This document shows, piece by piece, positions 1 through 64,000 of a stretch of DNA of 64,000 nt. Position numbers and translations under genes: made by a program. Every line of letters starts with the position of its first letter. Positions within the stretch are counted from its first letter, which is position 1. A model generated the notes under the pieces. The model worked only from the letters and a program-made list of their open reading frames with translations. It was not told the origin of the DNA and did not search any database. The stretch comes from Hylemonella sp. Lineage in GTDB: Bacteria > Pseudomonadota > Gammaproteobacteria > Burkholderiales > Burkholderiaceae_C. The stretch is taken from positions 248,001-312,000 of the forward strand of contig NZ_JAPZSV010000002.1 of NCBI RefSeq assembly GCF_027532185.1, given 5' to 3'.

Positions 1-293
1 AGAAAGCCGACGTCGAAGGCCGCGTTGTGGATGATGATCTCGGCGCCCTGCAGGTAGGTCAGGATCTCCTCGGCCACTTCGGCAAACTTGGGCTTGTCTC
101 GCAGGAACTCGTTGCTGATGCCGTGCACACGCAGCGCGTCCTCGTGGCTGTCGCGCCCGGGATTGAAATAGAAATGCAGGTTGTTGCCGGTCAGCTTGCG
201 GTTGAGCAGCTCCACGCAACCCAGTTCGATGATGCGGTCGCCGTTCTCGGCGGACAGGCCTGTGGTTTCGGTATCGAGGACGATCTGGCGCAT
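1..293 (-). CDS. dnaQ: DNA polymerase III epsilon subunit (proofreading exonuclease), 5' part only
   Basis: The N-terminal 97 codons of a leftward gene that runs off the window start. The translation opens MRQIVLDTETTG, which is the ExoI motif of DEDD-family 3'-5' exonucleases (D7 and E9 would bind the catalytic metals). It continues with DRIIELGCVEL and HGISNEFL, both typical of DnaQ. The product is the proofreading subunit of the replicative polymerase. The ATG at 291-293 is the natural start because the DTETTG motif follows directly. The ExoII and ExoIII motifs lie outside the window. It follows the isc operon on the same strand, 123 bases after fdx. Confidence 0.9.
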   Translation of the reverse strand, partial: MRQIVLDTETTGLSAENGDRIIELGCVELLNRKLTGNNLHFYFNPGRDSHEDALRVHGISNEFLRDKPKFAEVAEEILTYLQGAEIIIHNAAFDVGF

Positions 294-359
294 GAAGCAA
301 TGATAGCTGGCCAAAGATGCTGACCCGCGAAAACGGTGTCAGCTTAGGCGTCGCGCACA

Positions 360-378
360 GCCGGGTTGAACACCCGGC
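360..378 (-). terminator. Possible hairpin terminator after fdx
   Basis: Inverted repeat GCCGGGT-TGAAC-ACCCGGC, a 7-bp perfect stem with a 5-base loop, in the gap between the isc operon and dnaQ. It could end isc transcripts. No T-run follows on the minus strand, so an intrinsic terminator is not certain. Confidence 0.35.
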
Positions 379-416
379 GAGCACGACAATGACAGCTGGC
401 GCCGTTTATCCTGGAG

Positions 417-755
417 TCAGTGGTTTTCTTTGGCGTGGTTGATCGAGTACTTGGGGATCTCGACCACCACATCCTGCTGCGCCAGGATGGCCTGACAGCT
501 CAGGCGCGACTGCGGCTCCAGGCCCCAGGCGCGGTCCAGCAGATCCTCTTCGTTCTCGTCGGCTTCGTTGAGCGAGCTGTAGCCCTGGCGCACGATCACG
601 TGGCAGGTCGTGCAGGCGCAACTCATGTCACAGGCGTGCTCGATATTGATGTGGTTATCGAGCATGGCCTCGCAGATCGAGGTGCCGGCGGGCGCGCTGA
701 TCTCGGCGCCCTGCGGACAGTATTCGGGATGGGGCAGGATCTTGATGACAGGCAT
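417..755 (-). CDS. fdx: ISC-type [2Fe-2S] ferredoxin
   Basis: A 112-residue adrenodoxin-type ferredoxin that supplies electrons for Fe-S cluster assembly on IscU. Ligand cysteines are C42, C48, C51 and C87, at the same residue numbers as E. coli Fdx, within HACDMSCACTTCHV and RLSCQA. The extra C46 also matches the ISC ferredoxin pattern. It is the last gene of the leftward isc operon, 21 bases after hscA. No iscX follows it; dnaQ comes next. Confidence 0.95.
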   Translation of the reverse strand: MPVIKILPHPEYCPQGAEISAPAGTSICEAMLDNHINIEHACDMSCACTTCHVIVRQGYSSLNEADENEEDLLDRAWGLEPQSRLSCQAILAQQDVVVEIPKYSINHAKENH

Positions 756-776
756 GCTGCTACTTTCGATGAAGGC

Positions 777-2633
<1,857 letters not shown>

Positions 2634-2670
2634 CTTGTTCTGTTCTAGCCGGGTGAACCGGTCCTTATTG

Positions 2671-3198
2671 TCACCCGAGGCGACTTTCCATCTTCTCGTA
2701 GCGGGTATCGATGTCCTGCGCGAAACGCTCGATGAACATCAGGGCCCGCACCTGCGCCACGGCCGCCGTGTAGTCGTGTGCCGTGTCGATCAGTTGCTCA
2801 CAGCGCTGAAGCAGCGCGCGGCGGCTGCGCCCCACCTCGTCGTTCAGTGCATCCAGTGCGGCAGCGTCCTGTGCATCATCGAGGGCCTCACGCCATTCCA
2901 TCTGCTGCATCAGGAACTCCGCCGGCATGACCGTGTTGTTCTCGGCATTGACCGGCGCACCGTTGAGTTCGCACAGGTAGGCGGCGCGCTTGAGCGGGTC
3001 CTTGAGGCGCTGGTAGGCCTCGTTGATGCGCACCGACCACTGCATGGCCACGCGCTGGGCGGCTGCGCCCTGAGCGGCGAACTTGTCGGGATGGGCTTCG
3101 CGCTGCAGGTCTTTCCAGCGCGCGTCAATGGCGGCGCGGTCCTGCGCGAACTGCCGTGGCAGGCCGAACAGCTCGAAATCGTCGGACTGGAGGTTCAC
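2671..3198 (-). CDS. hscB: Fe-S assembly co-chaperone HscB (J-protein)
   Basis: A 175-residue J-domain protein. The N-terminal J domain carries the HPDK motif ([12 protein letters not shown], about residues 35-46), needed to stimulate HscA ATPase. The C-terminal helical part (about residues 90-170) resembles the IscU-binding region of HscB. The start ATG overlaps the iscA stop by 4 bases, so the two are translationally coupled. The order iscA-hscB-hscA-fdx is the standard ISC arrangement. Confidence 0.94.
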
Positions 3199-3518
3199 AC
3201 CCGGAACGATTCACCACACCCGCAACGATCACGTTCGTTCGGGTTGTTGAACTTGAAACCCTCGTTCAGACCTTCACGCACGAAATCCAGCTCGGTCCCG
3301 TCGATATAGGACAGGCTCTTGGGATCGACCAGCACCTTGACGCCGTGCCCCTCGAACACCACATCTTCCGGTGCGATCTCATCCACGTACTCGAGCTTGT
3401 AGGCTAGGCCCGAACAGCCGGTGGTCTTCACCCCCAGGCGCACACCCACGCCCTTGCCGCGCTTGGCAAGGTAACGTGTCACGTGACGGGCAGCGGCTTC
3501 AGTCAGGGAAACGGCCAT
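3195..3518 (-). CDS. iscA: A-type Fe-S carrier IscA
   Basis: A 107-residue A-type carrier of the HesB/IscA family. The three conserved cysteines are seen in TTGCSGLAY (near residue 35) and in the C-terminal RCGCGESF. The role is Fe-S cluster or iron transfer to target apoproteins. It is one base from iscU upstream and overlaps hscB by 4 bases downstream. The position inside isc identifies it as IscA rather than ErpA. Confidence 0.93.
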
Positions 3519-3519
3519 C

Positions 3520-3906
3520 TCAGTTCACGTGCTTCTTGCGGTAGTCATCCACCGCGGCCTTGATCGCGTCTTCGGCGAGGATGGAACAGTGGATCTTGAC
3601 TGGCGGCAAGGCCAGTTCTTCAGCGATCTGGCTGTTCTTCAATGCAGCGGCCTCGTCCAGGGTCTTGCCCTTGACCCATTCGGTCACGAGGGAGCTGGAA
3701 GCGATGGCCGAACCGCAGCCGTAGGTCTTGAAACGCGCATCCTCGATGACGCCCGTGCTCGGGTTCACCTTGATCTGCAGCTTCATCACGTCGCCGCAGG
3801 CCGGTGCGCCCACCATGCCGGTGCCTACCGTGTCGTCGCCCTTGTCAAAGGAACCGACGTTGCGGGGGTTTTCATAGTGGTCGATGACTTTTTCGCTGTA
3901 TGCCAT
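3520..3906 (-). CDS. iscU: Fe-S cluster scaffold protein IscU
   Basis: A 128-residue scaffold on which [2Fe-2S] clusters are built with sulfur from IscS. Conserved cluster ligands are visible in [24 protein letters not shown] and the C-terminal [13 protein letters not shown]. The LPPVKIHC segment contains the LPPVK motif recognised by HscA. Length and N-terminus ([18 protein letters not shown]) match the family. It lies 18 bases downstream of iscS. Confidence 0.96.
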
Positions 3907-3924
3907 GATTTTTCTCCTTCGGGC

Positions 3925-5145
3925 TCAGTGAGCCGCCCATTGAATCGTGCTGAGGTCCACACCGTCCTGGAACATCTCCCAGAGCGGGCTCAGCTCACGC
4001 AGCTTGGCCACGTTGTGCTTGATGGTGGTGATCGCGTAGTCGATCTCTTCTTCGGTCGTGAAACGGCCGATGGTCATGCGCAGGCTGCTGTGGGCCAGCT
4101 CGTCGCTGCGGCCCAGGGCGCGCAGCACATAGCTGGGCTCCAGGCTGGCCGAGGTGCAGGCCGAGCCGGACGACACCGCCAGACCCTTGATGCCCATGAT
4201 CAGCGACTCGCCTTCGACGAAGTTGAAGCTCATGTTCAGGTTGTGCGGCACACGCTTTTCCAGGTGGCCGTTCACATAGACCTGCTCCACGTCCTTGAGG
4301 CCGTCGAGCAGACGCTGCTGCAGCTTGCGGGCCTTGGCCAAGTCCTGCGCCATTTCCACTTTGGCAAGGCGGAAGGCCTCGCCCATGCCCACGCACTGGT
4401 GGGTGGGCAGCGTGCCCGAGCGCATGCCGCGCTCGTGGCCGCCACCGTGCATCTGCGCCTCCAGGCGCACACGCGGCTTGCGGCGCACATACAGGGCGCC
4501 GATGCCCTTGGGGCCGTAGGTCTTGTGCGAGGCCAGGCTCATCAGATCGACCGGCAGGGTGTTGAGGTCGATCTCGACCTTGCCTGTGGCCTGGGCCGCG
4601 TCCACGTGGAAGATGATGCCCTTCTCACGGCACAGCTTGCCGATGGCCGGGATGTCCTGGATCACGCCGATCTCGTTGTTCACGTACATCACGCTGATGA
4701 GGATGGTGTCCGGGCGGATCGCGGCCTTGAGGACCTCGAAGTCCAGCAGACCATCTTCCTGCACGTCGAGATAGCTGACCTCGAAGCCCTGGCGCTCGAG
4801 CTCACGCATGGTGTCGAGCACGGCCTTGTGTTCGGTCTTGACGGTGATCAGGTGCTTGCCCTTGCCCTTGTAGAAATGGGCCGCGCCCTTGAGCGCCAGG
4901 TTGTTGGACTCGGTCGCACCGGAAGTCCAGACGATTTCGCGCGGGTCGGCGCCGATCAGGTCGGCCACGTAGCCGCGTGCCTGCTCCACGGCCTCCTCGG
5001 CCTCCCAGCCCCAGGCGTGGCTGCGTGAAGCCGGGTTGCCGAAGTGCTCGCGCAACCAGGGGATCATGGCGTCCACCACGCGCGGGTCGCAAGGCGTGGT
5101 GGCGCCGTAGTCCATATAGATCGGGAAGTGAGGCGTCATGTCCAT
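3925..5145 (-). CDS. iscS: Cysteine desulfurase IscS
   Basis: A 406-residue PLP enzyme that removes sulfur from cysteine and passes it as persulfide to IscU and other acceptors. The PLP lysine lies in [17 protein letters not shown]. The catalytic cysteine loop is [17 protein letters not shown], typical of group I desulfurases. The start is [18 protein letters not shown]; an alternative ATG two codons later is possible. It sits between iscR (27 bases upstream) and iscU. Confidence 0.96.
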
Positions 5146-5172
5146 GGCAGAAATCAGGAGAGCGTCAAAAAA

Positions 5173-5709
5173 TCAGGACTTGGAAAAGGCGTTGCCCAGG
5201 GCAAACACCGAGTTGGGCGCATTCACGCGCACCGGCTTGACCACGGGCGCTGCCGAGATGGCGCGCTTGACAGCCGGCTTGTCCTCGATGGTGATGCCCT
5301 TGGCCAGCTGGTCGTCGACCAGCTTCTGCAGGGTGACGGAATCGAGGAACTCCACCATGCGGGTGTTCAGCGAGGCCCAGAGTTCGTGCGTCATGCAGCG
5401 ACCGCCATCGCCCAGGCAGTTTTCCTTGCCGCCGCACTGGGTCGCATCGATGGGTTCGTCAACCGAGAGGATGATGTCGGCAACGGTGATGTCGGCCGCC
5501 TTGCGCGCCAGGGTGTAGCCGCCACCCGGTCCGCGGGTGGATTCGACCAGCTCATGGCGGCGCAGCTTGCCGAAAAGCTGTTCCAGGTAGGACAGGGAAA
5601 TCTGCTGCCGCTGGCTGATGGCGGCCAGGGTCACAGGGCCATTGTTCTGACGCAGGGCCAGATCAATCATGGCGGTGACCGCAAAGCGGCCTTTGGTCGT
5701 GAGGCGCAT
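5173..5709 (-). CDS. iscR: Fe-S cluster regulator IscR (Rrf2 family)
   Basis: A 178-residue Rrf2-type repressor. The winged helix occupies about residues 1-80 (MRLTTKGRFAVTAMIDLAL, STRGPGGGYTLAR). Cluster ligands are C92, C98 and C105 with a following histidine in RCMTHELW. The last interval is one residue longer than the C92/C98/C104 spacing of E. coli IscR. Holo-IscR represses its own operon (family knowledge). It is the first gene of the leftward isc operon, with AGGAG seven bases before the ATG. The C-terminal tail (about residues 140-178) is longer and less conserved. Confidence 0.95.
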   Translation of the reverse strand: MRLTTKGRFAVTAMIDLALRQNNGPVTLAAISQRQQISLSYLEQLFGKLRRHELVESTRGPGGGYTLARKAADITVADIILSVDEPIDATQCGGKENCLGDGGRCMTHELWASLNTRMVEFLDSVTLQKLVDDQLAKGITIEDKPAVKRAISAAPVVKPVRVNAPNSVFALGNAFSKS

Positions 5710-5720
5710 GGCAAGCTCCT

Positions 5721-5744
5721 TTTCCGAGTAACGAACTCAAGTTT
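5721..5744 (-). promoter_or_regulatory. IscR-type operator upstream of iscR
   Basis: On the minus strand the leader reads TTGAGT-TCGTT-ACTCGG, flanked by A/T-rich bases. This fits the layout of type 1 IscR sites (YYGACT-RWWWY-AGTCRR), with GAGT/ACTC arms in place of GACT/AGTC. It ends about 11 bases before the iscR ATG, where self-repression would act. The match is by eye only. Confidence 0.55.
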
Positions 5745-5812
5745 ACCAAAAAACCCAGTGGCTCGCTCGGGATCACCGGGAATTGGCGCAAGTCCTTGTC
5801 AGCAAAGGACTT

Positions 5813-7918
<2,106 letters not shown>

Positions 7919-8037
7919 GGAAAGCTGATCCGTCGGACCGGTAAAATTACAGGCAACCGACAAGAATACGCCATTCCGCTGGCCGGTGTCAGCGGTCTGA
8001 TCCCCCTTCCCAAAACTGACTTTTCCAAGGAATCGAC

Positions 8038-9234
8038 ATGTCCCTGTTCTCCGCCGTCGAAATGGCCCCGCGCGACCCCATCCTGGGTCTGAACGAGCAG
8101 TTCAACGCCGACACCAATCCCAACAAGGTCAACCTCGGCGTGGGCGTCTATTTCGACGACAACGGCAAGCTGCCCCTGCTGCAATGCGTGCAGGCTGCCG
8201 AGAAGGCCATGATGGACAAGCCCACCGCGCGCGGCTACCTGCCCATCGACGGCATTGCCGCCTATGACGCCGCGGTCAAGAGCCTGGTCTTCGGCGCCGA
8301 CAGCGAGCCCGTCAAGAGCGGCCGCGTCGCCACCGTGCAGGGCATCGGCGGCACCGGCGGCCTGAAGATTGGCGCCGACTTCCTCAAGCGCCTCAACCCG
8401 AACGCCAAGGTGCTGATCTCCGACCCGAGCTGGGAAAACCACCGCGCCCTGTTCACCAACGCCGGTTTCACGGTCGAGAGCTACCGCTACTACGACGCTG
8501 CCAAGCGCGGCGTGGACTTCGCCGGCATGCTGGCCGACATCCAGGCCGCCCCGGCCGGCACCATCGTACTGCTGCACGCCTGCTGCCACAACCCCACGGG
8601 CTATGACATCACGGCCGCCCAGTGGGATCAGGTGATCGCCGCCATCAAGAGCAAGAACCTCGTGCCCTTCTTGGACATGGCCTATCAGGGCTTCGGCAAC
8701 GGCATCGCCGAGGACGGCGCCGTGATCGGCAAGTTCGTGGCCGCCGGCCTGACCTTCTTCGTCTCCACCAGCTTCTCCAAGAGCTTCAGCCTGTATGGCG
8801 AGCGCGTGGGCGCCCTGTCTGTGCTGTGCACCAGCAAGGAAGAGGCCGACCGCGTGCTGAGCCAGCTCAAGATCGTGATCCGCACCAACTACAGCAATCC
8901 GCCCACGCACGGCGGCGCCGTGGTGGCCGCGGTGCTGAACAACCCCGAGCTGCGCGCCCTGTGGGAAAAGGAGCTGGGTGAGATGCGCGTGCGCATCAAG
9001 GCCATGCGCCAGAAGCTGGTCGATGGCCTCAAGGCCGCCGGTGTCAAGCAGGACATGAGCTTCATCACCAGCCAGATCGGCATGTTCAGCTACTCGGGCC
9101 TCTCCAAGGAGCAGATGGTGCGCCTGCGCAGCGAGTTCGGCGTCTACGGCACCGACACTGGCCGCATGTGCGTGGCCGCGCTCAACAGCAAGAACATCGA
9201 CTACGTCTGCCAGGCCATCGCCAAGGTGGTCTGA
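8038..9234 (+). CDS. Aromatic/aspartate aminotransferase (class I, PLP)
   Basis: A 398-residue fold-type I aminotransferase of the AspC/TyrB group. It transfers amino groups between aspartate or aromatic amino acids and 2-oxoglutarate. Typical motifs: [15 protein letters not shown] near the N-terminus, [23 protein letters not shown], and the PLP-lysine segment [16 protein letters not shown]. Near the C-terminus, [11 protein letters not shown] is characteristic of AspC/TyrB. AspC and TyrB cannot be separated from sequence alone. An ATG with an AGGAA-like Shine-Dalgarno (CCAAGGAATCGAC) supports the start. The gene ends at a strong terminator. Confidence 0.9.
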
Positions 9235-9252
9235 CGCCGGACCCTGCGTCTG

Positions 9253-9276
9253 AAAAGCCGCCCGCGGGCGGCTTTT
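9253..9276. terminator. Bidirectional intrinsic terminator
   Basis: A 24-base perfect palindrome with arms AAAAGCCGCCCG and CGGGCGGCTTTT lies 18 bases after the aminotransferase stop, with a run of T on the plus side and A on the other. It can end both the rightward aminotransferase and the leftward patatin-like gene, which stops 19 bases beyond. Confidence 0.9.
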
Positions 9277-9295
9277 TCACATTCGGACGCCGGTT

Positions 9296-10234
9296 CTAGG
9301 CGATGCCCAGCACGTCGCGGATCTGCGGCAAGGCGAATTCGGCCGCCCGCTCACCCTCCGCAATGGTCGAGGCGGAGAGATGGTAGTCCATGGGCGCCAC
9401 GTCGTTGAGGCGCGGGCGGATCAGCACATCAGCGGGTTCACCGGCCAGCCGGCTCTGCGTGATGCGCATCTGCATGATGTTGAGGCTGGTGGTCAGCACG
9501 TCCAGCAGGGACGGCATGGCAACGGCACTGTCCTTGCCATTGCGCGCGGGCCGCAGTCGCGCCACGATGGCCTGCAGCAGGCCGCCCGAGCCCTCGGTCG
9601 CATCGGCGTCCTCGGCGGCGCTGGCACGACCCGCGACGCGGTTGTGGCGCAGCATGATGTCCCAGTTCAGATCGACGGCGATCACGATGTCGGCCCCCAT
9701 GGCACGGCACAAGGAGACGGGCACCGGGTTCACAAGACCACCGTCCACCAGCAAGCGTCCCTCGTGCTGGGCCGGCGTGAACAGACCTGGCAGGGCGATG
9801 GAGGCACGCACGGCATCCAGTAGCGGCCCCTCGCGCAACCAGACCTCGCGACCGCTGTAGAGCTCCGTGGCCACGCAGGCATAGGGCTTGGCCAGGCCCT
9901 CGATGCCGCGGTCCTCGTAGCGGTTGCGGAAGAAGTCGAACAGCTTGCCGCCTTCGATGAGGCCGCCGCCCATCTTGAAGTCCATGAGCCCGAGCACGGA
10001 CTTCCAGCTCAGGGTGCGAACCCAGGGCTCGAAGCGGTCCAGTTCGCCCGCCGCGTAGACCGCCCCCACAAGGGCGCCGATGGAGGTGCCGCAGACGATG
10101 TCGGGCACGATGCCTGCGCGCTCCAGCGCGCGGATGGCACCGATATGCGACCAGCCGCGGGCCGAGCCGCTGCCCAGGGCCAGGCCGATGCGCGGGCGCC
10201 GGGAGGAGGAAGGAAGAGGTGTGGAGGCAGCCAT
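9296..10234 (-). CDS. Patatin-like phospholipase (RssA-type)
   Basis: A 312-residue serine lipase-fold protein. The oxyanion-hole glycine-rich stretch is GLALGSGSARGWSHIG. The nucleophile elbow is CGTSIGALVGA (GxSxG). The catalytic aspartate lies in the DGG motif of LLVDGGLVNPVPV. These make the Ser-Asp dyad of patatin-like proteins. No signal peptide is seen, so it is probably cytoplasmic or peripheral. The C-terminal quarter (about residues 210-312) is variable. The physiological substrate is unknown; RssA of E. coli is the nearest named relative I recognise. It diverges from the transporter gene with 43 bases between starts. Confidence 0.85.
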   Translation of the reverse strand: MAASTPLPSSSRRPRIGLALGSGSARGWSHIGAIRALERAGIVPDIVCGTSIGALVGAVYAAGELDRFEPWVRTLSWKSVLGLMDFKMGGGLIEGGKLFDFFRNRYEDRGIEGLAKPYACVATELYSGREVWLREGPLLDAVRASIALPGLFTPAQHEGRLLVDGGLVNPVPVSLCRAMGADIVIAVDLNWDIMLRHNRVAGRASAAEDADATEGSGGLLQAIVARLRPARNGKDSAVAMPSLLDVLTTSLNIMQMRITQSRLAGEPADVLIRPRLNDVAPMDYHLSASTIAEGERAAEFALPQIRDVLGIA

Positions 10235-10277
10235 GTCGCTGCCGAAGATACCACTGGCCGCGGTTTACAGTCGCACC

Positions 10278-11021
10278 ATGCCCGATCTGCTCACCCTGCT
10301 CTACGCCGAACCCGTGATCACCTTCGCCTATGTGGTCTTCGGCCTCGTGGGCTTCGGCTCCACCCTGGTCAGTGCACCGCTGCTGGCCCACATCCTGCCA
10401 GTCTCCACCGTCGTGCCCACGCTGGCCCTGACCGATATGGCGGCCTCCTGGTCCAACGGCTGGCGCCTGAGCGAGCATGTGGCCCGACGCGAGCTCTGGC
10501 GCCTCGTGCCCTGGCTGTGCGCGGGCAGCGCGCTCGGCGCCTGGCTGCTCTTCACACTGCCCGTGCGGCTGCTCATGCCGCTGCTGGGCGCCTTCGTGGT
10601 GCTCTACGCCCTGCGCGGCCTGCGGCAGTCGGCCGCAACGCCGCGCAAGGAACTCGACGCCCGCTGGGCCTGGTGGTACGGCAGTACGGGCGGCGTCTTC
10701 AGCGCCCTCTTCGGGGCCGGCGGCTGGGTCTATTCCATCTACCTGCTGCGCCGCCTGGACGATGTTCAGCAGATCCGCGCCACGCAGACTGCGGTGCTGA
10801 TGTTCAGCTCGGTGATCCGTGTCGCGCTCTTCCTGCTGGCCGGCCGCCTGCTCGACCCCGCCCTGCTCTGGCTGGTGCTGTGCCTGCTGCCCGCCGTCGG
10901 TCTGGGCCTGTGGATCGGCCACCACCTCAGCCTGCGCCTGAACCGCCAGCGCTTCCTGCAGCTGCTGCACGGCGTGCTGCTGCTAACGGGCAGCAGCCTG
11001 CTGCTGCGCTCGCTGCTGTGA
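10278..11021 (+). CDS. TSUP family membrane transporter (TauE/SafE-like)
   Basis: A 247-residue integral membrane protein with about seven or eight hydrophobic segments, typical of the TSUP (PF01925) family thought to export sulfite or organosulfur anions. The N-terminal repeat shows FVVFGLVGFGSTLVSAPLL-type sequence (written here as YVVFGLVGFGSTLVSAPLL). The second half holds GGVFSALFGAGGWVYSIYLL. I chose the ATG at 10278, which starts directly before the first membrane helix. Upstream in-frame codons encode a polar stretch overlapping the patatin gene. The stop codon abuts the converging stop of the next gene with no space. The substrate is unknown. Confidence 0.8.
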   Translation: MPDLLTLLYAEPVITFAYVVFGLVGFGSTLVSAPLLAHILPVSTVVPTLALTDMAASWSNGWRLSEHVARRELWRLVPWLCAGSALGAWLLFTLPVRLLMPLLGAFVVLYALRGLRQSAATPRKELDARWAWWYGSTGGVFSALFGAGGWVYSIYLLRRLDDVQQIRATQTAVLMFSSVIRVALFLLAGRLLDPALLWLVLCLLPAVGLGLWIGHHLSLRLNRQRFLQLLHGVLLLTGSSLLLRSLL

Positions 11022-11612
11022 TCACTTCGGCGCGGCTTGGCCGCCCAGCAGCGCTTCCCTGAGCTGCCAGTCGGCCGGATCGGCGCCGATCCAGATGCGC
11101 AGCAGCGCACTGTAGAACTCGGGCTCGGGAAAAGGATCGCCCACGGGCACGTCGCGGATGCTGATCAGGGTCCCTTTGCCCGGCACCCAGTCCATGTTGA
11201 TGGTCTCGCCCACCTTCATCTTGCGGGCTTCGTAGAAGACCTGGCTCATGCGCATCACGCTGCCCACGATGCGCGTGTATTCCTCATTGGGGGTGTTGGA
11301 CTTGATGCCCTTGATGAAGAGACGCCCGAGCTCCTCGGAACCAATCTCGCGCACAAAGGTCAGCGTCAGGCGCTTCGGGCCGGGCGTAGCCTGCACCTCG
11401 GCCGTGCTGGCGGCCTTGCGGCTCAGGTACAGGCCGGCGGTGTAGACCTTGAACACGGCCTTGTAGCGCGTGCCGGCACCATTGAGCTGCAAGCGGCTGC
11501 CCGCCAGCTCGATGGTTTCCTCGTACTTCACGCCCTGGATTTCCCGGGCCACGACCTGCAGCGACAGCAGGCCCAGACTGCACAGCAGCAGCGCTTTAAG
11601 AACTCGACGCAT
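11022..11612 (-). CDS. Chalcone isomerase-like exported protein
   Basis: A 196-residue protein with a cleavable signal peptide (MRRVLKALLLCSLGLLSLQVVA, cut near AREI). It continues with a chalcone-isomerase-fold domain: GVKYEETIELAGSRLQLNG, YKAVFKVYTAGLYLS, LTLTFVREIGSEEL. Bacterial members of this family are periplasmic, mostly uncharacterised, and not flavonoid enzymes by default. GGAG precedes the ATG (AGAGGAGCCTATG). It converges on the TSUP gene with touching stop codons. No function can be assigned beyond the fold. Confidence 0.75.
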   Translation of the reverse strand: MRRVLKALLLCSLGLLSLQVVAREIQGVKYEETIELAGSRLQLNGAGTRYKAVFKVYTAGLYLSRKAASTAEVQATPGPKRLTLTFVREIGSEELGRLFIKGIKSNTPNEEYTRIVGSVMRMSQVFYEARKMKVGETINMDWVPGKGTLISIRDVPVGDPFPEPEFYSALLRIWIGADPADWQLREALLGGQAAPK

Positions 11613-11696
11613 AGGCTCCTCTTCTGGATGTCAGAAGAAAGAGCGTATGCCGCGCGGCTTACAGCAGCTTACGGGGGAACCTATGCACCGCGCCTC

Positions 11697-12566
11697 CTAG
11701 GACCAGACAACCGAACGCATGGAAATCGAGGCGCCCTGGAATTTCTCGTTGAAGAAGCGCGGCGCTTCACTTGCATGCACAGCCCCGGCCGCATGCAGCA
11801 GCGGCAGGAAATGGTCGTGCGTGGGATGGGCCAGACGGGCCAGTTCACCGAGCTGCAGGAAATCGGCCAGCGCGTCGAGCTGGCCCTGGACGATATGCCC
11901 GCCCATGCGCTGGTCAAACTCCAGCGCCCAGTCGTAGGCCTGGTCGTTGCTGGCACCGCGCCGCATGGTGCGCAGGTTGTGCACGATGTTGCCGCTGCCG
12001 ACGATGAGCACGCCGCGCTCACGCAGGGCGCGCAGTTGCTGCCCCAGCGCGTAATGTTCGGCCGGCGGACGGCTGTAGTCCAGGCTGAGCTGCAGCACGG
12101 GGATGTCTGCAGCCGGGAACATGGGCATGAGCACCGACCAGGCGCCGTGGTCCAGGCCCCACGCGTGGTCGTCCAGGCCCAGCGGCTGCCCCTGGGTCGG
12201 GTCCTGGAGTTCGCGGCCCAGCATCCGCGCCACGGCCGGTGCGCCCGGGGCCGGGTACTGCTGGTCGAAGAGCGCCTGCGGAAAACCGCCGAAGTCGTGG
12301 ATGGTCCGCGGCTGCTCCATCCCCGTGAGCCACCAGCCGCGCGTGATCCAGTGCGCGGAGATGCACAGGATGAGCTGCGGCCGGGGCCAGCGCGCGCCCG
12401 GGCCCTCGCCGAACTCCAGGCCCAGGGCCTCCCACTGAGGGCGGAATTCGTTGGGCTCGATCACATTCATCGGGCTGCCATGGCCGATGAAGAGCACGGG
12501 CATGCGCGGGCTGGGCTGCAGGCTCTCAAGAGAGGGGAGGCTCGATGCCCCGGCGATGCGGTTCAT
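11697..12566 (-). CDS. Extradiol ring-opening dioxygenase, DODA/YgiD type
   Basis: A 289-residue metal-dependent dioxygenase of the LigB superfamily. Family motifs: MPVLFIGHGSPMNVIEPNEF, CISAHWITRGWWL, TIHDFGGFPQALFDQQYPAPG, and SGNIVHNLRTM. The histidines in HGSP, SAHW, VHNL and THDHFLP correspond to the metal and active-site positions of E. coli YgiD (4,5-DOPA dioxygenase). The start is uncertain: the ATG at 12566 gives a short extension before MPVLFIGHG, and an ATG at 12503 would begin exactly there. The natural substrate in this organism is unknown. It diverges from phaZ. Confidence 0.82.
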   Translation of the reverse strand: MNRIAGASSLPSLESLQPSPRMPVLFIGHGSPMNVIEPNEFRPQWEALGLEFGEGPGARWPRPQLILCISAHWITRGWWLTGMEQPRTIHDFGGFPQALFDQQYPAPGAPAVARMLGRELQDPTQGQPLGLDDHAWGLDHGAWSVLMPMFPAADIPVLQLSLDYSRPPAEHYALGQQLRALRERGVLIVGSGNIVHNLRTMRRGASNDQAYDWALEFDQRMGGHIVQGQLDALADFLQLGELARLAHPTHDHFLPLLHAAGAVHASEAPRFFNEKFQGASISMRSVVWS

Positions 12567-12653
12567 GGTGGCTAAGGCGAAGGCGGAGTTGGTGGGCGAG
12601 ACCTTGCGACCCGGCCTCGCATTTCTACGGATGCACAAACCGGGCGCAGCTGT

Positions 12654-12672
12654 TATATTGCACTGCAGCATA
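12654..12672 (+). promoter_or_regulatory. Probable phaZ promoter -10 and adjoining TGC-rich element
   Basis: TATATT at 12654-12659 is followed directly by GCACTGCAGCA. The hexamer is a good -10 in a GC-rich genome and lies 31 bases before the phaZ ATG. The TGCACTGCAGCA stretch resembles TGC-rich targets described for PHA regulators of the PhaR type. That link is only a suggestion. No clear -35 is seen. Confidence 0.4.
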
Positions 12673-12690
12673 CCCAAAAAGGGAGCCCTC

Positions 12691-13998
12691 ATGCTCTACC
12701 AGCTTTATGAAGCCCAGCGCTCCCTGATGGAGCCCTTCGCCGATCTGGCTCAGGCCACGGCCAAGGCCTTCAACAACCCGCTCTCGCCCCTGGCCCACCT
12801 GCCCTATGCCCAGCGCATGGCCGCCGGCTATGCCCTGCTGCACCGGCTGGGCAAGGACTACGAGAAACCCGAGTTCGGCATCCGCACCGTGGGCGTGGAC
12901 GGCGTCAACGTGGCCATCCATGAACGCGTGGAACTCGACAAGCCCTTCTGCGAGCTACGCCGCTTCAAACGCTTCTCCGACGACCCGGCCACCCTGACGC
13001 GACTCAAGTCCCAGCCGGTAGTGCTCATCGTGGCGCCGCTCTCGGGTCACTACGCCACGCTGCTGCGCGACACCGTGCGCACCATGCTCAAGGACCACAA
13101 GGTCTACATCACCGACTGGAAGAACGCGCGCATGGTGCCGCTGGCGCAGGGCGAGTTCCACCTCGATGACTACGTGAATTACGTGCAGGAGTTCATCCGC
13201 CACATCCAGCACGAGTACGGCAACTGCCACGTCATGAGCGTGTGCCAGCCCACGGTGCCCGTGCTGGCGGCCATCTCGCTGATGGCCAGCCGCGGTGAAA
13301 CCACGCCCCTGTCCACGACCATGATGGGCGGCCCCATCGATGCACGCAAGTCGCCCACGGCCGTCAACAACCTGGCCATGACCAAGAGCCACAGCTGGTT
13401 CGAGCACAACGTGATCTACCGTGTGCCCAGCAACTACCCTGGCGCCGGACGCAGGGTCTATCCCGGCTTTCTGCAGCACGCGGGCTTCGTGGCCATGAAC
13501 CCGGAACACCATGCCCAGAGTCACTACGACTTTTTCGAACACCTGATCAAGGGCGACGACGCCAGCGCCGAAGCCCACCGCCAGTTCTACGACGAGTACA
13601 ACGCCGTGCTCGACATGGACGCGGACTATTACCTCGAGACCATCAAGACTGTGTTCCAGGACTACAGCCTCGTGCACGGGACCTGGGACGTGAAGAACCC
13701 GGACGGCGAGGCCGAACGCGTGCGCCCGCAGGACATCCAGACCACAGCCCTGCTCTCGGTCGAAGGCGAGCTTGACGACATCTCTGGCTCGGGTCAGACG
13801 CGCGCCGTGCACGATCTGTGCTCCGGTGTGCCGGCCAAGCGGCAGCGCCACTACGAAGTCCAGGGGGCGGGCCACTACGGCATCTTCTCGGGCCGTCGCT
13901 GGCGCGACCTGGTCTATCCCGAGGTGCGTGATTTCATCCGCGACCACGACACGCCGATGAAATCCGGCGGCCGCAAGAGCGCCCGATCCGCGGCCTGA
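12691..13998 (+). CDS. phaZ: Intracellular poly(3-hydroxybutyrate) depolymerase
   Basis: A 435-residue granule-associated depolymerase of the Ralstonia PhaZ1 type, which mobilises stored PHB. The nucleophile sits in HVMSVCQPTVPVLAA, where a cysteine (C185) replaces the serine of a lipase box, as known for PhaZ1. Candidate acid and base residues are in EGELDDISG and GAGHYGIFSG. There is no signal peptide, consistent with an intracellular enzyme. The ATG at 12691 has GGGAG five bases upstream. Longer in-frame extension overlaps the divergent dioxygenase and is unlikely. The gene shows the organism can store PHB. Confidence 0.92.
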   Translation: MLYQLYEAQRSLMEPFADLAQATAKAFNNPLSPLAHLPYAQRMAAGYALLHRLGKDYEKPEFGIRTVGVDGVNVAIHERVELDKPFCELRRFKRFSDDPATLTRLKSQPVVLIVAPLSGHYATLLRDTVRTMLKDHKVYITDWKNARMVPLAQGEFHLDDYVNYVQEFIRHIQHEYGNCHVMSVCQPTVPVLAAISLMASRGETTPLSTTMMGGPIDARKSPTAVNNLAMTKSHSWFEHNVIYRVPSNYPGAGRRVYPGFLQHAGFVAMNPEHHAQSHYDFFEHLIKGDDASAEAHRQFYDEYNAVLDMDADYYLETIKTVFQDYSLVHGTWDVKNPDGEAERVRPQDIQTTALLSVEGELDDISGSGQTRAVHDLCSGVPAKRQRHYEVQGAGHYGIFSGRRWRDLVYPEVRDFIRDHDTPMKSGGRKSARSAA

Positions 13999-14033
13999 AC
14001 CAGCGGGGAAGGCCGCGGGATAATCGGGTCGAC

Positions 14034-14693
14034 ATGCCCGCGACCGTTGCCCAGATCCTCGACGCCCTGCCCCAGACCCAGTGCACGCGCTGTGGCTACC
14101 CGGACTGCGCGGCCTATGCGCAGGCCATCGCCGACGGCCAGGCGGCCATCAACCAGTGTCCGCCCGGCGGCGCCGAGGGTGTGGCCCGGCTGGCGGCACT
14201 GACCGGCCAGCCCGCGCAGCCGCTCAACCCCGCCTGCGGTGCCGAGGGCCCGATGACGGTGGCCGTGATCGACGAGGACTGGTGTATAGGCTGCACGCTC
14301 TGCCTCAAGGTCTGCCCCACGGACGCCATCCTGGGCGCCAACAAGCGTATGCACACGGTGATCGAGCCCTGGTGCACCGGCTGCGAACTCTGCATCCCCG
14401 TCTGTCCGGTGGACTGCATCCGCATGGAGAACGTCAGCGGCGAACGCACCGGCTGGGCCGCCTGGTCGCAGCCGCAGGCTGACACGGCCCGGCGGCGCTA
14501 CGACTTCCATGTGCTGCGGCTGCAGCGTGATACGGCAGAGACCGCCATCCGCCTCGAAGCCAAGGCCCAGGCCAAGCTGGCCGACCTGCCAGCCCACAGC
14601 CTGCACACCGACCCAGCGGTACTCGAGAAGAAACGTGCCGTCATCGAAGCGGCGCTGGAGCGCGCCCGGGCGCGCCGTCAGGTCAGCCGCTGA
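14034..14693 (+). CDS. RnfB-like soluble ferredoxin (4Fe-4S)
   Basis: A 219-residue protein resembling RnfB/RsxB without the N-terminal membrane helix. Near the N-terminus is the Fes (PF04060) motif CTRCGYPDC...INQCPPGG. Two ferredoxin motifs follow, CIGCTLCLKVCP and CTGCELCIPVCP, giving ligands for three [4Fe-4S] clusters. The C-terminal third is a charged helix. It stands alone: no rnfA, C, D, G or E is adjacent. The role is therefore electron transfer of unknown partner, not necessarily the Rnf pump. It lies 35 bases after phaZ on the same strand. Confidence 0.85.
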   Translation: MPATVAQILDALPQTQCTRCGYPDCAAYAQAIADGQAAINQCPPGGAEGVARLAALTGQPAQPLNPACGAEGPMTVAVIDEDWCIGCTLCLKVCPTDAILGANKRMHTVIEPWCTGCELCIPVCPVDCIRMENVSGERTGWAAWSQPQADTARRRYDFHVLRLQRDTAETAIRLEAKAQAKLADLPAHSLHTDPAVLEKKRAVIEAALERARARRQVSR

Positions 14694-14823
14694 CCAGGGC
14701 GCGACGCACGGCAAGCGGTCTAGCGTGAAAAAGAACCGCTAGTTCTTGCCCGTGGCCCATGAGGGTCTGCTATCGTCGTATCAGGGTCGCAAAGACGTAT
14801 GCCCGATAGAGAGCTCTCGCGCC

Positions 14824-17800
14824 ATGAGTCACGGTTTGTCCAAGATACGGCCTCAACTCCTGCTTGAAGTCGTCCTGATCGTCTGCGTTACGCAAGCGCT
14901 TGTGGCTTACGGGACGCTCCAGATTCCCTTGGCGCTGGATATCCTGTCAAAAGCGATGCTTCACCTCGCTGGGCTCGGCCTGCTGGCAGCGCCCCTGCTG
15001 GTCTGGCGCTGGCGCGTTCATGTGCGGACAACCGACGTGCCGCAGATCGCCGACTCGCTCAGGCACAGCGCCGCCTTTCGACGCGCGTGGTTAAGCAGTG
15101 TCGCCATCTTCACGGCGGGCGCCCTTTTATCCCTGGGTCTGGCACGCAGCATCTGGGCTGACGCGTACCAGGAAGGCGAAGAACGCTACCAGAGACGGGT
15201 CAAACAAGCGGAATCCAACCTGCGGATCGCCTTTGAGAAAGCTGAGTCGGGCTTGCAGGGTTTGATCGGTATCCACGCCGCGGATGGTCAGTTTGACAGG
15301 GAGCTGTTCCGCAAGTTTTGGGAAGCCCGGGGCTACACACGAGATTTCCCGGGCATCAGGGGGTTCGGCTACATCGAACGTGTCCCCCGTGACGCGCTCG
15401 GAAGCTACCTGCGGCAGCAGCGGCGAACGAACCTGCCAGACTTTCAGCTCAAGACCAGCGGCAATGCGCCAGATCTCTTCGTTATCACACTGCTTGAACC
15501 GGTGCAAAGCAATGCGGCTGCGATCGGATTGGATATCGGTAGTGAGCCGGTGCGAAGGGCAGCCGCCGAAAAGGCGATCCGTACTGGCAAGGCCACACTG
15601 ACTGGGGCCATCACGCTTCTGCAGGATAACCTGCGCCGTCCGGGCTTTCTGCTACTGGCTCCCTTGTACGCCGGAGGTCGCATTCCCGACAGCGTTGAGG
15701 AGCGCATCGCACTGCACGTCGGCTTCGCATACGCACCGATCATTGCCCAGGACGCCATGAGCGTCTTCGAGTCCCTGTCCGCGCGCGATCTGACGTTGCA
15801 GGTCCATGCTCTGGGTGTCGCTGGCGACAAGACGCTGGTGTACCAGACCACGGCAACACCCACGGACCCATCGGATAAGAGGCCGAATGCCGGAGGTGGA
15901 CGCCATCGTGCCGAAGTATCTTTCACCATCGCCAACCAGCCCTTTACTCTGTCGTCTCGCAGTACCGCAGCATTCGACGCAACCACCGACGAGAACCACG
16001 CCTTGCTGGTCGCTAGCACCGGCCTCTTGATCAGCGCTCTGATCGCGCTCACCTACTGCCTGTTGGGTACAGCCCGCCTGCGCGCGGAGCAGCTGGCGCA
16101 AGACTTGACGGTCGAACTGCAGCGCCTGTCCTCCATCGCGCAGCGCACCCGGGACGCCGTGATCATCACCGACGAGTCTGGAAGGATCACGTGGACGAAT
16201 GAGGCGTTCACCCGGGTGTCGGGCTACTCCGCGGACGAGGCGCGGGGCCTCAAACCTGGGGCCCTGCTGCAGTCAGACCGGACCGACCCGGCCACCGTCG
16301 CCACGCTGTCCCAGCGGCTGTCCCGGCGCGAGGCCTGCCACGTCGAGATCCAGAATCGCCACAAGGACGGATCACATTACTGGCTGGAGCTCGAGATCCA
16401 GCCCATCACCGACGCCCTTGGGCAGTTCAGTGGCTACATGGCGGTGGAGCGAGACATCACCGAGCAGCGTGCCGCCCAGGACCGCGAACGCCAGTACACC
16501 GAGCAACTCGCCGCGGCCCTGCGCGAGACCGAGGCCTTGATGAGCACCATCAACGCCCACGCTATCGTCTCCGAGGCTGGTCGTGACGGGCGCATCACGC
16601 GCGCCAACGACGCGTTCTGCAAGATCAGCGGTTACAGCCGTGAGGAGCTGCTGGGCCAGGACCATCGCATCGTGAACTCGGGGACGCACGACCGCGCCTT
16701 CTGGGTCGGGATGTGGCGCCAGATCTCCCGGGGCCAAGCATGGCGCGGGCAGATCTGCAACCGAGCCAAGGACGGTTCCTTGTATTGGGTGGACAGCATC
16801 GTGGCGCCTTTCACGAATGCGAATGGGGAGATCGAGCGCTACGTATCGATCCGATTCGACATCACAGCGGCACGGGCCGCCGAGATGGCGCTGGCGCGCG
16901 AGCGTCAGCGCCTGGAGAACACGCTCGAAGGTACCCGGGTTGGCACCTGGGAGGTCAACCTGCGGACCGGCGAGAGCCGCATTGACGAGCGCTGGGCCAG
17001 CATGCTGGGTTACACGCTGGAAGAGCTCACGCCGATGACCTACGAACGCTGGAAAGCGCTGATCCACCCTGAAGACGAGAAGCGATCGGCATCCCATCTC
17101 AAGGAGTACCTGCTTGGGCGGCAGGACTACTACGAGATGGAGTGGCGACTGCGGCACAAGAGCGGCGAATGGCTCTGGATTCTGTCGCGTGGTACGGCGT
17201 CGAAGCGGCTGGTGGACGGCCAGGTCGAGTGGATGGCGGGTACGCACATGGACGTCTCCGAACGGCACCAGCTCCAGGACGAGGTTTCGCGTCGGAATCA
17301 GCTCATGTCCGTCATCATCGAGAACCTGCCTGGCGGACTGAGTGCTTTCGATGCCGATCTGAATCTGATCCTCAAGAACTCCAAGTTCGGAGGGCTGCTG
17401 GAACTGCCTGACACCCTGCTGGAAGCCTCTCCGGCGACCTTTGAGAGCATCATCCGACACAATGCCGGGCGTGGCGAATACGGACCGGGCGATCCGGACC
17501 GTATCGTGGCCGCCATCGTCGAGCGAGCACGGCACCCGGTTCCCCACGTGATGGAACGCACCCGCCCCGACGGGACGGTACTGGAAGTCCGAGGCCTCCC
17601 GCTGCCCGGCGGGGGCTTCGTGACCACCTACACGGACGTTACCGAGCGCAAGCGCCTGGAGCAGGCGCTGCGCAAGAGCGAGGAGATGCTGGAGCGCGCC
17701 GGCCAGGTCGCGGGCATCGGCGGCTGGTCGCTCGACCTCGCTACCAACGAAGTCTATTGGAGCCAGCAAACCCGTCGCATCCACGAAGTGCCGGACGGCT

Positions 17801-20800
17801 ATGTCCCATCGCTAGAGCATGCCCTGTCCTTCTATACGCCGGACTCCGCAGCGGCCATGAAACGTGCGGTGGAGCGGGCCATCCAGGAGGGGGCGGGCTT
17901 CGACGTCGAGACAGAGCTCACCACGGCGACAGGCCGCAAGATCTGGGTGCGCTCCGTGGGCGAGGCCGAGTTCGTCAACGGCAAGGCCGTGCGGCTGATC
18001 GGCGCCTTTCAGGACATCACCACACGCCGTAACCTGGAGCGGCGTGTACGCGAGCAGAATCAGCTGCTCACCGCGGTGCTTGAGAACATGCCCGGCGGGC
18101 TGGCGGCCTTCGACCGGGACCTCATGCTCATCATGCGCAACCGGCAGTTCGGCACCTTGCTTGACTTCCCCGAGTCGATCTTCGAGCGAGAACCTGTGCG
18201 CTACCAGGACCTGGTCCGCAACGAAGCCGAGCGCGGCGAGTTCGGCGCAGGAGATGTCGAGGACATCGTCGCCAGGGCGGTGAAATCGCTGGAACGACCG
18301 CGGGAAAGGATCTTCGAACGGGTGCGGCCCAATGGCCAGACCCTGGAAGTCCGGGCACAGCCCATGAGCGGCGGCGGTGTGCTGTACATGATGATCGACG
18401 TGACCGCGCGCAAGCTCGCCGAGCGTGAGGCCCACCATGCCGATGAAATGCTGCGCCAGGCCATCAACACGCTGGATGAAGCCTTTGTCATCTATGACGA
18501 CCAGGACCGCCTGCTGATCTGCAACCAGCGCTATCGCGATACCTACCCCATTGCAGCGGTGGTGATGAAGCCTGGCGCGACCTTCGAGGAGATCATCCGC
18601 TACGGTGCCGAGCGCGGTGAGTACACCGCGGCGATTGGAAGGGTGGATGAATGGGTCGCCGAGCGCCTGGCGCAACATCGACAGGCCAACACCGACCTGG
18701 TCCAGGCGTTAGGCGATGGGCGCTACCTGCGCATCGTGGAGCGCAAGACCTCCGACGGCTACATCGTCGGCTTCCGCATCGACATCACGGACTTGGTGCG
18801 CTCGCGCAACGAGGCCGAGCAGGCCAACCGGGCGAAGAGCCAGTTCCTGGCCAATATGAGCCATGAGATCCGGACGCCGATGAACGCCATCCTGGGCATG
18901 CTCAGCCTTTTGCAGCGCTCGACCCTCACACCGCGCCAACAGGATTACGTGTCCAAGACCGAGGGGGCGGCCCGCTCCCTGCTGGGCCTGCTCAACGACA
19001 TCCTCGACTTCTCCAAGGTGGAGGCCGGCAAGATGGCCCTGGAAGCAGCCCCCTTCCAGGTCGAGACTTTGATGCGGGATCTGGCGGTGATCCTTTCGGC
19101 CAACACGGGCGACAAGACCATCGAGGTGCTGTTTCAGATCGACCCGCAGGTCCCCGCCACCCTCGTTGGCGACAGCCTGCGCCTCAAGCAGGTCCTGATC
19201 AACCTGGGCGGCAATGCCATCAAGTTCACCGAACATGGGACAGTGTTCGTGCAGATTGCCGTGACAGACCGACAGCCAGGGCGGGTGACGCTTGATATCA
19301 GCGTCCAGGACACGGGTATCGGCATCGCACCGGAGCACCTGGAACGTATTTTCGAAGGCTTCTCCCAGGCCGAGGCTTCAACCACCCGGCGCTTTGGTGG
19401 CACAGGCTTGGGCCTGGCCATCTCGGCCCGACTGGTACAACTCATGGGCGGCCAACTGCAGGTCGAGAGCACACCAGGGATCGGTAGCCTGTTCCATTTC
19501 CAGATCCAGCTGCCAATCGCCGGGGCAGACGCTCTGCCGCTGATCGCGCCGCCCGCCCAGACAGCGCTGCGACAACTGGAGGTGCTCTTCATCGACGACA
19601 ACGATACCGCCAGGGTTGCGCTGAGGGCCATGGCACTGCCCATGGGCTGGCAGGTCGATCTGGCCGCCAGCGGCAAGGAGGCGCTGGCCATGATCGACGC
19701 GCGCCGGGCGCGTGGCGCACCGCCCTACGACGCCGTCTTCGTGGACTGGCAGATGCCCGGGATGGACGGCTGGGAAACCAGCCTGGCGATCCGACAGCGG
19801 GCTGGTCCCGGACGGTCCCCCCTGTTGATGATGGTGACAGCGCACGGTCGGGAGACGCTGGCGCGCAGACCCTCGGAGGAACAGGCCCTGCTGGACGGCT
19901 TTGTCGTCAAACCTGTGACGCCTTCCATGCTGCTTGACGCCGTCCAGGACGCCCGCCGGGGCCCGGTAGGGGCTGCGGCAGAGACCCTGCCGCGGGGCTT
20001 GGCCGGACGTCTGACGGGGATGCGGATCCTCGTCGTGGAGGACAACAAGGTCAACCAGCAGGTCGCGCAAGAGCTGCTGGAGCGCGAGGGCGCGCTGATC
20101 GGTCTGGCGGACAACGGGGCCTTGGGCGTCCAGGCCATTGCGCAGGCGGATCCGCCCTGGGATGCCGTCCTGATGGATGTTCAGATGCCGGTGATGGACG
20201 GCTATACGGCGACGCGCCAGGTCCGCGAGACGCTGAAGCTGCTCAAGCTGCCCATCATCGCCATGACGGCCAACGCCATGGACAGCGACCGTCAGGACGC
20301 TTACGCAGCGGGCATGAATGCCCATATCGGCAAGCCGTTCAGTCTGGACGCCTTGGTCACGCTACTGGTGGAGCACACCGGCCATCGCCCCCCCAAGGCT
20401 GCTACACCCGCGCGCGCTGCGCCGAAAGGCGCGGCCGATTCCTTGCCGCTGCAGAACGGCCCGTCCGGCCAACACGCCATCGACATTGACGGCACCCTGC
20501 TGCGCCTGGGCGGCGACCAGACTCTGTTAAGGATAGTCCTCGAAACCTTCGTTCGGGATCTCCCCGCGCAGGGCAGCCGTCTCCACAAGTACTTGCAGGC
20601 AGCGGAGATCCCGGAGGCACGACGACAGATGCACTCGCTCAAAGGTTCTGCCGCAACGGTCGGCGCAAAGGCCTTGTCCGATCTGGCGGCCGAGCTCGAA
20701 CGGCGCATCGACGCGGCGCAGGGCGTCGCTGCCGACGAGGCGGCTGAAATCGTCGCGCGGCTGAGCGATGCATGCGAGCTTGTCACCATGGACGTTCACC

Positions 20801-21072
20801 GGGTGCTCGCCCTCCTGCGTCACCCAACGCGACCGCAGACGTCTGCGCCGCCGGCCCTGGACGCTTCTGCACTGACCGATGAGCTGCGGGAACTGCAGGC
20901 GCTGCTGCGGCGCTCGGACATGGACAGCCTTGAGGTACACGCAAGACTTCAGGAGCGCCACCCGGGTCTGCCCGATGAGCTCCGCAACCCGCTGAGCGAG
21001 GCGATTGCCGAGCTGGACTTCCAACGTGCCGCAGAGTTGTGCGACGAGCTGATCAACCGCTACACTGAATAA
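14824..21072 (+). CDS. Giant CHASE-multi-PAS hybrid histidine kinase with two receivers and Hpt
   Basis: A 2,082-residue hybrid sensor kinase. Two N-terminal membrane helices (about residues 10-60) and another near 75-105 precede a periplasmic CHASE-type domain (about 112-385). A further helix follows at about 392-415. Seven PAS domains occupy about 434-1323; the fourth, sixth and seventh are PAS_7 type and share motifs such as ENLPGGLSAFD and ENMPGGLAAFD. Then come HisKA with H1347 in MSHEIRTPMNA, HATPase (DTGIGI, GGTGLGLAIS), two receivers (D1641, D1785) and Hpt with H1937 in MHSLKGSAATVG. A TTG 26 codons upstream is a poorer start than this ATG. The gene is probably co-transcribed with the diguanylate cyclase 18 bases downstream. 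Confidence 0.92.
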   Translation: MSHGLSKIRPQLLLEVVLIVCVTQALVAYGTLQIPLALDILSKAMLHLAGLGLLAAPLLVWRWRVHVRTTDVPQIADSLRHSAAFRRAWLSSVAIFTAGALLSLGLARSIWADAYQEGEERYQRRVKQAESNLRIAFEKAESGLQGLIGIHAADGQFDRELFRKFWEARGYTRDFPGIRGFGYIERVPRDALGSYLRQQRRTNLPDFQLKTSGNAPDLFVITLLEPVQSNAAAIGLDIGSEPVRRAAAEKAIRTGKATLTGAITLLQDNLRRPGFLLLAPLYAGGRIPDSVEERIALHVGFAYAPIIAQDAMSVFESLSARDLTLQVHALGVAGDKTLVYQTTATPTDPSDKRPNAGGGRHRAEVSFTIANQPFTLSSRSTAAFDATTDENHALLVASTGLLISALIALTYCLLGTARLRAEQLAQDLTVELQRLSSIAQRTRDAVIITDESGRITWTNEAFTRVSGYSADEARGLKPGALLQSDRTDPATVATLSQRLSRREACHVEIQNRHKDGSHYWLELEIQPITDALGQFSGYMAVERDITEQRAAQDRERQYTEQLAAALRETEALMSTINAHAIVSEAGRDGRITRANDAFCKISGYSREELLGQDHRIVNSGTHDRAFWVGMWRQISRGQAWRGQICNRAKDGSLYWVDSIVAPFTNANGEIERYVSIRFDITAARAAEMALARERQRLENTLEGTRVGTWEVNLRTGESRIDERWASMLGYTLEELTPMTYERWKALIHPEDEKRSASHLKEYLLGRQDYYEMEWRLRHKSGEWLWILSRGTASKRLVDGQVEWMAGTHMDVSERHQLQDEVSRRNQLMSVIIENLPGGLSAFDADLNLILKNSKFGGLLELPDTLLEASPATFESIIRHNAGRGEYGPGDPDRIVAAIVERARHPVPHVMERTRPDGTVLEVRGLPLPGGGFVTTYTDVTERKRLEQALRKSEEMLERAGQVAGIGGWSLDLATNEVYWSQQTRRIHEVPDGYVPSLEHALSFYTPDSAAAMKRAVERAIQEGAGFDVETELTTATGRKIWVRSVGEAEFVNGKAVRLIGAFQDITTRRNLERRVREQNQLLTAVLENMPGGLAAFDRDLMLIMRNRQFGTLLDFPESIFEREPVRYQDLVRNEAERGEFGAGDVEDIVARAVKSLERPRERIFERVRPNGQTLEVRAQPMSGGGVLYMMIDVTARKLAEREAHHADEMLRQAINTLDEAFVIYDDQDRLLICNQRYRDTYPIAAVVMKPGATFEEIIRYGAERGEYTAAIGRVDEWVAERLAQHRQANTDLVQALGDGRYLRIVERKTSDGYIVGFRIDITDLVRSRNEAEQANRAKSQFLANMSHEIRTPMNAILGMLSLLQRSTLTPRQQDYVSKTEGAARSLLGLLNDILDFSKVEAGKMALEAAPFQVETLMRDLAVILSANTGDKTIEVLFQIDPQVPATLVGDSLRLKQVLINLGGNAIKFTEHGTVFVQIAVTDRQPGRVTLDISVQDTGIGIAPEHLERIFEGFSQAEASTTRRFGGTGLGLAISARLVQLMGGQLQVESTPGIGSLFHFQIQLPIAGADALPLIAPPAQTALRQLEVLFIDDNDTARVALRAMALPMGWQVDLAASGKEALAMIDARRARGAPPYDAVFVDWQMPGMDGWETSLAIRQRAGPGRSPLLMMVTAHGRETLARRPSEEQALLDGFVVKPVTPSMLLDAVQDARRGPVGAAAETLPRGLAGRLTGMRILVVEDNKVNQQVAQELLEREGALIGLADNGALGVQAIAQADPPWDAVLMDVQMPVMDGYTATRQVRETLKLLKLPIIAMTANAMDSDRQDAYAAGMNAHIGKPFSLDALVTLLVEHTGHRPPKAATPARAAPKGAADSLPLQNGPSGQHAIDIDGTLLRLGGDQTLLRIVLETFVRDLPAQGSRLHKYLQAAEIPEARRQMHSLKGSAATVGAKALSDLAAELERRIDAAQGVAADEAAEIVARLSDACELVTMDVHRVLALLRHPTRPQTSAPPALDASALTDELRELQALLRRSDMDSLEVHARLQERHPGLPDELRNPLSEAIAELDFQRAAELCDELINRYTE

Positions 21073-21090
21073 CACCTGATTGATTCACTG

Positions 21091-22089
21091 ATGGTCATGT
21101 CTCAAGGCCCCCTGGGCCCCTTCTCCTCGCTTTCGGGCCGCAAACCCTGCCTGCTGGTGGTGGACGACCAGCCGATGAACATCCAGATCATGCACCGCGT
21201 CTTTGCGCCGGACTGCCAGATCCTGATGGCCACCAGCGGCGAGCAGGCCCTGAGAATCAGCGCAGAGCAGCAGCCCGATCTCGTGCTGCTCGACATCGAA
21301 ATGCCCGGGATGAACGGCATTGAAACCTGCCGCCAGCTCAAGGGCAGCGAGATCACACTGGACATCCCGGTCATTTTCGTGACCGCCAGTACGTCGCCTG
21401 AGCAGGAGACCGAGGGACTGGAAGTCGGTGCGGTGGACTTCATCGCCAAGCCGATCAACCCCCCGGTTCTCAGGGCGCGGGTTCGGACCCACCTGCTGCT
21501 CAAGCAGCAATCCGATCTGCTGCGCAGCATGGCGTACCTCGACGGTTTGACCGGCATCTACAACCGTCGATACTTTGACGAGCAGCTGGAGCGTGAGTGG
21601 GCCCGGGCACGGCGCGCGCGAACCGAACTGGCCTTGCTGATCGTCGACGTCGACGACTTCAAGGCCTACAACGATCAATACGGCCACCAGGCAGGCGACC
21701 GCTGCCTGAAGGAGATCGGGGCGGTGCTCAGGAGCAGCGTGAAGCGCAGCACGGACATCGTGGCCCGTTACGGTGGGGAAGAATTCATCTGCCTGCTTCC
21801 CGACACCTCCTTCGAGCAGGCCCACACGCTGGCGAACCGTCTGGAGCAGGCGGTGCGTGAACGTGCGATACCGCACCAGGCATCCCGCGCCGCGCAGGTC
21901 GTCACGGTCAGCATCGGATTGGCGGTGACAGCCGATCACGATGCCAGTGCAGCCGAACTCGTGGCACTCGCGGACCAGCAGCTCTATCTTGCCAAGTCGA
22001 TGGGGCGCGCCAGGGTCTGCGGCGCCCTTCTCGGCGACATGACGCCAGCGCCCGGCGGGACATCGGCGCCCCCGCCGAACCGGGCCTAG
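21091..22089 (+). CDS. Response regulator diguanylate cyclase (REC-GGDEF)
   Basis: A 332-residue PleD-like response regulator. The receiver (about residues 18-140) has PCLLVVDDQPMN, the phospho-aspartate in LVLLDIEMPGMNG, and the conserved lysine in DFIAKPIN. The GGDEF domain (about 155-315) carries RYGGEEF, an active-site form. An inhibitory I-site RxxD (RSTD) lies five residues before it. It should make cyclic di-GMP when phosphorylated, probably by the preceding kinase through its Hpt domain. A second ATG two codons downstream is an equally good start. Confidence 0.92.
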   Translation: MVMSQGPLGPFSSLSGRKPCLLVVDDQPMNIQIMHRVFAPDCQILMATSGEQALRISAEQQPDLVLLDIEMPGMNGIETCRQLKGSEITLDIPVIFVTASTSPEQETEGLEVGAVDFIAKPINPPVLRARVRTHLLLKQQSDLLRSMAYLDGLTGIYNRRYFDEQLEREWARARRARTELALLIVDVDDFKAYNDQYGHQAGDRCLKEIGAVLRSSVKRSTDIVARYGGEEFICLLPDTSFEQAHTLANRLEQAVRERAIPHQASRAAQVVTVSIGLAVTADHDASAAELVALADQQLYLAKSMGRARVCGALLGDMTPAPGGTSAPPPNRA

Positions 22090-22099
22090 ACCTTCATGG

Positions 22100-23587
22100 T
22101 CAGGAGGCGACCAGGTTCTTGTAGACCCCGCAGCCCACGTACAGGTCGTCGACCTGCAGCACATAAGACATCTTGGTCTGCACCACGCCCGTGGCGGGGT
22201 TGGTGATGTCGTATTCCACCCAGCCCGGCTCACGCTCGGCCTGGGCCACGATGGCGTCGAGCAGGCCCTGACCATCAATCCCGGGGATATCCTGCACGCG
22301 CGTACCCACCTTGGCCGGGTTGCCGCCGAAGGCCACGTAGTGCCCCGCGCGATCGAGCGCGAAGATGTACATGTCGCGGTCGTGGAAGCCCTGGGCCGGG
22401 TTGGTCAGGTCACGCACAAAGCCTTCGCGCGTGGTCTGCTGGCGGTAGCGCACCGCCTTGTGCACCAGGGCCAGGGCCTCGTCGGCCGTGCCCTGCTGCA
22501 GACGGAAGGCGGCCACAGCCTCGGCCAGCGTGGAGGCCCGCTGCTCCAGTTTCACGGCCTGCTCCACCGCATGCTCCACCATGGCGGCATTGCGCTGCGT
22601 GATCTCGTCGAGCTGGCGGATGGCCGCGGTGATCTCGTTGAGTGCGGTGCTCTGCTCGGCGCTGGACACCGAGATGCTGGACATGCTCTCGGCCACGCCA
22701 CGGATGCCCGAGACGATCTCCCCGATGCTGCTGCCCGCGGCACGGATCTGCTGCACGCTGGTCGTGACCTGGGTGGACGAGGTGTTGATGAGCTGACGGA
22801 TCTCCTTGGCCGACTCGGCGCTGCGCTGCGCCAGCGTACGCACCTCGGCCGCCACCACGGCAAAGCCGCGCCCGGCTTCGCCAGCGCGCGCAGCCTCTAC
22901 CGCCGCATTGAGCGCGAGGATGTTGGTCTGAAACGCGAGGCCATCGATCACGCCGATGATCTCGTTCATGCGCTGGGCGCTGCTCTGGCTGGCCTCCACG
23001 GTGCGCACCGCCTCGGCCATGGCCTGGGCGCCGCGGTCGGCCACATCGCGCACCTGGGCAGCGCGGCTGTTGGCCTGCTGCGTGGTGCCGGCATTGCTCT
23101 GGACCGTGCTGGAGAGCTCCTGTACGCTGGCCGAGGTCTGCTCCAGATTGGCCGCCTGTTGCTCGGTACGGTCCGAGAGCTCGCGGTTGCCCGCCGCCAG
23201 GCTCTGGCCCGCATGGGCGACAAGCGCCGAGTTGCTGCGGATGCTGGCCACCATGGACGACAGACTGCCGACCATGATCTTCAGGGCCTGCGCCATCGCA
23301 GCCACCTCGTCGCTGCCTTGCAGGTGGATGGTCTGACGCAGATTGCCCCGAGCGGTCTGCTCCATCACATGCATCACCTGCCGCAGATCGGCCGTGAAGC
23401 TGACGTAGAAGGCCAGCATGAGGTAAGCCAATACAACAAACACCGCCAGGCCCGCGATCAGCCCGGAGAAATGGTCTACCAGCAGGGCGAGCAGCACCAG
23501 CGCCACCAGTACCAATAGCTTGCCGGCCAGCGGCAGGCGACGCATCAGCCAGATGCCAGGGCTGAGCAGACGTTGAAGGAGTCCCAT
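22100..23587 (-). CDS. Methyl-accepting chemotaxis protein with C-terminal Cache-like domain
   Basis: A 495-residue chemoreceptor. Two closely spaced N-terminal membrane helices (about residues 20-62) leave almost no periplasmic domain. A HAMP-like segment and the MCP signalling hairpin follow, with the conserved tip [30 protein letters not shown]-terminal domain (about 380-490; [55 protein letters not shown]) looks like a single Cache domain, here cytoplasmic. A GTG eight codons upstream is an alternative start. It faces the cyclase gene convergently. The ligand is unknown. Confidence 0.88.
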
Positions 23588-23694
23588 GACGTATCGATCC
23601 GGTCGTCGCACCGGGACATGACCGGCGCGCAGTTTCTAGGAATCGCGCCAGTATAGGGACGGGCCTGATGGGTACCTTACGGGGTTTGCACCTA

Positions 23695-24155
<461 letters not shown>

Positions 24156-24159
<4 letters not shown>

Positions 24160-26207
24160 GCCTGGAACTCGACGATGGGTTGATCGACACTCAGGCTCTC
24201 ACCCTTGGCGGCCAGCACCTTGGCCACCACACCGTCGGCCGCTGCAAACAGCACGTTTTCCATCTTCATGGCCTCGATCACGGCCACACGCTCGCCCGCC
24301 TGCACCTTCTGGCCCGGCTGCACGGCCACGTCCACCAGCAGGCCTGGCATGGGCGAGAGCACGTAGCGGCTCAGGTCCGGTGGCGCCTTGTAGGGCATGA
24401 GCTTGTGCAGCTCGGCCATGCGCGGCGAGATCACCAGGGCGTCGATCTTGGTGCCGTTGTGCTGCAGGCGCAGGGCCAGCGGATTCTTGGGCGTGCCGCG
24501 TTCGACCTGGGTCGTGAAAGGCTGACCGTTGACCGTGCCGGCGATGATCACATCGTTGAGGCGCGAGTTGCTGACGATCTCGTAGGTCTGCTGGCCGACG
24601 CGCACGCGCGCCTTGCCGGTGTCGCCCACGAACTCGTCCACATGCACAGGCGTGTGCTGGTGCTGGCCATCACCCGCCAGCGTGATCACCACATAGTCCT
24701 TGCCCACGTCCACCGCATAGCCCGGCAACTGGCCCGTGATGGTGGTCGTGCGCTCACGCGACTTGCGGCGCACAAAGGCCGCCAGCGCGACGAGAAAACT
24801 CGGATCCTCATGCGGTACGTCGTCCGAGGAAAAGCCCTGGCCGTAGTGCTGGGCGATGAAACCCGTGTTGAACCGGCCGGCCACGAAATCCGGGTGCGCC
24901 AGCAGCGCGGCCTGGAAGGGGATGTTGGAGCTGATGCCGCGGATCACGAAGCCGTTGAGGGCCTCGCGCATCTTGGCAATCGCGTCATGCCGGTCCTGGC
25001 CATGCACGATGAGCTTGGCGATCATCGAGTCGTAGTACATCGGGATCTCGCCGCCCTCCTGCACGCCCGTGTCCACGCGCACGCCCATGAGCGGCTGCGT
25101 CTGGCCCTGCCACATGGTCTGCTGTGGCGGGATGAAGCGCACCAGGCGGCCCGTGGACGGCAGGAAGTTGCGGAACGGGTCCTCCGCATTGATGCGGCAC
25201 TCGATGGCCCAGCCCTTGCGCTGCACATCGCCTTGCCCCAGCGGCAGCTTCTCGCCCGCAGCCACGCGGATCATGAGCTCCACGAGGTCCAGGCCCGTGA
25301 TGCACTCGGTCACCGGATGCTCGACCTGCAGGCGGGTATTCATCTCGAGGAAGTAGAAGTCCTGGTCCTTGCCGACCACGAACTCCACCGTGCCCGCACT
25401 CTGGTACTTCACGGCCTTGGCCAGGGCCACGGCCTGCTCGCCCATGGCCTTGCGCGTGGCCTCGGAGATGAAGGGTGAAGGCGCCTCCTCGATCACCTTC
25501 TGGTGACGGCGCTGGATCGAGCATTCGCGCTCGTTCAGGTAGATCACGTTGCCGTGGCTGTCGCCGAGCACCTGGATCTCGATGTGACGCGGCTCCTGCA
25601 CGAACTTCTCCATGAAGACCCGGTCGTCGCCAAAGCTGTTGCGCGCCTCGTTGCGGCAGGAGGTGTAGCCCTCAAAGCACTCCTTGTCGTTGTAGGCCAC
25701 ACGCAGGCCCTTGCCGCCGCCGCCGGCACTGGCCTTGATCATCACGGGGTAGCCGATCTTCTGCGCGATTTTCACGGCCTCTTCAGGGGTGAGGATGGGC
25801 TCGTTGTGACCCGGAATGGTGCTGACCCTGGCCTCGTTGGCCAGCTTCTTGGACGCGATCTTGTCGCCCATGGCCGCGATGGAATAGTGCTTGGGTCCGA
25901 TGAAGACCAAGCCTTCCTCCTCCACGCGCTTGGCGAACTCCTCGTTCTCGGACAGGAAGCCGTAGCCGGGGTGGATGGCCTGTGCGCCGGTCTGCTTGGC
26001 GGCGGCAATGATCTTGTCGGCCACGAGGTAGGACTCGCGGCTCGGCGCGGGGCCCAGCAGCACGGACTCGTCGGCCAGCATGACGTGACGCGCGTCGCGG
26101 TCGGCTTCGGAATAGACAGCCACGGTGGCGATGCCCATCTTCTTCGCCGTCGCAATCACTCTACATGCTATTTCGCCGCGGTTGGCAATCAGAATTTTCT
26201 TAAACAT
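24156..26207 (-). CDS. pccA: Propionyl-CoA carboxylase alpha subunit (biotin carboxylase + BCCP)
   Basis: A 683-residue biotin-dependent carboxylase subunit. The biotin carboxylase part opens [18 protein letters not shown] and has the ATP-grasp glycine loop [13 protein letters not shown] and the catalytic region [14 protein letters not shown]. The C-terminal biotin carrier domain has the biotinylation motif EAMKMEN. I chose the ATG at 26207, with AGAGGA eight bases upstream, rather than one six codons earlier. Acyl-CoA specificity cannot be read from sequence. Propionyl-CoA fits the adjoining mutase, epimerase and meaB. A repeat element separates it from pccB. Confidence 0.88.
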
Positions 26208-26255
26208 GATGTCGTCCTCTATCACTCAGCTGTTCGAATGCCCGGGATCAAAACC

Positions 26256-26334
26256 AGGGACACCGCAGAACCGGCTTTGCCGGGCTGCTGGTGTCGTCCC
26301 CTTGAGGGGAAGACGCGAAGCGGCTCAGGGGTGC
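26256..26334 (-). repeat. Intergenic repeat, copy 1
   Basis: A 79-base palindrome-rich element between pccB and pccA. Read on the minus strand it contains CCTGAGCCGCTTCGCGTCTT, then TCCCCTCAAGGGGA and CCCGGCAAAGCCGGTTC. The last two blocks can fold as hairpins. It starts just after the pccB stop codon. It aligns over its whole length with the element at 49317-49398, including 17 identical bases at the CCGG hairpin. It resembles a REP-type dispersed element; it could also stabilise or end the pccB transcript. Confidence 0.8.
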
Positions 26335-26337
26335 TTC

Positions 26338-27870
<1,533 letters not shown>

Positions 27871-27896
27871 GGTTCGTCCTCAGTGGTCCGGTGATC

Positions 27897-28912
27897 TCAG
27901 GTTTTGTGTTCGTAGGCCAGCAGCAGCTGCCGCGCGGCGGTGGAGGCCGCCAGGCGGCCGGCAATGACGTCGGCACCCAATACGGGTAGCAACTGGCGCA
28001 CCTGGGGATGCGAGCGAAAAGCCTGCTTGAGCCCCGATTCGATGCGTTCCCACATCCAGGCCTGGGCCTGTTGTTCCCGGCGTTGCGCCAGCTTGCCGCT
28101 GGCGATCTGCAGCGACCGGAATTGCGTCACGGCAGCCCAGAAGCCGTCCACGCCGTGGCCCAGCAGGGCACTGAGCTGGACCACCTTGGGATGCCAGATC
28201 TTGTCGTCGTGGTGGGCGTGCTCCGGGTTGCCGTGCTGGCCAAGCAAACGCAGACTGGAAGTAATTTGTGCCTGCGCACGCGTGGCGGCAGCGGCATCGA
28301 TATCGGCCTTGTTGATCACCACCAGGTCGGCCAGCTCCATCACACCCTTCTTGATGGCCTGCAGGTCGTCGCCCGCGTTAGGCAGCTGCATCAGCACGAA
28401 CATGTCCGTCATGCTGGCCACGGCGGTTTCGCTCTGGCCCACGCCCACGGTCTCGACGATCACCATGTCATAACCCGCGGCTTCGCAGACCAGCATGGCC
28501 TCGCGCGTCTTCTCGGCCACGCCGCCCAGCGTGCCGCTGCTTGGGCTCGGGCGGATGTAGGCTTTTTCATGCACGGAGAGTTTTTCCATGCGCGTCTTGT
28601 CACCGAGGATGGAGCCGCCCGAGATGCTGGACGAAGGATCGACCGCCAGCACCGCCACACGATGGCCGTGTTCGATCAGATAAAGCCCCAGTGCTTCGAT
28701 GAAGGTGGACTTGCCCACGCCCGGCACGCCGCTGATGCCCAGGCGAAAGGCATGGCCCGTGTGCGGCAGCAGGGCCGTGAGCAGCTCGTCACCCTGCGCG
28801 CGGTGATCGGCTCGCGTGGACTCCAGCAGCGTGATGGCCTTGGCCATGGCACGGCGCTGCTGGGCGGGTGTGCCCTGCAGGATGCCGTCCAGAAGAGGCG
28901 GATGCGCCACCA

Positions 28913-28913
<1 letters not shown>
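27897..28913 (-). CDS. meaB: MeaB-type GTPase, methylmalonyl-CoA mutase chaperone
   Basis: A 338-residue G3E-family GTPase. Walker A is GISGVPGVGKSTF. Switch and Walker B-like segments are LAVDPSSSISGGSILGDKTRM and VIVETVGVGQSE; the base-recognition motif is NKADI. It gates cobalamin loading and protects the mutase. The ATG overlaps the mutase stop by one base (TGATG), which means coupled translation. In-frame sequence upstream of this ATG overlaps the mutase and is not part of it. Confidence 0.92.
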
Positions 28914-31072
<2,159 letters not shown>

Positions 31073-31123
31073 GGCAAAGCAGCGGCCGGCGTCTGGACGC
31101 CAGCGGGGTTGAATGTGGCGCGG

Positions 31124-31153
31124 AGTTTACATCATTCATAATTATTGATGCAA
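31124..31153 (-). promoter_or_regulatory. Putative promoter of the mutase operon
   Basis: On the minus strand TTGCAT (31148-31153) and TAAACT (31124-31129) are separated by 18 bases and sit about 50 bases before the mutase ATG. The spacer coincides almost exactly with the palindrome at 31130-31150, so a bound regulator would block the promoter. Confidence 0.6.
31130..31150. promoter_or_regulatory. Palindromic operator candidate between mcm and gntR
   Basis: A 21-bp imperfect palindrome with outer arms CATCA and TGATG and centre ATAATTAT. Eight of ten base pairs match around the central A. It is strikingly AT-rich for this genome. It lies between the mutase operon and a divergent GntR/FCD regulator, which is its likely binder. 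Confidence 0.6.
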
Positions 31154-31173
31154 AATATCTTTTCCCCTAGAAT
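31145..31173 (+). promoter_or_regulatory. Putative promoter of gntR gene, leaderless transcript predicted
   Basis: TTGATG (31145-31150) and TAGAAT (31168-31173) are spaced by 17 bases, a good sigma-70 match. The expected start of transcription falls at about 31180, on or next to the ATG at 31181. The mRNA would have almost no leader. The -35 lies inside the palindrome. Confidence 0.6.
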
Positions 31174-31180
31174 CCTGCCC

Positions 31181-31816
31181 ATGTCTGCCGTCTCCCTGTC
31201 CCCGCGCGCCCTCTATGAAGAGGTGGCCGAGCTCTTGCGCCAGCGCATCTTCAAGCGTGAGCTCGAGCCCGGCAGCTGGATCGACGAGCTCAAGATCGCC
31301 GAGGACTACGGCATCAGCCGCACCCCCCTGCGTGAGGCCCTCAAGGTGCTGGCCGCCGAAGGCCTGGTCACGATGAAAGTGCGCCGCGGCGCCTATGTGA
31401 CCGAGGTCAACGAAAAGGACATGACGGACATCTACCACCTGCTGGGTCTGCTCGAAAGCGACGCGGCCGGTGTGGTGGCGACGCGCGCCACGCCCGAGCA
31501 GCTGCGCGAGCTGCAGACCATCCACGACGAACTCGAAGGTGCCACCGCGGAGCGCGAGCGCTTCTTCGAGATCAACGAGCGTTTCCACATGCGCCTGCTG
31601 GAGATTGCCAACAACCGCTGGCGCAGCCAGATGGTGGCCGACCTGCGCAAGGTCATGAAACTCAATCGCCACCATTCCCTGTTCAAGTCGGGCCGTATCA
31701 CCGAGTCACTGGCGGAGCACCGCGCCATCATGGCAGCACTGCAGGCTCGCGACGCCACGGCCGCCACGCGCGCCATGCTGGCGCACTTCCACAACGGCCT
31801 CGAAGCCGCGATCTAG
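31181..31816 (+). CDS. GntR-family regulator (FadR/FCD type)
   Basis: A 211-residue regulator. The winged helix (about residues 10-75) has LYEEVAELLRQRIFKRELEPGSWIDELKIAEDYGISRTPLREAL in overlapping pieces typical of GntR. The C-terminal FCD domain (about 80-205) has metal or ligand-site histidines in FFEINERFHMRLLEIANN and SLAEHRAIMAAL. I chose the ATG at 31181 because the predicted -10 sits just before it. An ATG at 31148 would lie inside the operator. It likely controls the divergent methylmalonyl-CoA genes. The effector is unknown. Confidence 0.85.
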   Translation: MSAVSLSPRALYEEVAELLRQRIFKRELEPGSWIDELKIAEDYGISRTPLREALKVLAAEGLVTMKVRRGAYVTEVNEKDMTDIYHLLGLLESDAAGVVATRATPEQLRELQTIHDELEGATAERERFFEINERFHMRLLEIANNRWRSQMVADLRKVMKLNRHHSLFKSGRITESLAEHRAIMAALQARDATAATRAMLAHFHNGLEAAI

Positions 31817-31873
31817 GGCGCGCGTCAGCCCCGGCGCTGGCCGGCCCTTCCGAATTCCTCTATCCTGAACGCC

Positions 31874-34462
31874 ATGGCCAAGGTGGCAAGCAACAACAAG
31901 GATGGTGCGCTCCAGCAGACCCTGCTGGAATACCAGGCCATCCTGGAGAACGCGTCGGTCGGCATCCTCTTCACGCGCGACCGCCAGGTCGTGCATTGCA
32001 ACCCGCGTTTCGGTGAGATCTATGGCTGGAGTCCCGCCGAACTCGTGGGCCAGTCCGGTGCCATCTTCTACCTCAGCCCGGCGGACTACGAGGACATGGG
32101 CCGGCAGGCCGGCCCCATCCTCGCCTCCGGCCAGCTGCTGGACCTGGAGATTCCCATGCGTCGCAAGGACGGCAGCGCGGTGCTCTGCCGCGTGCGCGCC
32201 AAGGCCATCGACCCCGCGGACAACCATGCCGGCACGATCTGGATCATCGAGGACGTGACGGCGCAGCGCGCGGAGCAGGCCCGGCTGGCCGAGCTGCTGC
32301 AGCGCCAGCGGGCCATCCTGGAGAACGCCTCGGTGGGCATCCTGTTCACGCGCGAAGGCCGTATCGTGCACTGCAACCCGCGTATGGAGGCCATCTATGG
32401 CTGGGCCCCAGGCAGCCTGATCGGCCAGTCCGCGCGCGTCTTCTTCGACAGCGACGCCGACTACCGCGCTTTCGGCGCCGCGGTCGGCCCCGTGCTGGCG
32501 CGCGGCGAGCTGGTGGACATCGAGTGGCAGCACCAGCGACACCGTGATGGTGTGCGCATCTGGAGCCGGCATCTGGCCAAAGCCCTGCCCAACTCGGACG
32601 GCAGCCAGGGCGCGATCTGGATCAGCGAGGACATCAGCGCGCAGAAAGACGCCCAGGAAGCGCTGGCCCAGGCCCACCACGAGCTGGAGCGCCGCGTCGA
32701 GGAACGCACCGAGGAACTGGCCCGCATCAACCGCCAGCTGCAGCATGAGGTGGCCGAGCGCCGCGCCGCCGAAGAGCACCTGCGTGCCGAGGAGGCCCGC
32801 TTTCGCGACCTCACGGAGATGACCTCGGACTGGTTCTGGGAAATGGGACCCGACCTGCGCTTCAGCCAGATGTCCATGGGTCTGCACGAGACCAAGCTGC
32901 CTCCCGACCGTACCTTGGGTAAATTTCGCTGGGAGTTGCCCATCCTCAACGTCACCCCGGCGCAATGGGATGAACACCGCCGCATTCTTGACGCACGGCT
33001 GCCGTTCAAGGACTTCGCCTACCAGATGGAAACCCGACCGGGCGAAGTCCACTGGTTCTCGATCAGCGGCAAACCCATCATCGAAGACGGCGTCTTCAAG
33101 GGCTACCGCGGCACCGGTACCGACATCACCGCCAAGCACGAGGCCGAGCAGAAGATCCAGTTCCTGGCCTACCACGACCCGCTGACCGGCCTGCCCAACC
33201 GCGTGCTGCTCGAAGACCGGCTGGCGCAGGCCATCGCCCAGGCCGAACGCAGCCACCACGGCCTGGCCCTGGTCTTCATGGACCTGGACAACTTTAAAAA
33301 GATCAACGACTCGCTGGGCCACGCGGCCGGCGATGCCCTGCTCAAGGAAGTGGCCACGCGCCTCAAACGCTGCGTGCGCGACACTGACACCATCAGCCGC
33401 CAGGGCGGCGACGAGTTCGTGCTCGTGCTGGGCGGCCTGAACGGCGCCGAAGGCAGCCTGCCCGTGCTGACCAAGATCATGGAGAGCCTGCAGGAACCCT
33501 TTGTGTGCGAGGGCAACGAGCTGTCCACCTCGGCGTCCATGGGCGTGGCACTCTACCCGCAGGATGGCGACACCTTCGACATCCTGCGCAAGAAGGCCGA
33601 CATGGCCATGTACCGTGCCAAGGAGGCCGGCCGCAACACCTACCGCTTTTTCGACGAGGCCATGGACGAAGAGGCCGTCGAGCACCTGCTCATGCGCAGC
33701 GGCCTGCGCCGCGCCATCGAGCGCGGCGAGTTTGTGCTGCACTACCAGCCACAGATCGACATCGCCAGCGGCCGCGTGGTCGGCGTCGAAGCCCTGCTGC
33801 GCTGGGAACACCCGGAGTTCGGCCTCGTCGCACCGGGGCGCTTCATCCCTGTGGCCGAGGACAGCGGGCTCATCGTGCCCATCGGCGCCTGGGTCATCGA
33901 GGAGGCCTGCCGCCAGGCCATGGCCTGGCGACGCGCCGGACTGCCGGACCTGGTCATGGCCGTCAACCTCTCGGCCGCGCAGTTCCGCCGCAGCGGCATC
34001 GAGGACACCGTGGCCCAGGCCCTGCAGCGCAGCGGGCTGGTGCCCGCGCTGCTGGAGCTGGAGCTGACCGAATCCATCCTGCTGCAGGACGTGGAACAGG
34101 TGCTGGCCACGGTGCAGCGCCTCAAGCAGCTGGGCGTGCAGCTGGCCATCGACGACTTCGGTACCGGCTACTCCAGCTTGTCCTACCTCAAACGCTTCGA
34201 CATCGACAAGCTCAAGATCGACCAGAGCTTCATCCGCGACCTGGCCAGCGACCCCGACGACGCAGCCATCGTGCGCGCCATCATCCAGATGGCCCACAGC
34301 CTGGGCCTGCGCGCCATCGCCGAAGGGGTGGAGACCGCCGAACTGCTGCAACAGCTGCGCGGCTTCGGCTGCGACGAGGCCCAGGGCTACCACTACGCTC
34401 GGCCCATGCCGGCCGCAGAGGCCGAACGCTACCTGGTGCAGCTGACGGCACCGCTCCCCTGA
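31874..34462 (+). CDS. PAS-PAS-PAS-GGDEF-EAL cyclic di-GMP protein
   Basis: An 862-residue soluble protein. Two tandem PAS domains (about 20-130 and 140-260) share the near-identical opening AILENASVGILFTR. A coiled coil (about 262-312; HHELERRVEERTEELARI) leads to a third PAS (about 312-425). GGDEF is intact (RQGGDEF near residue 511), with an RxxD I-site (RDTD) five residues before it. EAL is intact: VEALLRW near 638, ELTESIL, DDFGTGYSSLSYLK and KIDQSFI. Both synthesis and hydrolysis of cyclic di-GMP are possible. No membrane helix is seen. Confidence 0.92.
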   Translation: MAKVASNNKDGALQQTLLEYQAILENASVGILFTRDRQVVHCNPRFGEIYGWSPAELVGQSGAIFYLSPADYEDMGRQAGPILASGQLLDLEIPMRRKDGSAVLCRVRAKAIDPADNHAGTIWIIEDVTAQRAEQARLAELLQRQRAILENASVGILFTREGRIVHCNPRMEAIYGWAPGSLIGQSARVFFDSDADYRAFGAAVGPVLARGELVDIEWQHQRHRDGVRIWSRHLAKALPNSDGSQGAIWISEDISAQKDAQEALAQAHHELERRVEERTEELARINRQLQHEVAERRAAEEHLRAEEARFRDLTEMTSDWFWEMGPDLRFSQMSMGLHETKLPPDRTLGKFRWELPILNVTPAQWDEHRRILDARLPFKDFAYQMETRPGEVHWFSISGKPIIEDGVFKGYRGTGTDITAKHEAEQKIQFLAYHDPLTGLPNRVLLEDRLAQAIAQAERSHHGLALVFMDLDNFKKINDSLGHAAGDALLKEVATRLKRCVRDTDTISRQGGDEFVLVLGGLNGAEGSLPVLTKIMESLQEPFVCEGNELSTSASMGVALYPQDGDTFDILRKKADMAMYRAKEAGRNTYRFFDEAMDEEAVEHLLMRSGLRRAIERGEFVLHYQPQIDIASGRVVGVEALLRWEHPEFGLVAPGRFIPVAEDSGLIVPIGAWVIEEACRQAMAWRRAGLPDLVMAVNLSAAQFRRSGIEDTVAQALQRSGLVPALLELELTESILLQDVEQVLATVQRLKQLGVQLAIDDFGTGYSSLSYLKRFDIDKLKIDQSFIRDLASDPDDAAIVRAIIQMAHSLGLRAIAEGVETAELLQQLRGFGCDEAQGYHYARPMPAAEAERYLVQLTAPLP

Positions 34463-34516
34463 ACCCCTGGCCCGTCAGGGCCTGCCACCGGACCGGTATG
34501 ATTCAGGGTTTTCCCT

Positions 34517-34535
34517 AGGCTTCGTCCCGAAGCCT
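34517..34535 (+). other. Hairpin between the EAL gene and the ligase gene
   Basis: Perfect 7-bp stem AGGCTTC-GTCCC-GAAGCCT. A TATGAT hexamer at 34497-34502 just before it could be a -10, which would put the hairpin in the leader of the acyl-CoA ligase mRNA. Alternatively it ends the upstream transcript, though no T-run follows. Confidence 0.4.
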
Positions 34536-34603
34536 CTGTCGCAGGGTCTGCCCCTGCACACCGGCCGGCCCTCAGGCCCGCCGCCCATCCGGATTCCTCA
34601 ACG

Positions 34604-36439
<1,836 letters not shown>

Positions 36440-36454
36440 GCGGGCATCTGGTAT

Positions 36455-37450
36455 TCAGGCCGCGAGCGGCTCGCGCGCGTCGTCGCGGCCGTGCGCCAGC
36501 GCCATGACCTCGTGCGGGTCGCGCGCCTTGAGGCGGTGGTCGCTCCAGACCTGGCGCCAGCGCCGTGCGCCCGGCAGGCCGTGGCGCAGACCCAGCATGT
36601 GGCGCGCCACGCCGTACCAGGACACCCCCTCCTCGGCCATGACGCGCAGCATGTAGTCCACCATCTGCGCCTCGACCGCCTCGCGTGTCAGCGTGGACGG
36701 CTCGGCACCGAAATAGCGTTCGTCCCAGGAGGCCAGCCACCAGGGGTTGTGATAGGCCTCGCGGCCAATCATGGCGCCATCGAGCAGACGCAGTTCGCGG
36801 TCGAGCTGCGCGTCGCTGTTCAGCCCCCCGTTGATCACGATGCTGAGCTGCGGGAAATCATGCTTGAGCCGGTGCACGAGTTCGTAGCGCAGCGGCGGAA
36901 TCTCGCGGTTTTCCTTTGGCGACAGGCCCTGCAGCCAGGCATTGCGCGCGTGCACGATGAAGGTCGTGCAGCCGGCCTCGGCCACCGTGCCCACGAAATC
37001 GCGCACGAACTCGTAGCGCTCCACACGGTCGATGCCGATGCGGTGCTTGACCGTGACCGGAACGGACACGGCATCGCGCATGGCCTTGACGCCGTCGGCC
37101 ACCAGCTGCGGCTCGGCCATGAGGCAGGCCCCGAAGGCGCCGCGCTGCACGCGTTCGCTGGGGCAGCCGCAGTTGAGGTTGATCTCGTCGTAACCCCACT
37201 GCTCACCCAATTTCGCGCAGCGCGCCAGATCCTCGGGCTCGCTGCCGCCGAGTTGCAGGGCCACGGGGTGTTCCTCCGCATTGAAGCGCAAGTGGCGCGC
37301 CACGTCGCCATGCAGCAGCGCACCGGTGGTGATCATCTCGGTGTACAGGCGCGCCTCGCGGCTTAGCAGGCGGTGGAAATAGCGGCAGTGGCGATCGGTC
37401 CAGTCGATCATGGGCGCGACCGACAGGCGCCAGGGCTGGGTTTGCGGCAT
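36455..37450 (-). CDS. dusA: tRNA-dihydrouridine synthase A
   Basis: A 331-residue flavin enzyme that reduces uridine in the tRNA D-loop. TIM-barrel motifs: LSVAPMIDWTDRHCRYFHRLLS, YTEMITTGALLHG, ALQLGGSEPEDLARCA, and the active-site NLNCGCPSERVQRGAFGACLM. The DusA subgroup is indicated by MIDWTDRHCR and by the C-terminal MLGLRHGLPGARRWRQ. The ATG at 37450 is preferred to a TTG three codons upstream. It converges with the ligase gene. Confidence 0.92.
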   Translation of the reverse strand: MPQTQPWRLSVAPMIDWTDRHCRYFHRLLSREARLYTEMITTGALLHGDVARHLRFNAEEHPVALQLGGSEPEDLARCAKLGEQWGYDEINLNCGCPSERVQRGAFGACLMAEPQLVADGVKAMRDAVSVPVTVKHRIGIDRVERYEFVRDFVGTVAEAGCTTFIVHARNAWLQGLSPKENREIPPLRYELVHRLKHDFPQLSIVINGGLNSDAQLDRELRLLDGAMIGREAYHNPWWLASWDERYFGAEPSTLTREAVEAQMVDYMLRVMAEEGVSWYGVARHMLGLRHGLPGARRWRQVWSDHRLKARDPHEVMALAHGRDDAREPLAA

Positions 37451-37633
37451 GGGAAGCAATCCGTAGGACGTCGATTTTCGCAGATGAGGAGGCCTGCGGC
37501 CACGCGCACCTCTGCGCCCGGACCCTCCCTGGGTCCGCTACCGCACGGACGGCCCGGCTGGGCGCTCCTAGGATCTCCGGAGCCGTCCACGAGCAGCCTC
37601 GACCTGTACCGTGTCGTCATCCAGGAGCCCCTC

Positions 37634-38773
37634 ATGAACACCATTGCCCCCCCTCAACCCGCGGAAGCCGACCAAGACCTCGCCGAGCAGGCCCGCCCGG
37701 GCCACGGCATTCCCTCGCAGGATCCGGACCCCGCGGCCCAGAGCCCCATGGACTCGCAGGACGCGGAGCGCGAGGCCAACTCGGCGCTTGCCGGCGGCGG
37801 TGCCGTGGCAGGCATGGCCACGGGTGCGGCCATCGGGGTCGCCGTCGGCGGTCCGGTCGGCGTGGTGATTGGTGTCACGCTGGGCGCCATGGTCGGGGCC
37901 CTGGGCGGTGCAGCAGCCGGCACGGACGCATCGCCTGACAACGAGGACATCGCCGAGGCGGATGCCGCAGACACCGTGCGCCTGCACGTTGAGGACAGCG
38001 GCGGCAGCGGTCGCCCGCTGCTGCTGATCCATGGCTGGCCCCTGTCCGCGAGTGCCTGGGATGCACAGGTATCGGTCTTCCGGGACGCAGGCTACCGCGT
38101 CGTAGCCTATGACCGACGGGGTTTCGGCCGCTCGGACAAGCCGGACGCGGACTACGGTTACGACATGCTGGCCGACGACCTGCAGCGCGTCATCGACCAG
38201 TGCGGCCTGCAGGATGTGACGCTGGTGGGCTTCTCGATGGGCGGCGGCGAGGTGGCGCGCTATATCGGGCGCCATGGCGAGTCGCGTCTGCACAGTGTGG
38301 TCTTTGCCGCGGCCGTGCCGCCCTACCTGATGAAGACCGCCGACAATCCCGACGGCCCGCTGACCCCCGAGAAGGCGCAGGAGAAACGTGAGGCGCTCGA
38401 GAACGACCGCAGCGACTACTTCGACCAGTTCACCCGGAAATTCTTCTCGGCCTACGGCACACTGCAGGTCACCGAGTCCCAGCGCAGCGACACGATCGCG
38501 CTGTGCCAACAGTCGGCGCAGCATGCCGCGCTGGCCTGCATGGACGCGTTCAACACCACCGACTTCCGCCCCGACCTGAAGAAGGTGACCATCCCCACCC
38601 TGGTGATCCATGGCACGGCCGACGCCATCGTGCCCATTGGCGGCTCGGGCCTGCGCACCCATCACGCCATCCCCCACAGCAGGCTGGTGAGCGTGAGCGG
38701 CGCGCCGCACGGCCTGAACGTCTCGCATCGACAGACCTTCAACGACGCGCTGCAGGACTTCCTACGCACCTGA
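37634..38773 (+). CDS. Alpha/beta hydrolase with glycine-zipper N-terminal module
   Basis: A 379-residue protein. Residues 1-45 are polar and proline-rich. Residues about 50-98 form a glycine-zipper-like hydrophobic stretch (GGAVAGMATGAAIGVAVGG and GVTLGAMVGALGGAAAG) that may insert in or associate with membrane. From about 113 a haloperoxidase-like alpha/beta hydrolase follows: LLLIHGWPLSASAWD, nucleophile GFSMGGGEVARY, acid in HGTADAIVP, base in GAPHGLN. AGGAG lies seven bases before the ATG. The N-terminal module is unusual for this hydrolase group, which normally begins near the beta sheet. The substrate is unknown. Confidence 0.8.
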   Translation: MNTIAPPQPAEADQDLAEQARPGHGIPSQDPDPAAQSPMDSQDAEREANSALAGGGAVAGMATGAAIGVAVGGPVGVVIGVTLGAMVGALGGAAAGTDASPDNEDIAEADAADTVRLHVEDSGGSGRPLLLIHGWPLSASAWDAQVSVFRDAGYRVVAYDRRGFGRSDKPDADYGYDMLADDLQRVIDQCGLQDVTLVGFSMGGGEVARYIGRHGESRLHSVVFAAAVPPYLMKTADNPDGPLTPEKAQEKREALENDRSDYFDQFTRKFFSAYGTLQVTESQRSDTIALCQQSAQHAALACMDAFNTTDFRPDLKKVTIPTLVIHGTADAIVPIGGSGLRTHHAIPHSRLVSVSGAPHGLNVSHRQTFNDALQDFLRT

Positions 38774-38893
38774 AGCCCGGGCTGACCGGGCCCGGCCCGG
38801 CGGCCCGCCGCACGCACGACGTCGCCCCGGCGATGTCGGCCACTGGCGACGGCCAGGGCCCAAGCCAGGACAGGACGATCACGGACAGCCCGC

Positions 38894-38899
38894 TAAAAT
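38894..38899 (+). promoter_or_regulatory. Putative -10 element of the aryl polyene operon
   Basis: TAAAAT in the context CGCTAAAATGCC, 44 bases before the first acyl carrier protein gene. The region 38774-38943 is otherwise very GC-rich. No convincing -35 is visible. Confidence 0.45.
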
Positions 38900-38943
38900 G
38901 CCGGGTTCCCCTACTCTTGCAACCCCACCGTCGTCGCCCGCCC

Positions 38944-39216
38944 ATGAGCACCACCGCCACCCTGACCGATTTCGAGCGCGAGATTGCCCAGTTCATCGTC
39001 ACCACGCTGAACCTGGAGGTCGCCCCCGACCAGATCTCGCCGACGGACCCGCTGTACGGCGAGGGCCTGGGCCTGGACTCGATCGACGTGCTGGAGATCG
39101 CGCTCGCGGTCTCCAAGCAGTACGGATTCCAGATGCGCTCGGACGATCCCGACAACGTCACCATCTTCAGTTCGCTGCGCAATCTGGCTGCCCACATCGC
39201 CTCGCACCGGGTCTGA
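38944..39216 (+). CDS. Acyl carrier protein (aryl polyene cluster, first)
   Basis: A 90-residue acyl carrier protein. The phosphopantetheine serine is S46 in GLGLDSIDVLE. It would carry the growing polyene or the aryl starter in the type II polyketide system (ApeE/ApeF role in described aryl polyene clusters). It opens the rightward operon of twelve genes ending with the ketoreductase. In-frame sequence upstream of the ATG belongs to another frame of the hydrolase and is not part of the gene. Confidence 0.88.
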   Translation: MSTTATLTDFEREIAQFIVTTLNLEVAPDQISPTDPLYGEGLGLDSIDVLEIALAVSKQYGFQMRSDDPDNVTIFSSLRNLAAHIASHRV

Positions 39217-39235
39217 GCGCGCAGCTCTTCTGGCC

Positions 39236-39763
39236 ATGAAGACCGGTCTGTGGCTCAAGCTGGCGCTGGTCGCCCTGCTGGTGCTGGGCTATCCGCTGGG
39301 CATGCACTGGCTGCTCACGGCCTCGTCCTGGTCGCACCAGGCCCTGGCCTGGTTCAGCCTGGCACAGAACGTGGGCATGCAGCTGCTGCTGGCCCTTTTC
39401 TTCGGTCTGACGCTGCGGCCCGGCCAGGAGCCGCTGATCGCGCGCTTTGCCCGCCGCATCCACGGCGCCGACTACAGCCCGCGCATTGCACGCTACGCAC
39501 GCCAGGCCACATGGGCCTGGACGCTCTTCTTCGTGGCCATGGTGCTGACACCCATTGTGCTCTTCGCCTGGACCTCGGTCGAGGTCTTCTCCTTCTTCGT
39601 CAACGTGCTCTCGCTGCCGCTGCTGGGCGCCATGTTCGTGGCCGAGTACGCCGCGCGCCGCTGGTGCCTGCGCGGCATTGCGCACGTGCCGCTGGCGCGC
39701 AGCTTCACCCTCTACCGCGACGAGCGTCGCGCGGCCGACGCCGTCGCCCCGCCCAAGCCCTGA
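39236..39763 (+). CDS. Small integral membrane protein (aryl polyene cluster)
   Basis: A 175-residue protein with about four hydrophobic helices (about residues 5-25, 38-60, 90-115, 118-140) and a charged C-terminus. It matches in size and position the COG4648-type membrane protein found between the carrier protein and ligase genes in other aryl polyene clusters (ApeG-like, from memory of cluster layout). The biochemical role is unknown. It starts 19 bases after the carrier protein gene. Confidence 0.75.
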   Translation: MKTGLWLKLALVALLVLGYPLGMHWLLTASSWSHQALAWFSLAQNVGMQLLLALFFGLTLRPGQEPLIARFARRIHGADYSPRIARYARQATWAWTLFFVAMVLTPIVLFAWTSVEVFSFFVNVLSLPLLGAMFVAEYAARRWCLRGIAHVPLARSFTLYRDERRAADAVAPPKP

Positions 39764-39765
39764 CC

Positions 39766-41931
39766 ATGCCCGCCTTGTTCTCGCATCGCTCGCCGCAGGC
39801 CGTGATGGCCTGGTCCAACGGTCGTGCCATCACGGCGCTGGACGTCCTGGCCGCCGCGCGTCACATGGCCGCGCGCCTGCCCGAGGGCAGTCCCGTGCTC
39901 AATCTCTGCAGCAAGCGTCACCACTTCGCCGTGGTCCTGGCGGCCGCGCTGCTGCGCGGCGTGCCCCTGCTGCTGCCTTCGACGCGCACACCCGAAATGC
40001 TGCAGCGCCTGGGCCATCAGCACCCAGGCCTGCAGGCCGTCGTGGACGCGCCCGGTGACAGCGGCGGCCTGCCGCAGATCATCTACGAGCGTGGCCCCGT
40101 TCCCACGCCCGGCGATGCCTTCGAGGTGCCCGACATCCCGGCCGATCAGGTCGCCGCCTACGTCTTCACCTCGGGCTCCACCGGCGACCCCGTGCCCCAC
40201 GTCAAGCACTGGGGCCTGCTGGTCGACAACGCCCAGGGCGCGGGCCGGCGCGTGCGCGAATGGCTGGGCACGGACGCGCCCTTCACCGTCACCGGTACCG
40301 TGCCGGCCCAGCACATGTACGGCTTCGAATCGACGGTGCTGCTGCCCCTGCTCAACGAGGGCGTGATCGACGCCAGCCATCCCTTCTACCCGGCCGACAT
40401 CGTGCAGGCGCTGGAGAGCACGCCCGCACCGCGCCTGCTGGTCAGCACACCTTTCCACTTGCGCACCCTGATCGAGTCGGACCTGGCCGTGCCCCCGCTG
40501 GCCCTGCTGCTCAGCGCCACCGCGCCGCTGGCGCCGCAGCTTGCGCGCCGGGCCGAGGAACGACTGGGCGCGCCGCTGCTGGAGATCTACGGCAGCACCG
40601 AGACCGGCCAGATCGCCACGCGCCGCGGCTCGGCCGGCGAACTCTGGCAGACCTTTGACGGCGTGCAGGTCCAGGCCCTGCCCACGCCTGCGGGCGAGGA
40701 GCTGCGCTTCGCGGCCAGCGGCGGCCATGTGGAAGGCGTGGTGCCCTTGTCGGACGTGCTCGATCTGCAGTCGCCCACACGCTTCGCCCTGCTGGGTCGC
40801 CATGCGGACATGGTCAACATCGCGGGCAAGCGCACCTCGCTGGCCTACCTCAACCACCAGCTCAACAGCATCCCCGGCGTGATCGACGGCGCGCTCTACT
40901 GGCCACAGGACGCGGCGCACGATGCCCAGGCCCGCATCCAGCGCCCGCTGGCCTTCGTCGTTGCCCCGGGCCTGGACGAGGCCACGCTGCAGCACGCCCT
41001 GCGCGAGCGCATCGACCCGGCCTTCCTGCCCCGCCCGGTCCATTTCGTGGCTGCGCTGCCGCGCAATGCCACGGGCAAGCTGCCGCAGCAGGCCCTGGCC
41101 GAACTCGCGCGCCAGTTTCACCCGCCCGTCGCCGCCCAGGCTGCGACGCGGCCGCGCTGGAAGCCCTCCCCCCTGGTCACCGGCTCGTTGGGCCTGCACG
41201 CCGTGGCGGCCGCCGGCCTCTTCACGCCGGCCTGGCCCTGGAGCGTGGGCGCGCTCGTCGCCAACCACGCCGTGATCGCGACCACTGGCCTGTGGCCGCG
41301 CAGCACCTGGCTGGGCCCCAACCTGCTGCACCTGCCGCGCCACCGACCCGAGGTGGCCATCACCATCGACGACGGCCCCGATCCCGAGGTCACGCCCGCC
41401 GTGCTGGACCTGCTGGAGCAGCACGGCGCGGTCGCCACCTTCTTCTGCCCGGGCGCGCGGGTGCAGCAGCACCCGGCCCTGGCGCGCGAGATCGTGCGAC
41501 GTGGCCACGCCATCGGCAACCACAGCCAGCACCACCGCCATCACTTCTCGGTCATGGGTCCGGGTGCGCTGCGGCGCGAGATCGGCGTCGCGCAGGACAG
41601 CATCGCCCAGGTCACAGGCGTCAAGCCCAGCTTCTTCCGCGCCCCCGCGGGCCTGCGCAACATCTTCCTCGACCCCGTGCTGCACGCACTGGACCTGCGC
41701 CTGGCCAGCTGGACGCGACGTGGCTTCGATACCCGCACGGGCGACGCGGACCTGGTGCTGCGTCGTCTCACGCGCGGCCTCGCCCAGGGTGACATCCTGC
41801 TGCTGCACGACCACCACGCCGCGCGCACGCCCCAGGGCCGGGCCGTGCTGCTGGACGTGCTGCCGCCGCTGCTCGCCACCCTGCGGGAACGCGGGCTGCA
41901 GACCGTGCCCCTGCGTCCTGAACGGCTCTGA
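39766..41931 (+). CDS. AMP-ligase fused to NodB-type polysaccharide deacetylase
   Basis: A 721-residue two-domain protein. The N-terminal ANL domain (about 1-450) has the P-loop TSGSTGDPVPHVKHWG from T135, YGSTETGQIATR, LGRHADMVNIAGKR and the A10 motif ATGKL with K438. It likely activates the aryl starter acid for loading on carrier protein (ApeH-like). A linker with two hydrophobic stretches follows (about 468-515). The C-terminal NodB domain (about 528-715) has TIDDGPDP (D535, D536), HSQHH (H586, H590), RAPAGLRN and LLLHDHH, so its metal site and catalytic residues look intact. The ATG is three bases after the upstream stop. The ligase-deacetylase fusion is the oddest feature of the cluster. 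Confidence 0.88.
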   Translation: MPALFSHRSPQAVMAWSNGRAITALDVLAAARHMAARLPEGSPVLNLCSKRHHFAVVLAAALLRGVPLLLPSTRTPEMLQRLGHQHPGLQAVVDAPGDSGGLPQIIYERGPVPTPGDAFEVPDIPADQVAAYVFTSGSTGDPVPHVKHWGLLVDNAQGAGRRVREWLGTDAPFTVTGTVPAQHMYGFESTVLLPLLNEGVIDASHPFYPADIVQALESTPAPRLLVSTPFHLRTLIESDLAVPPLALLLSATAPLAPQLARRAEERLGAPLLEIYGSTETGQIATRRGSAGELWQTFDGVQVQALPTPAGEELRFAASGGHVEGVVPLSDVLDLQSPTRFALLGRHADMVNIAGKRTSLAYLNHQLNSIPGVIDGALYWPQDAAHDAQARIQRPLAFVVAPGLDEATLQHALRERIDPAFLPRPVHFVAALPRNATGKLPQQALAELARQFHPPVAAQAATRPRWKPSPLVTGSLGLHAVAAAGLFTPAWPWSVGALVANHAVIATTGLWPRSTWLGPNLLHLPRHRPEVAITIDDGPDPEVTPAVLDLLEQHGAVATFFCPGARVQQHPALAREIVRRGHAIGNHSQHHRHHFSVMGPGALRREIGVAQDSIAQVTGVKPSFFRAPAGLRNIFLDPVLHALDLRLASWTRRGFDTRTGDADLVLRRLTRGLAQGDILLLHDHHAARTPQGRAVLLDVLPPLLATLRERGLQTVPLRPERL

Positions 41932-41948
41932 CTATCAAGGCGCCCACC

Positions 41949-41954
41949 TACAAT
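41949..41954 (+). promoter_or_regulatory. Possible internal promoter -10 before the methyltransferase
   Basis: TACAAT, with CTGACT 15 bases upstream as a weak -35. The hexamer overlaps the first in-frame ATG of the methyltransferase at 41953, which favours the later ATG at 41980 as start. The call rests on the -10 alone. Confidence 0.35.
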
Positions 41955-41979
41955 GCGCCACCCTGGTGCATCCCCTCTC

Positions 41980-42708
41980 ATGTCCAAAGTCCCGCTGCCT
42001 CCCGTCCTGCTCGAACAAGCCACCGCGCCCTACCGCCCGCTGGGCAAGTTCGCCTGGCATTTCGCGCGCGGCAAGCTCGGCGGTGACCCGGCCTTTGCCG
42101 GGCTGTTGCAACGCGGCCTGATCCCGGCCCGCGCGCGTGTGCTCGACATCGGCTGCGGCCAGGGCCTGCTCGCTGCACTGCTGGGCAGCCTCACGGGCAA
42201 CTCGCCGGCCGAGCGCGCTTGGCCAGCGGGCTGGGCTCCGCCGCCCACGGGTGTGCAGGTGCACGGGATCGAACTCATGCCGCGCGACGTCGAACGCGCG
42301 CAACAGGCCCTGGCCCACCTCGGCGAGCGCGCCCGCTTCACGCTGGGCGATATGTGCACCACTGACTTCAGCCCGGCCGACACCGTGGTCATCCTCGACG
42401 TGCTGCACTACGTGAACGAAGCCGCGCAGGAGGATGTGCTGCGTCGCGTGTGGGAAGCGCTGGCGCCCGGTGGCGTGCTGCTGCTGCGCGTGGGCGACGC
42501 TGCGGCCGGCCTGCCTTTCAAGATCAGCAACTGGGTCGACGCGGTGGTCTTCTTCGTGCGCGGCCACGGCCTCTCGCGCCTCTACTGCCGCCCCCTGAGC
42601 GCGTGGCAGGCGCTGTTGCAGCGCCTGGGCTTTGCCGTGGACACCGTCCCCATGCACGCCGGCACGCCCTTTGCCAACATCCTGCTGATCGCCCGCAAGC
42701 CGGCCTGA
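41980..42708 (+). CDS. Class I SAM-dependent methyltransferase (aryl polyene cluster)
   Basis: A 242-residue Rossmann-fold methyltransferase. The SAM-binding motif is VLDIGCGQGLLAALLG; VHGIELMPRDVERAQ and FTLGDMCTTDF follow as motifs II and III. In aryl polyene systems a methyltransferase of this kind modifies the aromatic head group. An insertion of about 20 residues after motif I (GNSPAERAWPAGWAPPP) is noticeable. The alternative start at 41953 would add nine residues. It is followed four bases later by the small dehydratase gene. Confidence 0.82.
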   Translation: MSKVPLPPVLLEQATAPYRPLGKFAWHFARGKLGGDPAFAGLLQRGLIPARARVLDIGCGQGLLAALLGSLTGNSPAERAWPAGWAPPPTGVQVHGIELMPRDVERAQQALAHLGERARFTLGDMCTTDFSPADTVVILDVLHYVNEAAQEDVLRRVWEALAPGGVLLLRVGDAAAGLPFKISNWVDAVVFFVRGHGLSRLYCRPLSAWQALLQRLGFAVDTVPMHAGTPFANILLIARKPA

Positions 42709-42712
42709 GCCC

Positions 42713-43003
42713 ATGACCACGCTGCCGCTGCCCATCGAGACCGACCACCCGGCCTATGCCGGCCACTTCCCGGGCCGGCCGATCCTGCCGGGCGTGGTCC
42801 TGCTCGACCGGGCGCAGCGCGCCCTCGAACTTGCCTGCGGCTGCCGCATCACCGGCCTGGCCCAGGCCAAGTTCCTCAGCCCGGTGACGCCCGGGGAGCT
42901 GCTGGCGCTGGATTACGAGGCCGGCGCTGCCGGCCTGCGCTTTGAGATCCGCTGTGGCACGCGTCGCGTCGCCAGCGGGCGCTACAGCCTCGCCCAGCCA
43001 TGA
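42713..43003 (+). CDS. Small hot-dog fold dehydratase (ApeI-like)
   Basis: A 96-residue single hot-dog protein. The hallmark is HFPGRPILPGVVLLD near residues 18-32, the FabZ/FabA-type active-site region. It is shorter than FabZ (about 145 residues) and matches the compact dehydratase subunit seen in aryl polyene clusters, which acts with a second dehydratase. It overlaps the next gene by 4 bases (ATGA), meaning coupled translation. Confidence 0.8.
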   Translation: MTTLPLPIETDHPAYAGHFPGRPILPGVVLLDRAQRALELACGCRITGLAQAKFLSPVTPGELLALDYEAGAAGLRFEIRCGTRRVASGRYSLAQP

Positions 43004-43938
43004 GCGCCGCGCCCGATCCATCCGCCGACCAGACGCCGACCTGGCTGCAGCGCAAGGAACGCGGCAGCCTGCTGCTGCTGCGCCTCATGACCTGGCTCTC
43101 GCTGACCCTGGGCCGGCGTCTCACGCGCCCCATCGTCTACGGCATTGCGCTCTACTTCGTGCTGGCCGTGCCGGCGGCGCGCCGGGCCTCGCGCGACTAT
43201 CTGCGCCGCGCGCTGGGCCGCCCCGCACGCTGGGGCGATCTGTACCGCCATATCCTGGCCTTCGCCAGCACCATCCACGACCGCGTCTACCTGCTCAACG
43301 ACCGGCACGAGCTCTTCGATCTGCGCATCCACGGTCAGGACATCTTCGAGGGTCCGAATGCGCCGCAGGGCGGCTTCCTGATCTTCGGCGCCCACCTGGG
43401 CAGCTTCGAGGTGCTGCGCGCCATCGCCCGGCGTGACAGCAGGCAGCGGGTCTGCGCTGCCATGTACCCGGAGAACGCGCGCCTGCTCAACAACATGCTG
43501 GCCCAGGTCAACGCCGAGGTCGTGCTGGACATCATCCCGCTGGGCCGCATGGATTCCATCTTCCAGCTCAACGAGCGCATCGAGGCCGGCGCCATGGTCG
43601 CCCTGCTGGCCGACCGCGCTGTCGTGCCCGACACCTACCTGAGCGTGCCCCTCTTTGGCGAAACCGCGCCCTTCCCGCTCGGCCCCTTCCGGCTCGCGGC
43701 CATCCTGCGCCGCCCGGTCTGCTTCATGACCGGCCTGTACCGCGGCGGCAATCGCTACGACATCCACTTCGAGCGCCTGGCCGATTTCAGTGCCGTTCCC
43801 GCAGGCCAACGCGATGCCGCGCTGCGTGCGGCCATCGAACGCTACGCGGTGTTACTGGAAAAGCACGCCAGCGCCGCACCCTACAACTGGTTCAATTTCT
43901 ACGACTTCTGGAAGGGAGACGCCTGTGCATCGCGTTGA
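43000..43938 (+). CDS. LpxL/HtrB-type acyltransferase (COG4261-like)
   Basis: A 312-residue lysophospholipid acyltransferase-superfamily protein with one N-terminal membrane segment (about 43-60). The HxxxxE active-site motif is in FGAHLGSFEVLRA. Further conserved pieces are ALLADRAVVPDTYLSVPLFG and YNWFNFYDFWK, the latter typical of COG4261 proteins. In aryl polyene clusters it is thought to attach the polyene or a fatty acid to the lipid anchor. It overlaps both neighbours (4 and 14 bases). Confidence 0.82.
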   Translation: MSAAPDPSADQTPTWLQRKERGSLLLLRLMTWLSLTLGRRLTRPIVYGIALYFVLAVPAARRASRDYLRRALGRPARWGDLYRHILAFASTIHDRVYLLNDRHELFDLRIHGQDIFEGPNAPQGGFLIFGAHLGSFEVLRAIARRDSRQRVCAAMYPENARLLNNMLAQVNAEVVLDIIPLGRMDSIFQLNERIEAGAMVALLADRAVVPDTYLSVPLFGETAPFPLGPFRLAAILRRPVCFMTGLYRGGNRYDIHFERLADFSAVPAGQRDAALRAAIERYAVLLEKHASAAPYNWFNFYDFWKGDACASR

Positions 43939-44512
43939 GGCTTTCGTGCGGCGCGCGCTGCTGCTCGCCCTGCTGTTCACCGGCTTGCCGGCCGCGCACG
44001 CCGCCGACTGGCAGCTGGCCGACCTCATGCAGCAGCTGGCCCAGGTCAAGAACGCACAGGCCCGCTTCGTCGAGCGCAAGTACATCGCCCTGCTGGACAA
44101 GCCGGTCGAGTCCTCGGGCGAGCTCTCCTTCACCGCGCCCGACCGCATGGAGATGCGCACGCTGCGGCCCAAGAAGCAGTCTCTGCTGCTCGACGGCAAC
44201 CGCCTGACCATGGAGCAGGACGGACGCGCGCGCACGGTCAGCCTGCAGTCCTACCCCGAGGTGGCGGCCTTTGTCGAAGGCATACGCGGTACCCTGGCCG
44301 GCGACCGCCAGGCGCTGGAGCGCGTCTACCAGGTGCATCTGATCGGCAATGCGGCGCGCTGGCAGCTGCTGCTGGTGCCGCGTGAGGCGGCCATGGGACG
44401 CATCATCAGCCGCATCCGCATCGGTGGTAGCCAGGGCGAGGTGCTCAGCGTGGCCTATGACCACGCCGATGGCGACCGCTCCGAGATGCAGATCACGCCC
44501 GTACGCCCCTGA
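43925..44512 (+). CDS. LolA-like periplasmic carrier protein
   Basis: A 195-residue exported protein. The signal peptide VHRVEAFVRRALLLALLFTG ends at AAHA before ADWQ. The mature part has LMQQLAQVKNAQARFVERKY and YIALLDKPVESSGELSFTAPDR, typical of the LolA/outer-membrane lipoprotein carrier fold. It probably carries the polyene lipid across the periplasm after export by the MMPL protein that follows. The start is GTG at 43925, preceded by GGGAG; no ATG is available at the signal peptide. Confidence 0.82.
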   Translation: MHRVEAFVRRALLLALLFTGLPAAHAADWQLADLMQQLAQVKNAQARFVERKYIALLDKPVESSGELSFTAPDRMEMRTLRPKKQSLLLDGNRLTMEQDGRARTVSLQSYPEVAAFVEGIRGTLAGDRQALERVYQVHLIGNAARWQLLLVPREAAMGRIISRIRIGGSQGEVLSVAYDHADGDRSEMQITPVRP

Positions 44513-44513
44513 C

Positions 44514-46877
44514 ATGCATCTCCTGCGCCGCCACCTGCCCATCCTGCTCTGGCTCGCCGTGCTCGCGGGCTTTGGCGCCGTGATCCTGCGCACGCCCGTG
44601 GTCACCGACCTCTCGGCCTTCATGCCGAGCGCGCCCAGCGAACGCCAGCAGATGCTGGTCGACCAGTTCAAGGAGGGCATCATCGCCCGCCTCATCATCG
44701 TGGGCATCGAGGGCGGCGACGCTGCCGAGCGCGCGCGCCTCTCGCGCGCCCTGGCCGACAGCCTGCGCCCGCAGACGGATTTCATCGGCGTGCAGAACGG
44801 CAGCGCCGAGGAACAGGCGCGTGACCGCCACTACTTCTTCGAGAACCGCTACCTGCTCAGTCCCGCCGTCACGCCTGAACGCTACAGCGAGCCCGGCCTG
44901 CGCGACGCGATCGGGGCCACCCTGGCAGACATCTCGGGCAGCGCCGGCATGCTGATCAAGCAGCTGCTGCCGCGCGATCCTACGGGCGAAATTCGCGAGC
45001 TGCTCGCGGCCTTCGAAGGCGGCGAGCAGCCGCCCAGCACCGAGGGCGTCTGGTCCACGCGCGATGGCAGCCGCGCCCTGCTGCTGCTGCAGACCCGTGC
45101 CGAAGGCTCGGATCTCGAAGCCCAGGCGCGTGCGCTTGCGGCCGTGCAGCGGACTTTCGATGCCATCCCCCAGCGCCAGGCCGACACCCGACTGCTCATG
45201 ACCGGCACCGGTGTGTTCTCCGTGCAGTCGCGCGGCTTGATCCAGGGCGAGGTGCGGCGCCTGGCCATTGCCAGCCTGGTGCTGGTCGTGGGACTGCTCT
45301 GGCTGGTCTACCGTTCCTGGCGCCTGCTCGGGCTCAACCTGCTGCCCATGCTCACGGGCACACTGGCCGGCATCACGGCCGTGGGCCTGGTCTATGGCGA
45401 GGTGCACGGCATCACCCTGGGCTTCGGCACCACCATGATTGGCGAGGCCGTGGACTACGCCATCTACCTCTTCGTGCAACGCCCCGGCCCCATGGCGCAG
45501 CGCGCGTTCTGGCGCACGCTCTGGCTGGGCCTGCTGACGTCGGTGGCCGGCTTCCTGGCCCTGCTGGGCTCGGGCTTTCCGGGCCTGGTGCAGCTGGGCC
45601 TGTACTCGACGGCCGGCCTGCTGGCCGCCGTGCTGGTCACGCGCTACGTGCTGCCCCAGCTCATGCCCGCGCAGCTGCCCGCCATCGAGCTGCCGCGCAC
45701 CGGCGCATTCCTGCAGCGTGCCGTGCAGCTGGCACCGCGCCTGCGCGGCCTGCTGCTGCTCTTCGTCGCCGGCATGCTGGCCGTGGTGGCCCTGCGCGCG
45801 GACAGCATCTGGAACCGCAGCATCTCGGCGCTCAACCCGGTGCCGCGTGCCGCGCAGCAGCTCGATGAGGAACTGCGCCGCGACCTCGGCGCCTCCGAGC
45901 TGCGCTACCTCGCCGTGCTCACCGCCCCCGATGCCGAGCAGGGTCTGCAGCAGTCCGAGCGCGCCAGCCGCGTGCTGCAGGCGCTGAGCCGCGAGGGCGT
46001 GCTCGCCGGCCACAGCGCGCCCAGCCAGGTGCTGCCCAGCCGCGCCAGCCAGCAGGCCCGCCAGGCCGCCCTGCCCGAGGCCACCGAGCTGCGGCGACGT
46101 CTCGCGACGGCCCTGGCCGGTCAGCCGCTCAAGCCCGAGCGCCTGCAGGGCTTTGTGGACGATGCCGAGCGCAACCGCACGCGCCCGCTGCTGACGCGTG
46201 CCGACCTTGAGGGCACGGCCGCCGCCCTGCTCTACGACACCCTGCTGGTCCAGCGCGAACGCGACGTGCTTGTCTTGCTGCCCCTGCGCCCCATGCTGCG
46301 CGAAGGCGAATCTGTGCTGGACCTGGACCGCATCGACGCCGCGCTGCATGCCGAAGGCCTGGCCCAGGCCACGGTGATCGACCTGCTGGCCGAAACCAAT
46401 GCGCTGTTCGACAGCTACCTCCACGAAGCCCTGGTCTACTCCGGCCTGGGCTGCCTGGCCATCCTGGCCATCCTGCTCTTCATGCTGCGCTCCCTCGTGC
46501 GGGCTCTACGCGTCGCCCTGCCACTCGTCTGCGCCGTGCTGGGTGTGACCGGCGCACTGCTGCTGGCCGGCACCGCGCTGACCATCCTGCACCTGGTGGG
46601 CCTGCTGCTGGTCGTGGCCATCGGCTCCAACTACGCGCTGTTCTTCGACAGCAGCAACACCGCCGCCAGCCCGCAGCAGCACCGCCTGACCCTGATCTCC
46701 CTGGTCACAGCCAACCTGACCATCGTGGGCAGCTTCGGCATGCTCGCGCTGTCCAGCGTCCCGGTGCTCACCATCCTCGGCGTCACCGTGGGCCTGGGCA
46801 CCATGCTGGCCCTGCTGTTCTCGGCCATCCTCGCGCAGGGCGCGATTTCGCGGCCCCCGGTAAAATTGCCCTCCTGA
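44514..46877 (+). CDS. MMPL/RND-type lipid exporter
   Basis: A 787-residue polytopic protein. One N-terminal helix (LPILLWLAVLAGFGAVIL) is followed by a periplasmic domain. Five helices lie at about 240-380, with the family motif GFGTTMIGEAVDYAIYLF. A second N-terminal-type helix and periplasmic domain come next, then five C-terminal helices with AIGSNYALFFDSSN. This duplicated layout is the RND/MMPL fold. It likely moves the aryl polyene or its lipid from inner membrane to the LolA-like carrier. It starts one base after the previous stop. Confidence 0.88.
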   Translation: MHLLRRHLPILLWLAVLAGFGAVILRTPVVTDLSAFMPSAPSERQQMLVDQFKEGIIARLIIVGIEGGDAAERARLSRALADSLRPQTDFIGVQNGSAEEQARDRHYFFENRYLLSPAVTPERYSEPGLRDAIGATLADISGSAGMLIKQLLPRDPTGEIRELLAAFEGGEQPPSTEGVWSTRDGSRALLLLQTRAEGSDLEAQARALAAVQRTFDAIPQRQADTRLLMTGTGVFSVQSRGLIQGEVRRLAIASLVLVVGLLWLVYRSWRLLGLNLLPMLTGTLAGITAVGLVYGEVHGITLGFGTTMIGEAVDYAIYLFVQRPGPMAQRAFWRTLWLGLLTSVAGFLALLGSGFPGLVQLGLYSTAGLLAAVLVTRYVLPQLMPAQLPAIELPRTGAFLQRAVQLAPRLRGLLLLFVAGMLAVVALRADSIWNRSISALNPVPRAAQQLDEELRRDLGASELRYLAVLTAPDAEQGLQQSERASRVLQALSREGVLAGHSAPSQVLPSRASQQARQAALPEATELRRRLATALAGQPLKPERLQGFVDDAERNRTRPLLTRADLEGTAAALLYDTLLVQRERDVLVLLPLRPMLREGESVLDLDRIDAALHAEGLAQATVIDLLAETNALFDSYLHEALVYSGLGCLAILAILLFMLRSLVRALRVALPLVCAVLGVTGALLLAGTALTILHLVGLLLVVAIGSNYALFFDSSNTAASPQQHRLTLISLVTANLTIVGSFGMLALSSVPVLTILGVTVGLGTMLALLFSAILAQGAISRPPVKLPS

Positions 46878-46909
46878 GCCGGGCGTCCCTCCCGCTGCCT
46901 CCCTCGTTC

Positions 46910-48103
46910 ATGCCCGCCCTCCATCTTGCCGCCTACACCATGACCAGCGCCCTCGGCGCCGGCCTGACCCCCACCCTGCAGGCCCTGCGCGATCAGCGCA
47001 GCGGCGTGCGCGCCCGCCGCTGGGAAACCGTGGACCTGGACACCTGCATCGGCGAAGTGCCCGAGGTCGACGCGCTGATGCTGCGCCCCGACCTCGCCCC
47101 CTACGACTGCCGCAACAACCGCCTGGCCCAGCTCGGCCTGGAACAGGACGGCTTCGTCGCGGCCGTACAGGCGGCCATGGCACGCTACGGCGCGCAACGC
47201 ATCGGCGTCTTCCTGGGCACCAGCACCTCGGGCATCCTGAGTTCGGAACTCGCCTACCGCGAGCGCGATCCGGCCACGGGTGACTTCACTCAGCCGCTGG
47301 ACTACCGGCGCACGCACAACAGCTACTCGGTGGCCGATTTCGTGCGCAGCTATTTCGGACTGCAGGGACCGGCCTTCGTGGTCTCCACCGCCTGTTCGTC
47401 CAGCGCCAAGGTCTTCGGCAATGCGCAGCGCATGATGGACAGCGGCCTGATCGACGCCGCCATCGTCGGCGGCGTCGACAGCCTGTGCCTGACCACGCTC
47501 TACGGCTTCAACTCCCTGCAGCTGGTCTCACGCCAGCCCTGCCGACCCTACGACGCACAGCGTGACGGCATCTCCATCGGCGAGGCCGCAGCCTTCGTGC
47601 TGGTCGAACGCGCCGACGGCCTGGCCGCGGGCGAGATCGTGATGAGCGGTATCGGCGAATCGAGCGATGCCCACCACATGTCCAGCCCCCACCCCGAGGG
47701 CCTGGGCGCGCGCGTGGCCATGCGGCAGGCGCTGGACATGGCCGGCCTGCAGCCGGCGCAGATCGACTACATCAACCTGCACGGCACGGCCACGCCCAGC
47801 AACGACGCGGCCGAAGACCAGGGCGTGACCGCCCTCTTCGGCACCGACACGCCCTGCAGCTCAACCAAGGGACACACCGGCCACACACTGGGTGCGGCCG
47901 GCGGCATCGAAGCCATCATCTGCGCGCTCGCGCTCAAGCACAACCTGGCCCCGGGCGGCTGCGGCACCGAAACCATCGATCCGAAGCTGCAGGCCCGCTA
48001 CCTGTTGAACAACCTGGAGCAACCGCTGCAGCATGTGCTGAGCAACTCCTTCGGCTTCGGCGGCAGCAACTGCAGCATGATCCTCAGCAAGGTGGCCGCA
48101 TGA
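46910..48103 (+). CDS. Beta-ketoacyl-ACP synthase (ApeO-like, active KS)
   Basis: A 397-residue ketosynthase with a full Cys-His-His triad: C162 in STACSSSA, H291 in LHGTATPSND and H325 in KGHTGHTLGAAGG, with K320. It condenses malonyl units onto the polyene. The next gene, a short ketosynthase-like partner, overlaps it by 4 bases, as in the KS/chain-length-factor pairs of aryl polyene synthases. A TAAAAT at 46861-46866 upstream could be an internal -10. Confidence 0.9.
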   Translation: MPALHLAAYTMTSALGAGLTPTLQALRDQRSGVRARRWETVDLDTCIGEVPEVDALMLRPDLAPYDCRNNRLAQLGLEQDGFVAAVQAAMARYGAQRIGVFLGTSTSGILSSELAYRERDPATGDFTQPLDYRRTHNSYSVADFVRSYFGLQGPAFVVSTACSSSAKVFGNAQRMMDSGLIDAAIVGGVDSLCLTTLYGFNSLQLVSRQPCRPYDAQRDGISIGEAAAFVLVERADGLAAGEIVMSGIGESSDAHHMSSPHPEGLGARVAMRQALDMAGLQPAQIDYINLHGTATPSNDAAEDQGVTALFGTDTPCSSTKGHTGHTLGAAGGIEAIICALALKHNLAPGGCGTETIDPKLQARYLLNNLEQPLQHVLSNSFGFGGSNCSMILSKVAA

Positions 48104-48900
48104 GCCAGCTCACCGTTCATCTGCAGGGCATCGGTGTCTACGGCCCCGGCCTCACGGGCTGGGCCCAGACCGCCGAGGTGCTGGCCGGGCGCAGCGCCTA
48201 CGCGAGTGCCCCCCTCCAGCTGCCTGCGGCCGAGGCCCTGCCCGCGGCCGAGCGCCGCCGCGCCGGCACCACGATCAAGCTGGCCTTCGCCGTGGGCTTC
48301 GAGGCCATCCGCCAGGCCGGTGCCGATGCGTCCACGCTGCGTTCGGTCTTCACCTCCAGCGGTGGCGACTGCGACAACTGCCACGCCATCCTCGAAACCC
48401 TGGCCTCGGCCGACCGCGCGGTTTCGCCCACGCGCTTCCACAACTCGGTGCACAACGCGCCCTCGGGCTATTGGAGCATCGCCACAGCCTGCCGCGCCAC
48501 CACGACCAGCCTGTGCGCCTACGACGGCTCCTTCGCGGCCGGTCTGCTGGAAGCGGCCACCCAGGTGCGCAGCGCGCAGGAGCCCTGCCTGCTGCTGACC
48601 TACGACACGCCCTACCCCGGCCCGCTGGGCGCCTCGCGCCGCATCAGCCAGCCCTTCGGCCTGGCCCTGCTGCTGGCGCCTACCCCGGCACCCGGCACGC
48701 TGGCCACGCTCGATGTGGCACTGAGCCAGCAGGCGCCACAGGGCCTGGACGACGCCGCGCTCGACGCCCTGCGCCTGAGCGCCCCCGCGGCTCGCAGCCT
48801 GCCGCTGCTGCAAGCTGTCGCGCGCGGTGCGCGCGCCCAGCTGGCGCTGGAGTATCTCGATGGGATGTCGCTCGATGTCAGCGTCCAGCCCGCTGCCTGA
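48100..48900 (+). CDS. Chain-length-factor-like ketosynthase partner (ApeC-like)
   Basis: A 266-residue protein matching the N-terminal half of a ketosynthase (PF13723 type). It has VFTSSGGDCDNCH and FHNSVHNAPSGYWSIATACRATTTSL, retaining a cysteine (C131) at the expected nucleophile position. The C-terminal half with both active-site histidines is absent. It is therefore not a stand-alone condensing enzyme and should act as partner of the preceding ketosynthase. It overlaps that gene by 4 bases and the following gene by 26. Confidence 0.85.
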   Translation: MSQLTVHLQGIGVYGPGLTGWAQTAEVLAGRSAYASAPLQLPAAEALPAAERRRAGTTIKLAFAVGFEAIRQAGADASTLRSVFTSSGGDCDNCHAILETLASADRAVSPTRFHNSVHNAPSGYWSIATACRATTTSLCAYDGSFAAGLLEAATQVRSAQEPCLLLTYDTPYPGPLGASRRISQPFGLALLLAPTPAPGTLATLDVALSQQAPQGLDDAALDALRLSAPAARSLPLLQAVARGARAQLALEYLDGMSLDVSVQPAA

Positions 48901-49327
48901 CCACGCCTGGATCGCGGCACGTATTCCGCATGCTGGCACCATGTGCCTGCTCGATCGCGTGCTCGCCTGGGACGCGGCACACATCCATTGCCTGGCCACC
49001 AGCCACACCGGGGCCGACCACCCGCTGGCTCTCGCTGGCACGCTGGGCATGGCCAATGGCATCGAGTACGCGGCCCAGGCCATGGCCGTGCACGGTGCCC
49101 TGCTCGCGGGCAGCGAGACCGCCCCCGCAGCGGGCTTTCTGACCAGCGTGCGCGACGTGCAGTGGGAAGGCACGCGCCTGGATGAACTCGGCCCCGAACT
49201 GCAGGTGCATGCCGAACGTCTCTCGGGCGATGTGCACACGATCCTCTACGGCTTCCGCCTCGAGGCGGCGGGCCGCACGGTACTGAGCGGGCGCGCCAGC
49301 GTCATGCTAGATGCAGGCACCCCCTGA
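48875..49327 (+). CDS. Hot-dog dehydratase (ApeP-like)
   Basis: A 150-residue hot-dog protein with IPHAGTMCLLDRVLAWD at the N-terminus and GMANGIEYAAQAMAVHG around the central helix. It resembles ApeP/COG4706 3-hydroxyacyl-ACP dehydratases, proposed to act as a pair with the small dehydratase. The start ATG at 48875 lies inside the previous gene; the reading frame before it shows no family similarity. The stop codon is embedded in the first bases of the repeat at 49317-49398. Confidence 0.8.
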   Translation: MSASSPLPDHAWIAARIPHAGTMCLLDRVLAWDAAHIHCLATSHTGADHPLALAGTLGMANGIEYAAQAMAVHGALLAGSETAPAAGFLTSVRDVQWEGTRLDELGPELQVHAERLSGDVHTILYGFRLEAAGRTVLSGRASVMLDAGTP

Positions 49328-49398
49328 GCCGCTGCGCGTCTCCCCCCTCAAGGGGGGCTCACCCACTGGCCCGGCAAAGCCGGTTCCACGGGTGCCCT
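49317..49398 (+). repeat. Intergenic repeat, copy 2
   Basis: An 82-base element in the same class as copy 1 (26256-26334) and in opposite orientation to it on the chromosome. Blocks: CCTGAGCCGCTGCGCGTCT, CCCCCCTCAAGGGGGG (perfect hairpin) and CCCGGCAAAGCCGGTTC (hairpin). Its first bases supply the last codons and the stop of the ApeP-like gene. It separates the dehydratase from the ketoreductase and may attenuate read-through inside the operon. Confidence 0.82.
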
Positions 49399-49429
49399 CG
49401 ATAAGTCATACCATCTCAGAGGCCTCCCT

Positions 49430-50149
49430 ATGAAACATGCACTGGTCACCGGCGGCAGCGGCGCCATCGGCGCAGCCATCTGCCGCCGACTCGCGGCCGA
49501 TGGCTTGCACGTCATCATCCACGCCAACCGCAATGCGGCTGCGGCCGAAGCGCTGCGCGAAGAGATCGCAGCCGGCGGCGGCTCCGCCTCCACGGTGGTC
49601 TTCGACGTGGCCGACGAGGCTGCCACGCGCGCGGTGCTCGAACCGCTGGTGTCGCAGCAGCCCATCCAAGTGCTGGTCAACAACGCCGGCATCCACGACG
49701 ACGCCGTCTTCCCCGGCATGACGAGCGCGCAGTGGCACAGGGTGATCGACGTCTCGCTGCACGGCTTCTTCCATGTGACGCAGCCGCTGACCCTGCCCAT
49801 GATCCGCACGCGCTGGGGCCGCATCATCACCATCACCTCGATTGCCGGCCTCACGGGCAACCGCGGCCAGAGCAATTACGCGGCGGCCAAGAGTGGCCTG
49901 CACGCGGCCAGCAAGACGCTGGCACTGGAGCTGGCCAGCCGCGGCATCACGGTCAATGCGATCGCGCCGGGCATCATCACCTCCGAAATGAGCCAGGACG
50001 CTTTCGGCGCCGAGGACATCGCGCGCCTCGTGCCCATGAAGCGGGCCGGACGTCCTGAGGAAGTGGCCGCACTGGTCGGGTTCCTGGCCTCGGAACCGGC
50101 AGCCTACATCACCGGCCAGGTGATCTCGGTCAATGGCGGGATGGTCTGA
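49430..50149 (+). CDS. 3-ketoacyl-ACP reductase (ApeQ-like, FabG family)
   Basis: A 239-residue short-chain dehydrogenase. The cofactor site is VTGGSGAIGAAICRRLAADG; NNAGIHDD follows; the catalytic Ser-Tyr-Lys residues are in ITSIAGLTGNRGQSNYAAAKSGL. It reduces the beta-keto group in each elongation round, using NADPH by analogy with FabG. It is the last gene of the rightward aryl polyene block. The repeat and a possible AT-rich start region (49399-49420) precede it, so it may have its own promoter. Confidence 0.9.
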   Translation: MKHALVTGGSGAIGAAICRRLAADGLHVIIHANRNAAAAEALREEIAAGGGSASTVVFDVADEAATRAVLEPLVSQQPIQVLVNNAGIHDDAVFPGMTSAQWHRVIDVSLHGFFHVTQPLTLPMIRTRWGRIITITSIAGLTGNRGQSNYAAAKSGLHAASKTLALELASRGITVNAIAPGIITSEMSQDAFGAEDIARLVPMKRAGRPEEVAALVGFLASEPAAYITGQVISVNGGMV

Positions 50150-50152
50150 GCC

Positions 50153-50824
50153 TCAGGCGGGCAGAAAGCGCGCGCCGAACCAGCGCCGATAGCCCGCCAG
50201 GGCCAGCAGGGCACCGGCGCCGCCGAGCAGCAGGCCGCCCAGCACATCGATGAACACATGCTGTTTGGTCGCCATGGTCGAGTAGACGATGAGCGCGCAC
50301 CAGAACCAGTTCATGGCCTGCCAGCCGCGCCCGAACCCCACAGCGCGCAGCTGGGCCTGCAGCCAGAAGGCCGAATAGAAGGCGATGGCCACGTGCAGCG
50401 AAGGACAGGCATTGCCCGCGGTGTCCACGCCTTCGAGCAGGGCCAAACCCGTGCCCGGCGGCCGCTCGAAGGGTGGAATGACCGTGGGCCAGAGGTAGAA
50501 GCACAACAGCCCCGCCAGACAGGTCAGCCCCACGGCCAGACCGTAATAGGCCAGCGGGCGCAAGGCCGGCATGAAAGCCGGTGGCAGGCAGGTGTAGAAC
50601 CAGAGCGAGAGGTAGGGAATCCAGGCCCACCACTGCATGGGTGTGACGTGATCAAGCCAGGTCAGCGGCATCACGGCCACCTCGGCATGCGGGTAGCGCA
50701 GCAGGAGGAAATAGCCCTGGAAGAAGCCCCAGATGAAGATCGCGGAACCAGCCGCCTTGAGCCACCACAGACGCCAGAGCAATTGGTTGAGCATGCGTGC
50801 CGGCGTCGGGGAAGCAGTGGTCAT
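50153..50824 (-). CDS. PAP2-family membrane phosphatase
   Basis: A 223-residue protein with about six membrane helices. The PAP2 signature appears as ACPSLHVAIAFYSA (motif 2) and STMATKQHVFIDVLGG (motif 3, with H and D of the catalytic triad). Motif 1 is weak. It could hydrolyse a lipid phosphate such as phosphatidate or undecaprenyl phosphate during assembly of the polyene lipid. It ends three bases after the ketoreductase, convergently, and diverges from the PlsC-like gene with 38 bases between starts. Confidence 0.78.
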   Translation of the reverse strand: MTTASPTPARMLNQLLWRLWWLKAAGSAIFIWGFFQGYFLLLRYPHAEVAVMPLTWLDHVTPMQWWAWIPYLSLWFYTCLPPAFMPALRPLAYYGLAVGLTCLAGLLCFYLWPTVIPPFERPPGTGLALLEGVDTAGNACPSLHVAIAFYSAFWLQAQLRAVGFGRGWQAMNWFWCALIVYSTMATKQHVFIDVLGGLLLGGAGALLALAGYRRWFGARFLPA

Positions 50825-50862
50825 GGTCAATAATCGATCCCTGTGATGAGATCGTACCAGCG

Positions 50863-51627
50863 ATGATGGACCGGGCCCTCGTGCGCCTGCTGTGGCGTGG
50901 CTACGAAATGTTGGCCATGGTCTTGGGCCTGGGCCTGCTCGCCCTGGGTTGCGTGTTGTCGCTGCCCCTGTTCCTGCTACTGCTCGGACTGCCCTCGCCT
51001 CTGCAGCGACGCGTGGCACGCCACATCATCCGCACCGGGTTCAGCCTCTACCTGCGCTTGCTCCAGCGACTCTGCCAGGTGCGCCTGGATCTGCAAGAAC
51101 TCGAGGCCCTGCGGCACATCCGGCAGCCGCTGATCGTCGTGGCCAACCACCCCTCCCTGCTCGACGCCGTGCTGCTGCTCAGCGTGCTGCCCAACGCCAG
51201 CTGCGTGCTCAAGGCTGGTCTGCTGCACAACCCGCTGTTCGGGATGGGTGCGCGCATGGCGGGCTATGTGAGCAACGAGGACGCGCGTCAGATGATCCTG
51301 GACTCCACACGCAGCCTGCAGGAGGGGGCGCAGTTCATCCTCTTCCCCGAAGGCACGCGCACCACGGACTTCCCGCTCAATCCGCTGAGCAGCGCCTGCG
51401 TCCTGCTGTCCAAGCAGAGCCGTGTGCCACTGCAGACCGTGATCCTGGAGTTCTCGACGCCTTACCTCGGCAAGCACTGGGGGCTGTTGCGACCACCCGA
51501 GCTGCCGCTGAGCATCCGCGCGCGCCTGGGTCGGCGCTTCGAGCCGCCGGAGTACACGGCCACCGCACTGGCAGAACTCGAAGCCTGTTTCCGGCAGGCG
51601 CTGGACAGCAGCTCAGACAGGCGCTGA
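50863..51627 (+). CDS. PlsC-type 1-acylglycerol-phosphate acyltransferase
   Basis: A 254-residue acyltransferase. One N-terminal membrane helix (about residues 12-36; MLAMVLGLGLLALGCVLSLP) precedes the motifs ANHPSLLDAV (HxxxxD) and FPEGTRTTD. Within a polyene cluster it probably builds the glycerolipid anchor or adds an acyl chain to it (ApeD-like role). Two adjacent ATGs at 50863 and 50866 are both possible starts. Its 3' end overlaps the converging dehydratase gene by 15 bases. Confidence 0.83.
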   Translation: MMDRALVRLLWRGYEMLAMVLGLGLLALGCVLSLPLFLLLLGLPSPLQRRVARHIIRTGFSLYLRLLQRLCQVRLDLQELEALRHIRQPLIVVANHPSLLDAVLLLSVLPNASCVLKAGLLHNPLFGMGARMAGYVSNEDARQMILDSTRSLQEGAQFILFPEGTRTTDFPLNPLSSACVLLSKQSRVPLQTVILEFSTPYLGKHWGLLRPPELPLSIRARLGRRFEPPEYTATALAELEACFRQALDSSSDRR

Positions 51628-52119
51628 AGCCTGAGTCGTCGGCAGGCTGTGTTCGAGCGTCTGGCGTGGCGTGTTGATCACGAGGATCTCCACCTGCGCG
51701 GCCTCAACGCCAGCAACCGTGAGCTGGGCCGAGGCCACCGCGGCGGTCTCGGACATGGGGCGTGTACGCAGGTCGACCTCGACGACCTCGCCTGGCAGCA
51801 CTGGCCGCTTAAAGCTGCACTTGCGGATGCCGGCCAGCAGACCGACGTAGTCCCCCTCAAGCCGGCGCGCCACGGGCGAGCCCGCGCGCATGCCGGCCCC
51901 GGCGACCTGGGCCACGAGCTCCACCAGCATCACGCCTGGCACCAGGGGCAGGCCCGGGAAATGCCCGCGCAGCACGGCGCTGTCGGCCGGCCAGCAGGCC
52001 CGGGCCTGGAAGTGGTCATGGTCGAGCACGGTGAGCGCGTGCACGAGCTGCATTTCGCCGCGGTGCGGCAGCAGCGCATAGACGCCGGTGGCGTCCAGTT
52101 CGATCGGATAGGCGTCCAT
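51613..52119 (-). CDS. FabZ-like 3-hydroxyacyl-ACP dehydratase
   Basis: A 168-residue hot-dog dehydratase. LLPHRGEMQLVHALTVLD and the active-site LRGHFPGLPLVPGVMLVELVAQ are clear FabZ-type motifs. It is the third dehydratase of the cluster and lies in the leftward block glycosyltransferase-ACP-KS-dehydratase. That block looks like a small self-contained module (ACP, KS, DH) that could start or extend chains separately from the rightward set. It begins 28 bases after the ketosynthase. Confidence 0.85.
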   Translation of the reverse strand: MDAYPIELDATGVYALLPHRGEMQLVHALTVLDHDHFQARACWPADSAVLRGHFPGLPLVPGVMLVELVAQVAGAGMRAGSPVARRLEGDYVGLLAGIRKCSFKRPVLPGEVVEVDLRTRPMSETAAVASAQLTVAGVEAAQVEILVINTPRQTLEHSLPTTQASAPV

Positions 52120-52147
52120 CGTGCGCGTGCCCCTCGCTTGCGGCGCC

Positions 52148-53404
52148 TCAGGCGTAGCGACGCGCGATCAGCGAGACATTGCTGCCGCCGAAGGCGAAGG
52201 AGTTGGACATCACCGCGCGCAGCTTCTGGCCATGGCGTGCCTCGCGCGGCACATAGTCCAGGGCGCAGCGCGGGTCTGGATGGTCCAGATAGGCGGTCGG
52301 CGGGATGCTGCCGCTGTGCAGGGCCAGCACGCTGAAGGCGAACTCGGTGGCCCCAGCCGCGCCGATCAGGTGGCCGTGCAAGGCCTTGGTGGAACTCACG
52401 GGCAGGCGTCGGGCATGGTCGCCGAAGACCTGGGCGATAGTCTCGCTCTCGATCACATCACCCGCCTCGGTGGCTGTGCCATGGGCATTGAGGTAGTCGA
52501 TGGCCTCGGGCGCCATGCCCGCCTCGTCCAGCGCCATGCGGATGGCGCGGTACTGGCCCGCGCTCGAGGGCAGGGTCAGGTGCTCGGCGTCGCTGCTGCT
52601 GCCGTAGCCGCAGAGCTCACCGTAGATCGTGGCGCCACGACGCAGCGCGGACTCGGCTGTCTCCAGCACCAGGGCGGCCGCGCCCTCGGCCAGCACGAAG
52701 CCGCTGCGGTCCTTGTCAAAGGGGCGGCAACTCGCGGCCGGGTTGTCAGGATGGGGCTTGGCCATGACGCGCAGCGCGTTCCAGGCCATGAAGACGCCGG
52801 GTACGTTCATGGCCTCGGCACCCACGACCACGATGGCGTCGGCATAGCCGTGGCGGATGGTGCGGCAGGCCTCGCCCAGGGCCATCGCCGAGGAGGAACA
52901 GGCCACGCTGTAGGTATGGGTGGGCCCTCTGAACTGGTGCGCCATGGAGATGGCCGCCGTGGCCGCATTGGGCATCAGGCGGGGCACCGACAGCGGGTGC
53001 ATGACGGTCGGGTTGCGCCCGGCCTGCAGGCTCTCGTGCAGACGCTTGTAGAGCGCCTCGCCTGTGGTGGCGCCGCCCAGGCCGATGCCGGCATAGACGC
53101 CAACGCGATCGGGGTCGAGGTCCCAGGCCTCGGCCCGCGCGTCGGCCAGGGCCTCGCGGCTGGCCAGCAGGGCGAACTGGGTGGCGCGGTCCAGACCCTG
53201 CGCGTTGCGGTCCAGCGGCTGTGCGAACGCGGGATCGACATCGGCCGACAGGGCGTTAGGCAGCCATTGGGTGATCTCCGGCGCCGCGGGCCGCACCGCG
53301 CCTTCGGCGCGCAACAGGCGTTCGAAGCTGGCCTGGCGCGTCAGGCCCAGGGGCGTCAGCAGGCCGATGCCTGTGACCACGACGCGCTGCAGCGTGTGCG
53401 CCAT
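52148..53404 (-). CDS. Beta-ketoacyl-ACP synthase (ApeR/FabF-like)
   Basis: A 418-residue ketosynthase with an intact triad: C169 in YSVACSSSAMAL, H308 in LNAHGTATEAGD and H345 in TKALHGHLIGAAGA, with K340. FabF-like length and the N-terminus VVVTGIGLLTPLG are typical. It is the second complete ketosynthase of the cluster and a candidate for priming or lipid-chain extension. The ATG at 53404 is followed by the conserved start; longer in-frame extension overlaps the ACP gene and is not likely. Confidence 0.9.
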   Translation of the reverse strand: MAHTLQRVVVTGIGLLTPLGLTRQASFERLLRAEGAVRPAAPEITQWLPNALSADVDPAFAQPLDRNAQGLDRATQFALLASREALADARAEAWDLDPDRVGVYAGIGLGGATTGEALYKRLHESLQAGRNPTVMHPLSVPRLMPNAATAAISMAHQFRGPTHTYSVACSSSAMALGEACRTIRHGYADAIVVVGAEAMNVPGVFMAWNALRVMAKPHPDNPAASCRPFDKDRSGFVLAEGAAALVLETAESALRRGATIYGELCGYGSSSDAEHLTLPSSAGQYRAIRMALDEAGMAPEAIDYLNAHGTATEAGDVIESETIAQVFGDHARRLPVSSTKALHGHLIGAAGATEFAFSVLALHSGSIPPTAYLDHPDPRCALDYVPREARHGQKLRAVMSNSFAFGGSNVSLIARRYA

Positions 53405-53424
53405 GCCGGAGGAAAAGGGTGGAT

Positions 53425-53709
53425 TCAGGCCGCCTTGCCCTGCAGCGAGGCGGGCTCGGGCAGCTGACCGTTGTGGGCGGCGCGGATCGTGGCCTCGATG
53501 TCGGCCACCATGTCGTTGAAGCTCATGCTGCTGTAGCGCGCGGGGTCGTGCACCTGGAAGCCGTAGAGGTCTTCCACCTCGAAGAGCATTTCCACCACAC
53601 CCAGCGAGTCCAGACCCAGGTCCTTGACCATGAGGTCGGCACGGTCGAACTCGGACGGATCGACATTGAATTGCTGGACCACGAAGTCCTGGATGATCTG
53701 ACGCAACAT
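53425..53709 (-). CDS. Acyl carrier protein (aryl polyene cluster, second)
   Basis: A 94-residue acyl carrier protein with phosphopantetheine serine S35 in LGLDSLGVVEM. It differs from the first carrier protein (DSLGVVEM against DSIDVLEI), so the two probably serve different partners. It opens the leftward ACP-KS-DH run, 20 bases before the ketosynthase. Confidence 0.88.
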   Translation of the reverse strand: MLRQIIQDFVVQQFNVDPSEFDRADLMVKDLGLDSLGVVEMLFEVEDLYGFQVHDPARYSSMSFNDMVADIEATIRAAHNGQLPEPASLQGKAA

Positions 53710-53844
53710 GCTTGCTCTTACCCTCTGGCCTCCCCTGGCCTGCCAGCGGCTGCCGATGGATGGGCAGGATGGCAGACGTTACGGGAATTGTGTTTATAGG
53801 ACGCCGCAGCGCAGGAAGGTCCTGTGACTGCGGACAAGGGAGGG

Positions 53845-53850
53845 ATTTTA
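53845..53850 (-). promoter_or_regulatory. Possible -10 for the leftward ACP-KS-dehydratase run
   Basis: On the minus strand GATAAAAT, about 136 bases before the second ACP gene in a 183-base gap. A second candidate TATAAA lies at 53793-53798. No convincing -35 accompanies either. Confidence 0.35.
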
Positions 53851-53892
53851 TCCAAAATCCCCCCGCAAACCATGGGGAGTTAGCCCGGGTAC

Positions 53893-54675
53893 TCAGCGCG
53901 GCCGGCCGGCCAGGCGCCTTGCCAGAAGCAGCGGCAAGCGCAGCAGGAAGCCGCACATGAGCCGGGTGTGCATCCAGGTCAGCAAGGCGTTGTCGCGCAG
54001 GTAGTTGAAGTGAGACACCCCGCCCTCGCCGGCCTGCAGGTACTTGACCGGTGCGTCGCGGTTGACCGGCCAGACGCCCCGCCAGCACAGGCGCACGGCG
54101 GCCTCGATGTCGAAATCGAAGCGCCGCATCCAGCGTTGGCCGCGCATGATGGCCACCAGCGGGGCCACGGGGTAGACGCGAAAGCCGTAGAGCGAATCGC
54201 CGATGCCCATCCACAGGGTCTCGAGATTGGCCCAGGCATTGGACACCTTGCGCCCCTGCACACGCAGGGCCGGGGCACTGGCATCGAAGACCGGTTTGCC
54301 CAGGATCATGTGCCGAGGCTGCGCCTGTGAGGCCTGCATGAAAGCCGGGATCAGCCAGGCCGGGTGCTGGCCATCCGAATCCATGGTCAGGGCATGCGTG
54401 TAGCCCTCGGCCTGGGCGGCCTGCAGGCCGTGCAGCACGGCCGCGCCCTTGCCCTGGTTGTGTTCGAGCACGAAGACGCGCAAATGAGGCAGCTCCTGCG
54501 CCAGGGCCTGCAGTTGCGCCCCGGTGCCGTCGGTGCTGCCATCGACCACCACCCAGACGGGCGCCCATTGCTGTAGCGCTTCACGCACGGTCTCCAGCAC
54601 CTTGGCGCCAGCGTTGTAGGTCGGAATCAGGACCAGGTGGGTGGTCGAAGGCTCGGGGCTGCGTGCGTCAGGCAT
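53893..54675 (-). CDS. Family 2 glycosyltransferase
   Basis: A 260-residue GT-A fold enzyme. Motifs: LVLIPTYNAGAKV, VVDGSTDGTG, and the metal-binding TMDSDGQHP. A basic and hydrophobic C-terminus (LLRLPLLLARRLAGRPR) suggests membrane association. It resembles dolichol-phosphate-mannose-synthase-type enzymes. In aryl polyene clusters a similar domain probably adds a sugar to the lipid head. It is the most upstream gene of the leftward block and could be the sugar donor step for the NodB deacetylase domain of the fusion protein. Confidence 0.83.
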   Translation of the reverse strand: MPDARSPEPSTTHLVLIPTYNAGAKVLETVREALQQWAPVWVVVDGSTDGTGAQLQALAQELPHLRVFVLEHNQGKGAAVLHGLQAAQAEGYTHALTMDSDGQHPAWLIPAFMQASQAQPRHMILGKPVFDASAPALRVQGRKVSNAWANLETLWMGIGDSLYGFRVYPVAPLVAIMRGQRWMRRFDFDIEAAVRLCWRGVWPVNRDAPVKYLQAGEGGVSHFNYLRDNALLTWMHTRLMCGFLLRLPLLLARRLAGRPR

Positions 54676-54740
54676 GGGCGGCCATTATGGCAAAGCGGAG
54701 TGGCGAACCCGTCAGCATCTGGGTGACCGAGTGCGGAACG

Positions 54741-54803
54741 CCGTGGGACCGGCAAAGCCTTGGCCACCGGCGTTGCCCCCTGCAAGGGGCTGAGGGCCGC
54801 GGC
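54741..54803 (+). repeat. Intergenic repeat, copy 3 (divergent)
   Basis: A region with the same block order as the reverse complement of copy 2: CCGTGGGACCGGC, GCCTTGGCCA, GTTGCCCCCTGCAAGGGG and GCGGCTC. It is less similar than copies 1 and 2 but keeps the GTGGxACCGGC and CCCC..GGGG segments. It lies between the TauE/SafE gene and the glycosyltransferase. Confidence 0.5.
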
Positions 54804-54829
54804 TCCAAGCCTGCAGATGCAGGCTTGGA
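54804..54829. repeat. Long perfect palindrome
   Basis: Arms TCCAAGCCTGCA and TGCAGGCTTGGA, a perfect 12-bp stem with a two-base centre (GA). It adjoins repeat copy 3 in the 230-base gap 54676-54905, which otherwise holds nothing I recognise. It could be a terminator-like or REP hairpin for the leftward TauE/SafE gene; no T-run follows. Confidence 0.7.
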
Positions 54830-54905
54830 CGGGCCGAAGAGCCTGCGCCTATGGCGCAAGCACGTCTGGCGTAGCGACACGCAGTGCGCGCAGCCTGGGG
54901 CGGCG

Positions 54906-55574
54906 TCAAGTCACACACCAGGGCGCTGTGTCGTGGGCCAGGCCCATCCACAGGGCCCAGGCCGAGCTGGCCGCCAGCGCGAGACCTGCAAGGCGCACGC
55001 CCCACTGACCTTGCCCGCCCAGGCGCAACCAGAGCCAGGGACCGGCCAGCATGGAAACGGCCGTGCCCGTGGCAAACAAGGCCATGACCGCCGCACCTTC
55101 GAGCACCTGCCCCGTCATCGCCGCCACCAGCAGGGCCGAATACAGCAGGCCGCAAGGCAGCAAGGCCCAGAGCACGCCCATCGCCAGCGGCGCCCCGCGC
55201 CCGCGGCCGGCCGCCAGGACGCGCGCGCCCTGCCAGAGACGGCGGGCGGCGCTTTCGAGCCAGACCGGTTGCTGGGCACGCCACAGCAGCAGCAGGCCCA
55301 GCAGCAGGGCTGCGACATGGAATAGGGTCCAGACCGGGCGCAGCGCCGCCGACTGGATGGTGAGCCAGCCCAGGCCCTGGATAGAGGCCGCCGCCAGACC
55401 GCCCAGCGCGGCATAGCCGAGCACGCGCCCGAGCTGGAAAGTCCAGAGCGCCTCGTTGCGGCGCGCACCAGCCGCCTGGCCGATGCCGGCGCAGGCCGCG
55501 CCGCACATGGCGATGCAGTGGGGACCGCCCACCAGGCCCATAAGCAGGGCCGTCAAGGCCAGTGAGGTTTGCAT
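54906..55574 (-). CDS. TauE/SafE-type (COG2836) membrane protein
   Basis: A 222-residue protein with about six membrane helices. The N-terminal GGPHCIAMCGAACAGIG matches the Cys/His-bearing helix of COG2836 proteins, which occur beside cbb3 oxidase genes and are linked to copper handling or cytochrome maturation. Its place 41 bases downstream of hemN, near ccoNOQP, supports that. The ATG at 55574 is chosen; in-frame sequence upstream overlaps hemN. A substrate cannot be assigned. Confidence 0.78.
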   Translation of the reverse strand: MQTSLALTALLMGLVGGPHCIAMCGAACAGIGQAAGARRNEALWTFQLGRVLGYAALGGLAAASIQGLGWLTIQSAALRPVWTLFHVAALLLGLLLLWRAQQPVWLESAARRLWQGARVLAAGRGRGAPLAMGVLWALLPCGLLYSALLVAAMTGQVLEGAAVMALFATGTAVSMLAGPWLWLRLGGQGQWGVRLAGLALAASSAWALWMGLAHDTAPWCVT

Positions 55575-55614
55575 GACCGCAGTGTAGACCGCGCCTCGCG
55601 AGCGGTGCCGGGAC

Positions 55615-57012
55615 TCAGATGATCTTGGAGAAGCGCGCGCGGTTGCGGTCGGCCTGCAGATAGCGGTCGAAGACCATGGCCACGGCACGCACGAAGAACC
55701 AGCCTGTGGGCGTGACCTGGATGCCGGCCGCGTCCAGCGTCACCAGGCCCTGCTCTTCGAGTTCGTGCAGGGTCTCGATCTCGGCCGCGAAGTAGGCACG
55801 GAAGTCGATCAGGTAGGCCAGGTTGATGGACTCGTAGAGCACCTCGCCCTGGCACATCAGCGCCATGATGACCGCGCGCCGCACGAGGTCATCGCGGGAC
55901 AAAGCCAGCCCGCGCACCACGGCGAAGCGGCCGTGGTCGATGGCGTCGTAATACTCCTCCAGGGTCTTGGCGTTCTGGCTGTAGGTAGCGCCGATGCGGC
56001 CAATGGAAGACACGCCCAGACCGATCAGGTCGCAGTCCGGCTGCGTGCTGTAGCCCTGGAAGTTGCGGTGCAGCCGCCCCTGGCGTTGAGCGACGGCCAG
56101 GGCGTCGTTGGGCAGCGCGAAGTGGTCCATGCCCACGTAGATGTAGCCCGCGTCCATGAAGCGCGCCATGGCATCGGCCAGCATGCTGAGCTTGGCCGGG
56201 GCACCCGGCAGCTCGGCCGTGGCAATACGGCGCTGCGGCTTGAAGCGTTCAGGCAGGTGGGCGTAGGCGTAGAGCGCGATGCGATCGGGTCGCAGCTCAT
56301 TGACCTGCTGCAGGGTGCGCGCGAAAGATTCGGGTGTCTGCTGCGGCAGGCCGTAGATCAGGTCCACATTGACGGACTCGAAGCCGCGCTCGCGCGCGGC
56401 CTGCACGAGCGCAAAGACCTGCTCGGCCGGCTGCACACGGTGCACGGCCTTCTGTACGGCCGGGTCGAAATCCTGCACGCCGAAGCTCAGGCGGTTGAAG
56501 CCGAGCTCGGCCAGGGTGTCGAGCCGGCCCGCGTCGATGGTGCGCGGGTCGACCTCGACCGAATACTCGCCGCCCGGGGCCAGGGTGAAGCTGCGCTTGA
56601 GCATGGCCATGAGCTCGCGCAGCTCGGCGTCACTCAGGAAGGTGGGCGTACCGCCGCCCAGGTGCAGCTGGCTCACAACCTGACCCGTGCCAAGCTGGGC
56701 GGTGTGCAGATCCACCTCACGGCTCAGGTAGCGCAGGTACTCGGCCGCGCGGTCGTGGTGCTTGGTGATGATCTTGTTGCAGGCGCAGTAGTAGCACAGC
56801 GACTCGCAGAAGGGCACGTGCACGTAGAGCGACAGCGGGAGCACCATGGCCGCGGCGCCCGAGCGACGCTGCTGCAGTGCGCGTACGTAGTCGTCGGGGC
56901 CGAAGGCCTCGACAAAGCGGTCGGCCGTGGGGTAGGAGGTGTAACGCGGCCCGGCCACGTCATGGCGACGCAGCAATTCGGGGGTCAGGGGCGTGGCAGT
57001 GGGGGCGTTCAT
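55615..57012 (-). CDS. hemN: Oxygen-independent coproporphyrinogen III oxidase
   Basis: A 465-residue radical SAM enzyme of heme synthesis that works without oxygen. The cluster cysteines are C69, C73 and C76, with C78 (YVHVPFCESLCYYCAC). GGGTPTFLS and SVEVDPRTID follow. The early GPRYTSYPTADRF motif identifies HemN proper rather than HemW. The ATG at 57012 is preferred; an upstream TTG at 57075 lies inside the FNR box. Low-oxygen induction through that box is likely. Confidence 0.94.
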   Translation of the reverse strand: MNAPTATPLTPELLRRHDVAGPRYTSYPTADRFVEAFGPDDYVRALQQRRSGAAAMVLPLSLYVHVPFCESLCYYCACNKIITKHHDRAAEYLRYLSREVDLHTAQLGTGQVVSQLHLGGGTPTFLSDAELRELMAMLKRSFTLAPGGEYSVEVDPRTIDAGRLDTLAELGFNRLSFGVQDFDPAVQKAVHRVQPAEQVFALVQAARERGFESVNVDLIYGLPQQTPESFARTLQQVNELRPDRIALYAYAHLPERFKPQRRIATAELPGAPAKLSMLADAMARFMDAGYIYVGMDHFALPNDALAVAQRQGRLHRNFQGYSTQPDCDLIGLGVSSIGRIGATYSQNAKTLEEYYDAIDHGRFAVVRGLALSRDDLVRRAVIMALMCQGEVLYESINLAYLIDFRAYFAAEIETLHELEEQGLVTLDAAGIQVTPTGWFFVRAVAMVFDRYLQADRNRARFSKII

Positions 57013-57061
57013 GGAGTCATCCTCGGATGCTGCCACTGTGCCGGACGAGGGAATTAATGTC

Positions 57062-57075
57062 TTGATGTGGGTCAA
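57062..57075. promoter_or_regulatory. FNR box between hemN and fnr
   Basis: TTGATGTGGGTCAA fits TTGAT-N4-(A/G)TCAA. It lies 50 bases before the hemN ATG and 51 before the fnr ATG, so it can serve hemN, fnr or both. FNR is encoded next door. Confidence 0.8.
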
Positions 57076-57126
57076 AAGCTGCTAAGGTAGGGTCTCTGGA
57101 CAGCCTCAACCGCAGGGAGATATCGC

Positions 57127-57873
57127 ATGACCGATGTCAAAATGGAGCGCATGAACCCGCACACGATCAAGGTCGCCTGTTCCAATTGCAATCTGCGTGA
57201 GCTCTGCATGCCGCTGGGCCTGAGCACCGAGGAGATCGACCGCCTCGACAACGTGGTCGCCAACCGACGCAAGGTCAAACGCGGCACGTCCCTGTTCCGC
57301 AACGGCGAGAAGTTCACCTCGCTCTACGCCATCCGCACCGGCTTCTTCAAGACCTGTGTGGCGTCCGAAGACGGGCGCGACCAGGTGACCGGATTCCAGA
57401 TGGCCGGCGAGATCATCGGACTGGATGGCATCGTCAATGACCACCACAGCTGCGACGCCGTGGCGCTGGAGGATGCCGAGGTGTGCGTGATGCCCTTCGA
57501 CCGCATCGAGGAGCTCTCGCGCGAGATCAACGGCCTGCAACGCCATGTGCACAAGATCATGAGCCGCGAGATCGTGCGCGAGCACGGCGTCATGCTGCTG
57601 CTGGGCAGCATGCGCGCCGAAGAACGCCTGGCCGCCTTCCTGCTCAACCTCGTACAGCGTCTGCATGCGCGCGGCTTCTCGCAGTCCGAACTGATCCTGC
57701 GCATGACGCGCGAGGAAATCGGCAGCTACCTGGGGCTCAAGCTGGAAACCGTCAGCCGCACCTTCTCCAAGTTCATGGAGGACGGCATCATCGAGGTCAA
57801 GCAGCGCCATGTGCGCATCCTCGACACCGAGGCCCTGAGCCGTCTGGTGAACCACCAGACCGAGTGCCACTGA
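57127..57873 (+). CDS. fnr: FNR-type oxygen-sensing transcription regulator
   Basis: A 248-residue Crp/Fnr regulator. Likely [4Fe-4S] ligands are C18, C21, C27 (ACSNCNLRELC) and C109 (DHHSCDAV). This is the FNR pattern, not the ligand-free DNR type. The cyclic-nucleotide-like fold is followed by the helix-turn-helix MTREEIGSYLGLKLETVSRTF, with the E-xx-SR residues that read TTGAT. GGGAG precedes the ATG. It should activate hemN and the cbb3 genes when oxygen is low, given the boxes at both. Confidence 0.94.
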   Translation: MTDVKMERMNPHTIKVACSNCNLRELCMPLGLSTEEIDRLDNVVANRRKVKRGTSLFRNGEKFTSLYAIRTGFFKTCVASEDGRDQVTGFQMAGEIIGLDGIVNDHHSCDAVALEDAEVCVMPFDRIEELSREINGLQRHVHKIMSREIVREHGVMLLLGSMRAEERLAAFLLNLVQRLHARGFSQSELILRMTREEIGSYLGLKLETVSRTFSKFMEDGIIEVKQRHVRILDTEALSRLVNHQTECH

Positions 57874-57897
57874 AGCAGGGCCAACCGGCCCGGCGGC

Positions 57898-58191
57898 TCA
57901 GCTGCAGCCGTCCTGCTTCGGGCAGCCCTCGGGCCGGTCTGACGCTGACAGCGGGCAGGCGTTGAGCTCGAACGGCGACAGGGCCAGTAAGGTGGTCAGC
58001 GCGCTGGAGAGCATGGTGACCCCCCAGAAGACGAAGAAGGCCAGGGTGTAGATCCCCTGCCTGGAAAGATCCAGCGGCTGGCCGAACCAGTGCAGATCCT
58101 GCGGATCCACCATGGCAAAAACTAGCATCTCCAGCAGACCGGCCACCAGAAAGGCCGGCCAAGCAATCCACATCAGTTTCTGCAGCTTCAT
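57898..58191 (-). CDS. Small membrane protein of the cbb3 region, unknown function
   Basis: A 97-residue protein with two membrane helices (about residues 8-27 and 45-68) and a C-terminal tail with three cysteines (ACPLSASDRPEGCPKQDGC). I do not recognise the family. It is the last gene of the leftward cco run, 25 bases after ccoH, and so may be an oxidase assembly or metal-handling accessory. The ATG at 58191 directly precedes the first helix; the longer frame upstream is arginine-rich and overlaps other sequence. Confidence 0.6.
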   Translation of the reverse strand: MKLQKLMWIAWPAFLVAGLLEMLVFAMVDPQDLHWFGQPLDLSRQGIYTLAFFVFWGVTMLSSALTTLLALSPFELNACPLSASDRPEGCPKQDGCS

Positions 58192-58216
58192 GGCCCTGCT
58201 CCTGTGCCCGCGGCGC

Positions 58217-58501
58217 TCAAGGCTTGGCAACGGGCGCACCGGACGCCTGCGGTGGAGTCGGTACACCGGTCTGCGCATGGTTGCGCGCCTGCATGGCCGG
58301 CGCAACGCTGGACGGATCGGCCTGCAGCGTCTGAGCCTGGCGGTAGTCCTCCGATGTGATCACCGGGTCTGGCGTGCGGACCGCCAGCCAGAGCGTGATA
58401 AATCCCGCGATGACCACGATCACCGGCCCGGCGATGATCAGCCAGACATGGCCATAGCGCCACCAGGGTTGTGTGGGAGCCGGATGTGGGGTCTGAGTCA
58501 T
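58217..58501 (-). CDS. ccoH: FixH/CcoH-like cbb3 assembly protein
   Basis: A 94-residue protein with one membrane helix (WLIIAGPVIVVIAGFITLWLA) and a short periplasmic tail holding DPVITSEDYRQAQTLQ, seen in FixH-family proteins. It follows ccoG with 11 bases between. The family is needed for stable cbb3 oxidase. This member is shorter than classic FixH (about 150-160 residues). The ATG at 58501 is chosen over a TTG five codons upstream. Confidence 0.75.
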   Translation of the reverse strand: MTQTPHPAPTQPWWRYGHVWLIIAGPVIVVIAGFITLWLAVRTPDPVITSEDYRQAQTLQADPSSVAPAMQARNHAQTGVPTPPQASGAPVAKP

Positions 58502-58512
58502 GACAGGCTTTC

Positions 58513-59955
58513 TCAACGGGGAACCAGGAAGACGGATTTCTCATGCACCGAGGCGGGACTGTCCGGGTCGGTGATCTCGAAGTGGATGGTGTGGGTCCCC
58601 GGACCTGCGGCCTCGTAGGGCAGCTGCAGACGCACAGCCACCCAGCGCGACTCCGTAGGTCCGACCTCGACCAGCTCCTCGGAAGCCACCGCCAGACCGG
58701 GCAGACCGGTGGCCGTGATGCGGTAGTGCTGCGCGGCTTCGGTGGCGTTCATGATCTGCAGGCGGTAGACGTTCTCGATCATGCCGCCAGCCACGATGCG
58801 CGCGAGCACGCCGCGGTCACGCACCACGTCCACCTTGAAGGGCGTGCGCAGCACCAGACTGACCAGCATGGCCGTGCAGACCGCGCCCAGGATGGTGCTG
58901 TAGATGAGCACACGCGGACGCAGCACGCGGCGCCAGGTCTGGGCCCGGCTCCACCCCCCCAGCTGCGCGTTCTGCGTCGTGTACTTGATGAGCCCGCGCG
59001 GGTAATTCATCTTGTCCATCACGTCGTCGCAGACGTCGATGCAGGCCGCACAGCTGATGCACTCGTACTGCAGACCTTTGCGGATGTCGATGCCCGTCGG
59101 GCAGACCTGCACGCACAGCGTGCAGTCGATGCACGAGCCCAGGCCCAGGGCTGCCGGATCGGCCTTGCGCGAACGCGCACCACGCGGCTCGCCGCGCTGC
59201 TCGTCATAGGAGACGATCAGGGTGTCGCGGTCGAACATGGCGCTCTGGAAGCGCGCATAGGGGCACATGTACTTGCAGACCTGCTCGCGCATGAAGCCGG
59301 CGTTGCCATAGGTGGCGAAGCCATAGAACACGACCCAGAAGATCTCCCAGGACGTCATGCGCAGCTCCAGCACCTCCCGCCCCAGCTCGGTGATGGGGGT
59401 GAAGTAGCCGACGAAGGTGAAACCGGTCCACAGCGAGAGCAGGATCCAGGCACCATGCTTGCCGGCCTTGCGCAGCACCCGGTTCGCGCTCCAGGGACCG
59501 GCGTCCAGCCGCATCCGTGCGGAGCGGTCGCCCTCGATCCTGCGCTCGATCCACAGGAAGATCTCGGTATAGACCGTCTGCGGGCAGGCATAGCCGCACC
59601 ACTGGCGCCCAGCCACGGCCGTGAACAGGAAGAGCAGCAGCGCCGAGATGACGAGCAGCCCCGTGAGGTAGATGAAGTCCTGCGGGTACAGGACCAGGCC
59701 GAAGATGTAGAAACGCCGCGCGCCCAGGTCGAAGAGCACGGCCTGGCGCTGCCCCCACTCCAGCCAGGGCAGACCGTAGAACACCAGCTGGGTGATCCAG
59801 ACGAAGACCCAGCGCCAGCGCGCGAACAGGCCGCTGACGCTGCGCGGGTAGATCTTCTGGTGCGCCTGGTAAAGCGAGACCAGCTCCGCGTCGTCGGCCA
59901 CGGCGGCCGGCACGATGGGGATGATCTTGCCTGATGCGGTGTCGGGATCGCTCAA
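58513..59955 (-). CDS. ccoG: cbb3 oxidase accessory ferredoxin-like protein CcoG
   Basis: A 480-residue RdxA/FixG-type membrane protein. Membrane helices in the N-terminal half include CGYACPQTVYTEIF. Two ferredoxin motifs lie near the middle, CIDCTLCVQVCPTGID and CISCAACIDVCDDVMD. A C-terminal Ig-like periplasmic domain (about 350-480) follows. It handles copper reduction for oxidase assembly (family knowledge). The reading frame has no ATG near its 5' end: the start is probably TTG at 59953-59955, giving SDPDTASGKII, with only a weak ribosome site. Confidence 0.92.
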   Translation of the reverse strand: MSDPDTASGKIIPIVPAAVADDAELVSLYQAHQKIYPRSVSGLFARWRWVFVWITQLVFYGLPWLEWGQRQAVLFDLGARRFYIFGLVLYPQDFIYLTGLLVISALLLFLFTAVAGRQWCGYACPQTVYTEIFLWIERRIEGDRSARMRLDAGPWSANRVLRKAGKHGAWILLSLWTGFTFVGYFTPITELGREVLELRMTSWEIFWVVFYGFATYGNAGFMREQVCKYMCPYARFQSAMFDRDTLIVSYDEQRGEPRGARSRKADPAALGLGSCIDCTLCVQVCPTGIDIRKGLQYECISCAACIDVCDDVMDKMNYPRGLIKYTTQNAQLGGWSRAQTWRRVLRPRVLIYSTILGAVCTAMLVSLVLRTPFKVDVVRDRGVLARIVAGGMIENVYRLQIMNATEAAQHYRITATGLPGLAVASEELVEVGPTESRWVAVRLQLPYEAAGPGTHTIHFEITDPDSPASVHEKSVFLVPR

Positions 59956-59970
59956 TTGCGGGTCCGTCAG

Positions 59971-60885
59971 TTATTGCGCCGCCACCTTGGTCCCGCTGCG
60001 GCTCCAGACATAGGTCGCCAGCACCTGGATCTGCGCTGCGCTGAGCTTGCCCTCCTGCGCCGGCATCTGGTTGGTCTTGCCGCTGTTGATCATCGTGATG
60101 ATGGCGCTCTCGCCCCAGCCATGCAGCCAGGTGTCGTCGGTCAGATTGGGTGCGCCCAGGGCCGTGTTGCCCTTGCCGTCCATGCCGTGGCAGGCCGCAC
60201 AGGCGACGAACTTGGCCTTGCCGAGCGAGGCACGTAGGCTATCGTGCGGGCTGTTGGACAGGCTCAGCACATAGTGCGCCACGTTCTTCACGTCGTCGGG
60301 CGTTCCCACGGCGGCCGCCATGGGCGGCATCACACCCATGCGCCCCTTGGCGATGCTTTCCTGGATCTGCTCGGGCGCGCCGCCCCAGAGCCAGTCGGCG
60401 TCGGCCAGATTGGGAAAGCTCTTGCTGCCGCGCGCGTCCGAGCCGTGGCACTGCGCGCAGTTGTTCATGAACAGACGCTCGCCGATGGCCATGGCCTGGG
60501 GGTCGCGCGCCATGTCCTGCGCACTCATGGTGGTGAACCTGGCGTACAGCGGCGCGACCTCCTTCTCGCCCTTGGCCATCTCCGCCTCGTATTGGCCCAG
60601 CTGGCTCCAGCCCAGCTTGCCGGGGCTGCTGCCCAGGCCAGGGTACATGAAGAGGTAGAGCAGGCTGAAAACCACCGTGATGACGAACAACCACACCCAC
60701 CAGCGCGGCAGGGGGTTGTTCATCTCGCGCAGGTCCCCGTCCCAGACGTGGCCCGTGGTGTTGTCGTTGGCCGTCATGGCCTTGGCCTTGCCGCTGAACC
60801 ACAGCAGCAGCAGGCAGGCGATGATGCCGATGAGGGTGGCGGCCGCGACGAAGACCGACCAGAAATTGCTTGTGAAATCGCTCAT
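59971..60885 (-). CDS. ccoP: cbb3 cytochrome c oxidase subunit III (diheme)
   Basis: A 304-residue membrane-anchored diheme cytochrome. One or two N-terminal helices include FVAAATLIGIIACLLLLWF and WWVWLFVITVVFSLLYLFMY. The heme c motifs are CAQCHG and CAACHG, with methionine ligands expected in the MPPM and MPAQ segments. It passes electrons to CcoO and CcoN. The extra N-terminal helix is the form in which CcoQ-like features are partly merged in some species; here ccoQ is also separate. Confidence 0.93.
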   Translation of the reverse strand: MSDFTSNFWSVFVAAATLIGIIACLLLLWFSGKAKAMTANDNTTGHVWDGDLREMNNPLPRWWVWLFVITVVFSLLYLFMYPGLGSSPGKLGWSQLGQYEAEMAKGEKEVAPLYARFTTMSAQDMARDPQAMAIGERLFMNNCAQCHGSDARGSKSFPNLADADWLWGGAPEQIQESIAKGRMGVMPPMAAAVGTPDDVKNVAHYVLSLSNSPHDSLRASLGKAKFVACAACHGMDGKGNTALGAPNLTDDTWLHGWGESAIITMINSGKTNQMPAQEGKLSAAQIQVLATYVWSRSGTKVAAQ

Positions 60886-60906
60886 GTTGTGTCCTTGGTC
60901 GGTGCG

Positions 60907-61044
60907 TTAATCCTGTTCGAAGGGCAGCCGGGCCGCCTGTTCGAAATCAGCCTGATTGCGCCCGGACCAGGCCCACCAGACGATGCCGATGAAGCAGACC
61001 AGCGCCGCCACGGTGACCAGGGAGCGAAGGGTGTTGACGTCCAT
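60907..61044 (-). CDS. ccoQ: cbb3 oxidase subunit IV (CcoQ), small
   Basis: A 45-residue gene of the ccoNOQP operon. Translation opens MDVNTLRSLVTVAALVCFIG and has one membrane helix (about 8-24), then WWAWSGRNQADFEQAARLPF. The strong GGAGG stands eight bases before the ATG. CcoQ stabilises the oxidase complex. It fills the gap between ccoO and ccoP exactly as expected. Confidence 0.85.
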   Translation of the reverse strand: MDVNTLRSLVTVAALVCFIGIVWWAWSGRNQADFEQAARLPFEQD

Positions 61045-61059
61045 GATGTTTCCTCCGTC

Positions 61060-61686
61060 TTACTTCAGGGCGGTGCCCAGGCCCTGCAGGTAGGCGATCA
61101 GGGCTTCCATTTCGGTCTTACCCTTGACCTCTTCGCTGGCCTTGGCGATCTGCTCGTCCGTGTAGGGCACACCCACCGTGCGCAGCGCCTTCATGTGCCG
61201 AGGCAAGGCGACATGGTCTACCAGATCCTTCTCCAGCCAGGGGTAGGCCGGCATATTGGACTCGGGGACGAGATCACGCGGGTTGATCAGGTGCAGGCGA
61301 TGCCACTCGTCGCTGTAGCGGCCGCCCACGCGCGCCAGGTCGGGGCCGGTGCGCTTGCTGCCCCACTGGAAGGGATGGTCGTAAACCGACTCGCCGGCCA
61401 CCGAGTAGTGGCCGTAGCGCAGGGTCTCGGCACGGAAGGGGCGGATCATCTGCGAATGGCAGTTGTAGCAGCCCTCGCGCAGGTAGACATCGCGCCCGGC
61501 CAACTGCAGTGCGGTGTAGGGCTGCACGCCCTTGATGGGCTCAGTGGTGGACTTCTGGAAGAACAGCGGCACGATCTCGACCAGGCCGCCAACCAGCAGC
61601 ACCAGCAGGATGAGCACGATCATCAGGAAGTTGTTGGTCTCGATCTTCTCGTGCGACAGACCGCCGGAGGTGTTGTTGTTTGCCAT
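61060..61686 (-). CDS. ccoO: cbb3 cytochrome c oxidase subunit II (monoheme)
   Basis: A 208-residue membrane-anchored cytochrome c. One helix ([20 protein letters not shown]) precedes the heme motif CYNCHS. Typical family pieces are [20 protein letters not shown] and [21 protein letters not shown]. The ATG at 61686 has AGAGGA upstream; an in-frame extension beyond it overlaps ccoN. It receives electrons from CcoP and feeds CcoN. Confidence 0.94.
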
Positions 61687-61699
61687 GTTGGGATCCTCT

Positions 61700-63136
61700 T
61701 CAGGCATGGGCCGCAGCGGCGGGAATATTGACTTGGGTGGCACGGCCGGCGGTAGCGGTCTTGATCACGTTCCACAGCATGATGAGCATGCCCCCAAGGT
61801 AGAGCACACCGCCGAGCAGGCGCAGCACATAGAAGGGATAGGTGGCCTTGACCGACTCGACGAAGGTGTAGGTCAGCGTACCGTCGGGGTTGATGGCGCG
61901 CCACATCAGGCCTTGCATCACGCCGGCGATCCACATCGCCGCGATATAGATCACGATGCCGATGGTGGCGGTCCAGAAATGCACCTCGATGGCCTTGACG
62001 CTGTACATCTGCTTCTGACCGAACAGACGCGGGATCAGGTAGTACATCGAACCCATGGTGACCAGACCCACCCAGCCCAGGGCGCCCGAGTGCACGTGGC
62101 CCACGGTCCAGTCGGTGTAGTGCGAGAGCGCGTTGACGGTCTTGATCGACATCATCGGGCCCTCGAAGGTGCTCATGCCGTAGAAAGACAGCGAGACGAT
62201 GAGGAAGCGCAGGATGGGGTCGTCACGCAGCTTGTGCCAGGCACCGCTGAGCGTCATGATGCCGTTGATCATGCCGCCCCAGCTCGGCGCCAGCAGGATG
62301 AGCGAGAACAGCATGCCGACGGACTGCGTCCAGTCCGGCAACGCGGTGTAGTGCAGGTGGTGCGGACCGGCCCACATGTAGGTGAAGATCAGGGCCCAGA
62401 AGTGCACGATGGACAGACGGTAGCTGTACACCGGGCGCTCGGCCTGCTTGGGGATGAAGTAGTACATCATCCCCAGGAAGCCCGCCGTGAGGAAGAAGCC
62501 CACGGCGTTGTGGCCGTACCACCACTGCACCATGGCGTCCTGCACACCGGCGTAGGCCGAGTAGGACTTCATGAGGCCGGCCGGTATGGCTGCACTGTTG
62601 ACGAGGTGCAGCAGGGCCACGGCAAGGATGAAGGCGCCGAAGAACCAGTTGGCCACGTAGATATGCTTGACCTTGCGCGTGCCGATGGTCCCGAAGAAGA
62701 CCACGGCGAACGCCACCCAGACCGCGGTGATCAGGATGTCGATCGGCCACTCGAGCTCGGCGTATTCCTTGCCCTGGGTGTAGCCCAGCGGCAGCGAGAT
62801 GGCGGCCAGCACGATGACGGCCTGCCAGCCCCAGAAGGTGAAGGCCGCGAGCTTTTCGCCGAAGAGCCGCACGTGGCAGGTGCGCTGCACCACGTAGTAG
62901 GCGGCCGCGAACAGGCCGCAGCCCCCGAAGGCGAAGATCACAGCGTTGGTGTGCAGCGGCCGCAGGCGGCCGTAACTGAGCCAGGGAATGCCGAAGTTGA
63001 GCTCGGGCCAGGTCAGCTGGGCGGCAATGATCACGCCGACCAGCATGCCCACCACCCCCCAGACCACCGTCATGATGGCGAACTGGCGCACAACGGTGTC
63101 GTTGTACACGGTCGCCTGCTGGTTTGAAAATGCCAT
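61700..63136 (-). CDS. ccoN: cbb3 cytochrome c oxidase subunit I
   Basis: A 478-residue, twelve-helix catalytic subunit. Heme and copper ligands are visible in [37 protein letters not shown] and [11 protein letters not shown]. It is the high-affinity oxidase subunit used at low oxygen. The ATG at 63136 is preceded by GAGAGG. An FNR box lies 58 bases upstream. It is the first gene of the ccoNOQP run; the longer open frame beyond the ATG is not part of it. Confidence 0.95.
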
Positions 63137-63193
63137 GTGCACCTCTCTTTTTATGAACCCCGTGGAGTGTCCGCCTTTGGACCAGGACACCAT

Positions 63194-63207
63194 TTGACGC
63201 AAATCAA
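63194..63207. promoter_or_regulatory. FNR box upstream of ccoN
   Basis: TTGACGCAAATCAA (reverse complement TTGATTTGCGTCAA) fits the FNR consensus TTGAT-N4-(A/G)TCAA. Its centre is about 64 bases before the ccoN ATG, compatible with activation at about -41.5 of a promoter near 63159. Confidence 0.82.
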
Positions 63208-63213
63208 CCGCCC

Positions 63214-63351
63214 TCACGAATCCCGCAGGATGCGTTCGCCCTCGGACTCCAAGTCTTCGAACTGTCCGCGTTCGATGGCCCACCACAGGCCCGCAAGAAT
63301 GAAGAAGACCAGCGCCACCGACAAAGGGATCAGCAGGTAAAGGATGTCCAT
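63214..63351 (-). CDS. ccoS: cbb3 oxidase maturation protein CcoS, small
   Basis: A 45-residue gene between ccoI and ccoN. Translation opens [20 protein letters not shown], has one helix and continues [20 protein letters not shown]. This is the classic CcoS pattern. Its ATG overlaps the ccoI stop by one base (TGATG). It is required for heme and copper insertion into the oxidase (family knowledge). Confidence 0.85.
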
Positions 63352-64000
63352 CAGCGGCTCTCCTTGCCGCGCCAGCCCGGCGCCAGGCGCAATGCATTGA
63401 CGACGACGAGCAGCGAACTGGCCGCCATGCCCAGACCGGCCAGCCAGGCCGGCATCCAGCCCACCACGGCCAGCGGCACGCAGACCGCGTTGTAGGCCAC
63501 AGCCCAGCCCAGGTTCTGGCGCACGATGCGCAGCGTGCGCCGCGCCAGGCGGATGCCCTCCTCCACCCGGGCCAGTTGCTCACCCAGCATCACGAAATCC
63601 GCGCGTGACTGCGCCAACGGCACGGCCCGCCCGAAAGCGATGGAGGCCTGGGCGCCCGCCAGGGCCGGTCCGTCGTTCAGGCCGTCACCCACGACCACGG
63701 CCTGGCGACCCGCCAGCCTTGCCTGTTGCAAGGCCTCCAGCTTGTCCTGCGGCGTGCAGCCGCCGAGCGCCTGGGTAATGCCCAGCTGCTGTGCCACGCG
63801 CGCCACGGCCTCGGGCGCGTCACCCGAAAGGATGCGCACCTCGATGCCCTGGGCCTGCAGCGCCGCTACGGTGGCCTGGGCGTCGGGCCGCAGGTCCTCG
63901 CCAAACTCGAAGGTCGCGAGCCAGCCCTGTGCATCACAGAGCACGGCATGCGGGCCAGCCACCGGCTGCGCCGGCACACCACAGTGCGCGGCCGAGCCCA
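63351..64000 (-). CDS. ccoI: Copper-transporting P-type ATPase CcoI, C-terminal part
   Basis: The last 216 codons or so of a P1B-type ATPase that runs off the window end. Visible are the hinge motif [15 protein letters not shown] and two C-terminal helices ([42 protein letters not shown]). The position before ccoS identifies CcoI/FixI, which supplies copper to the cbb3 oxidase. The metal-binding N-terminus and phosphorylation site lie outside the window. Confidence 0.9.

Follow-up and report, generated by a model that had tools for sequence, protein, structure and literature searches.

Gene clusters for aryl polyenes (APEs) and related pigments are the closest described systems to the locus examined here. 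The ApeO–ApeC ketosynthase pair of X. doucetiae has been solved as 6QSP (PMC8358021), and in some APE metabolites GlcNAc is reported to be linked to the polyene by ApeJ (PMC8776678). The APE cluster of Hylemonella gracilis NS1 was likened by antiSMASH to that of X. doucetiae (PMC9948732). In Chitinophaga, the authors assigned a deacetylase and its neighbours to export "by yet unknown mechanisms" (PMC3992019). Deacetylation of a GlcNAc-lipid has a precedent in GpgD, which is described as converting GlcNAc-PG to GlcN-PG (PMC12713373).

The window analysed here, a stretch of 64,000 nucleotides from Hylemonella sp., lies on contig C10, and the genome to which it belongs measures 3.33 Mb and is rated 100% complete. 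By its genes, the region 38944..54675 is an otherwise ordinary cluster for APEs, which are yellow pigment-lipids of the outer membrane. Such clusters are known to include a deacetylase, and the most unusual feature of this one is the clade-specific fusion of that enzyme to the ligase; no ligase–deacetylase fusion was found in the literature searched, a library that lacked bioRxiv and most subscription journals.

Gene content and extent of the cluster

The initial annotation had proposed an APE/xanthomonadin-type cluster, and this is borne out by the Pfam gene set (20 ORFs scanned, 18 of them cluster members) and by two kinds of structural match. The ketosynthase KS1 (46910..48103, + strand, ketoacyl-synt) and its truncated partner or chain length factor, CLF (48100..48900, +, PF13723 Ketoacyl-synt_2, 5.7e-30), match the solved pair 6QSP in PDB searches and are accordingly called ApeO-type and ApeC-type. 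The top matches of KS1 are 7f28_B (2.5e-78) and 6qsp_A (1.5e-76), while the partner has just two PDB matches within an E threshold of 0.01, namely 6qsp_B and 7f28_A; we take 7F28 to be the counterpart pair of A. baumannii. Position and profile mark the hot-dog dehydratase DH2 (48860 or 48875..49327, +) as ApeP-type. No Pfam or NCBIfam family matches it, but within an E threshold of 0.01 its 17-row profile reached a single PDB chain, 6qsr_B (1.4e-9), which is named a FabA/FabZ dehydratase in the PDB and is presumably X. doucetiae ApeP. Taken with the Pfam gene list, these ketosynthase and dehydratase matches establish the cluster as one of APE type.

The other hallmarks of an APE cluster, namely a dedicated ACP, a ligase predicted to act on an aromatic acid, a ketoreductase, dehydratases, an MMPL/RND exporter and a LolA-like carrier, are also present by Pfam and PDB profile searches. 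ACP1 (38944..39216, +, PF00550 9.5e-9), which is ApeE/ArcV-like, is the first cluster gene in most relatives mapped. It is followed, in the same place in most of these relatives, by a small hydrophobic 175-aa protein (39236..39763, +), ApeG/ArcU-like by position, which gave no Pfam or NCBIfam match and is a putative COG4648/ApeG protein. Beyond the ligase gene (39766..41931, +) lie a SAM methyltransferase (41980..42708, +, start possibly at 41953; PF13649 4.6e-13, scanned as 41953-42708), which is ArcM/ApeB-like, and the hot-dog dehydratase DH1 (42713..43003, +; PF07977 7e-6), which is ApeI-like with a match to PF22818 (0.0048) below cut-off. Next come an LpxL-type acyltransferase, AT, in the ArcR position (43000..43938, +, PF03279 Lip_A_acyltrans, 1.9e-10), the LolA-like carrier (43925..44512, +, PF19574 LolA_3, 3.3e-19) and the ApeM/ArcP-like MMPL exporter (44514..46877, +, PF03176 9.5e-8). 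The FabG/ApeQ-type ketoreductase, KR (49430..50149, +, PF00106 adh_short, 2.1e-52), closes this series of 12 rightward genes.

The layout had been described as two facing blocks. The rightward 12-gene block stands, and the remainder is less simple, since a leftward PAP2 phosphatase (50153..50824, −, PF01569 2.2e-11) and a rightward PlsC-type acyltransferase (50863..51627, +, PF01553 8e-13) precede the leftward DH3–KS2–ACP2–GT2 genes. DH3 (51613..52119, −) is a FabZ-like dehydratase (PF07977 1.3e-10; FabZ TIGR01750 2.5e-19, below cut-off), and KS2 (52148..53404, −) is a FabF (KAS II)-like ketosynthase (PF00109 8.7e-44; PRK07314 above cut-off; top PDB matches FabF). ACP2 (53425..53709, −, PF00550 1.6e-5) is followed by the glycosyltransferase GT2 (53893..54675, −, PF00535 4.2e-21), which is predicted to add N-acetylhexosamine to a lipid; its sole PDB match at 0.001 is dolichol-P-mannose synthase, and its NCBIfam matches, all below cut-off, include PgaC/IcaA (1.2e-13) and PpgS (9e-10). 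The identical gene order recurs in four more genomes of the genus (loci L042, L045, L046 and L048), which excludes a chance arrangement.

Outside the cluster, a Dus-type gene (36455..37459, −) bounds the site on the left and keeps this position whether or not a congener carries a cluster. On the right lies a sulfite-exporter-like gene, SulE (54906..55574, −), found in 21 of the 26 genomes of the genus and followed by HemN-like and FNR-like genes; these flank names are putative. An alpha/beta-hydrolase (37625-38773) was considered as a member and rejected, being unmatched between Dus and ACP1 in L042, L045, L046, L048 and L049. Chorismate lyase, ammonia-lyase, DUF3261 and 4HBT had been called absent, and for the 18 cluster ORFs this holds by Pfam, with no match at 0.01 to ApeK thioesterase or ApeN/DUF3261. 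Both ApeK and ApeN/DUF3261 are present in E. coli and are taken as not universal for APE clusters.

Starter supply

As the initial annotation had claimed, the starter is not made inside the cluster, and four known families of starter-making enzyme were not found elsewhere in the genome either. UbiC (PF04345) and XanB2-type chorismatase (PF21168) were found neither in the window genome nor in four congeners, while among the 16 genomes searched together they are present in 6 and 7, respectively; one further genome, G329, gave neither. Aromatic ammonia-lyase (PF00221) was not found in the window genome, with 5 of 14 control genomes positive, and an Rv2949c-like protein (PF01947) gave no match in any of 12 genomes including that of the window, with 3 of 14 controls positive. 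UbiA-family genes are present (four matches), and inspection by eye of the open frames beside them revealed no chorismate lyase candidate. Ubiquinone normally requires 4-hydroxybenzoate, so that, with UbiA present, the source of this compound is likely to be divergent or of an undescribed type; the simplest answer would be a UbiC too divergent for the search threshold.

The ligase–deacetylase fusion protein

The coordinates and nearly all gene calls of the initial annotation agree with the Pfam scans. The exception is the ORF at 39766-41931, which had been read as an AMP-ligase alone. It is a single 721-codon frame in which the ligase domains (PF00501, PF13193) are followed by a NodB deacetylase that had been overlooked (Polysacc_deac_1, PF01522, 1e-26 at residues 525–637 of the 721-aa protein). 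The order of domains is an aryl-acid AMP ligase (about residues 1–450), a linker, a hydrophobic helical hairpin (469–508) and a NodB/CE4 deacetylase (about 513–721), which has a NodB fold, an Asp-His-His metal site and intact catalytic Asp and His. In an alignment in which some genomes are entered twice, D535, D536, H586 and H590 are conserved in 107/107 rows, R625 and G629 in 106/106 rows reaching them, and W649, D655, H681 and D682 in 105/105 rows reaching them, with P627 variable (P in 88/106 rows). The ligase and NodB domains are both under purifying selection, with dN/dS over six pairs of 0.09–0.28 for the ligase and 0.12–0.36 for NodB, against 0.23–0.70 for the linker. Few alignment rows (6 of 26) covered the ligase, and this half of the structure model is accordingly poor, with pLDDT mostly below 60 as far as about residue 360; two further alignments of 73 and 28 rows (A4 and A5) were excluded from the modelling, as their ligase C-termini were apparently misplaced.

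The chromosomal site and distribution of the fusion

In a survey of 26 genomes of the genus between Dus and SulE–HemN–FNR, the fused cluster (type A) is complete in five, namely the window genome, G312, G308, G309 and G302, and four others (G307, G313, G315, G316) show the type A order on short contigs that end before the ligase. An unfused cluster (type B) occupies the site in G314 and G318, and a third, divergent cluster (type C), with parts 25–49% identical and the same flanks, does so in G229 and G299. The site is empty in six genomes (G145, G317, G014, G306, G303, G298), where the distance between Dus and SulE is about 60 bp to 1.2 kb. In the remaining seven, SulE was either unmatched (G300, G301, G304, G310, G311) or matched weakly (G305, G319). 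We read the cluster as an exchangeable cassette at a site shared by types A, B and C and by the empty state, which offers natural replacements in one genus for comparing pigment function.

The fusion is stop-free and 718–728 aa long in L042 (G312), L045 (G308), L046 (G309) and L048 (G302), which rules out an assembly error, and it is found in all five type A genomes whose contigs hold both halves. In the type B congeners L049 (G314) and L050 (G318), the ligase is unfused, with 459 and 456 aa and its own stop. Among named loci, four of the best 80 of 582 relatives carry the fusion, all in a Curvibacter/Hylemonella-like clade by sequence, and fusions among weaker matches lie beyond these 80. The carriers are Curvibacter sp. 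PAE-UM (L075), a Curvibacter MAG, a Burkholderiaceae MAG and a Burkholderiales MAG (loci L075–L078); L077 is cut by a contig end, L078 contains unread bases, and L075 and L076 may overlap the congeners G302 and G309. The close relatives with an unfused ligase include a Hylemonella and a Curvibacter MAG. Together these relatives suggest that the host is a comamonad resembling Curvibacter and Hylemonella. The other ligases among the best 80 comprise 31 fused to DH1, 44 unfused and one, that of L108, in an unexplained long frame.

A family search matched 70 of 299 genomes. In 64 of these the ligase side and the deacetylase side were matched separately, for the most part no more than about 15 kb from each other, although about 0.9 Mb apart in G079 and on different contigs in a few. 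Besides the fusions above, no listed match in the 70 genomes spans both halves stop-free, and the two enzymes are normally encoded by separate genes.

Ancestry of the cluster genes

Compared with the window, G314 and G318 show 76–85% identity for the ligase, deacetylase, methyltransferase, ACP1 and GT2, and 60 and 85% for the 175-aa protein, but only 43–48% for DH1, AT, LolA and MMPL, which in these two genomes sit between the ligase and the deacetylase. For the same four proteins, G125 (L072), of another genus, reaches 54–63%, and its KS1 is 75% identical to that of the window, against 67–68% in G314 and G318. Trees were built on at most 33 chosen rows (the window, 6 congeners and 26 others). 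Fused and unfused congeners form a clade with support of 98–100 for ACP1, the 175-aa protein, ligase, deacetylase, methyltransferase and PAP2. This clade is rejected by AU tests for MMPL (p 2.4e-9), LolA (0.018) and AT (0.047), and is not rejected for KS1 (0.068), CLF (0.30), DH1 (0.36), DH2 (0.35), KR (0.64) and GT2 (0.50). The MMPL tree places the window together with L072, two Pseudogulbenkiania and two MAGs (support 100). By these phylogenies the cluster is a mosaic, with ends common to the unfused congeners, and with MMPL, LolA and AT of other ancestry, the exporter lying in the replaced block.

In sets of 9 to 13 rows, the ligases of the fused proteins do not form a clade (p 0.033), since the unfused ligase of L050 nests among them, and the corresponding clade is undecided for ACP1, the 175-aa protein, deacetylase, methyltransferase and GT2 (p 0.07–0.46). 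Exchange within the genus is thus likely, with one or more fusion events.

Proposed pathway and alternative explanations

We lean slightly towards an arcuflavin-like, deacetylase-bearing betaproteobacterial APE cassette, in which a GlcNAc-type lipid would be deacetylated in the cytoplasm and the fusion would have arisen by loss of intervening genes. The ligase domain would load an aromatic acid onto ACP1, and KS1/CLF, KR and DH1/DH2 would extend this starter to the polyene, of which the ring is probably methylated by the methyltransferase. GT2 would transfer an N-acetylamino sugar to a lipid, and the NodB domain, held at the membrane by the hydrophobic hairpin and facing the cytoplasm, would deacetylate this sugar. 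The LpxL- and PlsC-type acyltransferases would attach the polyene and fatty acyl chains, PAP2 would remove a phosphate, and MMPL and LolA would carry the lipid to the outer membrane. The product might be an APE glycolipid with an N-acetylamino sugar deacetylated on the cytoplasmic face. As for the fusion, exporter and acyltransferase genes between the ligase and the deacetylase may have been lost, which would have joined the two proteins, while a divergent exporter/acyltransferase block took the place of the lost genes downstream. If true, the deacetylase is tied through the fusion to the side on which chains are started, the cytoplasmic one, and the lipid is predicted to carry a free amino sugar.

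The simplest reading would be that a GlcNAc-lipid is turned into an amino-sugar anchor, given the GT2 family matches, two of the best of which (PgaC/IcaA and PpgS, below cut-off) act on N-acetylhexosamines, and given the conserved deacetylase in the cluster. Against an amino sugar, a deacetylase also occurs in the arcuflavin and flexirubin clusters, whose products are described as polyene–dialkylresorcinols (PMC3949708, PMC3992019).

A chance joining of neighbouring genes after deletion, with no mechanistic coupling, is evenly poised against a functional link; it concerns coupling and not the identity of the cluster. Fusions of the ligase to the next gene recur, as in the 31 joined to DH1, the linker evolves fast, and the fused halves retain nearly the full length of their unfused counterparts. 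Since ligase–DH1 fusions are common, purifying selection on both halves is insufficient to prove coupling. However, no type A genome showing both halves has lost the fusion, even at ligase divergence of up to about 19%.

The topology of the proposed pathway could also be reversed, with the deacetylase facing the periplasm and acting on exported lipid or peptidoglycan while the ligase half hangs in the cytoplasm. Among solved structures, the NodB domain comes closest to deacetylases or esterases of peptidoglycan, xylan and chitin, enzymes that are mostly extracellular, and the hairpin helices are short (residues 469–484 and 490–508 in the structure model, 16 and 19 residues). Nevertheless, two helices bring the chain back to the same side, and K/R-rich flanks stand on both sides of the hairpin (means of 1.7 before it, 0.3 in the loop and 3.3 behind it, 105 rows). 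The ligase needs ATP and ACP, which places its end in the cytoplasm, and a periplasmic deacetylase seems unlikely.

The leftward genes had been interpreted as one of two elongation or loading modules, a proposal not supported as such. KS2, ACP2 and DH3 do co-occur in other relatives (L065, L070, L120), and APE clusters often hold a second ketosynthase, ApeR (PMC8358021). KS2 is nonetheless closer to FabF than to ApeR, its best PDB match being 1j3n (323 bits) against 219 bits for 4ewg, which is taken to be an ApeR (PMC8358021), and it might just as well supply the anchor with a fatty acyl chain. Moreover, G314 and G318 lack PlsC, DH3, KS2 and ACP2 at this site while retaining the other genes (PAP2 is retained in G314), and for this reason the four look like dispensable accessories. 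A second polyene elongation module is improbable.

A wider view, to which we give slightly less credence still, is that one fixed site swaps whole APE clusters of differing ancestry in an O-antigen-like manner, and that in one allele the swap produced a membrane-tethered fusion coupling the chain start to a free-amine amino-sugar anchor, giving a positively charged outer-membrane pigment fed by an undescribed starter route. Very unlikely is an arcuflavin/flexirubin-type polyene–dialkylresorcinol ester whose pathway the deacetylase would serve: the gene set resembles arcM-X of Azoarcus (PMC3949708) and a deacetylase is found in the arc cluster as well as in flx, but the window genome, searched with the KAS III family PF08541, showed no DarB candidate and one KAS III-type gene, on contig C8 about 2 kb from a FabF-like gene.

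Comparison with known systems

The arcuflavin cluster (arcA-X) of Azoarcus sp. BH72 is similar to the present one in its described ACP, hypothetical protein, AMP ligase, dehydratase, acyltransferase, LolA and exporter, in its polysaccharide deacetylase (arcN), methyltransferase (arcM), glycosyltransferase and second acyltransferase, and in its ketosynthase, truncated ketosynthase, second dehydratase and reductase (PMC3949708). It differs in being described as two loci with XanB2 (arcB), a halogenase and a separate dar cluster, and in having the ligase and the arcN deacetylase as separate genes (PMC3949708). The E. coli and X. doucetiae APE clusters (apeA-R) share ApeO/ApeC, ApeH, ApeI, ApeP, ApeQ, the ACPs, the LolA-like ApeL, the exporter ApeM, the methyltransferase ApeB and acyltransferases (PMC8253772). 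Unlike these clusters as reported, the window encodes a deacetylase, a PAP2 phosphatase and, as its second ketosynthase, a FabF-like enzyme, has a separate GT2 and acyltransferase in place of the glycosyltransferase/acyltransferase ApeJ, and is without matches to ApeK thioesterase, ApeN/DUF3261 and ApeA in its cluster ORFs (PMC8253772).

The flexirubin cluster (flx) of Chitinophaga pinensis likewise has a putative polysaccharide deacetylase, acyltransferase, LolA, glycosyltransferase and exporter (flxP-U), but it is described with a 4-coumarate starter and a dialkylresorcinol partner (PMC3992019), whereas the window genome has no ammonia-lyase match. An APE ligase with a further C-terminal part is reported in Acinetobacter ApeH ("ApeH-Nt", PMC8358021). 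In the ligase–DH1 fusions among the best 80 of 582 relatives, the partner is a dehydratase, while in the window it is the deacetylase. Finally, GpgS/GpgD of P. aeruginosa are alike in that a glycosyltransferase adds GlcNAc to a lipid and a deacetylase converts it to GlcN; as described, they are a GT4 and a COG3233 deacetylase, in contrast to GT2 and NodB here, and the comparison is one of function only (PMC12713373).

Between the left flanking gene Dus and ACP1, the acyl carrier protein gene with which the APE cluster begins, lies an alpha/beta-hydrolase gene (37625-38773) whose product has a glycine-rich N-terminus, and comparison of congener loci found this gene in G318 and showed it to be absent from several other congeners. 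In two congeners (G229 and G299; loci L051, L052, L170 and L171), the site from Dus to the sulfite-exporter-like gene SulE holds a third, divergent APE-like cluster.

Family searches for UbiC, XanB2-type chorismatase and Rv2949c-like lyase gave no match in any of five genomes (the window genome and its congeners G302, G308, G318 and G229). A UbiA search of the window genome alone nevertheless recovered UbiA-family genes, and the 4-hydroxybenzoate that ubiquinone normally requires is not accounted for by these three families.

Two Betaproteobacteria MAG clusters (L150 and L154) have the gene order ligase-DH1-deacetylase-KS1, DH1 being a hot-dog dehydratase and KS1 an ApeO-type ketosynthase, with no AT (LpxL-type acyltransferase), LolA or MMPL gene detectable between these genes. 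Fusion of the ligase to DH1 is common in betaproteobacterial APE clusters, being present in 31 of 80 loci, the best 80 of 582 relatives (e.g., L081, L085 and L114).
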